A stretch of DNA of 64,000 nucleotides, taken from assembly GCA_026707285.1 (NCBI GenBank), contig JAPOXD010000009.1:1-64000 (forward strand). Reading direction: 5' to 3'. Within the stretch, counting starts at the first letter, position 1. The number at the start of each line of letters is the position of its first letter. This DNA is from Chloroflexota bacterium (GTDB lineage: Bacteria > Chloroflexota > UBA11872). The notes beneath the pieces were generated by a model that saw only the letters and a program-made list of their open reading frames with translations, made no database searches and was not told the DNA's origin. Positions 1 to 64,000 of this stretch are shown piece after piece. A program made the translations under genes and the position numbers.

Positions 1-179
1 CAGCGCCAGTGGCGGGAGGGACTATATCACGCTGGCACTATTCCGTATAAGCTCCTATGCAAAGGTCTCCACAGGAAGAGGGTTAGGGTGAGGGGAATGG
101 CCGATCCCACGCTGCACGCAGCGCGGCCTACCAGGTGCGCCCGTAGAATGGCCGCGCCGTCCATCCCGAGGGTCGCTGC

Positions 180-1358
180 GTGCTGCGTGCGCCTCGCATG
201 GCCCCGTTCGGCTGGCTCGCGGCCGCCAACTTCGCCTTCGGCCTGGCCATGGGCATCTACCAGACGATCTTCTTCAACTTCATCGGGCAGGACCTCGGCA
301 TCAGTCCCAACGAACTCGGCCTGCTGGAAACGGTCCGTGAGATTCCGGGCCTGCTCACGGCCGGCATTGCGGCGCTGGTGATGACGGTGGCGGAGCCGGT
401 GGTGGGCGCCGTGGCGCTGCTGATGCTTGGCGTCGGATTCGTCAACTACTTCCACATCGACGGCATCCCGAGCTTGATCCTCTTCTCGCTCGTGGCCAGC
501 GTGGGCTTTCACATGTGGATGCCGATTTCCAGCACCCTGGCGCTGCGCCTGAGCCACGTCACCGAGCAGGGCAGCCGGCTGGGCCGGCTCCGCGCCGTGG
601 CGGCGGTGGCCAACCTCGCCGGAATTGGGCTCGTGGCGCTGGCGGCGGGATCGAGCGGGCTGCGACCGCTCTTCGTCGTGGCCGGCGTGCTGGCGATCGC
701 CGGAGTGGTGCTGGTTCTGCGCGTGCGCGGGGTGCCGCGCACCAAGCGCCCGCCGCGCATCCTGATTCGGCGCGCGTACGGGCTCTACTACGCGCTCACC
801 TTTCTCGACGGCGCCCGCCGCCACATTTTCATGACCTTTGCCCTCTTCCTGCTGGTGCGGGACTACGGATCGCCGGTGCAGACCATCGCGATCCTCAGCC
901 TTATCAACGGCGTCGTCAGCATCGCGGCCGTGTACCAATTCGGCCGCCTGATCGACCGGTTCGGCGAGCGCCGGATCCTGATGGTCGCCTACGGCGCGCT
1001 GGCCCTGATCTTCGTCGGCTATGCAGCCATTCCCGTTCTCGCCGTGCTCTTCGTGTTGTATGTGCTGGACAACCTGTTCTTCAGCGCCGACACGGGGGTG
1101 ACGACCTATCTCGGCAAGATCGCGGTCGACCCCGCCGACATCAGGCCAAGTCTGGTCACGGGCATGACGGTCAACCACATCGCCGCGGTCATCATCCCCA
1201 TCACCGGCGGCATCCTCTGGGAGGCCTATGGCCACTGGGTCCCGTTCGTCAGCGGCGCGATTCTGGCGGTCGCGTCACTGGCGTTGAGCTCGCGCATTCG
1301 CGTGCACGTGGGAGAAACCGCTCCGTCGCCGGTGGCCGAAGCAAAAGCCGCGCCCTGA
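180..1358 (+). CDS. MFS family transporter (start may be ATG at 198)
   Basis: ORF of 392 aa with many hydrophobic segments and MFS-like sequence (AANFAFGLAMGIYQTIFFNFIGQDLG...); the opposite-strand ORF 27-1235 is low-complexity shadow coding. Confidence 0.85.
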   Translation: MLRAPRMAPFGWLAAANFAFGLAMGIYQTIFFNFIGQDLGISPNELGLLETVREIPGLLTAGIAALVMTVAEPVVGAVALLMLGVGFVNYFHIDGIPSLILFSLVASVGFHMWMPISSTLALRLSHVTEQGSRLGRLRAVAAVANLAGIGLVALAAGSSGLRPLFVVAGVLAIAGVVLVLRVRGVPRTKRPPRILIRRAYGLYYALTFLDGARRHIFMTFALFLLVRDYGSPVQTIAILSLINGVVSIAAVYQFGRLIDRFGERRILMVAYGALALIFVGYAAIPVLAVLFVLYVLDNLFFSADTGVTTYLGKIAVDPADIRPSLVTGMTVNHIAAVIIPITGGILWEAYGHWVPFVSGAILAVASLALSSRIRVHVGETAPSPVAEAKAAP

Positions 1359-1370
1359 GCGGACACCCGG

Positions 1371-2492
1371 TTACGGCAGCGCGTTCCGGTCCGTCCAGTC
1401 GATGATTTCGGTGGTGAGCATGTATTCGATGGGCCGTTCTTGGGTGCGCTCCGCCAGCCAGGCGTCGAGCTTCCTCGCTCGCAGCGTTCGGGCATGCTCC
1501 GCGCTCAGGGGGCGCTCGTCCACGCGATCGGTCACACGGAGCAGATACCAGCCCAGGTTGCCTTCGAAGGGACCGACGAGCTCACCGATCGGGGAGGTGA
1601 ACGCCACGGCGTCCCAGGCCTCCGGGCGAATGCCGCCGGGCGTCCAATCGACTACCCCGCCGGCGGTGCGCGAGACGCTGTCAACCGAGACCTCGCGCGC
1701 CACGTCCTCCATCGCCTCGCCGTCCTCGATGCGCTGGATCACCTCGGCGGCGTCCTCCTCGCGGGCGAGCACGATCTCCACGGCCTTGACGTGGGCGGGC
1801 ATGGGGTCCGTAGCGGCAAAGAGCTCATCGGCGAGCCGCTGCCGCCGGAAACTGTCCGCCGCGAATCGCTCGATGGTCGCGGCATCGAGACCGGTAGCCT
1901 CGCGGATGGCCTCGACGGCCGCTGCTTGGGCGTCCTCGCGTTCCGGCGCCACGCCGGCCAGCGTCGCCAGGTGCGCGCGGAGATCATCCGGAGCCACCTC
2001 GCGGCCTTCGGCCGTCCAGGCGTCGCGGATCAAGACCGCGTGCGCCAGATGGGACACGCCGTTGAAGACCACGCCGCCGAGTTGCGCCCGCAGGTCGCCC
2101 GCCCGCGCCTCATAGTCCTCAACCGTCTCGTCCGCGTCCAGGGCGGCCAGCTCTTGCTGCAATTGGTAGCGGCGGAACGATAGGAAGTCGCGGTATTCGG
2201 TTGCCGTGATCGGTTCGGACCCAACCGTCGCAACGGCCGAGTTAGGCAGCGCGCCGTATTCCGAGTAGAAGGCGCTCCCGACGAGACCGAGCACGACGGC
2301 GGCGGCCAGTCCGGCCACCAGCGTCAGCCATTTCGCCGCGGCGGCGGTGCGCTGGGGGCGGCTGAGCATGCCCCAGTCCCGCACGGCGACCATGAGGTCG
2401 CGCCAGCCGATCGTCGCGGTGCGTGGGCGGCGCTGCTCCCGCCGACGGTCGCGCTCGGCACGGCGCCGCTGTGCATGGGTGCGCGGGGCCAT
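1371..2492 (-). CDS. Membrane-anchored peptidylprolyl isomerase (PpiC/SurA-like)
   Basis: N-terminal TM after a basic segment; C-terminal parvulin-like region (EDAAEVIQRIEDGEAMEDVAREVSVDSVSRTAGGVVDW...GPFEGNLGWYLLRVTDR). Confidence 0.8.
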   Translation of the reverse strand: MAPRTHAQRRRAERDRRREQRRPRTATIGWRDLMVAVRDWGMLSRPQRTAAAAKWLTLVAGLAAAVVLGLVGSAFYSEYGALPNSAVATVGSEPITATEYRDFLSFRRYQLQQELAALDADETVEDYEARAGDLRAQLGGVVFNGVSHLAHAVLIRDAWTAEGREVAPDDLRAHLATLAGVAPEREDAQAAAVEAIREATGLDAATIERFAADSFRRQRLADELFAATDPMPAHVKAVEIVLAREEDAAEVIQRIEDGEAMEDVAREVSVDSVSRTAGGVVDWTPGGIRPEAWDAVAFTSPIGELVGPFEGNLGWYLLRVTDRVDERPLSAEHARTLRARKLDAWLAERTQERPIEYMLTTEIIDWTDRNALP

Positions 2493-2512
2493 GCGGCGCC
2501 TGCGACTAGGCG

Positions 2513-2887
2513 CTACGCGTGCAGGCGGCGACGCACGATGTACGGCAGCAGGGCGAGGTAGCGCGCGCGCTTGATGGCGCGGGCCAACTCACGCTGGTGA
2601 CGCGCGCACGTCGACGTCTTGCGGCGCGTCTCAATCCGACCCGAATCGGCGATGAATCGGCGCAGGAGTTGGGCGTTCTTGAAGTCGATCGGCTCCCGCG
2701 TTTCGCAGAAATAGCACGCGCGCCGGCGAAAGCCTCGCCCGCCCCGACGCGACCGCCCGCCGCGTCCGCCGCCGCCACCACCGCCGCCCGAGCGCGTGTC
2801 GGGCGTCGTCGGTCGGGCGTCCTCGCGGACCTGCCGAGCCGATCCCGGGGCGCCCTCGCGCGGAGCGCCGGTGCCTTGGTCAGTCAT
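2513..2887 (-). CDS. rpsR: 30S ribosomal protein bS18 with Gly/Arg-rich N-terminal extension
   Basis: CYFCETREPIDFKNAQLLRRFIADSGRIETRRKTSTCARHQRELARAIKRARYLALLPY; located downstream of rpsF-ssb. Confidence 0.95.
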   Translation of the reverse strand: MTDQGTGAPREGAPGSARQVREDARPTTPDTRSGGGGGGGGRGGRSRRGGRGFRRRACYFCETREPIDFKNAQLLRRFIADSGRIETRRKTSTCARHQRELARAIKRARYLALLPYIVRRRLHA

Positions 2888-2905
2888 GAAGCCTCACAGT
2901 GGCGA

Positions 2906-3397
2906 TCAGAAGGGCAGATCATCAGCGGTGATCCGGTCATCGTCGTCGTCCCGGCCGCCCTGGGGCTGTTGACCGCGAAAGTCGCGCCGGTCCCCGCCGC
3001 CGTCGTCGTCGCGCGGCGGTCCATCGCCGTCGTCGCGCCCACCGAGCATGATCATGTCGCGCACGACAAGCTCGGTGGACGTGCGGTCGTTGCCCTCGCG
3101 GTCTTGCCACTCGCGCGTCTGGAGACGGCCTTCGAGGTACACCTTGCGACCGCGCCTGAGGTACTGGTTCGCGATCTCGGCTAGCCCTCTCCACGCAACA
3201 ACGCGGAACCATTCGGTGCGTTCGCGCTGCTCACCGCCCTGGCTGCGCCATGACTCGCTGACGGCCACGGTGAAATTGGCCACCGGCGTCCCGTCCTGCG
3301 TGAACCGCAACTCGGGATCGCGGCCAAGATTGCCGATGATCTGCACCTTATTGAGCCCACGCGCGCGCCCGCGGCGACGGCCGCCGTCGTCGTTCAT
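2906..3397 (-). CDS. ssb: Single-stranded DNA-binding protein
   Basis: OB-fold start [33 protein letters not shown] and acidic C-terminal tip DDLPF. Confidence 0.96.
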
Positions 3398-3726
3398 CGC
3401 CGACCTTCGCTTTCAACCGCCAGCGCGGGCGACATGTCGAACTCTTGACGGGCAATCAGGAAACGCATCACGTCCTCATTGATCCGCAGCGACTGCTCGA
3501 GGTTCTGGATGCGAGACGGATCGGCGGAAAACTCCAGCAGCACATAGTGCCCTTCACGCTCGTCTTGAATGGTGTAGGCGAGCTTGCGCTTGCCCCAGCT
3601 GTTCACGCTGTTGACCTCGCCGTCCGCGGCGCTGATGTGATCCGCCACGGTGTCGATGTGACTCGAGGTCAGCGTAGGGATGCGCTCGACGCCATAGATC
3701 ACGACGAGCACGTAGTCGCGTACCAA
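3394..3726 (-). CDS. rpsF: 30S ribosomal protein bS6
   Basis: [85 protein letters not shown] overlap with ssb. Confidence 0.95.
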
Positions 3727-3827
3727 ATGGCCCTTCCCACTGGGTTTGCACGGCTCGCCAACGGCCGCGCCGAAAGGGTTCTTGCGGTCGTTGCCATACT
3801 AGCACGGGGTATCTCCGAGGCTCACGC

Positions 3828-4796
3828 ATGGCGTCCTGGTCGCGACTGGTCTGGCTGGCCGCGCTGGCAGGCGGCGCCTGGGCGGCGACGCGCGGTCGGC
3901 CGCAGCCGTTTGACGTGGAATCGCACCTGGACGGCGGGACCCTGCGGCCGATTTCGGAAGGACGGCTCTACCACCGCGCGGTCGGCGCCGGACCCGACCT
4001 GGTGATGCTGCCGGGATTCGGCGGCAACGTCAGCACCTGGGAGTTCATCACCCCGCCGCTGGCAGAAACCCATCGCGTGCACTGGGTGGACCTGCTCGGG
4101 CACGGGCTCTCGGACAAACCGGCCGCGGCGGACTACGGCGCTCCCGCGCAAGCCGAGCGGCTGGACGAGCTGCTCCGCGCCGAAGGGCTCGAGCGCGTGG
4201 TCATCGTGGGCAGCTCGGCCGCCGGGCAGCCGGCCGTGGCCCTGGCCGCGCGGCATCCCGACCGGGTGGCGGGGCTGGTGCTGGTCGATCCCTTCCTGGT
4301 TGCCGGGCCCGGGGTTCGCCTGGGCATCTGGCTCAGCCGGCAACTTCCGGGCACGTCGGGCATCGTCCTGCGCACCCTGAGCTCGCAGCGATGGTACGTG
4401 CGCCTGAGCAACATGATCGGCCGACGGCATCCGCTGACCGTGGACCGGGCGACGGTGGACCGGCAGTACCTGCCCTATGGCTCGCCCGGATTCCTGGACG
4501 CGTTGCCCGCGCTCCTGGCGGGCGTCGATCCTGCCCCGGCCCAGGCATCGATCAGCCAGGTGCAGTGCCCGGTGCTGTTGATCTGGGGCGCAGCGGATCG
4601 ACTGGCGGGCCGAGGTCAAGCCCTGGCCCTGGCGGCAAGCTTCCAGGACGCCGAGCCCGTGATCCTCGAAGACGCCGGCCACGTGCCCCAGGAGGAAGTG
4701 CCCGAACAGGTGGTCGCCTGCATGCGACCGTTCCTGGAGCGCATACACCGGGCGAGCCTCTCTCAGGATGGCCAGGGAGTCGCGCCGCCGGGATGA
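3828..4796 (+). CDS. Alpha/beta hydrolase
   Basis: LPGFGGNVSTWEF, nucleophile elbow VIVGSSAAGQP, late DAGHVPQEE. Confidence 0.9.
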   Translation: MASWSRLVWLAALAGGAWAATRGRPQPFDVESHLDGGTLRPISEGRLYHRAVGAGPDLVMLPGFGGNVSTWEFITPPLAETHRVHWVDLLGHGLSDKPAAADYGAPAQAERLDELLRAEGLERVVIVGSSAAGQPAVALAARHPDRVAGLVLVDPFLVAGPGVRLGIWLSRQLPGTSGIVLRTLSSQRWYVRLSNMIGRRHPLTVDRATVDRQYLPYGSPGFLDALPALLAGVDPAPAQASISQVQCPVLLIWGAADRLAGRGQALALAASFQDAEPVILEDAGHVPQEEVPEQVVACMRPFLERIHRASLSQDGQGVAPPG

Positions 4797-5493
4797 GGCG
4801 CGGGTCGCCGCGCTCACCGAGCTGGAAGAGCGGATCGCCGACTGCCGGCGCTGCCCGCGCTTGGTGGCCTGGCGTGAGCAGACCGCGCGTGAGAAGCGCG
4901 CGGCCTATCGCGACGAGACCTATTGGGGGCGACCGGTGCCCGGCTTCGGCGACCCGGCGGCGCGAATTCTCATCGTCGGTCTGGCGCCCGCGGCGCATGG
5001 CGGCAACCGCACCGGACGGGTGTTCACCGGCGACCGTTCCGGCAACTTCCTCTTCGGCGCCCTGCACCGGGCGGGTCTGGCCAACCAGCCCACGAGCACC
5101 CACCGGGGAGACGGCCTGCGGCTGCGCAACGCCTTCGTCTCCGCCACGGTGCGCTGCGCGCCGCCCGCCAACAAGCCGACCACCGAGGAGCGCGAGACCT
5201 GCCGCATCTACCTGGAAACCGAGCTCGACCTGCTCGCCGACGTCCGCGTGATGATCGCCCTGGGCGGCTACGCCTGGTCGCAAGTGCTGCGCATCTGCCG
5301 CGCCCGGGGGGACCCGCCGTCGCCCAGGCCGGCCCGATTCGGTCACGGCGCCGAGGTCACCGTGGAAGACCGAACGCTGCTCGGCTCGTATCACCCCAGC
5401 CAGCAGAACACGTTTACGGGTCGCCTGACGCCGGACATGCTGGACGCCGTCCTCGAACGGGCGGTGGAGTTGGCGGGCGAGAACGCTCGTTAG
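4768..5493 (+). CDS. Uracil-DNA glycosylase superfamily protein, type-5 UdgB-like
   Basis: CRRCPRLVAWRE near N-terminus, ILIVGLAPAAHGGNRTGRVFTGDRSG, GSYHPSQQNTFTGRL; overlaps upstream hydrolase by 29 nt. Confidence 0.9.
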   Translation: MARESRRRDEARVAALTELEERIADCRRCPRLVAWREQTAREKRAAYRDETYWGRPVPGFGDPAARILIVGLAPAAHGGNRTGRVFTGDRSGNFLFGALHRAGLANQPTSTHRGDGLRLRNAFVSATVRCAPPANKPTTEERETCRIYLETELDLLADVRVMIALGGYAWSQVLRICRARGDPPSPRPARFGHGAEVTVEDRTLLGSYHPSQQNTFTGRLTPDMLDAVLERAVELAGENAR

Positions 5494-5494
5494 G

Positions 5495-5827
5495 CTACGA
5501 GTCGTCGGCGGCTCCGGTGGCCGCCGAATCCTCGGACTCGAGCCCGCGAAACACCGCCAGCAGATTCCGGCGCCGAGCCACGGCGTAGGCCACAAACGCC
5601 GCGAACATCAGCACGACCAGCGCGCCGAACAGGGCGAAGGCGGCGGCGAGCGCGTACCAGAGCACCGACCAGAACACCGCCAGCAGCACCAGGCCGACAA
5701 CCAGGAGCAGCGGCGGCGCCAGCACGGCGAAGCGCACCCAGCCCTTGACGGTGTGCGGACGCAACCGGTCAAGCAGGCGGCGACGCCAGCCTGGGGACTG
5801 CGCGGAGCTGGGAAATGCGGTTTCCAC
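5495..5827 (-). CDS. Hypothetical small membrane protein
   Basis: 110 aa, two hydrophobic segments, 1-nt gap downstream of mnmG. Confidence 0.6.
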   Translation of the reverse strand: METAFPSSAQSPGWRRRLLDRLRPHTVKGWVRFAVLAPPLLLVVGLVLLAVFWSVLWYALAAAFALFGALVVLMFAAFVAYAVARRRNLLAVFRGLESEDSAATGAADDS

Positions 5828-5828
5828 G

Positions 5829-7886
5829 TCAGGTCGCCACTTCGACAGGGGCTCGCCGCGGCTTGGGCCCTCTCGCGGACTTCAGCCGTCGAGGCGCCGG
5901 TTGGGTCGCTCTGGTCGCCCTACCGTCGCCCGACTCCACGTCCGCGCACCGCTTGAGATGCACCAGCAGCACGGCAATGTCGGCCGGGGTGACGCCCTCG
6001 ATGCGCGCCGCCTGGCCCACCGTGGCCGGACGGAACTTTTCGAGCCGCAGCCGCGCCTCGGTGCGCATGCCGTGGATGTCCGGATAGCCGATCGTCGCCG
6101 GAATGCGCGCCTGCTCCATCTCGCGCGCCCGCGCGACCTGCGCGGTCTGTTGCCGCACGTAGCCGGCATAGCCGATGTCGAACTCCACCGCCGCGGCGGC
6201 GGGCGGTGACACCGATGGACCACCACCCGCCAGGTCGACGACGAGACCCAGGCTGACGCCGGGACGTCGGAGAAACTCGGCGGCGGGCAGCGTTTGGGTC
6301 ACCGGCGACAGGCCGAGCCGACGCAGCCGCGCCGCGACCGCCGGCGTGGCGGGAATGCGGGCGTCCTCCAGCCAGGCCTTGGCACGCTCGGTTTCGTCCT
6401 GGGTCCGATGCAGGCGGCGGACTCGAGCCTCGCCGGCCAGGCCGACGCGATGGCCAATCTCGGTGAGCCGCAGGTCGGCGCTGTCGTGGCGCAGCAGCAG
6501 GCGGTACTCGGCCCGCGAGGTGTGCAGGCGATACGGCTCGGTGAGGTCTCGGCTCACCAGGTCGTCAACCATCACGCCGATATAGGCCTGGTCGCGTCCG
6601 AGGACCAGCGGCTCGGCGTCGTGGATGCTCCGCACGGCATTGATCCCGGCCATCAGGCCCTGGGCCGCCGCCTCTTCATAACCCGTGGTGCCGTTGATCT
6701 GGCCCGCGAGGAAGAGACCGGCGGCGCGCTGAGTTTCCAACGCGTGCGTGAGCTGGAATGGCCGGACGAAGTCATACTCCACCGCGTAGCCAAAGCGGAT
6801 CACCCGCGCGTCGCGCAGCGCCGGTACGCTGCGAATCATCTCGATCTGGACTTCGGCGGGAAGGCTCGTGTTGGCGCCCTGCACGTAGACCTCGGGCGTG
6901 GCGAAGCCTTCCGGCTCGAGAAACAAGGTGTGCGCGGGCTTGTCCGCGAAGCGCACGATCTTGTCCTCGATGGAGGGGCAATAGCGCGGACCGGGAACCG
7001 TGATCGCGCCGTTGAACATGGGCGCGCGGTGCAGATTGGCGCGAATCACCGCATGCGTGCGCTCGTTGGTGGCGACCCGATAGCAGGGCATTTGCAACCG
7101 CCACCCCGATTCCGGCACGTCGGGATAGGCGGGGTGCCGCGGCTCCGCGAGCCGCTCGTCAACGGGCACGGGATCGAAGCTGAAGTGCAGCGGGTCGGTG
7201 GATCCGTGCTGGACCTCGGTGCGTGAGAAGTCGATCGTGCGTGCATCCACGCGCGGCGGCGTGCCGGTCTTGAGTCGACCGAGATCGAAGCCATGGCGCG
7301 CCAGATCGTCCGCCAAGGCCGTTGCCGGCGCCTCCTCCGCGCGACCGCCGGGCGTCGACTCGTCGCCTCGGATTAGCCGCCCTTTGAGGAACGTGCCCGT
7401 GGTGATGACGACCGCTCGGGCCGTGTAGGCGCGGCCGTCCGCGGTGCGAACGCCGACGACCTGCGTGCGTCGCTCGCCGTCTCCGGTGAGTCGGCGCCAG
7501 ATCAGGCTCTCCACCTCGCCCTGGACGAGGTCGAGTCCGGGTTGTCGCTCGACCACCTGCCGCATGGCGACGCTGTAGAGCCGCTTGTCCGATTGCGCCC
7601 GCAGCGCGCGCACTGCCGGACCCTTGCCGGTGTTCAGCTCGCGGATCTGGATGAAGGTGCGGTCGGTGTTGCGGCCCATCTCTCCGCCCAGCGCGTCGAT
7701 TTCGCGCACCAGGTTGCCCTTCGCCGGACCGCCAATGGACGGATTGCACGGCATCAGCGCCACGCCGGACGTGCCGAGCGTGAGGACCAGGGTGCGGGCG
7801 CCCATGCGGGCGGCGGCCAGCGCGGCCTCGCAACCCGCATGACCCGCGCCGACCACGATGACGTCGTAGCTTGCGGCGGATGGCAT
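5829..7886 (-). CDS. mnmG: tRNA uridine-5-carboxymethylaminomethyl modification enzyme MnmG/GidA
   Basis: YDVIVVGAGHAGCEAALAAARMGARTLVLT; CNPSIGGPAKGNLVREIDALGGEMG; PGYEEAAAQGL-type motif. Confidence 0.96.
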   Translation of the reverse strand: MPSAASYDVIVVGAGHAGCEAALAAARMGARTLVLTLGTSGVALMPCNPSIGGPAKGNLVREIDALGGEMGRNTDRTFIQIRELNTGKGPAVRALRAQSDKRLYSVAMRQVVERQPGLDLVQGEVESLIWRRLTGDGERRTQVVGVRTADGRAYTARAVVITTGTFLKGRLIRGDESTPGGRAEEAPATALADDLARHGFDLGRLKTGTPPRVDARTIDFSRTEVQHGSTDPLHFSFDPVPVDERLAEPRHPAYPDVPESGWRLQMPCYRVATNERTHAVIRANLHRAPMFNGAITVPGPRYCPSIEDKIVRFADKPAHTLFLEPEGFATPEVYVQGANTSLPAEVQIEMIRSVPALRDARVIRFGYAVEYDFVRPFQLTHALETQRAAGLFLAGQINGTTGYEEAAAQGLMAGINAVRSIHDAEPLVLGRDQAYIGVMVDDLVSRDLTEPYRLHTSRAEYRLLLRHDSADLRLTEIGHRVGLAGEARVRRLHRTQDETERAKAWLEDARIPATPAVAARLRRLGLSPVTQTLPAAEFLRRPGVSLGLVVDLAGGGPSVSPPAAAAVEFDIGYAGYVRQQTAQVARAREMEQARIPATIGYPDIHGMRTEARLRLEKFRPATVGQAARIEGVTPADIAVLLVHLKRCADVESGDGRATRATQPAPRRLKSARGPKPRRAPVEVAT

Positions 7887-8740
7887 GGTCAGAGGCGGCG
7901 CAAAGCCGCGCCGGTCCGTCCCGGTCCGAGCCGAGGGTCGCGGGCTATAATTGGCGTCAACGTTGGCCGGCCGATCGTTCCGTTGGTCGCGCTCCGGAGC
8001 CCATTATCGTTACCAGCGGGCCTGACTTCACCACCCAGGTCGTCGACGCGTTCGTCGTGCCCACCGAAACCGGGGCCGCGTTCTTCGTCGATGCGGACTA
8101 CGCGGAGTTGGACGCCGCCAACGGACCGGTGCAATTGGCCGTCTACAGCCCGTACGAGGTGTCGCCGGGCGAAGTCGCGGTGGTTCGCGGGCGGCTGGAA
8201 GCAGACCTCTTCAGCTACGCGGCGTCGGCGGCCGAATTGGGACGGGCGTGGATGCGCCACGCGCTGCTGGCGATCCTCGAGCTCACGATCCTCGGGGTGC
8301 TCATCGCGTTCCTGATCGCCAATCCATCGCGCGTCGCATTTATCGTCGGCTGGGCGCTGCCCTTTGGGTTCTTCATCGCCACTCGCTCGGCGCTGCATGC
8401 GTTCGCGCAGCGTCAGTACGGCGCACGCGCGCGCCGCCTGCTGGAATCCGGAGCGGTGATTGCCGAGCCGGCCATTTCGCAGTTCGGCGGCAGCTTGGCC
8501 CACGTGCGTGACATCTGGCGCGGGCTGGACGAAGGCGCGTTTGCCCGCGACACGGTGTCACTTGAGCTCGCCTCCGAGCGGCTGCTGCGCTGGCCCGGAG
8601 CCGTCGCGTTCTATCGCTCCCAGCGAGATGCGGACGAGCCCTCGCGGCCGCGACCGCTGCGCAGCCGGCTGGCACGCCTGCTCCTCCCCAAACGGCCCGT
8701 CGCCCCGCTGACGACGCTGGTCGCTCGGCCCCGCCCATGA
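7871..8740 (+). CDS. Uncharacterised membrane protein (operon ORF1; true start uncertain, likely downstream of 7871)
   Basis: Long hydrophobic stretch (LLAILELTILGVLIAFLIANPSRVAFIVGWALPFGFFIA); ATGA overlap with next ORF; annotated start overlaps divergent mnmG start. Confidence 0.6.
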   Translation: MRRMAWSEAAQSRAGPSRSEPRVAGYNWRQRWPADRSVGRAPEPIIVTSGPDFTTQVVDAFVVPTETGAAFFVDADYAELDAANGPVQLAVYSPYEVSPGEVAVVRGRLEADLFSYAASAAELGRAWMRHALLAILELTILGVLIAFLIANPSRVAFIVGWALPFGFFIATRSALHAFAQRQYGARARRLLESGAVIAEPAISQFGGSLAHVRDIWRGLDEGAFARDTVSLELASERLLRWPGAVAFYRSQRDADEPSRPRPLRSRLARLLLPKRPVAPLTTLVARPRP

Positions 8741-9516
8741 TGCAACTGGTGTGCTGGGCAGTCCCGGTGCGCGGCGGCTACGTGTTGCGCGCCGATCAGG
8801 CGGCGCATGCCGCCGTTCAGTCCGCGGATGGCCGCCGCCCGCAATTCGTGGATTGGGCCGTGGCCATCGTGCATCCCGGGTCTTCGGGCTTCGCCGCGGA
8901 GCGAGTCCGCCGGCCAACCGTTTTGGCGATCGAGTCGGCAATGCGCCGCGGCGCGCAGACGCGCCCGGAACCCACTGGACGTCTCGCGCGCCTGCACCGC
9001 TCGTGGACATCGCTGGCGCTGGGCGCGGCGCTGCTCGTGCTATCCGGAACGCACTGGGTGCTCGCGCTGGCGGGCGCGTGGCTGCTCGCCGGGCGCCCCT
9101 GGATGGCGGCGCTGCTGGGCATCGGTCCGTCGGACTCACCCGCCACCGCTTGGACCGCCGCCGACGTGCAGGTCACCGCCGCGCCGCACGCGGGTCTCGG
9201 CCAAGTCGGCGAGGCGCTCGAGCACGCGCCTGACGACGCCGGTGGCTACGGCCAGGCGCTCGCGGCAGCCCAAACGCTGGGGCTCGACGAGGCCGCCGAG
9301 GTCTACTCGGCATTGATTAAGCACCCAAACCCAATGGCGCTGCCGGTCGAGGTCGGCATGTGGACGCCCGCGGCGTCGGTCGAAGATCGAGCCCTGGGCG
9401 GCGCATTGCCCGATGTGGCCGAGGCGCCGGACCCGCCGGGCGAAGGCGCGGACGCCGTCGCGGACACCGAGCCCGGTGACGAGGCGTCCGACGATCCAAT
9501 GAACCGCCTGCCATGA
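8737..9516 (+). CDS. Uncharacterised membrane protein (operon ORF2)
   Basis: Two adjacent hydrophobic segments (LALGAALLVLSGTHWVLALAGAWLLAG), acidic C-terminus; ATGA-coupled on both sides. Confidence 0.6.
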   Translation: MMQLVCWAVPVRGGYVLRADQAAHAAVQSADGRRPQFVDWAVAIVHPGSSGFAAERVRRPTVLAIESAMRRGAQTRPEPTGRLARLHRSWTSLALGAALLVLSGTHWVLALAGAWLLAGRPWMAALLGIGPSDSPATAWTAADVQVTAAPHAGLGQVGEALEHAPDDAGGYGQALAAAQTLGLDEAAEVYSALIKHPNPMALPVEVGMWTPAASVEDRALGGALPDVAEAPDPPGEGADAVADTEPGDEASDDPMNRLP

Positions 9517-10415
9517 TTTCAACCGGGACGCGGAGCCTCGAAATCCCCATGGACATCGACCGGTTCACGGACAGTCTGCGGGGCAGCAAGTGGCGTGAGA
9601 TTCGGCAGACGCTCGGCGATACCTACGAGGTGCGCACGCTGTACGAGGGTCCGCTGCCGGGCCTTCCGCGCGCGCAGGTCGTCCGACTGTCATCGGGCGA
9701 CCCCGACAGCCCCATACGAATCCTGTTCGACGCCGTGCCATTGAGCCTCTCGCGCCCGGTGCTGGTCGCCGGTCGCGCGGTGACCCGGGTCTTCACCTCG
9801 CGCGCCCGCGAACGCGCCGAGTTGCTCGATCGCATTGCCGTGCGCATCCACGTGATCGAGGTCGATGGCGATGCCTCCGACATCCCGCCGTTGCCGCTGG
9901 CGAAAGGACTCGACGGCGGGTGGCGTCTGGCGCACGGCGTCGCCAACGAGCAGGCGTGGAGCGCACTGCGCGAGTCGGTGCAGCGGTTCCGCCCGACGTT
10001 TGCCATGGACCTGCGCGATGCCGGGGCCGCGGTCCCTGACGCGAACCTGGCCCTCGTGGTGCATAGCCTCACGCACGCGGCCGGTGCCACCGACGCCGAG
10101 GCGCTCCCCGGAACAACCGAGGGCCGGGCCATCGCCCGCGACGTCAGCCGGCGCGGCATCTCGCCCTACCGCGGAACGCCGCGCGAGCGCGCGGCGGCGG
10201 GATTGCGGCAGTTCGGTTATGGCGCCCTCACGCGCATGAGCCCGCGCGCCCCCTCGCGATCGGTGGCCAGCCTCGCGACCGATCTCGTCGCGGCCGTCGG
10301 GATCACGGCGCTGTCATTGGGACTGCGTGAGCTCGACCGAGCCATCGCGTTAACCGAAGCCGCGGGCGCGGGCGTCGACGAGTCCATTCGCGAGTTTCGT
10401 CGCATGGGGGCTTAG
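9513..10415 (+). CDS. Uncharacterised protein (operon ORF3)
   Basis: 300 aa ORF, ATGA overlap with ORF2 and immediate junction with ORF4; no family recognised. Confidence 0.6.
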   Translation: MISTGTRSLEIPMDIDRFTDSLRGSKWREIRQTLGDTYEVRTLYEGPLPGLPRAQVVRLSSGDPDSPIRILFDAVPLSLSRPVLVAGRAVTRVFTSRARERAELLDRIAVRIHVIEVDGDASDIPPLPLAKGLDGGWRLAHGVANEQAWSALRESVQRFRPTFAMDLRDAGAAVPDANLALVVHSLTHAAGATDAEALPGTTEGRAIARDVSRRGISPYRGTPRERAAAGLRQFGYGALTRMSPRAPSRSVASLATDLVAAVGITALSLGLRELDRAIALTEAAGAGVDESIREFRRMGA

Positions 10416-11930
10416 GTGGCCGGGGAAGGACGACCAGCGCAAGCCGCCGGCCTCGATCCCGTGCGCCACGCGCCCAGCATTCCCGTGGAGTACGCGCCCA
10501 TTCCGGTGGGACCCGACGACACCGAGTTGGTGGCACACGACCGGCACCGCTTGAGCGACGCCCTGGTGCGCGGGATTCCCGTCGCCCGCACGCTGCGAAT
10601 CGATGAGCTTCCCGACGACGTCGCCACCGTTGCCCGAATCGAGGTCGGCGCCATCCGCCGCCTGCGGCAGGCGGCGCGGGCGGCCCAGGCGCGCCGCTGG
10701 CGGGTCTATGTGGCGGCGGCCGGGCTGCCGTTCCTAACCGCCACCCTGCTGGGCCTCCTGGGCGTGTGGCTGGGCACGGTTCCGGTCATCGGCGAGCCGG
10801 TCGGCGGGTTCGTGGGCACTGCCGGCGGCAACGTGGGCGGTCTACCGCTCGCGGCGATCGTCGCGGCGCTGCCGTCGGTGTGGTGGATCCGGCGCGTTCG
10901 CCGCGCGTCGCGGGCGGCGCCGCAGCCCAACTTGCGCCAGGAGTCGGTGGCGACGAGCGAACTCACCGTCAACGACGACCTCGGGCCATTCCTCGCTGAC
11001 GCGCGCGAGACGATGCGCGACATCGGCGGCATTCTGAGCGGCAACCCGCGACCAGGCGGCGAACAGGCGCACCGCCTGGCCATCCGCTTCGGCGCGCTGG
11101 CCCGCATCGCGGCGCGGCACGACGTGCCGTCCGTGGTTGCCTTTGCCGCCGACGCCGGCGAGCAGTTTCGCATCGCGTCACAGCCGCCCGCTCGGCTCAT
11201 CCCCGGCCTGCGCTTACGGCGCCGGCCGGCCAGCGTCGTCAAGATTCTCGCCCCCTATATGCAGCGGCGCGCCTCGCGGGTGCAAGCACGGGCGTCGCGT
11301 CTGCTGGGAATCGCCAGCGGGCTGGTCGTCGCGGGCGCCGCGTTCTTCGCCGCCGGGGTCTTCGGCATCCGAGGCGACGAAGCTCTGCTGCTGCGAACGA
11401 ACGAGGCCATCGTCTTCCCGTCGTCGGGCACCGTGCTCGCGCTCAGGCATGGCTTCGACGGTCCTGCGGAGTCCGGTACGAACACCCTCACGGTGGTGCA
11501 AGGCCCCGGCATCTTTTGGAGCTGGCCGCGGCCGATCACCGAGCGCCGCTTGGTGCCGCTCACCAACCGCGCGCTTGACATCGCGGTGCCCTTCCCCGGC
11601 GATCCTCCAGGCCAACATTTGAATGTCGAATTCCGCTACGAGATCGACGACTTGAAGTCTTTTGTCGCCACCATGGAGTCCCTTGACGAGATCGACTCGG
11701 CGCTGGCCCGGGTGGTTTCCGCCGAATTGGCCAGAGGATTTGCCGAGCGCTACGAGACGGAGCTGGCGTTACCGAACGCACTCCCGGCGCCGTTCATCGT
11801 GGCCGGCCTCCAAGAGGGCGCCGGCGAACTCTTGGGGAATTTCGTCGAGTTTTCGGAGATCAGCGACGCATTCGCGGCATTCGGCGTAACTCTGCGGCCG
11901 GAGCCGTCCCACAGCTTCTCGCGCGACTAG
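10416..11930 (+). CDS. Uncharacterised membrane protein with C-terminal band-7/SPFH (HflK-like) region (operon ORF4)
   Basis: GTG start directly after upstream TAG; TM followed by GIRGDEALLLRTNEAI...TVVQGPGIFWSWPRPITERRLVPL...LDIAVPF. Confidence 0.6.
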   Translation: MAGEGRPAQAAGLDPVRHAPSIPVEYAPIPVGPDDTELVAHDRHRLSDALVRGIPVARTLRIDELPDDVATVARIEVGAIRRLRQAARAAQARRWRVYVAAAGLPFLTATLLGLLGVWLGTVPVIGEPVGGFVGTAGGNVGGLPLAAIVAALPSVWWIRRVRRASRAAPQPNLRQESVATSELTVNDDLGPFLADARETMRDIGGILSGNPRPGGEQAHRLAIRFGALARIAARHDVPSVVAFAADAGEQFRIASQPPARLIPGLRLRRRPASVVKILAPYMQRRASRVQARASRLLGIASGLVVAGAAFFAAGVFGIRGDEALLLRTNEAIVFPSSGTVLALRHGFDGPAESGTNTLTVVQGPGIFWSWPRPITERRLVPLTNRALDIAVPFPGDPPGQHLNVEFRYEIDDLKSFVATMESLDEIDSALARVVSAELARGFAERYETELALPNALPAPFIVAGLQEGAGELLGNFVEFSEISDAFAAFGVTLRPEPSHSFSRD

Positions 11931-11981
11931 GCGGCGGCAGCGTGGCCGTCCCACGGCTCGGCGGCGGGTAATAATTCCCGC

Positions 11982-12689
11982 ATGGCTTCGCTTGGCGAAC
12001 AGCTTCGGACGGCCCGGGAAGCCGCCGCGCTCACGATCGAGGAAGCTGCCGTCGTCACGCACATCCCACGCGAGCACCTGGCGGCCCTGGAGTCGGACAA
12101 CCTGGCGGCGCTCCCCGGACCGCCCTTCAACGCCGGATTCATTCGCATCTACGCCGAAGCGCTGCAGCTGCCGGTCCAGCCGCTGCTCGAGCTCTACTAC
12201 GCGCAGGCCGGCGAGGTCCCATCGGTCGTCGGCGCCGGCCCGCTTTTCGCCGCGCGGCGCGGGCGTCAGCGGCTGCTGGCGTCCCTGCTGCTCGTCGTGG
12301 CGCTGGGCGCCGTGCTTGCCGTTCTGCTGCTCACCAACTTTGGCGGACTGGTCGACAATGGTGGGGCGACAAATGGCCGCGATGTCGCCACGCCGTCGCC
12401 CGTCGACCGCGGCGCGGTGTTCGAACTGGTCGTGGTGAGCGAAACTCAGGTGCGCATCGAGGTCGACGGGCGCGCGCTCGTGGACGAGATCTTGGCGGCC
12501 GGCGAGTCGCGCCAATGGAGCATGGAGCGAGAAACGGTGCTCGACGTCGGCGCGGCGGACGCCGTGACCATCACGATCAATGGACTGCCGCTGCCGCAGC
12601 TCGCCGACCCGGGCGAACCGGCCCGGCATACCTGGCGAGTCGACATTCCGGGCGCGCCCACCGCCGCGCCGCGACCCACGAGCAGCTGA
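11982..12689 (+). CDS. RodZ-like helix-turn-helix membrane protein
   Basis: LGEQLRTAREAAALTIEEAAVVTHIPREHLAALESDNLAALPGPPFNAGFIRIYAEAL, then single TM and DUF4115-like region. Confidence 0.85.
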   Translation: MASLGEQLRTAREAAALTIEEAAVVTHIPREHLAALESDNLAALPGPPFNAGFIRIYAEALQLPVQPLLELYYAQAGEVPSVVGAGPLFAARRGRQRLLASLLLVVALGAVLAVLLLTNFGGLVDNGGATNGRDVATPSPVDRGAVFELVVVSETQVRIEVDGRALVDEILAAGESRQWSMERETVLDVGAADAVTITINGLPLPQLADPGEPARHTWRVDIPGAPTAAPRPTSS

Positions 12690-12692
12690 CCC

Positions 12693-13286
12693 GTGACATC
12701 CGCACCCGAGAACGCCCGCTCCGCGCCCGAGCAGTGGCAGTCCTATCTGCCCAACGCCCTCACGATCGCCCGCATCGCGTCGATCCCGGTCATCATCTGG
12801 CTGCTGTTCTGGGACTGGTGGTTCTCGAACCAGATGGCCGGATTCGTGTTCGCCGCGGCCGGGGCGAGCGATGTCTTCGACGGCACGCTGGCGCGGCGCT
12901 ATGGCACAGGCTCGCAGCTGGGCATCTTTCTGGATCTCGTCGGCGACAAGCTGCTGGTCGCCGCCGTGCTCTTCACCATGGTCGAGCTGGGCTGGATGCC
13001 GGGCTGGCTGGGCGCCAGCTTCATCGCGCGCGAGTTCGCGGTCATGGGTCTGCGGGCCTATGCCGGCGCCCAGGGCGTCACCGTCGCCGCCGGCCGACTG
13101 GGCAAGGCCAAGATGATGTGGCAGTACATCGCCTTCAACGCGCTGATGTGGGAACGCACCGCCTTGCCGTGGTTCCTGGTCGGCGTGGCCCTGCTGCTGA
13201 CGCTGGCCTCGGGCATTCACTACGCGGTCGGAATCTGGAAGGGACTTCGGGCCCGCCCGGCGCCCGACATTCCGGAAGTGATCTAG
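12693..13286 (+). CDS. pgsA: CDP-diacylglycerol--glycerol-3-phosphate 3-phosphatidyltransferase family
   Basis: LPNALTIARIASIPVI and D-x2-DG-x2-AR motif (ASDVFDGTLARRYGTGSQLGIFLDLVGDKLL); GTG start. Confidence 0.9.
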   Translation: MTSAPENARSAPEQWQSYLPNALTIARIASIPVIIWLLFWDWWFSNQMAGFVFAAAGASDVFDGTLARRYGTGSQLGIFLDLVGDKLLVAAVLFTMVELGWMPGWLGASFIAREFAVMGLRAYAGAQGVTVAAGRLGKAKMMWQYIAFNALMWERTALPWFLVGVALLLTLASGIHYAVGIWKGLRARPAPDIPEVI

Positions 13287-13387
13287 GCGCCAACCCGGAG
13301 GCAAGCGGACCGCGGGAGTTCCGTCGCGTCCTGAATCCAGCCGGTTTACCATGGCGGCTGACACGCTGTGAGCATGGATCGGCGGAA

Positions 13388-14362
13388 ATGACGCGCCTGG
13401 CGTTGGTCGGCAGCGGACCGGACGACGCGGCCTTTGCCCGAATCGCGCCGCGCGCCGGCGGCGCCGGCATCGTCGCCGTCACGGACGGCGCGCAGGCCGC
13501 CTCGAACAACGTGATCGCGGCAGCGACGCTTGCCGAGCTGCTGGAAACGCACTCAGAGGCCATCGACGCCGTGATCGTCCAGACGCCCACCAACGAGCGG
13601 GCGAGCCACATCGAGGCGGCCGCCACCGCCGGCAAACATGTGCTGGTGAAGGGTCCGCTGGGAGGCTCGGCCGGCGAAGCGCGCCAAACAGCCAAAGCCT
13701 GCGCGGCGGCCGGCGTGGTCGTCATGGCCGGGCAGATCGATCGGTATCGCCCGGAGGTCGGGGCCGTGCGCGCGAGCATGGACGCGGGCCAGATGGGCCA
13801 ACCCGGCCTCGTGCGGAGCCACCGCTGGCAGCCGCCGCCCACGAGCGACGCGCGGCTGGACCCAATCCGCAGCGGCGGCATCTTCATCCACGAGCTCACG
13901 CGGGATATCGACATCGCGGCCTGGCTCTTCGACGGGCCGCCCGACACCGTCTTCGCCATCGCACGAGGGCAGGACCCCGACCGACCGGACGCGGCGGTGG
14001 TCCATCTCGGGTTTCCCGACGGCGGAATGGCCGTGCTGGACGTGACAACGGCGCTGCCCGAGGGTGAGGCCTATTGGTCCCTGCAACTGATCGGCGCGGA
14101 CGGCGCCGTGTACGCCGACGACCAGCACAACATGCAGCTGCTCTACGCGGGCGGGTCGCCCGCCGCCCGGCTCACCAACACCGGCGACGCAACCGTGCTC
14201 GCCCAGCTCGAGGCGTTCGTGGAGGCAATTGGCAAAGGCTCCGACCCCGCGGCGAGCATTGAGGACGCAGTCCTCGCCCTCGAAGTCGCCGAAGCCGCCA
14301 TGGCGTCGGCGGCGTCCGGCCGCGCCGCCACCCGCACGGAGGACGGCTATGTCCTCGTCTAG
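13388..14362 (+). CDS. Gfo/Idh/MocA family oxidoreductase
   Basis: ATG at 13388 inside ORF 12515-14362; IDAVIVQTPTNERASHIEAAATAGKHVLVKGPLGGSAGEARQ. Confidence 0.85.
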   Translation: MTRLALVGSGPDDAAFARIAPRAGGAGIVAVTDGAQAASNNVIAAATLAELLETHSEAIDAVIVQTPTNERASHIEAAATAGKHVLVKGPLGGSAGEARQTAKACAAAGVVVMAGQIDRYRPEVGAVRASMDAGQMGQPGLVRSHRWQPPPTSDARLDPIRSGGIFIHELTRDIDIAAWLFDGPPDTVFAIARGQDPDRPDAAVVHLGFPDGGMAVLDVTTALPEGEAYWSLQLIGADGAVYADDQHNMQLLYAGGSPAARLTNTGDATVLAQLEAFVEAIGKGSDPAASIEDAVLALEVAEAAMASAASGRAATRTEDGYVLV

Positions 14363-15461
14363 CGGCAACTCGATCTTCCGCGTGGCGGTGCTGAGCGTGG
14401 TCAAGCACGACTACGTGCCCCTGGGCCTCATCACGCACCCGCGGTTCAATCCGGTCGTGGTGGCCGACGACGCCGCGCAGCCCGACTGGGTCCACGAGCG
14501 CAACCAGAAGCTAGCCGACCAGTTGAACATCCCCTACGTGCGCGACGTGGAGGCGGCCATTCGGGACTACGACGTGCAGGTGGCCTGCGTCAGCCCCGAG
14601 GCCGAGCGCCACGCGGACCTCAGCGTGCGCGCCGCCAACGCCGGGCTGCACGTGGTGCAGGACAAGCCCATGTCCACCCTGGTCTCCGAGTGCGACCGCA
14701 TCGTCGAGGCCGTGGAGCGCAACGGCGTGAAGTTCCTCATGTGGAACCGCGACATGCTGCCGGCGATGCTGCTCGCCCGGCAGGAGCTGCAAAGCGGCGC
14801 AATCGGGGACGTCCGCGCCGTGCACGTCGACTTCTACTTCGCGAAGGACGCAGGCCCCCGCCGCGGGGAGCAACCGCCCGGCGCTCCCAAGATCGATTGG
14901 CTCGAAGCGCTCAAGGCCGCCCACGTGGACGGTTCGGACGGCGGCGTGGGCCACGCCCCGATGGGCGAACTGCAGATCGAAGGCATCTATCCGCTGTCGC
15001 ACGTCGGCCTGCTCACGGGCGCGCGCGTCAAGCGCGTGTTCGCGCGCACGGCGGCCCACTTCCACCAGCGCAACGTGGATCACGGCATCGACGACCTGGC
15101 CTCGGTGACCCTGGAGATGGAAAACGGGATCGTGGGCACGCTGTGCATCGGCCGCATCGGGCGCGCCAAACACGACAACGACGGCGAGATCAAAGTCCGC
15201 ATCCTGGGCACCGCCGGCGCGATGGTCATCGACGAGCCGCGGCCCGCAGTGCGGGTCTTCTACAGGGGCCGAACCGCCGGCGATTCGCCCGCAGCACGCG
15301 TGGGCGGCGACGCCGACTGGCTGCTGATGGAGAATTTCGCCCAGGCCATCGACACCGACGGCGACACGATCCTCAACGCGCGCGTCGGCCGCGACATCGC
15401 CGCCACGGTGCAGGCCGCCATCGACTCGGGCCGCACCGGCCGCCCGGTCGAGGTGAGCTAG
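14349..15461 (+). CDS. Gfo/Idh/MocA family oxidoreductase
   Basis: ATG at 14349; VACVSPEAERHADLSVRAANAGLHVVQDKPMS; overlaps previous gene by 14 nt. Confidence 0.88.
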   Translation: MSSSSGNSIFRVAVLSVVKHDYVPLGLITHPRFNPVVVADDAAQPDWVHERNQKLADQLNIPYVRDVEAAIRDYDVQVACVSPEAERHADLSVRAANAGLHVVQDKPMSTLVSECDRIVEAVERNGVKFLMWNRDMLPAMLLARQELQSGAIGDVRAVHVDFYFAKDAGPRRGEQPPGAPKIDWLEALKAAHVDGSDGGVGHAPMGELQIEGIYPLSHVGLLTGARVKRVFARTAAHFHQRNVDHGIDDLASVTLEMENGIVGTLCIGRIGRAKHDNDGEIKVRILGTAGAMVIDEPRPAVRVFYRGRTAGDSPAARVGGDADWLLMENFAQAIDTDGDTILNARVGRDIAATVQAAIDSGRTGRPVEVS

Positions 15462-16586
15462 CTAGGCGTCGTACGGCGCGTCGAACTCGGCCGTCTCCAC
15501 CCACGCCCCTCGCTCGGCGGACGCGACCGCGGCGTCCGTGAAGATCTGCACCCGCCAGCCGCCGTGCAGTTCCGGCATCTCCGTGGGCCCGCCGGCCATC
15601 GTCGCCAGCAGCGCGGGATGGACCATGTCCCTGAAATTGTTGATGGCGTCGGGCGGCGGCACGTTCTCAAGGTGCTCCGAATCCCACGGCCTGCGCGAGA
15701 TGCGCAGATCGCCGGTCCAGCGGTCGATGGCCAGCGAAGCCTCTTCGCCGTGCAGCTCGATGTCCGGCGCCAGCCCGGTTCGCAGATACGGCGCGTGCGA
15801 AACCAGGAGCACGCCGACGGCGCCGTTGTTCATCTCGAACGTGAGGTTGCCGTAGTCGAACGCCGTGCCCTTCCGCCGTGACTCCGCGGCCGTGGCGTCG
15901 TGCGCTTGGCTCCAGGCAAGCGCCTCCTCGAGGTTGGGCTCGCCCAGGTCGGGTTTGGGCGGCGCCAGCACGCCGGCCTGCGCGAACACACGACGCGCTT
16001 CGAGGCCGGTGAGCCAGCGCAGCGTGTCGTAGGCATGGGAACCGCCATCGGCGACGCTGCCGGCGGCCGACTGCTCGGCGTCGTCGCGCCAGGTGAAGGG
16101 TATGGATGTCAGCCGCGGGTTGTGCCAGCGATAGACCACGCCTCGGACCTCGCCGATCAGGCCCTCGGCCAGCAACTGCCGCACGCGTGCGATTACCGGC
16201 ACGCCGCGAATCCAAAACGGCACCATATGCCCCAACCCGGCATCGCGGTAGGCGGCCCAGACGGCATGGGCTTCGCGCGCGTTCATGGCCACCGGCTTCT
16301 CGCACACGATGTGCTTGCCCTGAGCGGCGCATTCCAGGGCAATCTCGTAGTGCATCACGTCGGGGACCACCACCACGACGACGTCGACGTCGGGATGGGC
16401 CACCACTTCACGCCAGTCGGTGGTGACGAGCGCGGCGCCGTCCTCCCGTCCGGCGGCCTCCAGCAGATCGCGGCGACGCGCGCAGACGGCGACGATGTCG
16501 AATTGCTCCGGGACCTCCCGCATCTCGCGCCGATAGGGCACGCCGATGAACCCCGACGCGCCGATGACGCCAACCCTGAATCGCAT
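15462..16586 (-). CDS. Gfo/Idh/MocA family oxidoreductase
   Basis: MRFRVGVIGASGFIGVPYRREM...YEIALECAAQGKHIVCEKPVAMNAREA; start CAT at 16584-16586. Confidence 0.9.
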   Translation of the reverse strand: MRFRVGVIGASGFIGVPYRREMREVPEQFDIVAVCARRRDLLEAAGREDGAALVTTDWREVVAHPDVDVVVVVVPDVMHYEIALECAAQGKHIVCEKPVAMNAREAHAVWAAYRDAGLGHMVPFWIRGVPVIARVRQLLAEGLIGEVRGVVYRWHNPRLTSIPFTWRDDAEQSAAGSVADGGSHAYDTLRWLTGLEARRVFAQAGVLAPPKPDLGEPNLEEALAWSQAHDATAAESRRKGTAFDYGNLTFEMNNGAVGVLLVSHAPYLRTGLAPDIELHGEEASLAIDRWTGDLRISRRPWDSEHLENVPPPDAINNFRDMVHPALLATMAGGPTEMPELHGGWRVQIFTDAAVASAERGAWVETAEFDAPYDA

Positions 16587-16648
16587 GGCTCTACCTAACG
16601 GATGCCGCGCCGCATCATCAAACCGCGCGCGCTGGGCTTTGTCCACTT

Positions 16649-16669
16649 GGGCGGATTTGAAATCCGCCC
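16649..16669. repeat. Type C palindromic repeat GGGCGGATTTGAAATCCGCCC
   Basis: Palindrome except for the centre base; related copies at 21792 and 37601. Confidence 0.8.
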
Positions 16670-16676
16670 GTTCGCT

Positions 16677-16703
16677 GTAGGGGCAGGCCTTGTGCCTGCC
16701 CGG
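16677..16703. repeat. Type A half-element (left hairpin only)
   Basis: GTAGGGGCAGGCCTTGTGCCTGCCCGG; compensatory C/G swap versus other copies. Confidence 0.75.
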
Positions 16704-16753
16704 AGCATCGGCGGCGCGGGCGTCGTCGGGCGGCGCTTCCAACCCTCTTCGGT

Positions 16754-16819
16754 GTAGGGGCAGCCCTTGTGGCTGCCCCGGTCATCAGCGGCGCGGGCGC
16801 CCACAAGGGACGCCTCTAC
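16754..16819. repeat. Type A REPIN-like element
   Basis: GTAGGGGCAGCCCTTGTGGCTGCC...GGGCGCCCACAAGGGACGCCTCTAC. Confidence 0.85.
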
Positions 16820-16883
16820 ATGTCCGTACAAGGGTCGCGCCGGGGTAGCGGGGGATCGACGCGCCCCAGAATCCCGCGTGCGC

Positions 16884-18134
16884 TCAGCCCGAGGGACGGC
16901 GCGCCTTCGACGCCAGCAGGCGGCGGTCGAGGCGTGCCAGCCGATGCTCCAGCGCGGGACGCGCGAGCGGCTGGGGCAGGGCGTCCAGGAGACGATCGGC
17001 GTGCGCCAGGGCCTCCACGGTGCACTCCCGCGCGGAGTCGAACGCGCCCGCCCGATGCTCGTGGTACTTGGCCAGCTCGACCAAGGCCCAAACGGCGCCG
17101 CGTCCCTGGCGTCGCCGCATGACCTCCCACACGTCCAGCGCCGGCGGCCAGGCGCCGCGACGCTTGTGGGCCAGGCTCAACGGCGCCTGCGCCAGCGGTT
17201 GCAACTCCTCGTCCAGGCCAAGCTCCAGCGCCCGCGCGTAGGCGGCGAGCGCCGCGTCGAAGTCACCGGCAAGCGCAAAGGACCGCGCCGCGCCGAGCAC
17301 CTGAGCGGGATGGGCGGCGGGGCTGCGCCAGTCGCTGAAGGCGTCGCAGGCGCGCGCCAGCAACGCGGCCATGGACACCATGTCCACCCGGTTGTGGGCC
17401 ACCACCGGCACCAGCTCGCGGGCGTCGCCGGTCCGCAGATAGCGAAAGTAGATTTCGGGGATCTCGTGGCTCGGCACGTCGAGCTCCCGTTCGACGCCCA
17501 GGATTTCCCGCTCCAGCGTGCCGAGGTCGCGGTGCGGGAGCTGATAGCGCCACAGCCGGCGCGCGACGTGCAGCAGGTCCAGCGCGCCCAGGGCGTCGAG
17601 GGCCGTGCGTCGGCGGTTCATGATGAAGCGTGTCCGCAGCAACGGCAGATCGAAGCTCTTGCCGTTGAAGCTCACCGTCCAGTCGAACCGCGAGATCACG
17701 CGCGCCAGGTGCGCCATCAGAGCCGGCTCGTCGGCGTGATCGCGCATGAAGTACTGCTCCACCCGCAGCGCGCCGGCCTCCACCCACCCGCACCCCACCA
17801 GGAAGGCGTAGGTGCCCGTCCCACCCGCCAGCCCGGTAGTCTCCGTGTCGACGAACAGCGCCCGCTCCAGCTCGAATTCCTCGAGCTCCGGATCGCCGCT
17901 GAGCGTGGTCAACGCGCGCCGATCGGGGTCACCGGGCCAGGACGCCGACAGCCCGAGCGGCAACGGGTGGGTCTCACTGATAACGACGAACGACCCGGCG
18001 TCGTTGGATGCGAGCGCGCCGCCGATGACGTCCTCGACCGGCACGCCCGGTGCGACCGTTCGAGGCGCAACCGCAGGCGCTGGCTCGACCGGCTCCCACG
18101 GCCGGTTCCAAGCCATGGCCCGGCCGCTGGTCAT
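16884..18134 (-). CDS. mrfB: YprB/MrfB-like RNase H-fold exonuclease
   Basis: LFVDTETTGLAGGTGTYAFLVGCGW...TVSFNGKSFDLPLLRTRFIMNRR...VVAHNRVDMVSMAALLARA (DEDD-type acidic motifs). Confidence 0.85.
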   Translation of the reverse strand: MTSGRAMAWNRPWEPVEPAPAVAPRTVAPGVPVEDVIGGALASNDAGSFVVISETHPLPLGLSASWPGDPDRRALTTLSGDPELEEFELERALFVDTETTGLAGGTGTYAFLVGCGWVEAGALRVEQYFMRDHADEPALMAHLARVISRFDWTVSFNGKSFDLPLLRTRFIMNRRRTALDALGALDLLHVARRLWRYQLPHRDLGTLEREILGVERELDVPSHEIPEIYFRYLRTGDARELVPVVAHNRVDMVSMAALLARACDAFSDWRSPAAHPAQVLGAARSFALAGDFDAALAAYARALELGLDEELQPLAQAPLSLAHKRRGAWPPALDVWEVMRRRQGRGAVWALVELAKYHEHRAGAFDSARECTVEALAHADRLLDALPQPLARPALEHRLARLDRRLLASKARRPSG

Positions 18135-18152
18135 GCGCAGTCGTCAATCACT

Positions 18153-18218
18153 GTTGGGGCAGCCCTTGCGGCTGCCCGGATCGCCAGCGAGGCGGGCGCC
18201 CACCAGGGGCGCCCCTAC
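18153..18218. repeat. Type A REPIN-like element
   Basis: GTTGGGGCAGCCCTTGCGGCTGCCC...GGGCGCCCACCAGGGGCGCCCCTAC. Confidence 0.85.
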
Positions 18219-18262
18219 GCGGATAAGGGCGTCGCAGGTACCGGATTCCCGCCCCGATCGGT

Positions 18263-18326
18263 GTAGGGGCAGCCCTTGTGGCTGCCCGGATCCACCCGGA
18301 CGGGCGCCCACAAGGGACGCCCCTAC
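18263..18326. repeat. Type A REPIN-like element
   Basis: GTAGGGGCAGCCCTTGTGGCTGCCCGGATCCACCCGGACGGGCGCCCACAAGGGACGCCCCTAC; starts 110 bp after previous copy. Confidence 0.9.
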
Positions 18327-18330
18327 AGGT

Positions 18331-20646
18331 TCACGCAACAGTCTCATCCACCGACAGGGCACCGGCCCGGGTCGCGTCGGCGACAGCGGCAACGGCCTCG
18401 CCCTCGCGCGCCCGCAACACCCGCAGCGTGGCCGCCTTGGCGCTGATGCCCGACGCCACCGGCGGCCCCACGCACGCCGGGCAGCCCTCGGCGCAGTCGC
18501 AGCCGGCGGCCAATTCCGCCGCCGCCTGCATGACCTGGTCGAACGTCGCGTACAACCGCTCACTCAGCCCCACGCCGCCCGGATAGCGGTCGTAGAGGTA
18601 CAGCGTCGGCGCCTGGGTGAACGGCGACTTGATCTCGCTGACCACGCCCAGGTCGTGCGGGTCGCACATCAGATGGACCGCCGCCACGTTGGGCAGCAGG
18701 TGCCGCGCGCCCCAGAGACCGGCTTCGACCTCGCTGCGGGAGAGCGTCTCGGTCAATTCGGGGCGCATCCAGGCCCAGCACGCCTGGGTGTGCATCTCCT
18801 GCTCGGGGAGATCGATGGTGCCCCAGCCCACGTTGTCGTCGTCGCTGATGCGCAGCTTCTTGAAGATCGTGGGCCGGGCCGTCACGCGCACCTCGCCCCA
18901 CGAGCGCCCTAGCGGCGCGTCGGCCTGTTGCTCGAAGTCGTCGAGCACGGCGACGTTCACGTTCATGCTGGCGACGGTGTAGTGCTCCACCGAGACCTCT
19001 TCGACGTACGCCTTGCCCTGCTCCCAGTCGAGGCGGTTGACGTGGTACTGCCGCCCGTCGTGGAGATAGATCGCGTCCTCGTGAACCCGCGTGGGCGCGG
19101 AGAAGCGATCGACCTGGCCGATCACCTCGGGACGGCTCTGGTCGGTCACGATCACGATGTTGTCGAGCGTGCCGGTGCGCAGGCTCACGTATTGGGCGGG
19201 GTAGTCGTCGGCGGTCCAGTGATAGGTGCCGCCGGCCTTGTGCAAGACGCCCGCGTCCTCGAGCATTCGCACGCCGCCGTCCGTGGTGGGTACGCCGAAA
19301 GTCTCGTTCTCGACCAGCGGGAGCTCGAATGCGGCGCACTTGAGGTGGCTGGTGTAGACGTAGACGTTGTCGGGATTGATGAGCGCCGACTCGACCGACT
19401 CGCGCAGCACGAAGTCCGGATTGCGCGCCACGAACTGGTCCAGCGGGCTCGATCCGGCCACGTAGACCGCCACCGAAGACTCGCGGCGGCGTCCCGCGCG
19501 TCCCACCTGCTGCCAGAAGCTCGCCAGCGACCCCGGATAGCCGCACAGCACCGCCGCCTGCGCCTGCCCGATGTCCACGCCCAGCTCCAGGGCGTTGGTG
19601 GCCACGACCGCCCGCACGGTGCCGTCGCGCAGCCCCGCCTCGATCTCGCGGCGCTCGGCCGGCAGGTAGCCGCCGCGGTAGCCGCGCACCTCGCCACGGC
19701 CCAGATGCGGACCGCCGCGCAGCTTGCTCAGCAGCAGCTCGGCGGCGGTGCGGCTGCGGGCGAAGGTGAGCGTCTGGATGTCGTTGCCCAGCAGCACCCC
19801 GGCGATCTCAGCCGCCGCGTCGATCTCCGAGGCCCGAATCCCCAACTGCGCGTTCACCACCCGCGGGTTGTAGAAGATCAGATGCTTCTCGCCGCGCGGC
19901 GAGCCGTCGTCGTCCACCACGCCCAGGTCGCGCTCCGTGAGCCGGTCGGCCAGCTGCTTGGGATTGGCGATGGTGGCGGAGCAGGCCACGATCTGCGGTC
20001 GCGAGCCGTAGAACTCGGCCACGCGCAGCAGGCGCCGCAGCACGTTGGCCAGGTGGCTGCCGAAGATGCCGCGATAGACGTGCAGCTCGTCGAGCACGAT
20101 GAAGCGCAGGTTCTCGAACAGCCGGGTCCATTGGGTGTGGTGCGGCAGGATGCCCTGGTGGAGCATGTCGGGGTTGGTGATCACCACGTGCCCGGCCTGC
20201 CGCAGCTTGCGCCGCGCGGTCGTCGGGGTGTCGCCGTCGTAGGTGTAGGTCTTGATGTCGGCTTCGGCGACCTGGATCAGCGCGTACAGCTCGTCGAGCT
20301 GGTCCTGCGCCAGGGCCTTGGTGGGGAATAGGTAGAGCGCGCGCGCCTGGGGATCGTCCAGGATGGCCTGGACGACCGGCACGTTGTAGCAGAGGGTCTT
20401 GCCCGAGGCCGTGCCGGTGACGATGCAGACGTCCTCGCCGCCGAGCACCCGCGCGATGGCCTCGGACTGGTGGGTGTAAAGCTCGCGCACGCCGCGCCGC
20501 TCCAGCGCCCGCCGCAACACCGGCGCGACGCCCTGGGGCCAGTCCCCATACCGCGCCTCGCGCGCGGGTCGGACCTTCCAGGCGGTGACGCCGCGAGCAA
20601 AGGCCGCGTCGCCCGAAAGACGGTCGGCAAGCTGCGCGGCGTTCAT
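18331..20646 (-). CDS. mrfA: YprA/MrfA-like DEAD/DEAH-box helicase with C-terminal cysteine cluster
   Basis: Walker A GTASGKTLCYNVPV, FIVLDELHVYRG, VGRAGRRRESSVAVYVAG, C-terminal CDCAEGCPACVGP. Confidence 0.9.
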   Translation of the reverse strand: MNAAQLADRLSGDAAFARGVTAWKVRPAREARYGDWPQGVAPVLRRALERRGVRELYTHQSEAIARVLGGEDVCIVTGTASGKTLCYNVPVVQAILDDPQARALYLFPTKALAQDQLDELYALIQVAEADIKTYTYDGDTPTTARRKLRQAGHVVITNPDMLHQGILPHHTQWTRLFENLRFIVLDELHVYRGIFGSHLANVLRRLLRVAEFYGSRPQIVACSATIANPKQLADRLTERDLGVVDDDGSPRGEKHLIFYNPRVVNAQLGIRASEIDAAAEIAGVLLGNDIQTLTFARSRTAAELLLSKLRGGPHLGRGEVRGYRGGYLPAERREIEAGLRDGTVRAVVATNALELGVDIGQAQAAVLCGYPGSLASFWQQVGRAGRRRESSVAVYVAGSSPLDQFVARNPDFVLRESVESALINPDNVYVYTSHLKCAAFELPLVENETFGVPTTDGGVRMLEDAGVLHKAGGTYHWTADDYPAQYVSLRTGTLDNIVIVTDQSRPEVIGQVDRFSAPTRVHEDAIYLHDGRQYHVNRLDWEQGKAYVEEVSVEHYTVASMNVNVAVLDDFEQQADAPLGRSWGEVRVTARPTIFKKLRISDDDNVGWGTIDLPEQEMHTQACWAWMRPELTETLSRSEVEAGLWGARHLLPNVAAVHLMCDPHDLGVVSEIKSPFTQAPTLYLYDRYPGGVGLSERLYATFDQVMQAAAELAAGCDCAEGCPACVGPPVASGISAKAATLRVLRAREGEAVAAVADATRAGALSVDETVA

Positions 20647-20925
20647 GCGGGGATGGGGTGGCTATACAAAAGGGCACCACCGGAAACGCCAAGCGTCACC
20701 CGCTCACCCTAGCGCACGATCCCCCACCACACAAATACCGAACACCCTGCTCCAGGGACGGTGATATGGCGAGCCTAATATTGAGCCAATGTGTCCTGGC
20801 GCGGCTCTCTCAGCAGATTACCCAGTCTCTGGGCAATATGGCAGAGTGTTAGTTTCAGGCTGAAGCCATTCCGAATACGCCAAGCATCTTCTGTCCTCTG
20901 GCGACGAAGTTGAAATAGGCAAGAC

Positions 20926-21723
20926 ATGCATTCGACATCATACCCAATTCGGATGATATCTAGTTGCGCACAGCAAGTAGCATTGACATTGATCATTGGG
21001 ACTGTCTGGCTGTTGATCGATGTGCGCGATACACAAGCACACTCATGCGTTCCGGATGCCACGCACGCGGCATACGATGAGGCGTTTGGTAAAGCCGAAG
21101 CGGTATTCGCAGGAGAACCGATTGCCAGATACACGCTATATCCTCCTTATATCGATATTGATTCCCTAAATCTCACCCTCGGATATGGTTGGATATCTCT
21201 ATATTTGATCAAGGTCAATGCTATATGGAAAGGTCCGCTTTATGAGTACGTATACGTCGGCGGCGGCGGGTACGCACTTGGTGTGAAGTACCTAGTCTAC
21301 GCTAGGCGCAATGCGACGATCGCAGTCAGCTGCGGTGGAGGACCGACTCCCCTCACGGCGGCGCACGAGATTCTGGACAAACTCGGAGAGGGCGAGCCGC
21401 CAATCGCGGGATCACGCGATTCCTATCCGTGGAGATGGAGTGACTGGATAACCGAAGAGGCCCTCTTGGAGCAGTTTGGCGATTGTCTACGCACAGTGGA
21501 TATGCACTCGTTTCCGAGTTCCCCTGCGCCGGCATCAGTGGCCGTATCCCCTCCCGTGCCGGTGCCGATAGAAGCCCCGGAGCTTGCCGCATTCTGCGAG
21601 AACACGGGTACGCCGAAATGGCTAGTCCCAGCGGTGGCCGGCTCGGCAGGAGGCTTCGTGGCGCTGCTCGTGGGCGCATCTGGGGCCGTTCATACGCTGA
21701 GGCGCCGACGCGGCGGCACTTAG
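20926..21723 (+). CDS. Secreted/anchored protein with NTR/TIMP-like domain and C-terminal TM
   Basis: Signal-like N-terminus, HSCVPDATHAAYDEAFGKAEAVFAGEP...VNAIWKGPLYEYVYV...LGVKYLVYARRN...SCGGGPTPLTAAHEILDKLG; C-terminal VPAVAGSAGGFVALLVGASGAV plus RRRR. Confidence 0.65.
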   Translation: MHSTSYPIRMISSCAQQVALTLIIGTVWLLIDVRDTQAHSCVPDATHAAYDEAFGKAEAVFAGEPIARYTLYPPYIDIDSLNLTLGYGWISLYLIKVNAIWKGPLYEYVYVGGGGYALGVKYLVYARRNATIAVSCGGGPTPLTAAHEILDKLGEGEPPIAGSRDSYPWRWSDWITEEALLEQFGDCLRTVDMHSFPSSPAPASVAVSPPVPVPIEAPELAAFCENTGTPKWLVPAVAGSAGGFVALLVGASGAVHTLRRRRGGT

Positions 21724-21791
21724 GCTGAAGCCGCCGCGCAACCGAGGTTGGTTACATCCCTGGCGTAGAGCCTTCCCATAGTCGATACGGC

Positions 21792-21812
21792 GGGCAGGTT
21801 TGAAACCTGCCC
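21792..21812. repeat. Type C palindromic repeat GGGCAGGTTTGAAACCTGCCC
   Basis: Palindromic; stem differs from the other two copies by paired changes. Confidence 0.8.
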
Positions 21813-21850
21813 CTACCGGACAACGCGAACGCCTCGGATAGATAGAGGGG

Positions 21851-23005
21851 TCAGGCCGCCCAGCTTGCGACGAAATCGTCCACCGTCACCGGCTGCCGCA
21901 GTTCGGCGTGGAGGCGTTGCGCCAGCCAGTTGCAGCGGCGCCACATTTCGTCGGCCTCGGCGTCGCTGAACCACTCGCCGAAGTCCGCTCCCCAGCCCAG
22001 GGTGAGCGGATGCAGGGACTTGGCCTCACGCTGCAGATCCTCCGGCAACTCGTCGAAGTCTGGCTGCCTGAGCAGGTAGATGTGCCGCGCGGCTTCGGCC
22101 ACGCATGCCGTGAGGGTCAGCTTGGAAGCCGGACCGGCGCCAGGATGCAAGCCCTCGAGCGCCGTGCGAAAGGCCGCCGCGTCGCCGTCCAGGACGCCCT
22201 GCAGCGCCTGCGCGGTGAGGTCCCGCTGCTCCGCCGCGAGGCGATTCCAGCTCTGGAACGCGGCGGCGGACGACGGCGAGAGATGGCGCGTGAAGCCCGG
22301 ATCACGCGGCATGGCGTGCACCGATATGCCGCCGTGCACCGTGCGTCGGAGCTTCATGCTGTAGTTGCTGCCCCAGTGCAACATGCTGTGGTAGTAGATC
22401 AAGCCGTCGCCGGCCTTGAGCTTCACCGGCATGCCGCCCGGCAGCGGCGACCGCGGATCATTCTTGAGCCGGCGGTCCTCCTCGGGCGTGTTCAGGCGGC
22501 GGTGGCTGCCCGGAACCACCCAGAACACGTCGTCGTCGTAGAGCGGCAGGTTCCATTGCAGGTAGCGCGGGCCGGTTTCCGCCAGCTCCTCTTGCAGCAG
22601 CCAGAGCGGCGCCACCCCGTTGTTTCCAATGTCGCGGTGCCACTTGGCGGGGCCGTGGTCGACGCGCGGGTTGCACATCATCATCATGTGCATGGGCACC
22701 GCCTCGGTCCCGCTGAGCAGCTCGCGGCTCGTGCCCATGACCGGCTCGCTGAGCCATAGCTCGACCGCCGGCGCGGTTTCCTCGTCCACCAGCGCGTGGA
22801 AGTCGGGCACGCGCGGCTGCATGTGTTTCTCCCACGTGCCGCCGGGCGGATCGTCGGGACCGGCCTCGCGGCGCCAGACCTCGCGCTGCCGTTCCAGCAA
22901 GCCCTCGCAGGCCTCCCGCACCGCGTCGAGCCGGTCGGCGGGGATGACGTTGCGCACGAAGAGATAGCCGTCGCGACGGAGCATTGACTTGTTCAGGCTG
23001 GGCAT
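21851..23005 (-). CDS. Phytanoyl-CoA dioxygenase (PhyH) family protein
   Basis: 384 aa; AKWHRDIG (HxD), VVPGSHRRLNTPEEDRRL, GDGLIYYHSMLHWGSNYS. Confidence 0.88.
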   Translation of the reverse strand: MPSLNKSMLRRDGYLFVRNVIPADRLDAVREACEGLLERQREVWRREAGPDDPPGGTWEKHMQPRVPDFHALVDEETAPAVELWLSEPVMGTSRELLSGTEAVPMHMMMMCNPRVDHGPAKWHRDIGNNGVAPLWLLQEELAETGPRYLQWNLPLYDDDVFWVVPGSHRRLNTPEEDRRLKNDPRSPLPGGMPVKLKAGDGLIYYHSMLHWGSNYSMKLRRTVHGGISVHAMPRDPGFTRHLSPSSAAAFQSWNRLAAEQRDLTAQALQGVLDGDAAAFRTALEGLHPGAGPASKLTLTACVAEAARHIYLLRQPDFDELPEDLQREAKSLHPLTLGWGADFGEWFSDAEADEMWRRCNWLAQRLHAELRQPVTVDDFVASWAA

Positions 23006-23083
23006 GGGGACTCCGATGTTGGGTGTCGCCCTACGCGGCGGTTTGGGCTGAGCGTTTCACGCACGATACTTGGTGCGGCGTTT

Positions 23084-23112
23084 CCCACGCTGCACGCAGC
23101 GCGGGCCACCGG
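23084..23112. repeat. Type B palindromic repeat
   Basis: CCCACGCTGCACGCAGCGCGGGCCACCGG. Confidence 0.85.
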
Positions 23113-23200
23113 CAAGCGGTCAATCCGGTCCCCTCTCCCCACCGTGGGAGAGGGATAGAGCCTGCCCCGGACTTGATCCGGGGGTGAGGGGACGGCCGCC

Positions 23201-23229
23201 CCCACGCTGCACGCAGCGCGGGCCACCGG
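23201..23229. repeat. Type B palindromic repeat
   Basis: CCCACGCTGCACGCAGCGCGGGCCACCGG, identical to copy at 23084. Confidence 0.85.
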
Positions 23230-23253
23230 ACCGGAATTCCCGCTCCGTTCGGT

Positions 23254-23532
23254 GTAGGGGCAGCCCTTGTGGCTGCCCGGATCCACCCGGACGGGCGCCC
23301 ACCAGGGACGCCCCTACGCGGACGTGGGCCCGCCGGGCCTGGACTTCCATCCCGTTCGATGTAGGGGCAGCCCTTGTGGCTGCCCGGATCACCCGGACGG
23401 GCGCCCACCAGGGGCGCCCCTACTCGGGCACGGGCATCGCCGGATCTCGATTCCGGCCTCCGGTCCGTGTAGGGGCAGCCCTTGTGGCTGCCCGGATGCA
23501 CCCGGACGGGCGCCCACCAGGGGCGCCCCTAC
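23254..23532. repeat. Tandem array of three Type A REPIN-like elements (23254-23317, 23361-23423, 23469-23532)
   Basis: Starts 107 and 108 bp apart; each GTAGGGGCAGCCCTTGTGGCTGCCCGG...GGGCGCCCACCAGGG(A/G)CGCCCCTAC. Confidence 0.92.
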
Positions 23533-23554
23533 GCGGGCAACGGAGTCGCTGGGC

Positions 23555-24709
23555 CTACGTGCCCCAACTCGCGGCGAAATCGTCCAGCGTCACCCGCTGC
23601 GGGGGCTCGGCGTGGAGGCGCTGCGCCAACCACTCGAAGCGACGCCACAACTCGTCGGCCTCGGCGTCGCTGAACCGGTCGGCAAAGGCCGGTCCCCAGC
23701 CCAACGTGAGCGGGTGGAGGTGCGTCGCCTGTCGCTGCATCGCCTCCGGCAGGTCGTCGAAGCCCGGCTGCTTGAGCCAGTGGATGTGCCGCGCGGCCTC
23801 GCCCAGGCACGCCGTGAGGGTCAGCTTGGAAGCCGGACCGGCGCCGGGGTGCAAGCGCTCGAGCGCCGTTTCAAATCCTGGCGCGTCGCCGTCCAGGACG
23901 CCGCGCAGCGCCTGCGCGGTGAGGTCCCGTTGCTCCGCCGCGCGGCGATTCCAGGTCTCGAACGCGGCGGCGGACGACGACGAGAGATGGCGCGTGAAGC
24001 CTATGTCCCGCGGCATGGCGTGTACGGCCATGCCGCCGTGCACCGTGCGCCGCAGCTTCGGGCTGTAGTTGCTGCCCCAGTGCAACATGCTGTGAAGGTA
24101 GATCAAGCCGTCGCCGGCCTTGAGCTCCACGGGCATACCGCCCGGCAGCGGCGACCGCGGATCGTCCTTGAGCCGCCGGTCCTCGTCCGGCGTATTCAGG
24201 CGCCGGTGGCTGCCCGGCACCACCCAGAGCACGTCGTCGTCGTAGAGCGGCAGGTTCCACTGGAGATAGCGCGGACCGGTTTCCGCCAGTTCCTCTTGCA
24301 GCAGCCACAGCGGGGCCACCTCGAGCGGCCCGATGTCACGGTGCCACTTGGCGGGGCCGTGGTCGGTGCGCGGGTTGCACATCATCATCATGTGCATGGG
24401 CACCGCCTCGGACCCGCTGAGCAGCTCGCGGCTGATGCTCATGACCGGCTCGCTGAGCCACATCTCGACCGCCAGCGCGGTTTCCGCGTCCACCAGCGCG
24501 TGAAACTCGGGCACGCGCGGCTGAGGGCGCATGTCCCACACGCCGCCGGGGAGATCGTCGGGCCCAGCCTCCTGGCGCCAGATCTCGCGCTGTCGGTCCA
24601 GCACGCCCTCGCAGGCTTCGCGCACGTCGTCGAGCCGGTCGGCCGGGATGACGTTGCGCACGATGACGTAGCCGTCGCGACGGAGCAGGGATTGGTTCAG
24701 GCTGGGCAT
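23555..24709 (-). CDS. Phytanoyl-CoA dioxygenase (PhyH) family protein, close paralog of 21851-23005
   Basis: 384 aa; AKWHRDIGPLEVAPLWLLQEELAETGPRYLQWNLPLYDDDVLWVVPGSHRRLN. Confidence 0.88.
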   Translation of the reverse strand: MPSLNQSLLRRDGYVIVRNVIPADRLDDVREACEGVLDRQREIWRQEAGPDDLPGGVWDMRPQPRVPEFHALVDAETALAVEMWLSEPVMSISRELLSGSEAVPMHMMMMCNPRTDHGPAKWHRDIGPLEVAPLWLLQEELAETGPRYLQWNLPLYDDDVLWVVPGSHRRLNTPDEDRRLKDDPRSPLPGGMPVELKAGDGLIYLHSMLHWGSNYSPKLRRTVHGGMAVHAMPRDIGFTRHLSSSSAAAFETWNRRAAEQRDLTAQALRGVLDGDAPGFETALERLHPGAGPASKLTLTACLGEAARHIHWLKQPGFDDLPEAMQRQATHLHPLTLGWGPAFADRFSDAEADELWRRFEWLAQRLHAEPPQRVTLDDFAASWGT

Positions 24710-24788
24710 GGAGACTCCGGTTCTGGACGACGCGCTACGCGTCGAAATGGGCTAAGCGCATCACGCAAGTCACATGAGTGCCGCGTAT

Positions 24789-24817
24789 CCCACGCTGCAC
24801 GCAGCGCGGGCCACCGG
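24789..24817. repeat. Type B palindromic repeat
   Basis: CCCACGCTGCACGCAGCGCGGGCCACCGG. Confidence 0.85.
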
Positions 24818-24833
24818 ACAGAGCCCGTTCGGT

Positions 24834-24897
24834 GTAGGGACAGCCCTGGTGTCTGCCCGGTTCGAACCCGCCGGGCGCCCACAAGGGGCGCCCCTAC
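24834..24897. repeat. Type A REPIN-like element (diverged left arm)
   Basis: GTAGGGACAGCCCTGGTGTCTGCCCGGTTCGAACCCGCCGGGCGCCCACAAGGGGCGCCCCTAC. Confidence 0.85.
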
Positions 24898-24963
24898 GCG
24901 GACAGGGGCGTCCCCCGAACTGGATTCCGGCTTTCGGCGGAATGACGGAACGCTCCACACGCC

Positions 24964-25875
24964 CTACGACCCGTCCAGGCCGATGTATTTCATCACCTGG
25001 TCCACCCACACGTCGTCGTAGCCCCTGCCTTCCCAGAGGCGGATCAGCGGCGCGTCGGCATCGGTGGGATGCACGCCCGCGGGATCGTGATCCAGGACGC
25101 CCAGGAGCTGGCGCCGCACGGGGTCGGCACGCGCGATCAGCTCCGGTGAGCTGGAAACGCGGTCGCCCAGCCGCATCCAGATCGGGGAGTAGACGTAGAA
25201 GAGATTCTTGCGCCGCACGTTCGAGGTATTGCGCGAAACCGAGTGCCACAGGGCGTTGTGAAACAGCATCGCGTCGCCCGCGCGCAGCAGCAGTTGCTTC
25301 GCGCCCGGCACGCCGGCATCGATCTCGTCGACCTCCTTGAAGCGGCTCGGCGAAGCGAGGATTTCCGCGTTGGCGTCCTCTCGCGGAAAGTTGCCGCGGT
25401 GGCTGCCGGGAATAAGCAGGAAGTTGCCCATGTCGGGCGCGTCCACGTCGGTGAGAAACCAGCCGATCTTGAGGTGCAGCAGCGGCGTGAGCCCGCCCGC
25501 GCTCGGAAACGGGTAGGGCTTGGGGCCGTCGTAGTGCCAGCGGCTGCCGGGATGCGGCGTGGGCGGGCGCACCATCACCTGCGACGCAAGCAGCTGGATC
25601 GTAGCGCCCATCAGGTCCAGCACGATGCCCAGGTGATTGGGGTGATCGATGAGATCGAGGAAGGCGTCGTCCTCCTCGATCACGTTGAGGGTGCTCAACC
25701 ACTCGTCGGGCGAACGGCCGGCGCGCTGCGAAGCCTCGTCGACGCGGTCCACGGCGTCGCCGAGCCGCGCGATTTCTTCAGGCGACAGCACGCCGGGCAG
25801 CACCAGATAGCCCTGTGTGTCCCAGTGCTCGCGCTGCTCGGGCGTCAGGCGCGTGAGGGTCTTGACGTCGATCAC
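24964..25875 (-). CDS. Phytanoyl-CoA dioxygenase (PhyH) family protein
   Basis: 303 aa; GSRWHYDGPKPYPFPSAGGLTPLLHLKIGWFLTDVDAPDMGNFLLIPGSHRGNFPRE; RAGDAMLFHNALWHSVSRNTS. Confidence 0.9.
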   Translation of the reverse strand: MIDVKTLTRLTPEQREHWDTQGYLVLPGVLSPEEIARLGDAVDRVDEASQRAGRSPDEWLSTLNVIEEDDAFLDLIDHPNHLGIVLDLMGATIQLLASQVMVRPPTPHPGSRWHYDGPKPYPFPSAGGLTPLLHLKIGWFLTDVDAPDMGNFLLIPGSHRGNFPREDANAEILASPSRFKEVDEIDAGVPGAKQLLLRAGDAMLFHNALWHSVSRNTSNVRRKNLFYVYSPIWMRLGDRVSSSPELIARADPVRRQLLGVLDHDPAGVHPTDADAPLIRLWEGRGYDDVWVDQVMKYIGLDGS

Positions 25876-25984
25876 GGGCGCACCTCCCGGCGGGCTGCCA
25901 TCGGGGGTCCAAGTCTCGGTCGGCGACAGCGTAGCGCGAGCGACACTGGGACGTTACGAGTCCGTCGTTCCGAACGCACCAATC

Positions 25985-26094
25985 GTCATTCCGAACGTAG
26001 TGAGGAATCTAAGGACGCGGTGCCCTCTCCCCACCCCTTGGATTTCTCGCTCCGCTCGAAATGACAGTAGTTGGCTCGAAATGACATGAGTTGG
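25985..26094. repeat. Short dispersed intergenic repeat (ERSEES-type) with a 20-bp direct repeat at 26055-26094
   Basis: GTCATTCCGAACGTAGTGAGGAATCTAAG...GGATTTCTCGCTCCGCTCGAAATGAC; CTCGAAATGACAGTAGTTGG then CTCGAAATGACATGAGTTGG. Confidence 0.6.
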
Positions 26095-26168
26095 CCCGTT
26101 ACTTCGACCTCGAAGTTAAACGCCGAACGTGTATAAAAACTCCAGCCTCGGCCCGCCGCGAAGACGCC

Positions 26169-26930
26169 CTACCAGTTGCCGTTGACCAGCCAGCCGCCGT
26201 CGGCGAAGAGGCAGTGGCCGGTGACGAAGCTCGACTCGTCGGAGGCCAGGAAGACCGCCGCGGCGGCGATCTCCTCCGGCGTGCCCAAACGTCCGGCGGG
26301 AACCCGCAGCATCAGCGGGGCGATGGCCTCGTTGCCCTCTTCGCGGGCGCCGCGAAACAGGGGCGTGTCGGTGTAGCCGGGGCCGATGGAGTTGGCCCGC
26401 ACGCCGTGCTCCGCCAGCTCGACCGCCATCACCTGGGTGGCCATGATGACCGCCGCCTTCGAGGTGCAGTACGCGATGCGCTCACTGACCGCGCGTCCGC
26501 CATAGATCGACGCGATGTTGATGATGGAGCCCGTACCGTCGGTCACCATGCGGCGGGCCGCCGTCTGGGCGCTGAAGACGACCGCGTCGAGATTGAGGTC
26601 CATCAGGCGGCGCCAATCCTCGCGCGTGTGGTCCAGGAACATGGCCCCGATGGAGACTCCGGCGCTGCCGACCCACACGGTGAGGCCGCCGAGGTCGCTC
26701 ACGACGCCGTCGACGAAGCGATCCAGGTCGTCCTGCTCGGTCACGTCGATCGGCATGTCCAGGGCGCGCCGGCCGAGCGCGCGCACCTCGTCGGCCACGC
26801 CGGCGGCCCGTTCCGGATCGAGGTCGCCGATCGCGACGTCCGCCCCCTCGCGCGCGAACGCCAGCGCGCAGGCGCGGCCAATGCCCGAGCCGCCACCGGT
26901 GATGGCGGCGATCTTGCCCTCCAGCCGCAT
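26169..26930 (-). CDS. SDR family oxidoreductase
   Basis: MRLEGKIAAITGGGSGIGRACALAFAREGADVAIGDLD; YCTSKAAV; start CAT at 26928-26930. Confidence 0.9.
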   Translation of the reverse strand: MRLEGKIAAITGGGSGIGRACALAFAREGADVAIGDLDPERAAGVADEVRALGRRALDMPIDVTEQDDLDRFVDGVVSDLGGLTVWVGSAGVSIGAMFLDHTREDWRRLMDLNLDAVVFSAQTAARRMVTDGTGSIINIASIYGGRAVSERIAYCTSKAAVIMATQVMAVELAEHGVRANSIGPGYTDTPLFRGAREEGNEAIAPLMLRVPAGRLGTPEEIAAAAVFLASDESSFVTGHCLFADGGWLVNGNW

Positions 26931-27026
26931 GTTCAGTCTCCTTCGATGTTGGGTTGCACGGATTGGCTGCCGCATTGTCGCGAGAATTCGCGGACGGCGG
27001 GGACGCATCCGGTGGCCCACGCTGTT

Positions 27027-27054
27027 CGGTGGCCCATGCTGCGTGCAGCATGGG
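27027..27054. repeat. Type B palindromic repeat (reverse orientation, compensated stem)
   Basis: CGGTGGCCCATGCTGCGTGCAGCATGGG; partial second copy at 27009-27024. Confidence 0.8.
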
Positions 27055-27325
27055 AAGGGCCGTTCCCCTCACCGCTTCCCCCGGTTGCGACCTTCGCGTA
27101 AACCCTCGTCATTCCCGCGAAGGCGGGAATCCACCCTTCACTGAATCCGGGGGCGGAGAGGATGCGCCCGGTCTTCCTCACGCCCGGCTGAATCTTGCAA
27201 GTGTCTGCGGTGGAGAAAGGGAACCGGACATTCGGCTAGAAACAAGCCGCTATCCTATCCCCGAGCGCTGAACTACCCGCGGCCGGGATCGGCCGCCGAT
27301 GCACCCCTTTACCGGAGGATTCCCC

Positions 27326-28294
27326 ATGCCCCCTAGCAGCGAACGCGCCATACAGGAGTTGCGCGGCCCCGCCGCCCTGGTGATGGCGCCGTTCGACGAC
27401 GACCTGCGCCTCGACCTGGACGCCCTCACTTCCAACATCCAGTTCCTTCTGGACGGGGGACTGGAGACCGGGAAGGGATTCATCATCTCGCCGTGCGGCA
27501 GCGGTGAGTACCTGACCCTCTCGCCGTCGGAGCACCGCGACATGGTCGCGGCCTCGGTCGAAGCCGCCGCGGGCCGGATCCCCGTGGTGGCGGGCGCGGC
27601 CAGCCTCAATCTGGACGAGGTGATCGCCCTCTCGCGGGGCGCGGTGGACGCCGGCGCGGAGTACGTGATGATTTCCCCGCCCTGCTACTACCCGATCAGC
27701 CAGGAGGGCATGTTCGAGTGGTACCGGATCCTCACGGAGTCCATCGACGCCGGAATCATGATCTACGATCAGTCCTGGCGGCAGGACATCGGCTCGTCGC
27801 TGGGCGTGGATCTCATCGCGCGGCTGGCTGAGTATCCGGGCATCGTGTCGCTCAAGTACGGCGCGCCCAACATCATCGAGCCGATGGTCGAGGCGCTGGA
27901 TCGCTTCGCCGACCGCTACGCCTTCATCGACAACTCGCTGGGCTACACCTCCACGCTGGCCTACATGCACGGCGCCACCGGCTTCATCTCCGGTCCGGCG
28001 ACCTGGTGGCCCGAGTTCGAGCTGGAGTTTTTCCGGCTGCTGGAGGCGGGCGACTTCGCCGGCGCGGACCGCTGGCACGCGAAGATCGGGCCCTACATGT
28101 GGCTGCACCAGAGCGAGGGCGGCCCGGGATGGCGGGAACTGCAAGACTCGGCCATCATCAAGGCCGCGTTGGACTTTGTGGGGCTGCACGGCGGACCGAC
28201 CCGGCCACCGTTCCGCGGCGTCAACGACGAGGAACGGCTCGTGATCAATGCGGTGCTTGACGATCTGGGCGTGCGACAGGCGGTGCCGGCTTAG
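27326..28294 (+). CDS. Dihydrodipicolinate synthase/N-acetylneuraminate lyase family protein
   Basis: RGPAALVMAPFDDDLRLDLDALTSNIQFLLDGGLETGKGFIISPCGSGEYLTLSPSEHRDMVAASVEAA; GGAGGATTCCCCATG start context. Confidence 0.85.
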   Translation: MPPSSERAIQELRGPAALVMAPFDDDLRLDLDALTSNIQFLLDGGLETGKGFIISPCGSGEYLTLSPSEHRDMVAASVEAAAGRIPVVAGAASLNLDEVIALSRGAVDAGAEYVMISPPCYYPISQEGMFEWYRILTESIDAGIMIYDQSWRQDIGSSLGVDLIARLAEYPGIVSLKYGAPNIIEPMVEALDRFADRYAFIDNSLGYTSTLAYMHGATGFISGPATWWPEFELEFFRLLEAGDFAGADRWHAKIGPYMWLHQSEGGPGWRELQDSAIIKAALDFVGLHGGPTRPPFRGVNDEERLVINAVLDDLGVRQAVPA

Positions 28295-28310
28295 CGACCG
28301 ATCCGGGCGA

Positions 28311-29081
28311 TCAGCCTTGTCCTAGCGCGATGCGCACGTCGTCGGTCGTGTCGCGCAGCACGGTTGGCCGAATCGAGATTTCCTCGATGAGCGTGCGGCC
28401 CGGCATGGCGGCGCAGAACACGATGGCGTCGGCGACGTCGTCGGCACCGATCATGGTGGCGCGATCCTCGGCCGTCGGCGGGCGCGGGCGCTGCGCGAGC
28501 AGCGGTGTGTCCACCTCGCCGGGCAGGACGGTGCAGGCGCGGATGCCCCGGTTGCGGAACTCGGCGTTCACGCTGCCCATGTAGTTGAGCAGCGCCGCCT
28601 TGGACGCCGCATAGGCCGCCCCGCCCAGCGGTCCGGGACTGTAGACGGCGAACGACGACACGCTGACGATCGTGCCGCCGCCGCGCTCGATCATGCCGGG
28701 AATCAGCCCGCGGCAGAGGACCGCCCCGGCGGTGACGTTGATGCGGAAGAGCTCGTCGAGGGCGGCGTCGGCCGTCGCCGAACTGCGGTGGGGCGAGTTG
28801 GCGCCGGCGTTGTTGACCAGCACGTCCACGCCGCCCAGCGTCTCCGTGGCCCAGCCCGCGAGCGCCTCAACCTGGGCGGGGTCCATGAAATCCGCCACGT
28901 AGGTCGGGACGTCGGCGCCACTCGCGTCCGCGACGATTTCCGCGGCTCGGGCCAGACGGTCGGGCGTGCGGCTGGTGAGCGCCACGCGAGCGCCGGCACG
29001 CACAAGCCCGAGTGCGGCAGCGGTCCCGATGGCGCCTCCGGCTCCCGTGACCAGCGCAACCTGACCGTCCAAGCGACCCAT
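28311..29081 (-). CDS. SDR family oxidoreductase
   Basis: MGRLDGQVALVTGAGGAIGTAAALGLVRAGARVALTSRT; VLVNNAGANSP; YAASKAALLNYM. Confidence 0.9.
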   Translation of the reverse strand: MGRLDGQVALVTGAGGAIGTAAALGLVRAGARVALTSRTPDRLARAAEIVADASGADVPTYVADFMDPAQVEALAGWATETLGGVDVLVNNAGANSPHRSSATADAALDELFRINVTAGAVLCRGLIPGMIERGGGTIVSVSSFAVYSPGPLGGAAYAASKAALLNYMGSVNAEFRNRGIRACTVLPGEVDTPLLAQRPRPPTAEDRATMIGADDVADAIVFCAAMPGRTLIEEISIRPTVLRDTTDDVRIALGQG

Positions 29082-29111
29082 GCGTCCCTCCGCCGTGGCG
29101 ACCGCGGACCG

Positions 29112-30263
29112 CTACTGGCTGCGGCCGCGCGCGGTGACGTGCCAAACGGCCTCAACGATACCGTCCCGCGCGGCGAAGGCGTGGTCGTAGAGGTTCACGC
29201 AGGGGCAGATGTGGTTGGGGATGACGCGCAGCGTCTGACCGATGGCGAAGGCGCTCGCGTCCGGCGCGGCGATCACGCCGTGCTCGTCGGACACGCTGGT
29301 GATCACGGCTTCGGGATGGCCGACCACCATGCCGTGGCCGGTGTTCGCCAGCACACCGGGGCCGCGACGGTCGGAGGTGAGCGCCTTGGCGCCGGCGTCG
29401 ATGACGACGCGATCCGGCGCCGGCAGGTTCACCACCGTCGCCAGCACCGTCGCCGCGCACCACTCGGTGTGCCCCAACAGATGCGCGTGCGACGCGTCGT
29501 TGAACACCGCCGTGCCCGGGCGCAGCTCGTCGATGGGCGCGTGGAACGATTCGAGCAGGAACGACGGCGAGGACCCCATGCTCACCTCACACGGCGCGCC
29601 AGTTGCGTCCTGGATCGCCTCGGCGACGCCGGTCATCAACTGTTGGGACTCCGCGGCGGCGACATGGACGCCGGCCGGATCAGCAGCCTGATAGTCGTGG
29701 CCTTCATGCGTGTAGATGCCGCGCAGGTTCAGGCCGTCGGCGTGGAGTATTTGCTGTGCAAGTGCAACGGCGGGCTCGGCGCTTGCCACGCCCGTGCGCT
29801 GCTGGCCGGTGTCGATCTCGATGGCCAGGTCGATCGTCGCGGCGGCAGACTCGAAGGCCGCCCCGAGCGCCCGCACGTGCTCGGCATGGTCGACGCCGAC
29901 GGCGAGGCGGGTGCGCGCGGCAAGCTCCACGAGGCGAATGAGGCGCGACGCGCCGACGACCTGGTTGGCGATGAAGATGTCGTCGAAACCGGCGTCGGCA
30001 AAGGCCTCGGCCTCGCCGACCTTGGCGCAGCAGATGCCCTCGGCGCCGGCTCGTCGCAGCCGATCAGCGACCGCCGCCATGCGGTGGGTCTTGACGTGCG
30101 GACGCAGCCGCGAGCCCGCCTTGCGCGCGGTGGCCACCATGCGCGCGATATTGGCGTCGAGCACGGCGAAGTCGATCACGAGCGCCGGGGTCTCGAGGTC
30201 CGCCACGGCACGCCCGACGGCGGCGGAAGGCTCCCGGCTGGAGAGCACGGCTTCGGACGTCAT
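29112..30263 (-). CDS. D-threonine aldolase / D-serine dehydratase-like PLP enzyme (alanine racemase N-terminal fold)
   Basis: LETPALVIDFAVLDANIARMVATARKAGSRLRPHVKTHRM...ICCAKVGEAEAFADAGFDDIFIANQVVG; start CAT at 30261. Confidence 0.85.
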   Translation of the reverse strand: MTSEAVLSSREPSAAVGRAVADLETPALVIDFAVLDANIARMVATARKAGSRLRPHVKTHRMAAVADRLRRAGAEGICCAKVGEAEAFADAGFDDIFIANQVVGASRLIRLVELAARTRLAVGVDHAEHVRALGAAFESAAATIDLAIEIDTGQQRTGVASAEPAVALAQQILHADGLNLRGIYTHEGHDYQAADPAGVHVAAAESQQLMTGVAEAIQDATGAPCEVSMGSSPSFLLESFHAPIDELRPGTAVFNDASHAHLLGHTEWCAATVLATVVNLPAPDRVVIDAGAKALTSDRRGPGVLANTGHGMVVGHPEAVITSVSDEHGVIAAPDASAFAIGQTLRVIPNHICPCVNLYDHAFAARDGIVEAVWHVTARGRSQ

Positions 30264-30349
30264 GGGTTTTCGGCGCGGTCCTGCGCTGGGGTGAGTGTAC
30301 GGCCTGCGGCGGCGCGAGATTTTCGCGAGGCGCGTGTCGGTCATTCGGT

Positions 30350-30413
30350 GTAGGAGCAGCCCTCGTGGCTGCCCGGTTCGAACCGGACGGGCGCCCACAA
30401 GGGACGCCCCTAC
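30350..30413. repeat. Type A REPIN-like element
   Basis: GTAGGAGCAGCCCTCGTGGCTGCCCGGTTCGAACCGGACGGGCGCCCACAAGGGACGCCCCTAC. Confidence 0.85.
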
Positions 30414-30540
30414 AAGACTCTCCGCGGTGACGCGTTGGCGTGGGCCGGGCGCCGGATGTCGTACCGTTCCATACGCGGGTCGGGAATCGCACGAACAGCA
30501 CCGCGTATGAACGTCACGGGTGGTCGGGGGTTGGGTCGGC

Positions 30541-32031
30541 ATGGGCGCTGAGGTCAGGCGGCTGAGCAACTGGATCAACGGCGAGTGGGCGGAGTCGGCC
30601 AGCGCCGATCGCCTGGACGCCGACAATCCGGCGACGGGCGAGGTGATCGCCAGCGTGCCGCTGTCGACCGAGACCGACATCGACGCGGCCGTGCAGGCGG
30701 CCAAGGCGGCCTTCCCGGCCTGGCGCGACACCCCGGCCGTCGATCGCGGACGGGTGCTGTTCCGGCTGCATTCGCTCATGCGGGATCGGTTCGAGGAAAT
30801 CTCCCGCACCGTGACCATCGAGAACGGCAAGACGCTGGAAGAGGCCCGCGGCGAGGTGCTGCGGGCCGTCGAAAACGTCGAGGTGGCCGCGGGCATTCCC
30901 ACCCTGCAGCAAGGCTCGTTCTCCAGCGACATCTCGGCGGCCATCGACGAACACTCGATCCGCGAGCCGCTGGGCGTGTTTGCGCAAATCGGACCCTTCA
31001 ACTTCCCGGCCATGGTGCCGTTCTGGTTCGGCCCGCTGGCGGTGGCCTGCGGCAACACTTTCGTGACCAAGCCGTCGCAGAAGACGCCGCTGAGCCAGAC
31101 GCTGCTCACGGAGCTCACGGCCGAGGCGGGATTCCCGCCCGGCGTGATGAACCTGGTGCACGGCGAAGGCGAGCAGGCCCAGGCGTTGAGCGCCCATCCC
31201 GACGTGGCGGGGGTGTCCTTCGTCGGCTCGACACCGGTGGCGCGGGCGGTGTACGAAACCGCCACGCGTCACGGCAAGCGGGCGCAGTGCCAGGGCGGGG
31301 CGAAGAATCACTTGGTGGTGCTGCCGGACGCCGACCTGGACGCCGCGATTCCCAATATCTGCGGCTCGACCTATGGCTGCGCCGGCCAAAGATGCCTGGC
31401 CGGGTCGGTGGTGGTGACGGTCGGCGACGTCCGCGAGGAACTGACGGAGCGGCTGGTCGAGGCGACCTCGTCAATCCGTCTGGGCGACGGGCTCGATCCG
31501 GACACCGGCATGGGCCCGGTGATTTCCGCCGAGTCTCGCGATCGCGCGTTCGCCTACATCGATCAAGCGATCAAAGACGGCGCTGAAATGCTGCTGGACG
31601 GGCGCGGCGCGACAGTGGACGGGCTGCCCGGCGGCTACTGGGTGGGCGCGACGGTGCTGCACGAGGTGACCCCCGACATGCCCGTCGTGCGCGACGAGAT
31701 CTTTGGGCCGGTGGTGAGCCTGATGCACGCCGACACGCTGCAGGACGCCATCGACATGGTGGAGGCCAGCCCCTTCGGCAACGCGGCCACGCTCTACACC
31801 AACAGCGGCGGCGCGGCGCGGGAGTTCACGCGGCAGGTCAACGTCGGCAATGTCGGCATCAACGTGGGCGTGGCGGCGCCGATGGCCTTCTATCCCTTCG
31901 GCGGACGCAAGCAGTCGTTCTTCGGCGACATCCACGCCCAGTCCACCGAGCTGGTGCGGTTCTACACCGACCCGAAGGTCGTGATCACGCGCTGGCCGGG
32001 CAAGTCGGACGGCCGGGACCCGTGGGACTGA
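30541..32031 (+). CDS. mmsA: CoA-acylating methylmalonate-semialdehyde dehydrogenase-like aldehyde dehydrogenase
   Basis: NWINGEWAESASADRLDADNPATGEVIASVP; GAKNHLVVLPDADLD; YGCAGQRCLAGSVVV (MMSDH-type Cys motif); start could be 30520. Confidence 0.88.
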   Translation: MGAEVRRLSNWINGEWAESASADRLDADNPATGEVIASVPLSTETDIDAAVQAAKAAFPAWRDTPAVDRGRVLFRLHSLMRDRFEEISRTVTIENGKTLEEARGEVLRAVENVEVAAGIPTLQQGSFSSDISAAIDEHSIREPLGVFAQIGPFNFPAMVPFWFGPLAVACGNTFVTKPSQKTPLSQTLLTELTAEAGFPPGVMNLVHGEGEQAQALSAHPDVAGVSFVGSTPVARAVYETATRHGKRAQCQGGAKNHLVVLPDADLDAAIPNICGSTYGCAGQRCLAGSVVVTVGDVREELTERLVEATSSIRLGDGLDPDTGMGPVISAESRDRAFAYIDQAIKDGAEMLLDGRGATVDGLPGGYWVGATVLHEVTPDMPVVRDEIFGPVVSLMHADTLQDAIDMVEASPFGNAATLYTNSGGAAREFTRQVNVGNVGINVGVAAPMAFYPFGGRKQSFFGDIHAQSTELVRFYTDPKVVITRWPGKSDGRDPWD

Positions 32032-32052
32032 GCGCGCGACAGGAGCGCCCCA

Positions 32053-32721
32053 ATGGCGCATGAGTACCGCCACTCGGGCGAGCGGCACATTCGCGACAGC
32101 GCCTACCTGGAGCGCATCCACCCGGACATTCGCCCCGTGCTGCTGGGCATGGAGGCCGAGGCCGATCGCGACGGCCTGCCGATCACGGAACGGCCGAGCA
32201 CGCGCCTGCTGTCCCTGGTCGTGCGCGCGATGGGCGCGCGGCGGGCGCTGGAGATCGGCACGAACATCGGCTACTCGGCCATCGCCTCGGCTCTGGCCGA
32301 GGGCGGCGAGCTGGTCACGCTGGACATCGACCCGGAGATGCACGAACGGGCACGGGTCAACGCCGACCGCGCCGGCGTGGGCGACAAGGTCACACTGGTC
32401 ACCGGACCGGCGCTCGAAACGCTGGCCGGGATCGAAGGACCGTTCGACTTCGCCTACATCGACGCCGACAAGGGCTCCTATCCGCAATACCTCGACGCGG
32501 TCGTCGAGCGCTTGCGCCCGGGCGGCGTGGTGGCGCTGGACAACCTGCTGTGGCTGGGCCAGGCGGCACACGAGCCGGAGGACAGCGACTTCCACCGCGA
32601 GTCGACGCCGATCATCCGCGCCTTCAACGAGGCGTTCCTGGGGGATGTGCGGCTCGACAGCACGATCGTGCAGGTCGGGGACGGCATTGGGCTGGGAATC
32701 AAACGACCGTCTGTTGACTGA
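32053..32721 (+). CDS. Class I SAM-dependent O-methyltransferase (COMT-like)
   Basis: ALEIGTNIGYSAIASALAEGGELVTLDIDPEM; FAYIDADKGSYPQYLDAVVERLRPGGVVALDNLLWLG. Confidence 0.9.
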   Translation: MAHEYRHSGERHIRDSAYLERIHPDIRPVLLGMEAEADRDGLPITERPSTRLLSLVVRAMGARRALEIGTNIGYSAIASALAEGGELVTLDIDPEMHERARVNADRAGVGDKVTLVTGPALETLAGIEGPFDFAYIDADKGSYPQYLDAVVERLRPGGVVALDNLLWLGQAAHEPEDSDFHRESTPIIRAFNEAFLGDVRLDSTIVQVGDGIGLGIKRPSVD

Positions 32722-32780
32722 AATCGGCAGGGCGCGTAGCGTCGCGCCGCGGAACGTAGCTGCGTAAGGAAACCGTCCCG

Positions 32781-33533
32781 ATGTTGACCAATTGCGCGAA
32801 GCAGCGGCTCGCGAGCGGCAAGGTGGCGCTGGGCGTGAGCTGCGGCTTCGGCGCGCCGTTTCTTGCCGAGGTGCTGGCGCGCGCGGGGTTCGACTGGGTC
32901 ATGGTCGACAACCAGCACGGCATGTGGGACCGGCAGTCGTCCTCCCTGGCCATGATGGGCGTGCGGGCCGGCGGATCGACCCCCATGGTGCGCGCGCCCG
33001 AAAATGACTACTACGCCATCGGACGGCTGCTCGACGAGGGAGCATTGGGCGTGATCGTGCCGATGGTCGACAACCGTGAGGAGGCCGAGCGCGTGGTCCA
33101 GGCCTGCCGCTATCCGCCCATCGGCAGCCGCTCGGACGGCGTGAGCGGCGCGAGCGTGTACGGCCCCAGCTATCGCGAGCGGGCCAACGACGAAATCCTG
33201 GTGGCGATCCAGCTCGAGTCGCGCGAAGCGATCGAAAACGCCGACGCGATCATGTCGGTCGAGGGAATCGACGCCTGCTGGCTCGGTCCGGCCGACCTGG
33301 CAAACTCCATTGGCCACGCGCGCAACACGCCGGTGCACGACGCGGCGGTGAACGAGATGATCGCGGCGTGCAAGCGCCACGGAAAGGCCGCGGGCATTGC
33401 CGCCGGTAGCGTGGAGCAGGTGGAGAAGTGGGTGGCGGCCGGCTGCACGTTCGTCAGCGCCGGCGGCGACAAGATCTATGTGGGCAGCAGCGCGGCGGCG
33501 GAGTTCAACGCGCTGGCGAGCCTGCGGGAGTAG
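32781..33533 (+). CDS. HpcH/HpaI aldolase family protein
   Basis: LAEVLARAGFDWVMVDNQHGMWD; GVIVPMVDNREEAERVVQACRYPPIGSRS; CWLGPADLANSIGH. Confidence 0.9.
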   Translation: MLTNCAKQRLASGKVALGVSCGFGAPFLAEVLARAGFDWVMVDNQHGMWDRQSSSLAMMGVRAGGSTPMVRAPENDYYAIGRLLDEGALGVIVPMVDNREEAERVVQACRYPPIGSRSDGVSGASVYGPSYRERANDEILVAIQLESREAIENADAIMSVEGIDACWLGPADLANSIGHARNTPVHDAAVNEMIAACKRHGKAAGIAAGSVEQVEKWVAAGCTFVSAGGDKIYVGSSAAAEFNALASLRE

Positions 33534-33539
33534 CGAGAC

Positions 33540-34322
33540 ATGGCACGCATCGATTCATTGACCAATCCCGTCAAGGCCAAGCTGCGCCGCGGCGAGGTGG
33601 CCCTGGGCGTGGGCGTCGCGCTCGGCAGCCCGAACATCGTGGAGCTGCTCGCGCGGCAGGGGTTCGATTGGGTCTTGATCGACAACCAGCACGGCACCTG
33701 GGGGCGCGAGTCCACGTCCGCGGCGTTCATGGCGGCGAGGGCCGGTGGCGCGGTGCCCATTCCCCGGGTGCTCAGCAGCGAGTACACCGCCGTCGGGCAT
33801 CTGCTCGACGAGGGCTGCACGGGAATCGTCGTGCCGATGGTGGATTCGCCCGAGGAAGCGGAGCAGGTTGTGCACGCCTGCAAGTATCCGCCCGCGGGCG
33901 GCCGGTCGCTCGGCGCGGCGGGGGCGATTGCGCAGTGGCCGGAGTACATGAACCGCATCAACGACGAGTTGCTCATCATGGTGCAGGTCGAGTCCAAGCA
34001 GGCCGCCGAGGCGGCCGACGAGATCATGGCGGTGGACGGCGTCGACGGCACGTGGGTCGGCCCGGCCGACCTCGCCGCATCCATTGGTCACGCGCAAGGA
34101 AGCACCGAGCACACGGACTGCGTCGTCGGCGTGTTCGACGCCTGCCGGAATCAGGGCAAGATCCCGGGCATCTCCGCCGGTCCGCCCGACTCCGCGAAGC
34201 GCTGGATCGAGCACGGCGCGCGCTTCGTGACTATTGGCGCGGACGTGCTGTACGTGCTCCAGGGCGCGCAGGCGGAGCTTGAGGCGTTTGGCCGTGCGCC
34301 AGGCTTGGGCGACTGGTCGTAG
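33540..34322 (+). CDS. HpcH/HpaI aldolase family protein (tandem paralog)
   Basis: VELLARQGFDWVLIDNQHGTWG; GIVVPMVDSPEEAEQVVHACKYPPAGGRSLG; TWVGPADLAASIGH. Confidence 0.9.
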   Translation: MARIDSLTNPVKAKLRRGEVALGVGVALGSPNIVELLARQGFDWVLIDNQHGTWGRESTSAAFMAARAGGAVPIPRVLSSEYTAVGHLLDEGCTGIVVPMVDSPEEAEQVVHACKYPPAGGRSLGAAGAIAQWPEYMNRINDELLIMVQVESKQAAEAADEIMAVDGVDGTWVGPADLAASIGHAQGSTEHTDCVVGVFDACRNQGKIPGISAGPPDSAKRWIEHGARFVTIGADVLYVLQGAQAELEAFGRAPGLGDWS

Positions 34323-34465
34323 CCCAAGCGACCGCCGCCTTTGGTCCCAAGGGTGTCCAGACAAGAGATCAAGTCCCGTTCATGGTGAGCCTGCCCCGTA
34401 CCTGATACCGGGGCGAACGGATTGCCGCCGCTCGCCCGACAACCAATGCCGATGCCAGCTACCTA

Positions 34466-35236
34466 ATGACAACCGAGAGCCAGAGACCGCGACCGCTGAA
34501 GGTGGATGAGGTCCGCAGGCTCCTACAGGCAATCGACGAATCGCCTGAGACGGTCATCCCGATCCACTTGCTGCGGCGAGGGACGTGCCGGACATACGCC
34601 GCTGGCGATGCGGCGGCGTTGGACGCCGTGGTTGTGCAGGCCGACCACATGCCGGAGGAGCTGTTCGGACTCGGGACTAGCGCGCAGGGGATCTGGGACC
34701 TGCTGCGCGTCCTTGACGGCTGGACGTGCGTGGAAGTGGCGCCAGTGGTCGCCCCCGCACTCGGCGCGCTGATGAGCGAAGACACGGGAAAGCGCGTCCG
34801 CTACTACGAGGGCATCTATCACACCCTTACCAAGCCGGCGCCGGTATTCGAAGATCCGGCGGTTCGCCAACTGACCATCCGTGACGCCGGCCTGCTGGCC
34901 GCCTACGGATTGCACGGCGGAGACTTCGGCAGCTTGCCCAGGCTGCTTCTCGAGGGTGTGGTCGCGGGCGCGGTGGTGGACGGCCAAGTAGTCGGAACGG
35001 CCCACACCAGCGCCGTCACCGACCGATACTCCGACATCGGGGTCGACACGCATGAGGCTTGGCGCGGGCGAGGATTCGCCACGGCCGCCGCGTCCATCGT
35101 GGCGAGGCGGGTGCAAGAGCAAGGACGAATCCCCGTCTGGAGTTGCGGCGAGGACAACGTGGCATCCCTCCGAGTCGCCCGGAAGCTGGGATTTGAGGAA
35201 GTCTCCCGGCTCACCTACCTGATCAAGGCGGCCTGA
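34466..35236 (+). CDS. GNAT family N-acetyltransferase
   Basis: VDTHEAWRGRGFATAAASIVARRVQEQGRIPVWSCGEDNVASLRVARKLGFEEV. Confidence 0.85.
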   Translation: MTTESQRPRPLKVDEVRRLLQAIDESPETVIPIHLLRRGTCRTYAAGDAAALDAVVVQADHMPEELFGLGTSAQGIWDLLRVLDGWTCVEVAPVVAPALGALMSEDTGKRVRYYEGIYHTLTKPAPVFEDPAVRQLTIRDAGLLAAYGLHGGDFGSLPRLLLEGVVAGAVVDGQVVGTAHTSAVTDRYSDIGVDTHEAWRGRGFATAAASIVARRVQEQGRIPVWSCGEDNVASLRVARKLGFEEVSRLTYLIKAA

Positions 35237-35299
35237 ATCAAAGCGCCGCGGCAAGCCGCGCGGCGTTCGCTCGGTAGGCGCCCGGCGCGTGAACTACGG

Positions 35300-36268
35300 C
35301 TAGGGAATCAGCAGCAGCTTCCCGGTCGTGGCGCGGCCTTCGAGGTCGGTGTGGGCTTGCGCGGCGTCGGCCAGGGCGTATTCGCCGTGGATCTTGAGCT
35401 CGAGCGAGCCGTCCGCGACCCAGCCGAGCACGGACGACGTGCGCCAGGCGAACTCTTCGGAGGTGATGAGATGGTGCCCAAGGCTCGGACGCGCCAGGAA
35501 TAGCGAGCCCTTCTGGTTGAGGACCTGCGGGTCCATGGGCGGCACGGGTCCGCTGGCGGCGCCGAAGAGCACCATGTAGCCGCGCGGCTTGAGGCAATCG
35601 AGGCCGCGGTCGAACGTGGCCTGCCCCACGCCGTCATAGACGACGTCCACGCCGGTCCCGTCGGTGAGCTCGCGGACCTTGGGTAGAAAGTCCTCTTCCG
35701 TGTAGTTGATGACGTGATCCGCGCCCACGGCTGCTGCGACTTCCGCCTTGGCGGGCGTTCCGACGGTGGTGATGACCTCCGCACCCGCTTTCTTGGCCAT
35801 CTGAATGATCAGACGACCGGCCCCGCCCGCGCCCGCGTGCACCAGCGCGGTGTGGCCGGCGCGCAGCGGAAAGCTCGAGGTCGTGAGGTAGTGCGCCGTG
35901 CAGCCCTGGAGCATCACGGCGGCCGCGGTGCGGGTGTCCAGCGCTTCCGGAACGCGCACCAGCCGATCGGCGGCGACGGCCTGCAATTCGGCATATGAAC
36001 CAATCTCGGTGCCGTGCGCGACGCGATCGCCAGCCTCGAGCGCGGTCACCTCCGACCCGACCTCCACCACCACGCCGGCGCCTTCCATGCCCAGCGTGAA
36101 CGGGGGCTCGACCGGGTAGCGGCCGGTGCGCTGGTAGGTGTCGATGTAGTTCACCCCGGCGGCTTCGGTGCGCACCAGGACCTCGTTGGGCGCGGGCGAC
36201 GGGTCGGGGATGTCTTCGTAGCTGAGCGCCTCGATGCCGCCCGGCGTGTGGACGCGAATGGCTTTCAT
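35300..36268 (-). CDS. Quinone oxidoreductase (zinc-independent MDR family)
   Basis: GMEGAGVVVEVGSEVTALEAGDRVAHG; HAGAGGAGRLIIQMAKKAGAEVITTVGTPAKAEVAAAVGADHVINY. Confidence 0.92.
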   Translation of the reverse strand: MKAIRVHTPGGIEALSYEDIPDPSPAPNEVLVRTEAAGVNYIDTYQRTGRYPVEPPFTLGMEGAGVVVEVGSEVTALEAGDRVAHGTEIGSYAELQAVAADRLVRVPEALDTRTAAAVMLQGCTAHYLTTSSFPLRAGHTALVHAGAGGAGRLIIQMAKKAGAEVITTVGTPAKAEVAAAVGADHVINYTEEDFLPKVRELTDGTGVDVVYDGVGQATFDRGLDCLKPRGYMVLFGAASGPVPPMDPQVLNQKGSLFLARPSLGHHLITSEEFAWRTSSVLGWVADGSLELKIHGEYALADAAQAHTDLEGRATTGKLLLIP

Positions 36269-36351
36269 GGGTGACTCCTTTGCGGCGGGAAAACGCCAGC
36301 ATAGGACGCGGTGCGGCTAGGCAGGGCCGCGCGTGCCTTATATTCCGGCCC

Positions 36352-37575
36352 GTGCGCATACCCGACGTGCTTCAAACGCTGCGCCCGCTGATCGCCGGCG
36401 TGTACCTGCCGGCGTTCCTGATGTTCTTCGGCGTGGGGATGCTGACGCCGACGCTGCCGCTGTTCGCGGCGGAGCTGGGCGTGAACTACACGCTGGTGAC
36501 ACTGGCGGTAGCGGTGACGGGGCTGGGCACGCTGCTGTGGAACGTGCCGGCCGGTCTGCTGCAGGCGCGCTGGAGCGAGCATCGCTCGGCGATCGTGGGA
36601 CTGCTGGCGGTGGCGGCGGCGACGCTGGCGATGGGCTTTACGCGTGACTACGCGCTGGTGGTGGTCTTCCGCGCGCTGGCGGGGATCGGCATGGCGACCT
36701 GGACGATCTCGCGCATGTCGCACCTGGTGGCCGCCGTGCCGCACCACCATCGCGGGCGGGCGATGTCGCTGTTCGGCGGGATCATGCGTATCAGCCTGTT
36801 TCCCAGTCCCGCCATCGGCGGCGCATTGGCCGAGCTGGTGAGCTACGAGGCGTGCTTCCTGGTGGCGGGACTCTTTGCCGCCGTCGGCGTGCTGCCGATG
36901 CTGCTGATGCGGCAGCGGGTCGAGCGGCCGCTGGGCAGCGTGCCGACGCGGCACGTGGCGCCGTCGAGCCTGTGGGCGGTGCTGCGGGGGCACTGGCGCG
37001 ACCTCGCGACCGCCGGAACGGGGCACGTGCTGGCGTCGGCCGTCCGCGCGGGGCGACAGGTGATCATTCCGATCTACGGCGCGTTCGTCCTCGGTCTGGA
37101 CGCGGCCGAGATCGGCGTGGTGGTGAGCGCGTCGGCGGCCATCGACATGACGCTGTTTCCGGTTGCCGGGTACGTGATGGACCGGTTCGGGCGCAAGTTC
37201 ACCAACGTGCCGTCCATGTTCATGCTCGGGGCGTCGATGGCCGTGCTGCCGCTGGCGCAGGATTTCGTGGGGTTGATCGTGGTGGGGCTCTTCGCCGGCG
37301 TGGCGAATGGATGGGGTTCCGGCGCCATGCTGACCCTCGGCTCGGACCTGGCCCCCCGCGAGTCGCCGGGGCCGTTCCTGGGCGTCTGGCAGTTCATGGG
37401 CAACACCGGCATGACGGGCGGGCCGCTGATCGTGGGCGTGGTGGCGGATGCGGCGGGTCCGGACGCGGCGCCGTTCTACCTGGCGGCGGCGGGCTTCGCC
37501 AGCGGGCTCATTTTCTTGCTGTTGGTGCGCGAGACGCACCGGGTGCGAGGACAGCCGGCTACGGTGTCGGCGTAG
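36352..37575 (+). CDS. MFS family transporter
   Basis: GTG start at 36352 (VRIPDVLQTLRPLIAGVYLPAFLMFFGVGMLTPTLPLFAAELG); multiple TM segments. Confidence 0.88.
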   Translation: MRIPDVLQTLRPLIAGVYLPAFLMFFGVGMLTPTLPLFAAELGVNYTLVTLAVAVTGLGTLLWNVPAGLLQARWSEHRSAIVGLLAVAAATLAMGFTRDYALVVVFRALAGIGMATWTISRMSHLVAAVPHHHRGRAMSLFGGIMRISLFPSPAIGGALAELVSYEACFLVAGLFAAVGVLPMLLMRQRVERPLGSVPTRHVAPSSLWAVLRGHWRDLATAGTGHVLASAVRAGRQVIIPIYGAFVLGLDAAEIGVVVSASAAIDMTLFPVAGYVMDRFGRKFTNVPSMFMLGASMAVLPLAQDFVGLIVVGLFAGVANGWGSGAMLTLGSDLAPRESPGPFLGVWQFMGNTGMTGGPLIVGVVADAAGPDAAPFYLAAAGFASGLIFLLLVRETHRVRGQPATVSA

Positions 37576-37600
37576 GTGGGCCTTCGAGCGATTGGGCGCG

Positions 37601-37621
37601 GGCGGGTCTGAGACCCGCCCC
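37601..37621. repeat. Type C palindromic repeat GGGCGGGTCTGAGACCCGCCC
   Basis: Palindromic; compensatory changes versus other Type C copies. Confidence 0.8.
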
Positions 37622-37637
37622 TACCCTGACGCTCGGT

Positions 37638-37666
37638 CCCGGGCTGCGCGCAGGGCGGGCCACCGG
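37638..37666. repeat. Type B palindromic repeat (diverged)
   Basis: CCCGGGCTGCGCGCAGGGCGGGCCACCGG. Confidence 0.65.
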
Positions 37667-37672
37667 GTCGGT

Positions 37673-37738
37673 GTAGGGACAGCCCTTGTGGCTGCCCGGA
37701 CTGTGACTCGCACGGGCGCCCACCAGGGGCGCCCCTAC
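37673..37738. repeat. Type A REPIN-like element
   Basis: GTAGGGACAGCCCTTGTGGCTGCCCGG...GGGCGCCCACCAGGGGCGCCCCTAC; overlaps the stop codon of the adjacent gene. Confidence 0.85.
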
Positions 37739-38847
37739 GCGGACGGGGGCGTTACCACGGCATGTCGGGTGGACATGCGCTCGAGGCGTTCCGGATCCGG
37801 TTCGGGGAGGCACTCGGTGGCCGGCGCAAAGGTCAGATCGGGCTCCAGCTCCAAGGCCGGCTCCGCTAAATCCTGGCGGTAGAACTTGGACGACGGGAAC
37901 AGGTCGCCGGGATAGGTGAAGTTGGGCAGCGTGGCCAGCTCGACGCACAGCGCCGCGCCGACAGAGCTTTCGAGCATCCCGCCGATCCACACGGGGATAC
38001 CGGCGTCGCGGCAGACGTCGTGCATGGCGACCGAATTGGTGAATCCACCCGCGCGGCCGGGCTTGATGTTGACGTAGTGGCAGGCGCCGATGCGGATGGC
38101 CTGCTGGACCATTTCGAGGTCGCGGGCGGATTCGTCCAGGCAGATGGGCGTCTCGATCGCTCGCGCCAGTTCCGCGTGGTCGAGGATGTCGTTCCAGCCC
38201 AGCGGCTGCTCGATGAAGGCCAGCCCCAGGTCGTCTATGGCCTCGAACGTGTCGAGGTCGTCGAGGGTGTAGCCGGCGTTGCAGTCGATGTGGATGAGGT
38301 GATTTGGAAACGTTGAACGTACGGCGCGCAGCACGTCGACGTCCCAGCCCGGCCGCACCTTGAGCTTGGTGCGGGGGAAACCGGCGTCCACGGCCTGTTG
38401 CATGTTGCCCAGGAGCATGTCGATGGAATCCTGCACGCCGAAGTCGGCGCCGGCGATGACGGGGCGCGTCTCGCCGCCGAGCAGTCGGTGGACGGGCGTG
38501 CCGGTGATCTTGGACTCCAGCGACCACCAGCACAGCTCGACCGCGGCCTTGGCGAAGCCGTTGCCCTTGGCGAAGGCGAGCCGGTCGTGGAGGTCCTGCG
38601 CGGAGTCGTACTCACGCCCCACCACGTGCGGGCCGAACACCTCGGCCACCAGGTAGAAGACGCCTCCGGCGCACTCGTTGACGTAGTGCGGGGCGAAGAA
38701 CGGGGTGGCCTCGGCCCAGGCCTCACTATCGCCGCTGGTGGCCTTCACGAGCACCGAGTCGATGTCGTGGTCTTCGCCGTAGGCGGTGCGCCAGGGGTAG
38801 ATAAGCGGCATTCGGACGTAGTAGACGTCCAGGCGGTCGATGCGCAT
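37735..38847 (-). CDS. Enolase-superfamily protein (MenC / N-acylamino-acid racemase-like)
   Basis: MRIDRLDVYYVRMPLIYPWRTAYGE; PRTKLKVRPGWDVDVL; IDCNAGYTLDD; CLDESARDLE; YVNIKPGRAGG; IGGMLESSVGAALCVELATLPNFTYPGDL. Confidence 0.85.
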   Translation of the reverse strand: MRIDRLDVYYVRMPLIYPWRTAYGEDHDIDSVLVKATSGDSEAWAEATPFFAPHYVNECAGGVFYLVAEVFGPHVVGREYDSAQDLHDRLAFAKGNGFAKAAVELCWWSLESKITGTPVHRLLGGETRPVIAGADFGVQDSIDMLLGNMQQAVDAGFPRTKLKVRPGWDVDVLRAVRSTFPNHLIHIDCNAGYTLDDLDTFEAIDDLGLAFIEQPLGWNDILDHAELARAIETPICLDESARDLEMVQQAIRIGACHYVNIKPGRAGGFTNSVAMHDVCRDAGIPVWIGGMLESSVGAALCVELATLPNFTYPGDLFPSSKFYRQDLAEPALELEPDLTFAPATECLPEPDPERLERMSTRHAVVTPPSA

Positions 38848-38933
38848 GCGGGCCTCCTCTGACAGGCATGGTGACGGCACGGGACGCGGGATGCAATTGG
38901 AGACCGACGAGGAGACGCGCGTTGACTTCGAAG

Positions 38934-41222
38934 CTAGGGCGTGCGGCGCTTGCGGAGGAGGGCGGACGGCTTGGGCGGAGCCGCGATCGCGCCTTCCAGT
39001 CGGACTTGTGGCAACCAGCGCAACCCTCGCGGCAGCCACCAGTTGCGCGATCCCAGCAGCTTCATCGAGGCCGGTACCAGGATCGAGCGGATAAGCGTGG
39101 CGTCGATGGCGACGGCAACCGCCAGCCCGAAGCCGATTTGCTGGAACACGACGAGGTCGCCCGAGGCGAACCCGCCGAACACCGCCACCATGATCAAAGC
39201 GGCGCCGGTGATGAGCGCTCCCGTCCGCCGCAGGCCGAATGCCACTGACTCGGCGTTGTCGCCGGTGCGCTCAAAGCGCTCGCGAATGCGGCTCAGCAGG
39301 AACACGTGGTAGTCCATCGAGAGCCCGAACAGCACGGCGAAGAGCAGGATCGGGACCCAGGCTTCGATGGCCACGACCTTTTGAAAGCCCAGCAAATCGG
39401 CGGCGAAGCCCATTTGGGAGACGAGCACGATCAGGCCGTAGGCGGCCCCGACCGCCAGCAGATTCATGAGGATCGCCTTGGCCGGCACGATCAGCGAGCG
39501 GAAGACCACCAGCAGCAGGACGAAGCTGATGCTGAGGACGATGCCGAAGACCACCGGGGTGTATTGCCTGGCCACGTCGAAGTAGGCCACGTTTTGCGCC
39601 GTGACGCCGGTGACGAAGGCGCTGGCCTCGACATCGGCCAACGCCCGCGGAATGACCTCGTCGCGCAGCCGGCGAACGGCGTCGGCGCCGGCGCTACTGG
39701 TCGGTTCGGCGACTAGCGGCACGGTGATGAGCGCGGCCGTTCCGTCGCGGCTGATTTCGAGGCGCGAGGGACCGAATTCCGGGTCGTCGGCGAGCGCCGT
39801 CTGCATCCGAGTGATCGCCGCCTGCACGTCGGCAGCCGACGTGTCGCCGTCGACGACGATCTGGGCCGGCGAGACCAGGCCGCCGAGGAAGTCGCGCTGC
39901 AGCACGGCAAGGCCGTCGTGCGTCCGAGTTCCCGTCGGCAGGCTCGACAGGCTGGAGGATCCCGTGTTGATGCCAATGTTGGGCACCGCGGCCGCGGCCA
40001 GCAGGCCACCGACGATGACCAGACTGACGATCGGCCGGCGCATGACGGCGTAAGCCAGGCGGTCCCACAGGGGGCGCCCCCGCCGGCGGTTGGCCGCGGC
40101 GGCGAGGCGTCCGAGGAACGGCAGGCGGAATGCATCGACGTGATCGCCCATGAGGCTGAGAATCGCCGGAAGCAGCGTGAGCGCCGCGAACACCGCCGCG
40201 GCGACCACGAGGATCGCGCCGGCCGCGAGTCCCTGGAAGACGTTTACGGGAATGACCAGCAGCCCGAGCAGGGCCACGATGACGACCAGGCCGCTGATCA
40301 GCACCGCGCGGCTCGCCGTCGCCCCCATGGTCCGAATCGCGTCGACGGTGTCGCGGCCCGCGCGGCGCTCTTCGCGATAGCGGGAGACCACGAACAGCGA
40401 ATAGTCGATGCCGACCGCCAGACCCATCATCGTGACCATGTTCACGACGAAGAACGAGAGGTCGAACACCTGGCCGATCAGCGCGGTCACGCCCAGGGCG
40501 ATGACGATCGCCACGCCGGCGAGGACGATCGGGAGCAGCGCCGCGGCAAAGGCGCCAAAGACCAGCACAAGGATCAGAAAGGCAATTGGCAGGGCCACCA
40601 GCTCGCCCTTCTGCAGGTCGCGCTCGGCGATCTCGCGGAAGTCCTGGCCGCCGGTGGCGCGGCCGGTCACATGCGTGGTAAAGCCTTCCGCTTCGAGGGC
40701 GTCGACAACCGCGTGGACCTCGTGGACGTTGACGATCGCGTCCTCGAGATCGCCGCTCATGAGCACCGGCAGCAGCAGCGATTGCCGGTCCTGCGAGACC
40801 AGCGAGGGATCGCCGGTCTGGTAGTAGCTGAACACGCCCTGGACCGTTGCCGGGCCGAGCGCGGCGAGATCGGCTTGCAGTTGCTCGACCACGGTGCGGA
40901 AGGACGGCTCGTCCACCGTGCTCGACTCCGCCTGCACGATCACAAGCTCGGTCACGCCGCCCGGACGGTCGAACCGCTCGGCGATGATTCGATCGCCGCG
41001 CGCGTAGTCGGGGTTGTTCGAGATTCGTTGATCGGTCGTGAGCGAGCCGCCCAGCTGTGTCGCCACCAGCGCGCTCGCGGCCACGAGCATGGCCGCCCAG
41101 ATGCCGACGGTGCGCCACGGATTGCGGGCGCAATGGGCGGCGAGACCTCCCAGCGAGAGCTCGGGAACAGGAAGGGCGCGGCCGGCTCGAAGGCTCTGCA
41201 CGCGCCGCGCGAAACGCCTCAT
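38934..41222 (-). CDS. MMPL/RND family transporter
   Basis: 762 aa; GVAIVIALGVTALIGQVFDLSFFVVNMVTMMGLAVGIDYSLFVVSRYREER; LFGLSMDYHVFLLSRIRERF; two RND-type TM blocks. Confidence 0.92.
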   Translation of the reverse strand: MRRFARRVQSLRAGRALPVPELSLGGLAAHCARNPWRTVGIWAAMLVAASALVATQLGGSLTTDQRISNNPDYARGDRIIAERFDRPGGVTELVIVQAESSTVDEPSFRTVVEQLQADLAALGPATVQGVFSYYQTGDPSLVSQDRQSLLLPVLMSGDLEDAIVNVHEVHAVVDALEAEGFTTHVTGRATGGQDFREIAERDLQKGELVALPIAFLILVLVFGAFAAALLPIVLAGVAIVIALGVTALIGQVFDLSFFVVNMVTMMGLAVGIDYSLFVVSRYREERRAGRDTVDAIRTMGATASRAVLISGLVVIVALLGLLVIPVNVFQGLAAGAILVVAAAVFAALTLLPAILSLMGDHVDAFRLPFLGRLAAAANRRRGRPLWDRLAYAVMRRPIVSLVIVGGLLAAAAVPNIGINTGSSSLSSLPTGTRTHDGLAVLQRDFLGGLVSPAQIVVDGDTSAADVQAAITRMQTALADDPEFGPSRLEISRDGTAALITVPLVAEPTSSAGADAVRRLRDEVIPRALADVEASAFVTGVTAQNVAYFDVARQYTPVVFGIVLSISFVLLLVVFRSLIVPAKAILMNLLAVGAAYGLIVLVSQMGFAADLLGFQKVVAIEAWVPILLFAVLFGLSMDYHVFLLSRIRERFERTGDNAESVAFGLRRTGALITGAALIMVAVFGGFASGDLVVFQQIGFGLAVAVAIDATLIRSILVPASMKLLGSRNWWLPRGLRWLPQVRLEGAIAAPPKPSALLRKRRTP

Positions 41223-41506
41223 CGATCCGCCGCCGGGCCGCGCTCGAACAGGCTCGGTTCCAACTAGGTCCTGTCTACGCCGGAGCCGTGCAGGTCACGT
41301 GCGAAACAAGAGGCGGCGCCCCGCGAACTGGGCATCACGCTTCTCGAATCGCGGAGAGCAGCAAGCAGAGCCGCACGCTAAGTCCAACCAGTGTGTGGCG
41401 CGCACGGACGGCGCCTGTGTGAGTTCCGCGACGCCGCGACGGAGCGCGCCGGTGCTTGTGTGAGGAGACTTACATTGCGGTCGGCGACGCCCCACGCTGC
41501 TGTGCT

Positions 41507-41534
41507 CGGTGGCCCGCGCTGCGCGGAGCGTGGG
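41507..41534. repeat. Type B palindromic repeat (reverse orientation)
   Basis: CGGTGGCCCGCGCTGCGCGGAGCGTGGG. Confidence 0.7.
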
Positions 41535-41553
41535 ACCGGCCGCGGTTCAATCT

Positions 41554-41582
41554 CCCAGGCTGCACGCAGCCTGGGCCACCGG
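41554..41582. repeat. Type B palindromic repeat with perfect compensated stem
   Basis: CCCAGGCTGCACGCAGCCTGGGCCACCGG. Confidence 0.8.
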
Positions 41583-41592
41583 AACGGAATGC

Positions 41593-42354
41593 CTAAACCG
41601 GCTTGCCGCCGTGGACCATGAGCACCTGGCCGGTGGCGAGGCGGTTGTGGACCACGAAACCCATGATCGCGTCGGCCACGTCCTCCGGCTCGCAGACACG
41701 CTGAAGATAGGTACCGGTGCGGGCTCGCTCTCGGTTGGTGTCGGCGTACGTCGGGTCGGGATGGTCGTAGTGCCACTCGGTGTTGATGAAGCCGGGCGCG
41801 ACGCAGTTGACCCGCACGTCGGGGGCCAGGGCTCGCGCGAGGGTGCGGGTGAGGCTGTGCACCGCCGCCTTGGAGGCGCAGTAGGGGATCGAGCTGCCGG
41901 AGTCACCGATGCCGGCGACGGAGCCCACGTTCACGACCACACCCGAGCCGCCGGCGCGCAGGTGCGGCGCAGCGGCGCGGGTGACGTTGAACAGCCCCTG
42001 GACGTTGGTGGCGAAGATAACGTCCCAGGCTTCGTCCTCCACGCTGTCGAGGTTCAGGATGTCGCTGAAGCGGGTGACCGCGGCGTTGTTGACCAGGATG
42101 TCGAGGCCGCCCAGGGCGTCGACCGCCTCGGCGACGAGCATTCGCGCGGCGTCCGGCGAGCTGACGTCCGCCGCAATGGAAACAGCGGTCACACCGTGGG
42201 CGCGGGCCTTTGCGGCGACCGCATCGGCGCGATCTTTCGAGCGGGCGTAGTTCACGGCGACGGAGGCGCCGCGCTCGGCCAGCATCTCGACCGTGGCGGC
42301 GCCGACGCCGCGGCTGCCTCCGGTTACCAGGGCGCATTTGCCGCTGAGCGTCAT
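41593..42354 (-). CDS. SDR family oxidoreductase
   Basis: [68 protein letters not shown]. Confidence 0.92.
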
Positions 42355-42469
42355 TGCAGAGACTCCTTCAATCAGCCTGTTGGACTGGCATGGTACGCGT
42401 CCGCCGTTGGCGGCAGGCCGGCCGCCGGGTGAGAATCGGGGGCCGCCCGGACCGCCGCGCGGCTCACCG

Positions 42470-44515
42470 ATGGGTCCCCGCGTGCCGAATCGCCTCGCCG
42501 CCGAGTCCAGCCCCTACCTCTTGCAGCATCAGCACAACCCGGTGGATTGGTATCCGTGGGGCGAGGAGGCGCTGGCCAAGGCGCGCGACGAGAACCGGCC
42601 GATCTTCCTGAGCATCGGCTACGCGGCCTGTCACTGGTGCCACGTGATGGAGCACGAGTCGTTCGAGGACGACGACACGGCCGACTATCTGAACGAGCAC
42701 TTCGTGTCGATCAAGGTGGACCGCGAGGAGCGGCCCGACCTGGATCAGATCTACATGAGCGCGGTGACGGCGATCACGGGGCACGGCGGATGGCCGATGA
42801 CGGTGTTCCTGATGCCCGACGGGCGGCCGTTCCACGGCGGCACCTACTTCCCGCCCGAGCCGCGCTACGGCATGCCGTCGTTCCTCCAACTGCTGAAGCA
42901 GGTATGGGAAGCCTGGGTGATCCGGCGCGACGACCTGGACAACGGCGCGCAGCAGCTCGTGGAGGCGCTGCAGCGCGTGCAGGTGGGCGCGTCGGCAAGC
43001 GAGCTCACGGAGCACACGCTCGGCCAGGCCAGCCGCGTGCTGGCGGCCAGCCACGACCGGCAGCACGGCGGCTGGGGCGCGGCGCCAAAGTTTCCGCAGC
43101 CCATGGCGCTCGAGTTCCTGTTGCGACGGCACGTGGCGACGGGCGAGGGTCTGTTGCTGGACGTCGTCGAGCGTTCCCTGACGAAGATGGCGCGCGGCGG
43201 CATCTACGACCAGTTGGGCGGCGGCTTCCACCGCTACAGCGTCGACGCCGAGTGGCTGGCGCCCCATTTCGAAAAAATGCTCTACGACAACGCGCAGCTG
43301 GCGCGGGTGTACCTGCACGCCTGGCAGATCACGGGCGATGCCGAGTACCGGGCGGTGGTGGAGGCGACGCTGGACTACGTGGCGCGCGAGATGACGCACC
43401 CGGACGGCGGGTTCTTCAGCACGCAGGACGCCGACTCGGAAGGCGAGGAGGGCAAGTTCTTCGTCTGGTCCGTTGACGAGGTGGACGAGCTGTTGGGGAA
43501 CGACGCCCCGCTCTTCCGCGACGCCTACGACGTGACGCGAGGCGGCAACTGGGAGGGCAAGACCATCCTGCGCCGGGTGCGCGACGCCGACGTGCTCGCG
43601 TCGATGCACGGTCTGGCGGTCGAGGAAGTCGAGGCGCGTCTGGCGGCGGGGCGGGCGGCGCTCCTCGAGCGGCGCGAGGGACGCATCCGTCCCGGCCTGG
43701 ACGACAAGGTTTTGACGGCGTGGAACGGCATGATGCTGGCGACCGTGGCGGACGCGGCGCGGGTGCTCGATCGCGGCGACTACCGCGACATGGCGGCGCG
43801 TGCCGGCGAGTTTGCGCTGCGCGAGCTGCGCCGTCCCAACGGACGCTTGTGGCGCACCTGGCGCGACGGGCAGGCCAAGCTGAACGGCTACCTGGAGGAC
43901 TACGCGTGCCTTGCGTCCGGACTGGTGGAGCTGTATCAGACGACGTTCGATCCCCGATGGTTCGAGGCGGCGTGTGAGCTGGCGGATGCGATGCTGGCGC
44001 ACTTCGCCGATCCCGCCGGGGGCTTCTTCGACACCAGCGAGGACCACGAAACGCTGATCACCCGACCAAAGGACGTACAGGACAACGCCACGCCGTCGGG
44101 CAACGCCATGGCGGCAACGGTGTTGGCGCAGCTTGCCGCGCTGACGGGCGACGCACGGTTCGCCGACGCAGTGGCGCAGGCGCTGCCGCTCGTTGGGCGA
44201 TTCGCCGGCGAGCATGCGACCGGATTCGGACAGTGGCTGTGCGCGGCCGATTTCACGGTCGCGGGCGCCCACGAAGTCGCGATCGTGGGCGACCTCGAGG
44301 ATCCCGGCACGCGCGGGCTGATCGACGCCGCATTCGCCGCCTACCGACCGCGCCAGGTGGTCGCGGCGGCGGCGCCTTCCGAGTCGACCACGGTGCCGCT
44401 CTTGGTCGATCGGCCGGCGATCAATGGGGCGGCGACGGCCTATGTGTGTCGCAACTTCGCCTGCGAATTGCCGGTCACGGACGCCGCCGGGCTCGTGGCG
44501 CAACTGGCCGGATAG
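42470..44515 (+). CDS. Thioredoxin-domain DUF255 protein (YyaL/SSP411 family)
   Basis: [61 protein letters not shown]; start ATG at 42470. Confidence 0.93.
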
Positions 44516-44559
44516 CGCCGGGTCGGTAGGATAGGGCAAATGCGACCTCAGGGGCTGCG

Positions 44560-45459
44560 ATGGACGTTCTGCGAATAACGCCGCGGGGCTTCTGCCATGG
44601 CGTCGTGGACGCCATCCGCCTGGCGCAGGAGGCCGGCCAAACGCACGAGGGCCCCGTGTACATGCTGGGCTATCTGGTTCACAACGCCCACGTGGTGCAG
44701 GAGCTGGCCCAATACAACGTGAAGCTCATCGACCTGGACGATCGGTTTGCGGGGCTGGAGAAGATCGAAAGCGGCACGGTGATTCTCACGGCGCACGGCG
44801 TGTCGCCGGCGGTGAAATCCCGGGCCATGGACCGCGGGCTGACCGTGATCGACGCCACCTGCTCGGACGTCTACGTGACGCACGACCTGATCATCGACCT
44901 GGTCGACAAGGGCTACGAGATCATCTACGTGGGCAAGCCGGGCCATCCCGAGCCGGAGGGGGCGATCGGCGAAGCGCCCGACCACGTGCACCTGGTCTCG
45001 TCGACGGACGACGTGGCCAAGCTCGATCTCGGCGCGAAGCACATCGCGGTGACCACGCAAACCACGCTGAGCGTGTGGGACACCGAGGACATCATCTCCA
45101 GCATCCTGGACAAATACCCCGACGCCGAGGTGCACAACGACATTTGCCTGGCGACCCAAGATCGCCAGGAAGCGGCCGTTGCCGCGGCCGACGAGTGCGA
45201 CCTGGTGCTGGTGGTGGGAAGCTCGCGCAGCTCAAACTCGCGGCGCCTGGTCGAGGTGGTGCGCGACATCAAGGGCAAGCCCGCGTACCTGGTGGACACG
45301 GTCGCGGAAATCGACCTGGAGTGGTTCGTGGATACGAAGCGCGTGGGCATTACGGCCGGGGCGTCAACGCCGGCGCGGGTGACCCGCGAGGTGATCGAGT
45401 TCGTGGAGGCCTACGAGCCGGCGATCTCGGCCCCCAACGGAGACGACGCCCGCGGCTAA
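44560..45459 (+). CDS. ispH: 4-hydroxy-3-methylbut-2-enyl diphosphate reductase
   Basis: RGFCHGVVDAIRLA; VILTAHGVSP; IDATCSDVYVTH; NDICLATQDRQEA; VGITAGASTPA. Confidence 0.94.
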   Translation: MDVLRITPRGFCHGVVDAIRLAQEAGQTHEGPVYMLGYLVHNAHVVQELAQYNVKLIDLDDRFAGLEKIESGTVILTAHGVSPAVKSRAMDRGLTVIDATCSDVYVTHDLIIDLVDKGYEIIYVGKPGHPEPEGAIGEAPDHVHLVSSTDDVAKLDLGAKHIAVTTQTTLSVWDTEDIISSILDKYPDAEVHNDICLATQDRQEAAVAAADECDLVLVVGSSRSSNSRRLVEVVRDIKGKPAYLVDTVAEIDLEWFVDTKRVGITAGASTPARVTREVIEFVEAYEPAISAPNGDDARG

Positions 45460-46511
45460 AGCCGCTCGGACGATCCGGCTTGCCCGGCTTCCGCGTTGAG
45501 GTCGTCGACCACGAATGGCAGCAGCGGCACACCCAGTTCCCGCGATTCATCGAATCGCTCCCACTCGATCTCGCCGGGCACGTAGATGCGCGACGTGCCC
45601 CCCACGCGGGCGCAGTCGTGGAACAGCGCGATCTGCTGATCGACGAGGGCCGCGAACGCGTCAGGCGGCATGAAGGCCGCGATGTCGATGGCGTGAAACC
45701 AGTGGCCGGTGTCGCCGTGGCTCCCATCGGGCTGCGGACGCCCCACCGTGGGTCCAAAGCTGGCGCCGGCCAGGACGCCTGCCAAGAGATCGACCACCTG
45801 CGCGAGACCAATGCCCTTGGGTCCGCCGATGGAGACGCCGGATCCCTCGACAAGATCGGCGGGATCTCTGCTCGGCTGGCCACGGCGGTCCAAGATCCAG
45901 CCCTCGGGCACCGTCTGCCCCAGGCGTTCGGCAATCGCCACGCGCGAGTTGGCCGAGACGGACATGGCCATGTCCAGCACGATCGGGCGCTCACGAGCCG
46001 CGGGAACGGCGAAGGCGATCGGATTGTTGCCGACCATGCGCTTGCGCCCGCCAAAGGGGAACATCGTGGGCCCGGCGTTGGTGGCGGCAAACCCGATCAT
46101 CCGGTGCGGCAGGGCCATCATGGCGAAGTGGGCGGCCGCGCCGAAGTGGTTGCTCCGCTTGGTGAAGCCGGTGGCAGCGCCGCTGGCGCCGGCTTTCCGA
46201 ATGACCGCCTGCATGGTGAAGTGACCGGCAATGGCGCCCGGTGCGCGGTCGCCGTCCACGTGCACCGTCGCGGGCGTTTCGCTCACGATGTGGGGTTGAG
46301 CCTTGACGTTGGTGGACCCGCGCCGGATCTCCTTGCAGTACTTCGGCAGCATCACGTGGCCGTGGGTGCGGACGCCGCGCATGTCGGCGGCGATGAGGTT
46401 GTCGGCCAGGATGCCGGCGTGATCGGCACTAAGCCCGAGATCCTGCAGAAGCGCGAGGTCGAAGCGGCGAAGGTCGGCTTCGGGGATGCGGACATACTCG
46501 TCAGGTGGCAT
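45456..46511 (-). CDS. Ldh_2 family malate/L-lactate dehydrogenase
   Basis: ADNLIAADMRGVRTHGHVMLPKYCKEIRRG; NSNHFGAAAHFAMMA-type motif; GGRKRMVGNNPIAFAVPA; start CAT at 46509. Confidence 0.9.
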   Translation of the reverse strand: MPPDEYVRIPEADLRRFDLALLQDLGLSADHAGILADNLIAADMRGVRTHGHVMLPKYCKEIRRGSTNVKAQPHIVSETPATVHVDGDRAPGAIAGHFTMQAVIRKAGASGAATGFTKRSNHFGAAAHFAMMALPHRMIGFAATNAGPTMFPFGGRKRMVGNNPIAFAVPAARERPIVLDMAMSVSANSRVAIAERLGQTVPEGWILDRRGQPSRDPADLVEGSGVSIGGPKGIGLAQVVDLLAGVLAGASFGPTVGRPQPDGSHGDTGHWFHAIDIAAFMPPDAFAALVDQQIALFHDCARVGGTSRIYVPGEIEWERFDESRELGVPLLPFVVDDLNAEAGQAGSSERL

Positions 46512-46684
46512 GGCGTGGACGATTCGGGGAGTGCAAAACGCCTCAGAATCGTACGCCAAGCGTGGATCGGCGAAGGATCGGAGCTCGCAGCGGGTGCAAT
46601 GTCCATCGTGTCGGCCGATGCGCCACGGCCAACGCCGGGCCGGGTTGCTACGATCATCGCCGCCGCTTCGAATAGGACACCGCC

Positions 46685-46987
46685 ATGCCCGCGCTAGACG
46701 ATGCCGCCATGGAAGCCGTGGTACGCGCGCTATACGCGCATCCAAACCGCCGCCATGCCGTCCCAGTTGAGTCCGACGACACCGTGGGAAGGTTGCGCCT
46801 TGCGCTGGAGGCGACAGTCGAACGGCTACACGGCAGCGACGCGATGTGGGGCCGCGGCGTTCGCATTGAGGTCGAGCGCGATGACGACGGCGTGCCGCAT
46901 CGGGCCTGGCTGTGGCGGGGATTGGTCGGCGGCCAGCGGCCGATGCGAGACGGCTTCAGCAGCGAGCCTCGACGGGTGCGCGCCTAG
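46685..46987 (+). CDS. Uncharacterised 100-aa protein
   Basis: Homologous frame retained in duplicated copy at 50271-50577; MPALDDAAMEAVVRALYAHPNRRHAVPVES. Confidence 0.6.
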   Translation: MPALDDAAMEAVVRALYAHPNRRHAVPVESDDTVGRLRLALEATVERLHGSDAMWGRGVRIEVERDDDGVPHRAWLWRGLVGGQRPMRDGFSSEPRRVRA

Positions 46988-47037
46988 CCCCAACCTCGCC
47001 CCACATAGGCCAAGACCGTCGCACATCGTGTCGCCGA

Positions 47038-49344
47038 CTAACCAGGCGACAAGAAGATTCTATCGTCGAGCAGCTCGAGGCTCACGCCAAAGTACTGACT
47101 CAGCATCGCTCGAAATACATTCACTGATGTAATTCCCTCATACATAGGATTGTCCCCGTTATCAGGAAGCAAATAGGCTGCCAAAATATCGTGACACATC
47201 GGGTCAAAACTGCAGTTCTCTATGCCATGATCGCTCATTATGACGATGATCGGCTTCATCGACGAACGCGCGAGAATTCCGTCAATGATTTCAAGCAGTC
47301 TTGAATTCAACCAAATTATCTGGCCATAGAGCGCCGATTTCACCGTGGGGTCATGCTCGTCAGACCAAGCCCCACCAGGGGCGATTTCCCCGAATTGGTC
47401 GAATGAATAGGGGGAGTGGGGCTTGACCAAGTGAGCAAATACAAACTGCGGCGATGCATCCGCGCCAAGCTCGTTCATATAGTCCATCCAATCAAGAACG
47501 CGACGTGGATCCGTCCAAGTATCTACATAATGATCGACAGCCTGAAATGCATCTGGACGATAGATGGCCTTAGCAAGTGTAGTCTTCAAGAACTTACTCA
47601 TAAATCTGTTAGATAAACTGAAGGCTCGTTGCCAATGATATCTGTATTGCGATCTCTGATCATAGTCGACATACCCGGATATGATTCGACCTTGAGGCGT
47701 AAAATCCACGATTTCCTCTGCATTCCGACTCGTCGCGGTCATTTGCCATCCCGACGACACGTGAGTGTACTTGTAGCCCATTCGAGTTAACATTCTGCCT
47801 AAAGCATGATCAAGCGCCGCATCGTAAATCCGGTATGTATCCACCAGAGATTCATTGCAGGGTCGAGGATGCTGAATATAGCTCATATTCAATGACGATG
47901 TGATTGACCAAACTGAACACGTATAGTTGCTGCGTGCATGTGGATCGACATAGAATCCGCGGGTTTCCAGTTCTTGCACGAATGCACTGTTGTCAAACGA
48001 CTCCGGCGAGCCACTGCGGGGATATCCGTCCAATTGGATCACGTAGACATCCCTCAGGTCGTGCGACGGGATCGCGGACAGACCGTCATTTATTTGCCCT
48101 TTAATATCAGCTGAATTAGCCAGAATAGAATTGTCTTCACGCTGCTGCGTTTGTGTCGAAACGAGCACTTGTAAGAGTTGGAGAATCGGGAACACTATAA
48201 GCACAATGCTTGCGAAGTTGAGGATTCGACCGATCCTGTGTGCGAAGTCTATGCGACCGCGCAATAGCATGGCGGCACCGACGATGAGCGGCACTCCAAT
48301 CCCCAGGAGGAATCTCCAATCCGGCTGCTCTACATCGGTGATGTATATATGGCCATAGGAAAAGAAGATGATCCCGAGCATCCCGGTGAATAAGGCTGCC
48401 GGGGCCGCGCCGTTGAGAACAATCCGAAGCGCGACGAAAACGCCGGTAACTCCGGCCATAATCACAACGCTCGGAAGGATCGCCTCGTAGGCTCGGAGGA
48501 GAATCAGGTTCGTCGCGAGAAAATGCAGAATGGCAAACGCTGGTATGAGCCAGGGAAAGACATAGAAGGAACGCCGCCCGGCCGTTGGTTCCAAGGGTGG
48601 GCGTTGCACGCGCAGCCAGGCTGTCGCCAGCCGCAGCTTGTCCGCGGTTGCTCCGCCGACGACAACGGCAGCCTGGAATCTCCCAAGCACTCGACTGAGC
48701 CGTCGTGCGCCTGGGGAACCGAACAACACGGCTACCACCGCCGCGGCAATCCCACCGGCGAGCCGCATTAGATCCAGCCAGGAACCTTCCAGTGCCGCCC
48801 GCCAGCCATCGCCCCGCCAGATCACGTCGTACGCCAGCGGTCCCTGGTCCGTCGCATTCAGATTGAGCGTCGGTCCCCCACCCTCACCACCAGCCTCCGT
48901 CGTCCCGAAGATGGCGTGGTTCCTCCGCTCATCCGTCACCCAGAGCTGCAGAGTCAACACCTCTCCAGGCACCGGTGCATAGGGCGCGAATTCAAGCACG
49001 TACGGCTGGAGGAGGTGACTGGCCTTGATCCCGACCCGGTCCTGCCGGACAAGCTCCCGGTCCGGACCCCGGAGAAGGGCAGCAACGACCGGCGCCTCCT
49101 CGTCGCGACCCGCGCCGGCCGCGCCCCAGATCCGAACCTCCGACACCACGCCGAGCCCGTCATCCAGGACCTGCTCCACCGATTGCTCGGGCCACACCGG
49201 GCCAACCGCGTCGACGATGTCTCCAGCCGACCGCGCCACGAAGCTCGTGCGCGGCAGCAGGCTCAGCAGGAGCCCCAGGCTGACCAGGCCGAGGATCGCG
49301 GCGGCTAGCCGGAGACGAGCATCACCCAGGGGCATAGCCTTCAC
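47038..49344 (-). CDS. Membrane-anchored sulfatase/alkaline-phosphatase-superfamily protein, copy 1
   Basis: Multiple N-terminal TMs; DVYVIQLDGYPRSGSPESFDNSAFVQELETRGFYVDPHARSNY; FAHLVKPHSPYSFD; PIIVIMSDHGIE. Confidence 0.85.
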   Translation of the reverse strand: MKAMPLGDARLRLAAAILGLVSLGLLLSLLPRTSFVARSAGDIVDAVGPVWPEQSVEQVLDDGLGVVSEVRIWGAAGAGRDEEAPVVAALLRGPDRELVRQDRVGIKASHLLQPYVLEFAPYAPVPGEVLTLQLWVTDERRNHAIFGTTEAGGEGGGPTLNLNATDQGPLAYDVIWRGDGWRAALEGSWLDLMRLAGGIAAAVVAVLFGSPGARRLSRVLGRFQAAVVVGGATADKLRLATAWLRVQRPPLEPTAGRRSFYVFPWLIPAFAILHFLATNLILLRAYEAILPSVVIMAGVTGVFVALRIVLNGAAPAALFTGMLGIIFFSYGHIYITDVEQPDWRFLLGIGVPLIVGAAMLLRGRIDFAHRIGRILNFASIVLIVFPILQLLQVLVSTQTQQREDNSILANSADIKGQINDGLSAIPSHDLRDVYVIQLDGYPRSGSPESFDNSAFVQELETRGFYVDPHARSNYTCSVWSITSSLNMSYIQHPRPCNESLVDTYRIYDAALDHALGRMLTRMGYKYTHVSSGWQMTATSRNAEEIVDFTPQGRIISGYVDYDQRSQYRYHWQRAFSLSNRFMSKFLKTTLAKAIYRPDAFQAVDHYVDTWTDPRRVLDWMDYMNELGADASPQFVFAHLVKPHSPYSFDQFGEIAPGGAWSDEHDPTVKSALYGQIIWLNSRLLEIIDGILARSSMKPIIVIMSDHGIENCSFDPMCHDILAAYLLPDNGDNPMYEGITSVNVFRAMLSQYFGVSLELLDDRIFLSPG

Positions 49345-49345
49345 G

Positions 49346-50099
49346 TTACGCAGGTCTCGCGTGCAGTCGCCAGCGGCGACAGCCCGTCAGCATGAGCCGA
49401 GCCTCCGCAAGCACACGGGACGCGCCAAGACTCCGCGCCGTCGGCAGGATTCGTGGAGGGGCGGCCGGACCGGTCCAAGATCCAACCTTCGGGAACGCGC
49501 TGTCCCAGCCGCTCGGCGATCGCCACGCGCGAGTTGGCCGAGACGGACATGGCCATGTCCAGCACGATGGGGCGCTTCCGAGCCGCGGGAATGGCGAAGG
49601 CCATGGGGTTGTTGCCGACCATACGCTTCCGTCCGCCAAAGGGGAGCATCGTGGGCCCGGCGTTGGTGGCGGCAAACCCGATCATCCGGTTCGGGAGCGC
49701 CATCATGGCGAAGTGGGCCGCCGCGCCAAAGTGGTTGCTCCCCTTGGTGAACGCGGTGGCCGCGCCATTGGCGTGGGCCTTGCGAATGACCGCCTGCATG
49801 GTGAAGTGGCCCGCGACCACACCAGGGGCGCGATCACCGTCCACGTGCACCCGTCGCGGGCGTCTCGCTGACGATTCGTGGCTGCGCGGTCATCTTGGTG
49901 GATCCGCGCCGGATCTCCTTGCAGTACTTCGGCAGCATCACGTGGCCGTGGGTGCGGACGCCGCGCATGTCGGCGGCGATGAGGTTGTCGGCCAGGATGC
50001 CGGCGTGGTCGGCGCTCAGCCCGAGATTTTGCAGAAGCGCGAGGTCGAAGCGGCGAAGGTCCGCTTCGGGGACGCGGACATATTCGTCGGGCGGCATGG
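49346..50099 (-). pseudogene. Truncated, frameshifted copy of the Ldh_2 gene 45456-46511
   Basis: Split over ORFs 49834-50145 and 49341-49850; extra C at GTCCACGTGCACCCGTCGCGGGC (intact copy GTCCACGTGCACCGTCGCGGGC); homology lost after GWILDR. Confidence 0.88.
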
Positions 50100-50270
50100 C
50101 GGGACCGATTCGGGGAATGCAGGACGACTCAGAATCGTACGTCAAGCGTGGATCGGCGAAGGACCGGAGCGCGCGACGGGTGTGATCTCGGTCGTCTTGG
50201 ACGGTGCGCCGCAGGCGACGTTGGCCCGGGTTGCTACGGTCATCGCCGCCGCTCCGAACGGGACACCACC

Positions 50271-50577
50271 ATGCCCGCCCTTGGCGATGCCGCCATGGAA
50301 GCCGTAGTACGCGCGCTATACGCGCATCCGAACCGTCGCCATGCGGTACCCGTTGACTCCGAAGAAGCTGTCGGAAGCCTGCGAATCTCCCTGGAGCAGA
50401 CCGTCACCCGGCGGTACGGAACCGACGCCATGTGGGCCGCGGCGTTCGGATCGAGGTGGAGCACGACGATGACGGCATTCCGCATCGGGCATGGCTATGG
50501 CGAGGCTTGGTCGACGGTCAGCGCCCCATGCGCGATGGCTTTAGCAACCAATCGCGCCGCGTGCGGGCCTAGTCTCA
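50271..50577 (+). pseudogene. Frameshifted copy of the 100-aa ORF 46685-46987
   Basis: MPALGDAAMEAVVRALYAHPNRRHAVPVDSEEAVGSL...DAMW, then one G missing (ATGTGGGCC vs ATGTGGGGCC); homology continues in +1 frame as RGVRIEVEHDDDGIPHRAWLWRGLVDGQRPMRDGFSNQSRRVRA. Confidence 0.8.
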
Positions 50578-50807
50578 CACCAATACCAGAATTGCCGGAG
50601 CCCCGCAGCTAGGCGAGCCGACGCCGAAAGGCAACATCTCCTTCTAAGCTGCCCAACGATCGCCCTAGCTGTAGTGACCACAGCGGTATGGTCACTACAC
50701 TTGGCGCGAGTCTCCGCCTCAGCCTCGGCGCTCCCTGCGTGGCTCACGCCACGCCGCATCGGGGTCACCCGGCATTCGAATATTACCGGCGCATACAGAG
50801 AGTCACG

Positions 50808-53120
50808 TCACTCAAATGTTGAATAGACCTTATCTTCCAACATTTCAAACTGCAGATCAAAGTAATAGTTAAGGATCGATCTAAATATGTTCACTGGAGT
50901 AATATGCGGATAAATCGCTGATTCACCTCCATCCGGCAACAGATACGCCGCAAGGATCTCGGTAGCCATCGGATGTCCAAAGCCAATCTCACGACTCCCG
51001 TGATCCGACGCAATCACGATGATCGGCGGCTCGTCGTATTCCTTCAGTATGGCGTCGATCACTTCAAGAAGCCGGTCGTTGAGCCAGAGGATTTGCCCAT
51101 AGTGCGGCGAAGCCACTGTTGGATCATGCTCCGGACTCCATCCTCCCCAATCCGGCGAAATGTTCCCGTGCCTATCGAAGGAGAATGGCGAATGGGGCTT
51201 GAGGAAGTGAGAAAAGACGAATTTTGGCCCGCTGGCGCCTGCGACATTCTTCATGAACTCGATCCATTGCAAGGCGAAGGACGGTTGCTTCCAATTGTGG
51301 GAGCAAGAGACTGTTTGCCATCTTGCATCCAAGCGAATAAATCGCCACGCCATGGTGGTGCGAAGGAATTCAGCCGTAAACTCGTTCGGTAGATCCAATA
51401 TTCGTTCAATGAAACATAGGTCGTGGGTGGCCGATTCGGACACAATGGGCCCGTTTGGTCCGAAGGAAATGTTCAAATCGGCGGCAGGGCTGGTATCCGT
51501 GAAATACCAGCCCGAGGAAATGTGTATATAGCGATAGCCCAAGGATTGTAGGATGCGCCCCAGCGCATGGTCGTTTCCCGTCTGATAGAGTTGATGTGAA
51601 CCCTGGTGTTCGTGAGTGTACGGATGATAGTGATTCATGTTCAGGAATGCAGATATGGCCCACGGGGTGCGTGTATAGTTGCTGCGCGCATTCGGATCAA
51701 CGTAGAATCCGCGGCTCTCCAGCTCGGTATGAAAGGCGGAGTTGTCGAATGACGGAGGCGAACCGCTGCGAGGGTATTCGTCGAGGATTATGAAATAGAT
51801 ATCTCGCATATCATCAGGAGAATCAGTGGCATTGATTTGGGTGATCCGCTGTTCGAGGCCAGGAAACGCTGTCAGGGAGGCTCCACCGCGTTCCGGTTGG
51901 AAACTTGCGCTGAGGACAAAGGAGAGAATCTGGATGGTAGGTAGCGCAAGAAGGACGACGCTTCCGAGATTAAGAAAACGCAGGACGGCAGGCGTGAGCA
52001 CGATGCGTTTTAGGAGGATTGCGGCTCCGAGGATGGTTGGGACGAAGATGCCGAGGAAATACCGATCGTCCGGGGCATTGTTGTCGGTATAGATGTGACC
52101 ATAGGAAAAGAAGGCTATACCCAAGAGACTCGTGAATACTGCTGCGGCTGCTGCGGACCCGAGGATAGTCCGCATCGCGATGAATATGACGGTGACAATC
52201 ACCGTAACGACTGCGCCAACCGTAATCGCTTCGTATGCTCGGACTAGGTGCAGGTTGGTAGCAAGGTAGTGCAATATGGCGAACGCGGGGATGAGCCACG
52301 GAAAGAGATAGATGGCACGGCCTGTTGGCGCCCGCTTGGTATCCGATCTTTGCTCTTTCAGTCCAGTCGTACCGACAGTCGCGCTCGTGCAATGGGTCCG
52401 CCGGCGGCGCGAACAGCCGAACCTGATCGATCGCCGGAGCGCCTGACTCAACCGACGGGAAACGAGCGGAGAGAGGAATACGGCGACCACGGCGGCGGCA
52501 ATGCCGCCGGCTAGGCGTAGGAGATCGAGGCTCGAACCCGCCAGCGCCGCCCGCCAGCTATCGCCCCGCCAGATCATTTCGTATGCCAGCGGGCCCTGGT
52601 CGGTCGGATTCAGGTTCAGGGTGGGTCCGCCGCCGTCGTCACCCGGCTCCGTAGTGCCAAAGACGATGTGATTGCTCCGCTCGGGCGACACCCACAGTTG
52701 CAGAATCAACGTCTCACCAGGGGCCGGACGGTACGGTGCGAATTCGAGCACGTACGGTTCGAGGAGGTGACTGGCCTTGATCCCGACCCGCTCCTGCCGC
52801 ACCAGCTCGCGGTCCGGTCCCTGCAAAAGCCCGGCCACGATCGGCGCCTCGCCGCGCCCCACGCCGGAGGCGCCCCAAATCCGGATCTCCGACACCACGC
52901 CGAGCCCGTCATCCAGCACCTGCTCCACCGATTGCTCCGGCCACACCGGGCCGACGGCATCTACGATGTCCCCAGCCGATCGCGCCACGAAGCTGGTGCG
53001 CGGCAACAGACTGAGCAGGAGCCCCAGACTGACCAGGGCGAGAAGTGCAGATGCAAGACGGAGACGAGCGTCAGTCACGAAATCGGCTGAAACGATGCGT
53101 GGTTGTGATGGTAAATCCAC
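50808..53120 (-). CDS. Membrane-anchored sulfatase/alkaline-phosphatase-superfamily protein, copy 2
   Basis: DIYFIILDEYPRSGSPPSFDNSAFHTELESRGFYVDPNARSNYTRTPW; FSHFLKPHSPFSFD; PIIVIASDHGSRE; N-terminus nearly the same as copy 1. Confidence 0.85.
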   Translation of the reverse strand: MDLPSQPRIVSADFVTDARLRLASALLALVSLGLLLSLLPRTSFVARSAGDIVDAVGPVWPEQSVEQVLDDGLGVVSEIRIWGASGVGRGEAPIVAGLLQGPDRELVRQERVGIKASHLLEPYVLEFAPYRPAPGETLILQLWVSPERSNHIVFGTTEPGDDGGGPTLNLNPTDQGPLAYEMIWRGDSWRAALAGSSLDLLRLAGGIAAAVVAVFLSPLVSRRLSQALRRSIRFGCSRRRRTHCTSATVGTTGLKEQRSDTKRAPTGRAIYLFPWLIPAFAILHYLATNLHLVRAYEAITVGAVVTVIVTVIFIAMRTILGSAAAAAVFTSLLGIAFFSYGHIYTDNNAPDDRYFLGIFVPTILGAAILLKRIVLTPAVLRFLNLGSVVLLALPTIQILSFVLSASFQPERGGASLTAFPGLEQRITQINATDSPDDMRDIYFIILDEYPRSGSPPSFDNSAFHTELESRGFYVDPNARSNYTRTPWAISAFLNMNHYHPYTHEHQGSHQLYQTGNDHALGRILQSLGYRYIHISSGWYFTDTSPAADLNISFGPNGPIVSESATHDLCFIERILDLPNEFTAEFLRTTMAWRFIRLDARWQTVSCSHNWKQPSFALQWIEFMKNVAGASGPKFVFSHFLKPHSPFSFDRHGNISPDWGGWSPEHDPTVASPHYGQILWLNDRLLEVIDAILKEYDEPPIIVIASDHGSREIGFGHPMATEILAAYLLPDGGESAIYPHITPVNIFRSILNYYFDLQFEMLEDKVYSTFE

Positions 53121-53368
53121 GGCGCCAGCAAATCATAAATGCCGGGGCATCCGCCACTTGCCAGCGGGCGGTCCGAAGCCTCGAGGCGCCACGTCGGTCC
53201 CACGCCACGCGCCCTATCGCGTTGCTGAAGCCTTGAATACACCGAGCAAAGTCGAGTGCGAGGGACGCGGATGGGCGCGGTGTCGACTCCTCACGGCGAG
53301 ACGGCCGATAAGCGAGCGGTCACAGCCGGTCCCTTGTCGTGCATTCACCTCCGGCGGCGCCGCACGCG

Positions 53369-54391
53369 CTAAGGGGCTTCGGCTTCCAGTGCGGCGAGCG
53401 CCTCGGCGGCCATCCGCTTCTTGGCCGGGTCGGGATCGCGGGCGACGATGCGCTGCAGCGTGGCGCGGGCCTCGATGCCGCCCTTGGCGGCCACCTCGAA
53501 CGCCATGGCATCGCGCTTTTCGTTGTACTGCGGGTCGAATTCCCCCATGTTGAGGTCCCAGTCGCGCCAGTAGTACTGGTGCTGACCCGGCGCCCAGCCC
53601 GCGTAGATGTCTTCCCACGAGACGTCGGGATCGTGTGGATTCAAGCTGCCGGGCAAGATCGGATCGGCGATGCGCTGGAAACGCAGGTCCACCGACAGGC
53701 GCAGCCGCGACCCCGTGGCCGGGGCCCCGCGATGGACCGTCATGCTGTGGAAGAAAAGCACGTCGCCTTGGTTGAAGGTGCCGCCCACCCACGTTCCATG
53801 CAGCGGGTCCGAAATCTCCGTACCGCTGGCGCCGAGCGCCGGGACAAAGTCGAAGACGCCCTTCCGGTGCGATCCGGCAGCGATCTCGAGCCCGCCCATC
53901 TCCGACGTCAAGTCGGTGAGGGGAATCCAGGCGGTGATGGTGTCGGCGGCGCCCTGCACGGGAACGAAATCCTGGTGCGCCGGCGTGGTGTAGGCCGTGC
54001 GCTCGGGGAATATCACGCGGGCGATGACGCGCGGTTGCGGCATGACGGGGGCATCCAGGACTCGCTCCATCAGGTCCATGAGCTCCGACCGATGCTGCAG
54101 GGCGTGAAACGCGGGCAGGCTGTAGAGCCGGTTGTAGACCTTCTGATACTCCGGCTCGGGCTCAACGGCGAATGCGCTGGGATCGGCGATTTGGTCGTCC
54201 GCCGGGCTGTCGGCGGCGATCCACTGAGCGTCCCGCAGCACGGGAAGGAATTGCCGACGCAGGTCTTCGACCACGGGCGGCGGCAGAAGGCCACGAATGA
54301 AAAGGTAGCCGTCGCGGTCGAAGCGACTACGCACATCGGCGGCGGCGCCGGCGATATCGGTGGCGTCGAAGAAGGGCCGCACGTCGCTCAT
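53369..54391 (-). CDS. Phytanoyl-CoA dioxygenase (PhyH) family protein
   Basis: MSDVRPFFDATDIAG; FDRDGYLFIRGLLPPPVVEDLR; YTTPAHQDFVPVQGAADTITAWIPLTD; GDVLFFHSMTVHRGAPATGSRLRLSVD. Confidence 0.9.
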   Translation of the reverse strand: MSDVRPFFDATDIAGAAADVRSRFDRDGYLFIRGLLPPPVVEDLRRQFLPVLRDAQWIAADSPADDQIADPSAFAVEPEPEYQKVYNRLYSLPAFHALQHRSELMDLMERVLDAPVMPQPRVIARVIFPERTAYTTPAHQDFVPVQGAADTITAWIPLTDLTSEMGGLEIAAGSHRKGVFDFVPALGASGTEISDPLHGTWVGGTFNQGDVLFFHSMTVHRGAPATGSRLRLSVDLRFQRIADPILPGSLNPHDPDVSWEDIYAGWAPGQHQYYWRDWDLNMGEFDPQYNEKRDAMAFEVAAKGGIEARATLQRIVARDPDPAKKRMAAEALAALEAEAP

Positions 54392-54462
54392 TGTCGGACT
54401 CTCAGGAGCCGTGTCGTCGTGCGTGAGTGTAGCGAGCCCCGACTCCAACGCCGCCGCACGCG

Positions 54463-55485
54463 CTACGCGGTATCGGCGTCGAGGGCGGCCAGCGCCTCGG
54501 CGGCCTTGCGCTGCTTGGCGGGGTCGGGGTCACGGGCGACGATGCGCAGCAGCGTGGCTCGGGCCTCCGCGTCGCCCTTGGCGGCCAGCTCGAACGCCAT
54601 GGCGTCCCGCTTCTCGTTGTATCGCGTGTCGAACTCTGCAACGTCAAGGTCCCAGTCGCGCCAGAAGTACTGGTGCTGCCCGGGCGCCCAGCCCTCGTAA
54701 ATCTGCTCCCAGGTGACGTCGGGGTCATGCGGCTTGAGGCTGCCCGGCGCGATGGGATCGGCCAGCCGCTGAAACCGGAGGTCCACCGACAGCCGCAGGC
54801 GAGCGCCCGTGGCCGGCGCCCCGCGATGGACCGTCATGCTGTGAAAGAACAGCACGTCGCCTTGCTGGAAGGTGCCGCCCACCCAGGCGCCGTGCAGCGG
54901 ATCGGTGATTTCCGTGCCGCCCGCGCCCAGCGCCGGAACGAAGTCGAACACGCCTTTTCGGTGGGTGCCGGCCGCGATCTGGAGTCCGCCCATCTCCGGT
55001 GACAAGTCGGTGAGCGGAATCCAGGCCGTGATGGTGTCGGCGGCGCCTTGCACGGGCACGAAATCCTGGTGCGCCGGCGTGGTGTGGGCGGTGCGCCCGG
55101 GGAACAACACGCGGGCGATGACGCGCGGTTGCGGAATCACGGGAGCGTCGAGCACCGCTCCGATGAGGTCCAGCAGCTCGGCACGGTGCTGCAAGGCGTG
55201 AAACGCGGGCAGCCGGTAGAGCTGGTTGTAGACCTTTTGGTAGGCCGGCTCGGGCTCGACCGCGAAGGCGCTCAGCTCGGCGACTTGGTCATCCGGCGGG
55301 GAGTCGGCGGCGATCCAGTCGGCATCGCGCAGCACGGCGAGGAATTGGCGGCGCAAGTCCTCAACCACGGGCGGCGGCATCAGGCCGCGCACGAAGAGAT
55401 AGCCGTCGCGGTCGAAGCGACTGCGAGCCGCGTCGCCGTCACCGGCGATTTCAGTGGCGTCGAAGAAGGGGCGAACGTCGCTCAT
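54463..55485 (-). CDS. Phytanoyl-CoA dioxygenase (PhyH) family protein (tandem paralog)
   Basis: MSDVRPFFDATEIAGDGDAARSRFDRDGYLFVRGLMPPPVVEDLR; HTTPAHQDFVPVQGAADTITAW; start CAT at 55483. Confidence 0.9.
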   Translation of the reverse strand: MSDVRPFFDATEIAGDGDAARSRFDRDGYLFVRGLMPPPVVEDLRRQFLAVLRDADWIAADSPPDDQVAELSAFAVEPEPAYQKVYNQLYRLPAFHALQHRAELLDLIGAVLDAPVIPQPRVIARVLFPGRTAHTTPAHQDFVPVQGAADTITAWIPLTDLSPEMGGLQIAAGTHRKGVFDFVPALGAGGTEITDPLHGAWVGGTFQQGDVLFFHSMTVHRGAPATGARLRLSVDLRFQRLADPIAPGSLKPHDPDVTWEQIYEGWAPGQHQYFWRDWDLDVAEFDTRYNEKRDAMAFELAAKGDAEARATLLRIVARDPDPAKQRKAAEALAALDADTA

Positions 55486-55534
55486 GATCAGACTCTCGGG
55501 AGCCCTGTCGTCGTGCGTGAGTGTAGCGAGCGCG

Positions 55535-56374
55535 TTAGGCCGGGAGAATGTCCAGGGGCGGGACGCTTGCCAGCAGACCGGCGTCCGTCGCGCGGCGGTA
55601 GAGTTCTTCAAGACCGGCGGCGCCCGGCGTCCCCATGTCACAGGTCAAGTCGTTGACGTACATCCGCGTGAACGCCGCCGTGAGGTCGGCGTCAACTTCC
55701 GGGGCAAAGCTTCGGGCGTAGGCCAGCGCCGGCTCGGGATGCGCATCGGCCCAGGCGATGGAGGCGCTCAGGGCGGACGCCAGCGCGCGCTGTCGGGCCT
55801 CGCCGAGTCCGCGTCGCACCACGTTGAGGCCCAGCGGCAAGGGGAGGCCGGTCGAGGCGAACCAGCGCTCGCCCAGATCGACCTGCTTGATCAATCCGTA
55901 GTCGGCGTAGTTGAGCTGGCCCTCATGGATGACAATTCCCGCCGTCACCGAGCCGTCCCGAACGGCAGGCAGCACGTCCGCGAAGGCCATCTCGACCGGC
56001 TCAAACGGGGGCAGGAAGATGCGGCCGAGGAGGTAGGCGGTGGTGTGCTCGCCGGGGATTGCCACCGCCGCGCCGCGAATCTCGGCCTCCGCGCTTCGCG
56101 CGACGACGATGGGGCCGTAGTTGAGGCCCATCGAGCACCCGCAAGCCGTGATGCGGTACTTGTTCGCGACATAGGGATAGGCGCCGGCCGACACCTGGGA
56201 CATGTCGAGGTCGCCGGCAAAGGCGCGCCGATTCAACGCCTGGATGTCGGCGTGGACTTCGGAATAGCCGCCGGACGGCAAGCCTTCCACCGTCACCTTG
56301 CCGTGGGCCAGCGCGTAGAACATGAACGCGTCGTCGGCGTCGGGGCTGTGGCCCACGGTCACCCGCGTCAACAC
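55535..56374 (-). CDS. mqnD: 1,4-dihydroxy-6-naphthoate synthase
   Basis: VGHSPDADDAFMFYALAHGKV; IHEGQLNYADYGLIKQVDLGERWFASTGLPLPLGLNVVRR. Confidence 0.92.
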   Translation of the reverse strand: MLTRVTVGHSPDADDAFMFYALAHGKVTVEGLPSGGYSEVHADIQALNRRAFAGDLDMSQVSAGAYPYVANKYRITACGCSMGLNYGPIVVARSAEAEIRGAAVAIPGEHTTAYLLGRIFLPPFEPVEMAFADVLPAVRDGSVTAGIVIHEGQLNYADYGLIKQVDLGERWFASTGLPLPLGLNVVRRGLGEARQRALASALSASIAWADAHPEPALAYARSFAPEVDADLTAAFTRMYVNDLTCDMGTPGAAGLEELYRRATDAGLLASVPPLDILPA

Positions 56375-56384
56375 AGGCTGGCGC

Positions 56385-57488
56385 TCAAACGCCGTTGGGC
56401 GACTCGTCGAACGTGCGCAGAATCTCGTAGAAGCTGTTGCGCTGGGCGGGAATGAATCCGGCCTCGCGGATCATGGTCTGGGTTTCGGCGATGCTGGTGC
56501 GGGCGTAGTGCCCGGCTTCTTGCATCACGTTTTCCTCGAACAGCGTGCCGCCAAAGTCATCCGCGCCGAAGTGCAGCGCCACCTGCCCGACCTTCTTGCC
56601 CTCGCTGAACCACGACGCATCCACGTGGTCCACGTTGTCGAGAAACAGCCGTGACGCGGCCAGGATGCGGAGGTAGCGATTGGCCGAGGCCCGCTTGCCC
56701 TCGAGCTTGCGTCCGAGCGGGGTCCCGCCGGGGGCGAAGCTCCAGGGAATGAAGGCCGTGAAACCGCCCGTCTCGTCCTGGAGGTCCCGCACGCGCGCGA
56801 GGTGCTCCACGAGGTCGTCGTCGGTTTCCACATGCCCGTACATCATCGTGGCGGTGCTGCGCACGCCGGCGTGGTGCGCGGCGCGATGGACCGCGATCCA
56901 CTCGTCGGCGTCCATCTTGAGCGGGCTGATGGCGTCGCGGACGCGGTTGGTGAGCACCTCCGCGCCACCGCCGGGAAACGTGCGCTGACCGGCCGCGAAC
57001 AGCGCGGTCATGACCTCGTCGTAGCTCAATCCCGAGACCTTGGCCATCTCGTAAACCTCGGGCGCCGACCAGAAGTGCGGCGTGAGCCCGGGGAACCGGG
57101 CGCGAGTGGCGCGCACCATGTCGGTGTAGTAGTCGAAGGGCAACTCGGGGTTCAGACCGCCCTGCATGAGCACGGTGGTGCAGCCCATCTCCACCGCCGC
57201 CGCCATCCGCTCCAGCATCTCGTCGACGGTGTGCGTGTAGGCATCGGGCGCCGTGCTGGTGTGGGGCCGGTAGAAGGCGCAGAAGGAGCAGTAGGCGTCG
57301 CAGAGGTTGGTGTAGTTCAGGTTGGTGTCGACCACGTAGGTGACGACGGATTCGGGATGACGCTGAAACCTGACCTCGTTGGCCAGCGCGCCCAGGTCCA
57401 TGAGCGGCGCGTCGCCGAGCAGATAGGACGCGTCGGCGGTCGAGAGCCTTTGGCCCTCGTGCACCTTGGCTTCAATCGTGCGAATCAT
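56385..57488 (-). CDS. mqnC: Cyclic dehypoxanthinyl futalosine synthase (radical SAM)
   Basis: NYTNLCDAYCSFCAFYRP; LMQGGLNPELPFDYYTDMVRATRARFPGLTPHFWSAPEVYEM; start CAT at 57486. Confidence 0.93.
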   Translation of the reverse strand: MIRTIEAKVHEGQRLSTADASYLLGDAPLMDLGALANEVRFQRHPESVVTYVVDTNLNYTNLCDAYCSFCAFYRPHTSTAPDAYTHTVDEMLERMAAAVEMGCTTVLMQGGLNPELPFDYYTDMVRATRARFPGLTPHFWSAPEVYEMAKVSGLSYDEVMTALFAAGQRTFPGGGAEVLTNRVRDAISPLKMDADEWIAVHRAAHHAGVRSTATMMYGHVETDDDLVEHLARVRDLQDETGGFTAFIPWSFAPGGTPLGRKLEGKRASANRYLRILAASRLFLDNVDHVDASWFSEGKKVGQVALHFGADDFGGTLFEENVMQEAGHYARTSIAETQTMIREAGFIPAQRNSFYEILRTFDESPNGV

Positions 57489-58246
57489 GCGGCATCGTGC
57501 TGGACGCTGACCTGGGCATCCAGCTCCCGAAAGCGGTCGACGGCCGACCAGGCACGCGGTCCAAAGCGGTACTCGAACGTCTGGAGATAGCGCCGAACCG
57601 CCGGCGCGTCGAGCCCGCAGTCGGGGCGCCGCGCGGCCAGCGCTCCCAGGTCTTCGAGGTTGATGGTGAGCTGGCGATCCAGGTACTCCACCGCCGCCGC
57701 GACGTTCGCGGGCGCCACGCCCGCACGCTGCATCCACGCGGCAAACACGAAGGGCAGACCGGTCCATTCGTGCCATGCCGCCGCCAGATCGATGACGTGG
57801 GGGTAGCGGGGATCATGCGGCGATTGCAGCAGCGCGCGATCGCCGATGAGCAAGACGGCGTCGGACGGGGCATCCAGCGGCGCCAGCCGGTAGCCGCCAA
57901 CGGCGTAGTAGCGCTGCAAGAGCACGCTCAGCAGTCGGGCCGACGTGGCCGTGTCGTCGATGACGCCAATGGTCCGTCCGCCCAGGTCGGCGGGCGGAAT
58001 CTGGGAGAAGAGGAGCACGGACTTGGCATCGGCCTGCGTGGCGATGCCCATGTCGCCCACCGGCTCGAACAGGTCCGGATGGTCAAACGCGGCGACGATC
58101 GGTAGCGGCGCCACGTCGACCTGACCGCCGCGCACCAGATCGATCATGGCCCGGGGAGTCGCCGTGCGCGCTTCGGCCCGGACGGGATCGTCACCGAAGA
58201 ACGGCTCGGTATTCAGATAGGGGATGCGCCCGAGGCTAGGCAGCAT
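57485..58246 (-). CDS. mqnA: Chorismate dehydratase / menaquinone biosynthetic protein
   Basis: LGRIPYLNTEPFFG; DVAPLPIVAAFDHPDLFEPVGDMGIATQADAKSVLLFS; position between mqnE and mqnC. Confidence 0.92.
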   Translation of the reverse strand: MLPSLGRIPYLNTEPFFGDDPVRAEARTATPRAMIDLVRGGQVDVAPLPIVAAFDHPDLFEPVGDMGIATQADAKSVLLFSQIPPADLGGRTIGVIDDTATSARLLSVLLQRYYAVGGYRLAPLDAPSDAVLLIGDRALLQSPHDPRYPHVIDLAAAWHEWTGLPFVFAAWMQRAGVAPANVAAAVEYLDRQLTINLEDLGALAARRPDCGLDAPAVRRYLQTFEYRFGPRAWSAVDRFRELDAQVSVQHDAA

Positions 58247-59342
58247 GGGTGCGCATGACGGTGTAGGTGGCGTTGCGCTCCACCGGCACCTTGCCGGCCG
58301 AGCGAATGAGCCCCACCAGCCGCGTGCGGGCGACGCCGACCGGGCTGTCGGCCAGCGCGGCGTGCGCGATGCGCTCAGTGCCGATGGTGCCGTCCAGGTC
58401 GTCGGCGCCGAAGTTCAGACCGATCGATGCGGTCTCTTCGCCCGTCATCACCCAATAGGCCTTGATGTGCGGGAAATTGTCGAGCATCAGCCGGGCAGTG
58501 GCGATCATGCGCAGATCGTCGATGGCGCTGGCGTGGCGCGGCACGAGGTTCGTGGTGCCGAGCTGGTATTCCAAGGGGATGAAGCAGAGGAATCCACCGG
58601 TGACATCCTGGGCCTCGCGCAGGCGTATGAAGTGGTGAATGCGCTCCTCGTGCGTCTCGATGTGGCCGTAGAGCATCGTGGCGTTGGAGCGCAGGCCCAT
58701 GCGGTGGGCCAGGTGGTGAATCTCGATCCAGCGGTCGGCGCCTGCCTTGCCGCGGAACAGCTCGCGGCGCACGCGCTCGGAAAAGACCTCGGCCCCGCCG
58801 CCGGGCATGGAGCTGACGCCGGCGGACATCATGCGTTGCAGGACCTCCGCGTCCGAGAGCTTGAATCGCTTGTGGAAGTAGTCGACCTCGGCCGCCGTGA
58901 ACGCCTTGATCTGGACGGCGGGGCGCTCGTCCTTGATCGCGCGCAGAAGGTCCTCGTACCACTCGAAGGGAATGTCAGGGTGGTGGCCGCCGACGATGTG
59001 CACCTCGTGCACGTCGGGCGGAATCTGGCCCAGGATTTCGGGGATCGAGTACTCGTAGGCGTGGTTGTCGCCGCGCTTGGCGGCGAAGTCGCAGAACTTG
59101 CACGACAACACGCAGATGTTCGTCGGATTGATGTGGACGTTGAGCGTGAAGTACACGCGGTCGTCGGAGCGACGGCGGGCCGCCCAATCGGCCATGCGTC
59201 CCAAACCGACGATGTCCGGCGTCTGGAGGCAGCGGAGCCCGTCGGCCGCGCCGAGGCGACGTCCTTCGCGGACGCTGTCCCAGATGGGCTCCAGCGCGGC
59301 GTCGCGGAAGCGCATGTCGGGAGCGGTGACCGTCTCAGGCAT
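58236..59342 (-). CDS. mqnE: Aminodeoxyfutalosine synthase (radical SAM)
   Basis: NPTNICVLSCKFCDFAAKRGDNHAYEYS; VHIVGGHHPDIPFEWYEDLLRAIKDERPAVQIKAFTAAEVDYFHK. Confidence 0.93.
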   Translation of the reverse strand: MPETVTAPDMRFRDAALEPIWDSVREGRRLGAADGLRCLQTPDIVGLGRMADWAARRRSDDRVYFTLNVHINPTNICVLSCKFCDFAAKRGDNHAYEYSIPEILGQIPPDVHEVHIVGGHHPDIPFEWYEDLLRAIKDERPAVQIKAFTAAEVDYFHKRFKLSDAEVLQRMMSAGVSSMPGGGAEVFSERVRRELFRGKAGADRWIEIHHLAHRMGLRSNATMLYGHIETHEERIHHFIRLREAQDVTGGFLCFIPLEYQLGTTNLVPRHASAIDDLRMIATARLMLDNFPHIKAYWVMTGEETASIGLNFGADDLDGTIGTERIAHAALADSPVGVARTRLVGLIRSAGKVPVERNATYTVMRTHAA

Positions 59343-59985
59343 GGGCCGGCATCCTGTCCGCCGGGAGCTGGTTGATGTCGATGCCCACGCTCTGCAGCAG
59401 CAGGTGCCGCAGCGCCGGATAGGTCATGTGCAACGGCCCATGGTCGGGATCGTGCAGCCAGCGGACGACGATCTCGCTGATGGCCCCGAACCAGGCGGTG
59501 GCGATGAGGTCGGTGTCGCAGGGCTCGAGGGTGCCCTCGGCGACGGCGGCGTCCAGGTGGCGGCGAATCAGCGCGGCGAACTGCTGCCGGACGAAGAGCA
59601 AATCGTCGCTGAAGGCGCGCCCGGCGCCCGCAACCTCAACCAGCGTGACGCGCGCCAGCGTGCGGTGCTTGGTGAAAATGTCGATGACCGACAGCAGCGC
59701 GGCGTCGAGCCGGTGGATGGCGGTGGGCTCGTCGACAAGCTCCCGCTCGACGCGCTCGACCAAATAAGACGCCAACTCCCGCACCAACGCGCGGAAGATG
59801 GCCTCTTTGCTCGGGAAGTGGAAGTAGGCCGTGCCCTTGGAACGTCCGGCGCGGGTGACGATCTCGTCAACCGCGGCGCGGTGATAGCCCTTTTCGCCAA
59901 AGACGTTGAGGGCGGATTCGAGCAGCGCGCGCCGTGTGGCGTCTCGCTTGGTTCCGCGACGGGCCCCAGGGAGGCGAAGTTGCAA
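59335..59985 (-). CDS. TetR/AcrR family transcriptional regulator (TTG start proposed, uncertain)
   Basis: TRRALLESALNVFGEKGYHRAAVDEIVTRAGRSKGTAYFHFPSKEAIFRALV; stop overlaps mqnE start by 8 nt. Confidence 0.88.
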   Translation of the reverse strand: MQLRLPGARRGTKRDATRRALLESALNVFGEKGYHRAAVDEIVTRAGRSKGTAYFHFPSKEAIFRALVRELASYLVERVERELVDEPTAIHRLDAALLSVIDIFTKHRTLARVTLVEVAGAGRAFSDDLLFVRQQFAALIRRHLDAAVAEGTLEPCDTDLIATAWFGAISEIVVRWLHDPDHGPLHMTYPALRHLLLQSVGIDINQLPADRMPAHA

Positions 59986-60059
59986 CGGCCGATCACCAAA
60001 ACCGACTAGCGAGTCAGTTTGGCCCACGGTGGATTCCGGCGTCAACTGACGGGTTGGGA

Positions 60060-60869
60060 CTAGACCCGGATGCGGGCGAAGTTCATCCGCAGCGGCGCGA
60101 GGGCGTCTCGGTTGAGGATCACGGTGGCGGGCATGGGGTCGCGCTTCTGAACCGGCATGGCCCACGCGCCAAACCGGTCGCCCAAGAGCGTGGCGCGGGT
60201 GGTGACCCACATGCGCCCGCCGTCGAACGGCGACACCAGCATGGTCCCGATGGCCTGCTCGCCGCCGGACAGCGCGGCGGCGAAGACCAACCCCACCTGC
60301 GCGCCGGACACGGCGCCAAACGCGGAGTCCCACACCTGGGCCATGAACTGGCGCTCGATCATGCTGGCCGCGGCGCGGCGCGGATCGCTCACGTTCACGC
60401 CCTGCGCCCGAATACTGGCCTCGGCGCTGGCGATGAGGGTGTCGCGCGACTTGAAGAACTGGTCGCGCGCCGCCTCGACGCGGGTGCGGTAGGCCTCGGT
60501 GGGATCGAAGGGCAGCATCACAACCAGCGTGGCCGGCACGTGCCGCGGATCGACGTCGAGCGCCACCCGCACCTGGTACGGCGGCCCCGATTGGGTGCGA
60601 GCTTCGGCGTCCTTCTGGGATTCGGTGGTCGCTGATGCGGCTTCAGCCGCCTGAGCCTCGGCGGCCGGAGGCGACTCGGACTCCGCGGGCGCCGGCGGCT
60701 CCGCGGCGGGCGGAGGCTCCGGCGGCGGCGAGGGCGCGGCCGGAAGCGGCTGGCCGCTGGGACCAAGGAGCACGGGTCGCTTGTTCCTCGACTGGGCCAC
60801 GGCATCTCGTTCCGGCAGCGGTGCGGGGCATGCTACCGCACTCGTGGCCGCGGACTCCCCCCAGGCCAT
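60060..60869 (-). CDS. Uncharacterised protein with Pro/Ala/Glu-rich N-terminal region
   Basis: Low-complexity N-terminus then [42 protein letters not shown]...; start uncertain. Confidence 0.55.
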
Positions 60870-60955
60870 CGCGGGCGCGGCGTATTCTTGGTCGAACGTC
60901 GCAGCCGGCAGCCGGCCGGTGGGTCGTTGCGACGGGCGAGAGAGGAGACGGTCCG

Positions 60956-62002
60956 ATGGCGCTGCTGCCCATGCGCGTGCTGCTCGATCACGCGGCCGCC
61001 AACGACTATGGGATCGCGGCCTTCAACGTGAACTTCATGGAGCAGATCCAGGCCATCATGGAGGCGGCCGACGAGGCGAACGCGCCGGTGATCATCCAGG
61101 CCAGCCGCGGGGCCCGTGAGTACACCAACGACCTCTACTTGCGGCACCTGATGCTGGCCGCCGCGGAGCTGTATCCGCACGTGCCGATTGCCATGCACCA
61201 GGACCACGGCAACAGCCCCGCGACCTGCGCCAGCGCGATCGACAACGGATTCACCAGCGTGATGATGGACGGGTCGCTGGAGGCCGACGGGAAGACGCCG
61301 GCGTCGTACGAGTACAACGTGGCCGTGACGCGCGAGGTCGTGGCGCTGGCCCACGCGAAAGGCGTGACCGTCGAGGGCGAGCTAGGCGTGCTGGGGAGCC
61401 TGGAGACCGGCATGGGCGACCAGGAAGACGGTCACGGCGCGGAGGGGCCAGTCGATCGGGAGCAGCTGCTGACCGATCCCGAACAAGCCGAGGATTTCGT
61501 AGCCGCGACGGGCGTGGACGCGCTGGCCGTGGCGATCGGAACGAGTCACGGGGCCTACAAGTTCAGCCGCAAGCCCGACGCGGGCGTGCTGGTGATGGAC
61601 CGGATTCGCGAAATCCACCGCCGCTTGCCGAATACGCACCTCGTCATGCACGGCAGCTCGTCGGTGCCGCAGCATTTGCAGGACGTGATCAACGCGAACG
61701 GCGGCGAGATGCGGCAGACCTACGGCGTGCCGATTGCCGAGATCCAGGAGGGCATTCGCCACGGCGTGCGCAAGATCAACGTCGACACCGATAACCGCAT
61801 GGCCATCACGGGCGCCATTCGCCAGGTGTTTCACGAGGACCCGAGCGAGTTCGATCCGCGCAAATATCTCGGGCCCGCGCGCGACGCGATGAAACAGGTG
61901 TGCCTGGCGCGCATGGAGGCGTTCGGGATGGCCGGCCAGGGGTCGCGCGTGCCGCACGTGGGGCTGGACGCGATGGCCGGCGAGTACGCGGCGCTGGTCT
62001 AG
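60956..62002 (+). CDS. fba: Class II fructose-bisphosphate aldolase
   Basis: [116 protein letters not shown]. Confidence 0.94.
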
Positions 62003-62019
62003 CCGGTCGCCGCATCCGG

Positions 62020-62622
62020 GTGCGAATCGATCGGGACGCGCTGCAGGCGCTCCACAGGTGCGGCCGTGATGCCGCAGGCGCCTGGGCAAAGGGCTGCGCA
62101 CGTGAAGCCCTGGACGAAATCGGTCGGACGGCGTGTGCGCCCGAGTTTCGGAGCCGCGGAACCGGAGCGATCAGCCCCCAGGCGGCGACACACGTCGGTC
62201 ACGCCATCGCCGAGGCCCTGGGCGCGGAGCCTGATTCCAGCGAAACCACCCTGGCACTGGCAGCGGCGTTGCTGGCGTCGCCGCACCTATCCCATCGGAT
62301 GGTGGGACCACACGTGCTCACGCTGCTGGCGCGGGAGAATCCAAGTCTTGCCGACCAGATTCTCCAGTTGGCCGAATTGTGCGCCGATTCGGCGGCCGTG
62401 GCCGCCCTGGCGATCCCGTTGGCAGCGGCCGTGAAGCGCAACCCGTCCTCCCTGGCCGGCTTGCAGCAGTCCGCCGATACCTTGCCCCGGCAGTTGGCGC
62501 TGCAGGCAACGGCCCAAGCCCTTGCCGCCAGGGGTTCGGAGGTGGACCGAGCATCGCTCACCCAGCGCACGTCGCCTTCAACCGTGAGCGTTGAAAGGCA
62601 AACCGGTCGGAGCTTGCAGTAG
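62020..62622 (+). CDS. Uncharacterised alpha-helical protein
   Basis: GTG start 18 nt downstream of fba stop; Ala/Leu-rich repeated helices. Confidence 0.5.
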   Translation: MRIDRDALQALHRCGRDAAGAWAKGCAREALDEIGRTACAPEFRSRGTGAISPQAATHVGHAIAEALGAEPDSSETTLALAAALLASPHLSHRMVGPHVLTLLARENPSLADQILQLAELCADSAAVAALAIPLAAAVKRNPSSLAGLQQSADTLPRQLALQATAQALAARGSEVDRASLTQRTSPSTVSVERQTGRSLQ

Positions 62623-62750
62623 CGCGCTCACGGATTCCGGTCTGAACAACAGGCCGCGACCTGCACCTGACGCGAACTCGATGTGCCGCGGACCCTCGCC
62701 TGCTCCGAGCCGATTACTGTTAGGTCAAGCGCCCGGCAATCGACTCACGG

Positions 62751-63002
62751 TTATGCTGCACGCCCCTCGCCACGGTCGCGGCCATTGGCGAAGGCCAAGC
62801 CCTCGATCACGCCTTCCACGCGGGCCATACGTCGGTCCAAGTCGCGTACGTCGGCCCGTAGAGAGTCAATGTCGGAGCCTAGGTCTGCGCGCACATCACG
62901 AATGTCCGCGCGCAGCCAGGCCGCCATGCCCACGATAAGGCTGCCCAATCCGAGAAGCAGCACGGCGCCCACGCTCAGAATGCCGATCAATTCCGGCGTC
63001 AT
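62751..63002 (-). CDS. Small TM plus coiled-coil protein
   Basis: IGILSVGAVLLLGLGSLIVGMAAWLRADIRDVRADLGSDIDSLRADVRDLDRRMARVEGVIEGL. Confidence 0.55.
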   Translation of the reverse strand: MTPELIGILSVGAVLLLGLGSLIVGMAAWLRADIRDVRADLGSDIDSLRADVRDLDRRMARVEGVIEGLAFANGRDRGEGRAA

Positions 63003-63086
63003 GCGATGCCGTCGCTATTTCGGGCGCGCGTTCTCATGGCCTGCATTAAGCCTTGCACGAGTAATCGCAACAGTCTCCCGGCGACC

Positions 63087-63431
63087 TCAGCCAGGCGACT
63101 CGGAGTCGCCCTCCTGCGTCACGCCGAAACCGTCGGCCAAGGCGCGCAGATTCTCCCAGGGATAAATGCCCGTGGCGTGGCCGTCCGTCCACGTGAAGGT
63201 AAGGGCGTAGTGGCCGACGGCCGCGATGCGCACCGCGCCGATGTCGGCCGGGACCGTGTCCGGATCGAGCTGCGGGGCGCCCGTGACCTCGTTGACGCAC
63301 ACCGCGCAGCCACAGGCCAGGCGGATTTCACGCAAGGGCAAGGTTGACTCGGCGCCGTCGGCCCAGGTGATGCCCAGCGCCTGCTCACCCACCCGTCGCA
63401 AGCCGGTCGCCGTCGTTGCGGCGCTGGTCAT
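63087..63431 (-). CDS. DUF971 domain protein
   Basis: LGITWADGAESTLPLREIRLACGCAVCVNEVTG...AVGHYALTFTWTDGHATGIYPWENLRALA. Confidence 0.85.
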   Translation of the reverse strand: MTSAATTATGLRRVGEQALGITWADGAESTLPLREIRLACGCAVCVNEVTGAPQLDPDTVPADIGAVRIAAVGHYALTFTWTDGHATGIYPWENLRALADGFGVTQEGDSESPG

Positions 63432-64000
63432 GCGGGGCGGGCGTCCGCGCCGTTGCGCGCCGCGCGCTCGACGAACGAGCCGATCTCATCGGCCAGCGTC
63501 TCCGCCAGGGCCTGGGTGCCGGCTTCGGCGAGAATCCGAAACGCTGGCTCGTCGACATCGGGAACGACCACCGCGCGCTCTCCGGGAGCGCCGATGACCA
63601 CGCCGTCCAGCGGGCCCTCGTCGCGGCGCCGGCTGTGGCTGTTGAGACGCCGCATGACGGCCCCGCGGCGTTCCCAATCCACGCGAACCTCGCGACGGGC
63701 GACGGTGAATGCCGGCAGCGCCGCGACACAGGCGCTCACCGGCCGCTCCGCTCCGGCCAGTCCGGCCACGAGGCGGATGACGGTGGCCATGGGGTCGGGA
63801 CCGGCGTGCAGCGACGGGAAGCCGAAGGCATCGCGTCCGTTGATGGTGAGCACGGCGTCGCGCTGCATCGCCGCGCGCATCATGGCGGCGGCGTTGGTGG
63901 GCGTGCGGTGGGGCGCAAACCCAAGGTCCGCGGCGTGGTTGAACACGCTGTCCGGCACCGTGACCGGGAGCGCCACCGTGCCTGCAAGTCCGGCCTCGCG
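63428..64000 (-). CDS. Partial CDS (5' end beyond window): C-terminal part of a phosphomannomutase-like / sugar-nucleotide protein
   Basis: Frame stays open to window end (REAGLAGTVALPVTVPDSVFN...); DPMATVIRLVAGLAG, GAVMRRLN, VVVPDVDEPAFRILAEAGTQALAETLADEI. Confidence 0.6.
   Translation of the reverse strand, partial: REAGLAGTVALPVTVPDSVFNHAADLGFAPHRTPTNAAAMMRAAMQRDAVLTINGRDAFGFPSLHAGPDPMATVIRLVAGLAGAERPVSACVAALPAFTVARREVRVDWERRGAVMRRLNSHSRRRDEGPLDGVVIGAPGERAVVVPDVDEPAFRILAEAGTQALAETLADEIGSFVERAARNGADARPA

Follow-up and report, generated by a model that had tools for sequence, protein, structure and literature searches.

GTAG-tagged head-head REP dimers are known, the Chloroflexi included (Di Nocera et al. 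2013, PMC3733652). REPs lying in frame between the HUH and Tyr motifs of the enzyme have been described as a feature found only in TnpA-REP subclass 2.4, the equivalent of RAYT group 4 (Quentin et al. 2018, PMC6006769), and in E. coli, REPINs are more numerous in RAYT-bearing than in RAYT-less genomes (PMC8049555). Here, we describe a repeat family from the window, the stretch of 64,000 nucleotides from a Chloroflexota bacterium that was analyzed, and from the genome to which it belongs. It is a genuine REPIN family and belongs to a kind already known, since both GTAG REP dimers and in-frame REPs have already been described in the studies cited above. We consider it very probable that the elements are REPINs copied by a cognate group 4 (subclass 2.4) RAYT that is encoded elsewhere in the genome.

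The GTAG families (PMC3733652), including GTAG-23 of Thermomicrobium roseum (Chloroflexi), resemble the window family in their GTAG tag and short stem, in forming head-head heterodimers of two stem variants, and in having clusters that are reiterated in tandem along with flanking DNA. GTAG-23, however, is clustered at few loci, whereas the window family is dispersed with hotspots, the two being likened by description and not by sequence. Subclass 2.4 (PMC6006769) shares with our system a GTAG foot, a G-C-rich lower stem, REPs both around the RAYT gene and in frame inside it between HUH and Tyr, a variable HUH-Tyr distance, and a scattered occurrence over many phyla. It differs in that the inserts found here are tandem whole REPIN doublets, two versus three in sister species, and in that REP abundance here follows the REP carried by the resident RAYT. 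The REPINs of E. coli and Pseudomonas (PMC8049555) are likewise inverted REP doublets that are more numerous where a RAYT is present, and their RAYTs are single copy and vertically inherited, as here. Those RAYTs belong to groups 2 and 3, however, and ours belongs to group 4; for the REPs flanking them, the comparison rests on the literature. New here are the tandem whole-REPIN inserts, varying in number between sisters, and a link to REP abundance in two REP families.

Nine REPIN doublets and a single module in the window

The window holds nine full doublets of 63 to 66 bp and one half copy, all on the plus strand. In the list below and throughout, G000 is the genome containing the window, and G001 to G005 are other species of the same genus.

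16677..16701, plus strand: half copy, one REP module whose stem is a compensatory variant, GTAG + GGGCAGGC-CTTGT-GCCTGCCC
16754..16819, plus strand: REPIN copy 1, spacer of 16 nt
18153..18218, plus strand: REPIN copy 2, at a site where each of the six species in the genus has a REPIN
18263..18326, plus strand: REPIN copy 3, a local tandem 110 bp from copy 2
23254..23317, plus strand: REPIN copy 4, start of a three-copy tandem with a period of 107 to 108 bp (orthologous site: two copies in G002, a right-half remnant in G001, none in G005)
23361..23423, plus strand: REPIN copy 5, spacer of 13 nt
23469..23532, plus strand: REPIN copy 6, third of the tandem begun at 23254
24834..24897, plus strand: REPIN copy 7, left stem diverged; G005 has no REPIN at the site
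30350..30413, plus strand: REPIN copy 8, intergenic, common to G002, not in G005 or G003
37673..37738, plus strand: REPIN copy 9, whose right GTAG foot is the TAG stop of a minus-strand ORF (37735-39039)

A left-module pattern of 25 nt matched 10 times in the window, with 0 matches expected from 100 dinucleotide-preserving shuffles, and a right-module pattern matched 17 times, with 0.02 expected. The count of about ten copies, and their positions, given in an earlier sequence-only reading of the window, are confirmed. Each REPIN consists of GTAG with an 8-bp stem and a 5-nt loop, a spacer of 13 to 16 nt, and then the inverted module. The left module is GTAG + GGGCAGCC-CTTGT-GGCTGCCC; the right module, read on the other strand, is GTAG + GGGCGCCC-CTGGT (or CTTGT)-GGGCGCCC, and its GGACGCC right-arm variant amounts to a G.T pair when the GTAG-first strand is read. 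In one window copy, the foot is GTTG instead of GTAG. Once inverted, the right module is identical to the left at 20 to 21 of 25 positions, in agreement with the same reading's description of two inverted copies of one palindromic module, and the two diverge in mid-stem (AGCC/GGCT versus GCCC/GGGC). The unit is a head-head heterodimer of REP modules, that is, a REPIN. The copy at 16677 was considered as a truncated REPIN and rejected as such, because its one module has a compensated stem of its own. A search of the window against Rfam gave no match, and a literature search for the literal GTAGGGGC returned primers and unrelated work.

The inverted ends, GTAGGGGC...GCCCCTAC, would also suit a MITE, the 64-bp unit being a shrunken DDE insertion sequence with its terminal inverted repeats, and the sequence-only reading had called the element REPIN/MITE-like. 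Each end, however, forms a GTAG-footed hairpin of its own, and single modules occur too. Comparison of the window with orthologous sites revealed neither a target duplication nor an insertion sequence with these ends, and the same genome encodes a RAYT carrying the same repeat. We give a MITE origin next to no chance, and the label is not supported in its DDE-transposon sense. The REPIN half of the label fared well, as tests of the hairpin and its GTAG foot, of the head-head doublet, of dispersal over the genome, and of stem covariation were all positive.

Mapped relative to genes, the sites in the window and in orthologous regions fall in variable intergenic gaps; the genes on either side are conserved and for the most part co-oriented. 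At each of the six sites in the window, the flanking genes point the same way, one element supplies a stop codon, and the elements form stable folds as DNA (z of -2.1 to -5.6). Along with the roles of REPs known in other bacteria (PMC8049555), this is what might be seen if the repeats were RNA elements kept by selection, gene-end hairpins stabilizing or attenuating transcripts, with mobility incidental. However, the hairpins have no T-run after them, the same stems are found inside RAYT coding sequence, and presence and copy number turn over fast among sister species, leaving an RNA function decidedly improbable as the explanation.

The ORF ended by the GTAG foot of copy 9 (37735-37738) is the upstream minus-strand gene, of the MR/MLE family. 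In a 717-amino-acid ORF (29112-31265, minus strand), two genes that form separate ORFs in sister species are read through as one frame, with the REPIN at 30350 between them. The densest REPIN cluster is flanked by three PhyH dioxygenase paralogues (21851-23005, 23555-24709, and 24964-25875), two of which are 83% identical over 300 nt. After a REPIN there is often GCGGACnnGGGCGTCGCnGG and then CTGGATTCCnGC...GCnGGAATGACG, a CGTC-type REP (18219-18262, 23318-23360, 24898-24945, and orthologous sites), with which the tandem REPIN arrays look interleaved. Two more stem families (GGGCGGGT/ACCCGCCC; GGGCAGGT/ACCTGCCC) are represented by single GTAG modules at 37600-37624 and 21792-21816. The gaps at 16600-16880, 23005-23555, 25900-27260, and 34280-34480, in G001 to G005 as well, are mosaics of other short palindromic repeats (CCCACGCTGCACGCAGCGTGGG, CCCTCTCCC...GGGAGAGGG, CCCCGGACTTGATCCGGGG, CCTTCGACAAGCTCAGGG, and ATTCCTCGCTCCGCTCGGAATGACA) that differ between sisters.

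Spread through the genus and covariation of the stems

A covariance model built from the window copies was run on the 3.21-Mb genome and its relatives. It found about 89 places in the genome itself, comprising about 31 strong doublets and about 58 weaker matches; the copies are thus not confined to the contig of the window. The window is a hotspot, with nine strong doublets at six separate sites where 0.5 sites would be expected. Six of the genome's 25 separate strong sites fall in this 2% of its length (P ~1e-5, or P = 7e-4 when corrected for about 50 windows of this kind). Spacers of the dispersed doublets are mostly 14 or 16 nt. All six species of the genus have at least 41 to 81 matches each among the matches listed, compared with 0 to 17, or almost none, in the sister genus (twelve or more genomes).

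Among 18 module variants, some taken from this genus and others from RAYT loci in further phyla, 100% of cells were paired, and both-sided changes were seen at all five variable pairs, in 32 cells versus 9.5 after shuffling. Since having a stem was a criterion for picking the variants of other phyla, an unselected pairing test was added. Here, 57 of 100 distinct GTAGGGGC-anchored 25-mers from the genus were fully paired at the four variable positions; with right arms shuffled, the mean was 16 and the maximum was 27. The stems covary strongly, including when there is no preselection for pairing.

Sister species differ in REPIN presence and copy number at orthologous sites, by intergenic block or by tandem number. 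We found no clean single-element empty site or junction at the orthologous sites in sister species. REPIN mobility, current activity, and any effect on the host are matters that we infer.

A RAYT gene split by in-frame REPINs

No RAYT is encoded in the window, as the sequence-only reading had correctly noted, but one was found elsewhere in the genome, in an ORF that holds the same REPIN. A search with PF01797 (Y1_Tnp) over the genome and 60 relatives found no match in the whole family. The NCBIfam RAYT model NF047646 gave two split matches in G000 and in G002, with scores under the model cut-off, presumably because the insert splits the match. The idea of REPINs without any transposase was rejected once NF047646, and then a RAYT protein search, had found the split gene. 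Pfam Y1_Tnp misses the G000 RAYT because two in-frame REPINs separate its HUH motif from that of the catalytic Tyr.

G000:C14:250,082-250,840 (L106:3083-3841): G000 RAYT, two in-frame tandem REPINs, 117-bp unit equal to 39 codons
L116:14398-15213: G002 RAYT, three in-frame tandem REPINs, 117-bp unit equal to 39 codons

The G000 RAYT is one open frame holding the HUH motif MPNHIHG, the two REPINs, translated as VGAPLVGA...DRAATRAAPT, and the Tyr motif RRYYEHV; a further (third) REPIN lies directly upstream of the gene. The G002 RAYT is found at the same locus, beside folK. The modules of internal copy 2 of G000 and of all three G002 copies are identical, as reverse complements, to those of the commonest dispersed doublet, and the spacer of the two internal G000 REPINs is 27 nt, versus 14 or 16 nt in most dispersed copies. 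With the insert excluded, the G000 and G002 proteins are 87% identical. By simple Nei-Gojobori counts on this one pair, the RAYT core has a dN/dS of 0.19 (0.20 and 0.19 on either side of the insert) and the folK neighbor 0.18; judged from these counts, the core is under purifying selection. The ATG used by the G002 RAYT is lost in G000, in which an upstream start would be needed.

An AlphaFold model made for the RAYT of a relative, L212, shows the IS200/TnpA-REP fold (4er8, 2xma, and 2vju) with the insert at low confidence, and the REPIN-encoded insert is probably disordered. The HUH motif, the catalytic Tyr, the REPs in frame, and the fold of L212 place our RAYT in group 4, TnpA-REP subclass 2.4. 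The L212 RAYT, from Candidatus Poribacteria, is 53% identical to that of G002, and its GTAGGGGCAACCCTTGTGGTTGCCC REP has the same loop, a likeness that would fit a possible transfer of RAYTs between phyla. In G051, from another family of the phylum, a GTAGGGGCGAAGCATCGCC-type REP array lies directly upstream of a RAYT (L071:1-1090 and 1174-1695).

The RAYT is missing from this locus in G001 and G005, and the G003 and G004 contigs end near it. A RAYT-protein search found no orthologue in G001, G003, G004, or G005. REPINs are thus kept without a cognate RAYT in four of the six species of the genus, so copies persist without one. In the one stretch of the window that was compared, G005 is nearer to G000 than G002 is, which makes loss of the RAYT in G005 likely.

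REP abundance and the resident RAYT

Within 1 mismatch, the left module has 32 and 52 matches in the two RAYT-bearing species versus 26, 12, 9, and 5 elsewhere, and in those two genomes, the modules are more identical as well as more numerous. A second REP, GGTTCGCGAACC, counted on both strands of near-palindromic elements, has 67 matches in G001, whose RAYT holds it inside, versus 16 to 22 in the others. The G001 gene belongs to a separate subtype.

L164, L198 (G001:C22:2529-3026): second RAYT subtype, holding its own double-foot REP and flanked by it on either side, one in-frame stop

That stop, a TAG, suggests that the G001 RAYT may be decaying. Related RAYTs have other REPs at the same place, TGTAGGGGCGGTTCGCGAACCGCCC translated as CRGGSRTA and GTAGGGGCGGGTCTCCGACCCGCCC as VGAGLRPA. 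Across two REP families, the counts show REP abundance following the matching RAYT subtype, in six genomes only and with kinship uncorrected. Within-genome REPIN diversity, taken as a sign of recent activity in a sample biased to top matches, did not clearly separate RAYT-bearing from RAYT-less species.

The REPINs could instead be fossils of a single spread in the ancestor of the genus, subject now only to point mutation and recombination, with the RAYT no longer moving them. Their retention in four of six species lacking the cognate RAYT points that way, as do the site at 18153 occupied in every species, the fact that the differences seen are mostly in tandem copy number, and the absence of the G002 start codon from the G000 RAYT. 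Against this stand purifying selection on both halves of the RAYT core, the more numerous and more identical modules of the two RAYT-bearing genomes, and a second REP family tied likewise to its own RAYT, and we regard a fossil family as unlikely.

Under the reading that we favor, copying by the cognate group 4 RAYT, each module would fold as GTAG plus an 8-bp hairpin when the region is single-stranded. The HUH/Tyr RAYT would recognize the GTAG foot and hairpin and cut, although its chemistry on REPs, like any host benefit, is something that we infer. The doublet would then be carried by the RAYT to another place, in most cases intergenic, and recombination between neighboring copies would yield the 107- to 117-bp tandem arrays. 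Counting against this reading are the REPINs kept by four species that lack the RAYT, the failure to find a clean single-element empty site, the lost ATG of the G000 RAYT, the 27-nt spacers of its internal copies, and an abundance link drawn from six genomes.

In-frame REPs in RAYTs of other phyla

A set of 80 RAYT loci, drawn from many phyla and ranked by how similar they are to a RAYT query, gave 70 that could be parsed. A GTRG hairpin lies in the HUH-Tyr linker of 51 of these 70, a fraction that may be inflated because the ranking query itself includes REPIN-encoded residues; 45 begin GTRGGGG. There were 83 GTRG hairpins in 18.8 kb of linker versus 20 in the remaining 32.6 kb of frame.

It is conceivable, if unlikely, that the REPIN inside the RAYT is a protected master copy that fixes which REP family the enzyme spreads, and that may allow the RAYT to bind and regulate its own gene or mRNA. 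Translated into a disordered loop that the protein tolerates, the REPIN would then be inherited with the enzyme. The six-species link of internal REP to REP abundance fits such a master copy, as do the GTAGGGG hairpins at the same place in group 4 RAYTs of many phyla.

Pfam Y1_Tnp misses RAYTs that are split by in-frame REPs, and claims of REPs without a RAYT therefore need a RAYT-specific model. An unexplained repeat cluster of an uncultured bacterium becomes a REPIN-RAYT pair from group 4, which has been little studied. The REP inside each RAYT offers a simple readout of the REP family served by the enzyme, and a genus with both RAYT-keeping and RAYT-lacking species is a natural test of the persistence of REPIN populations.
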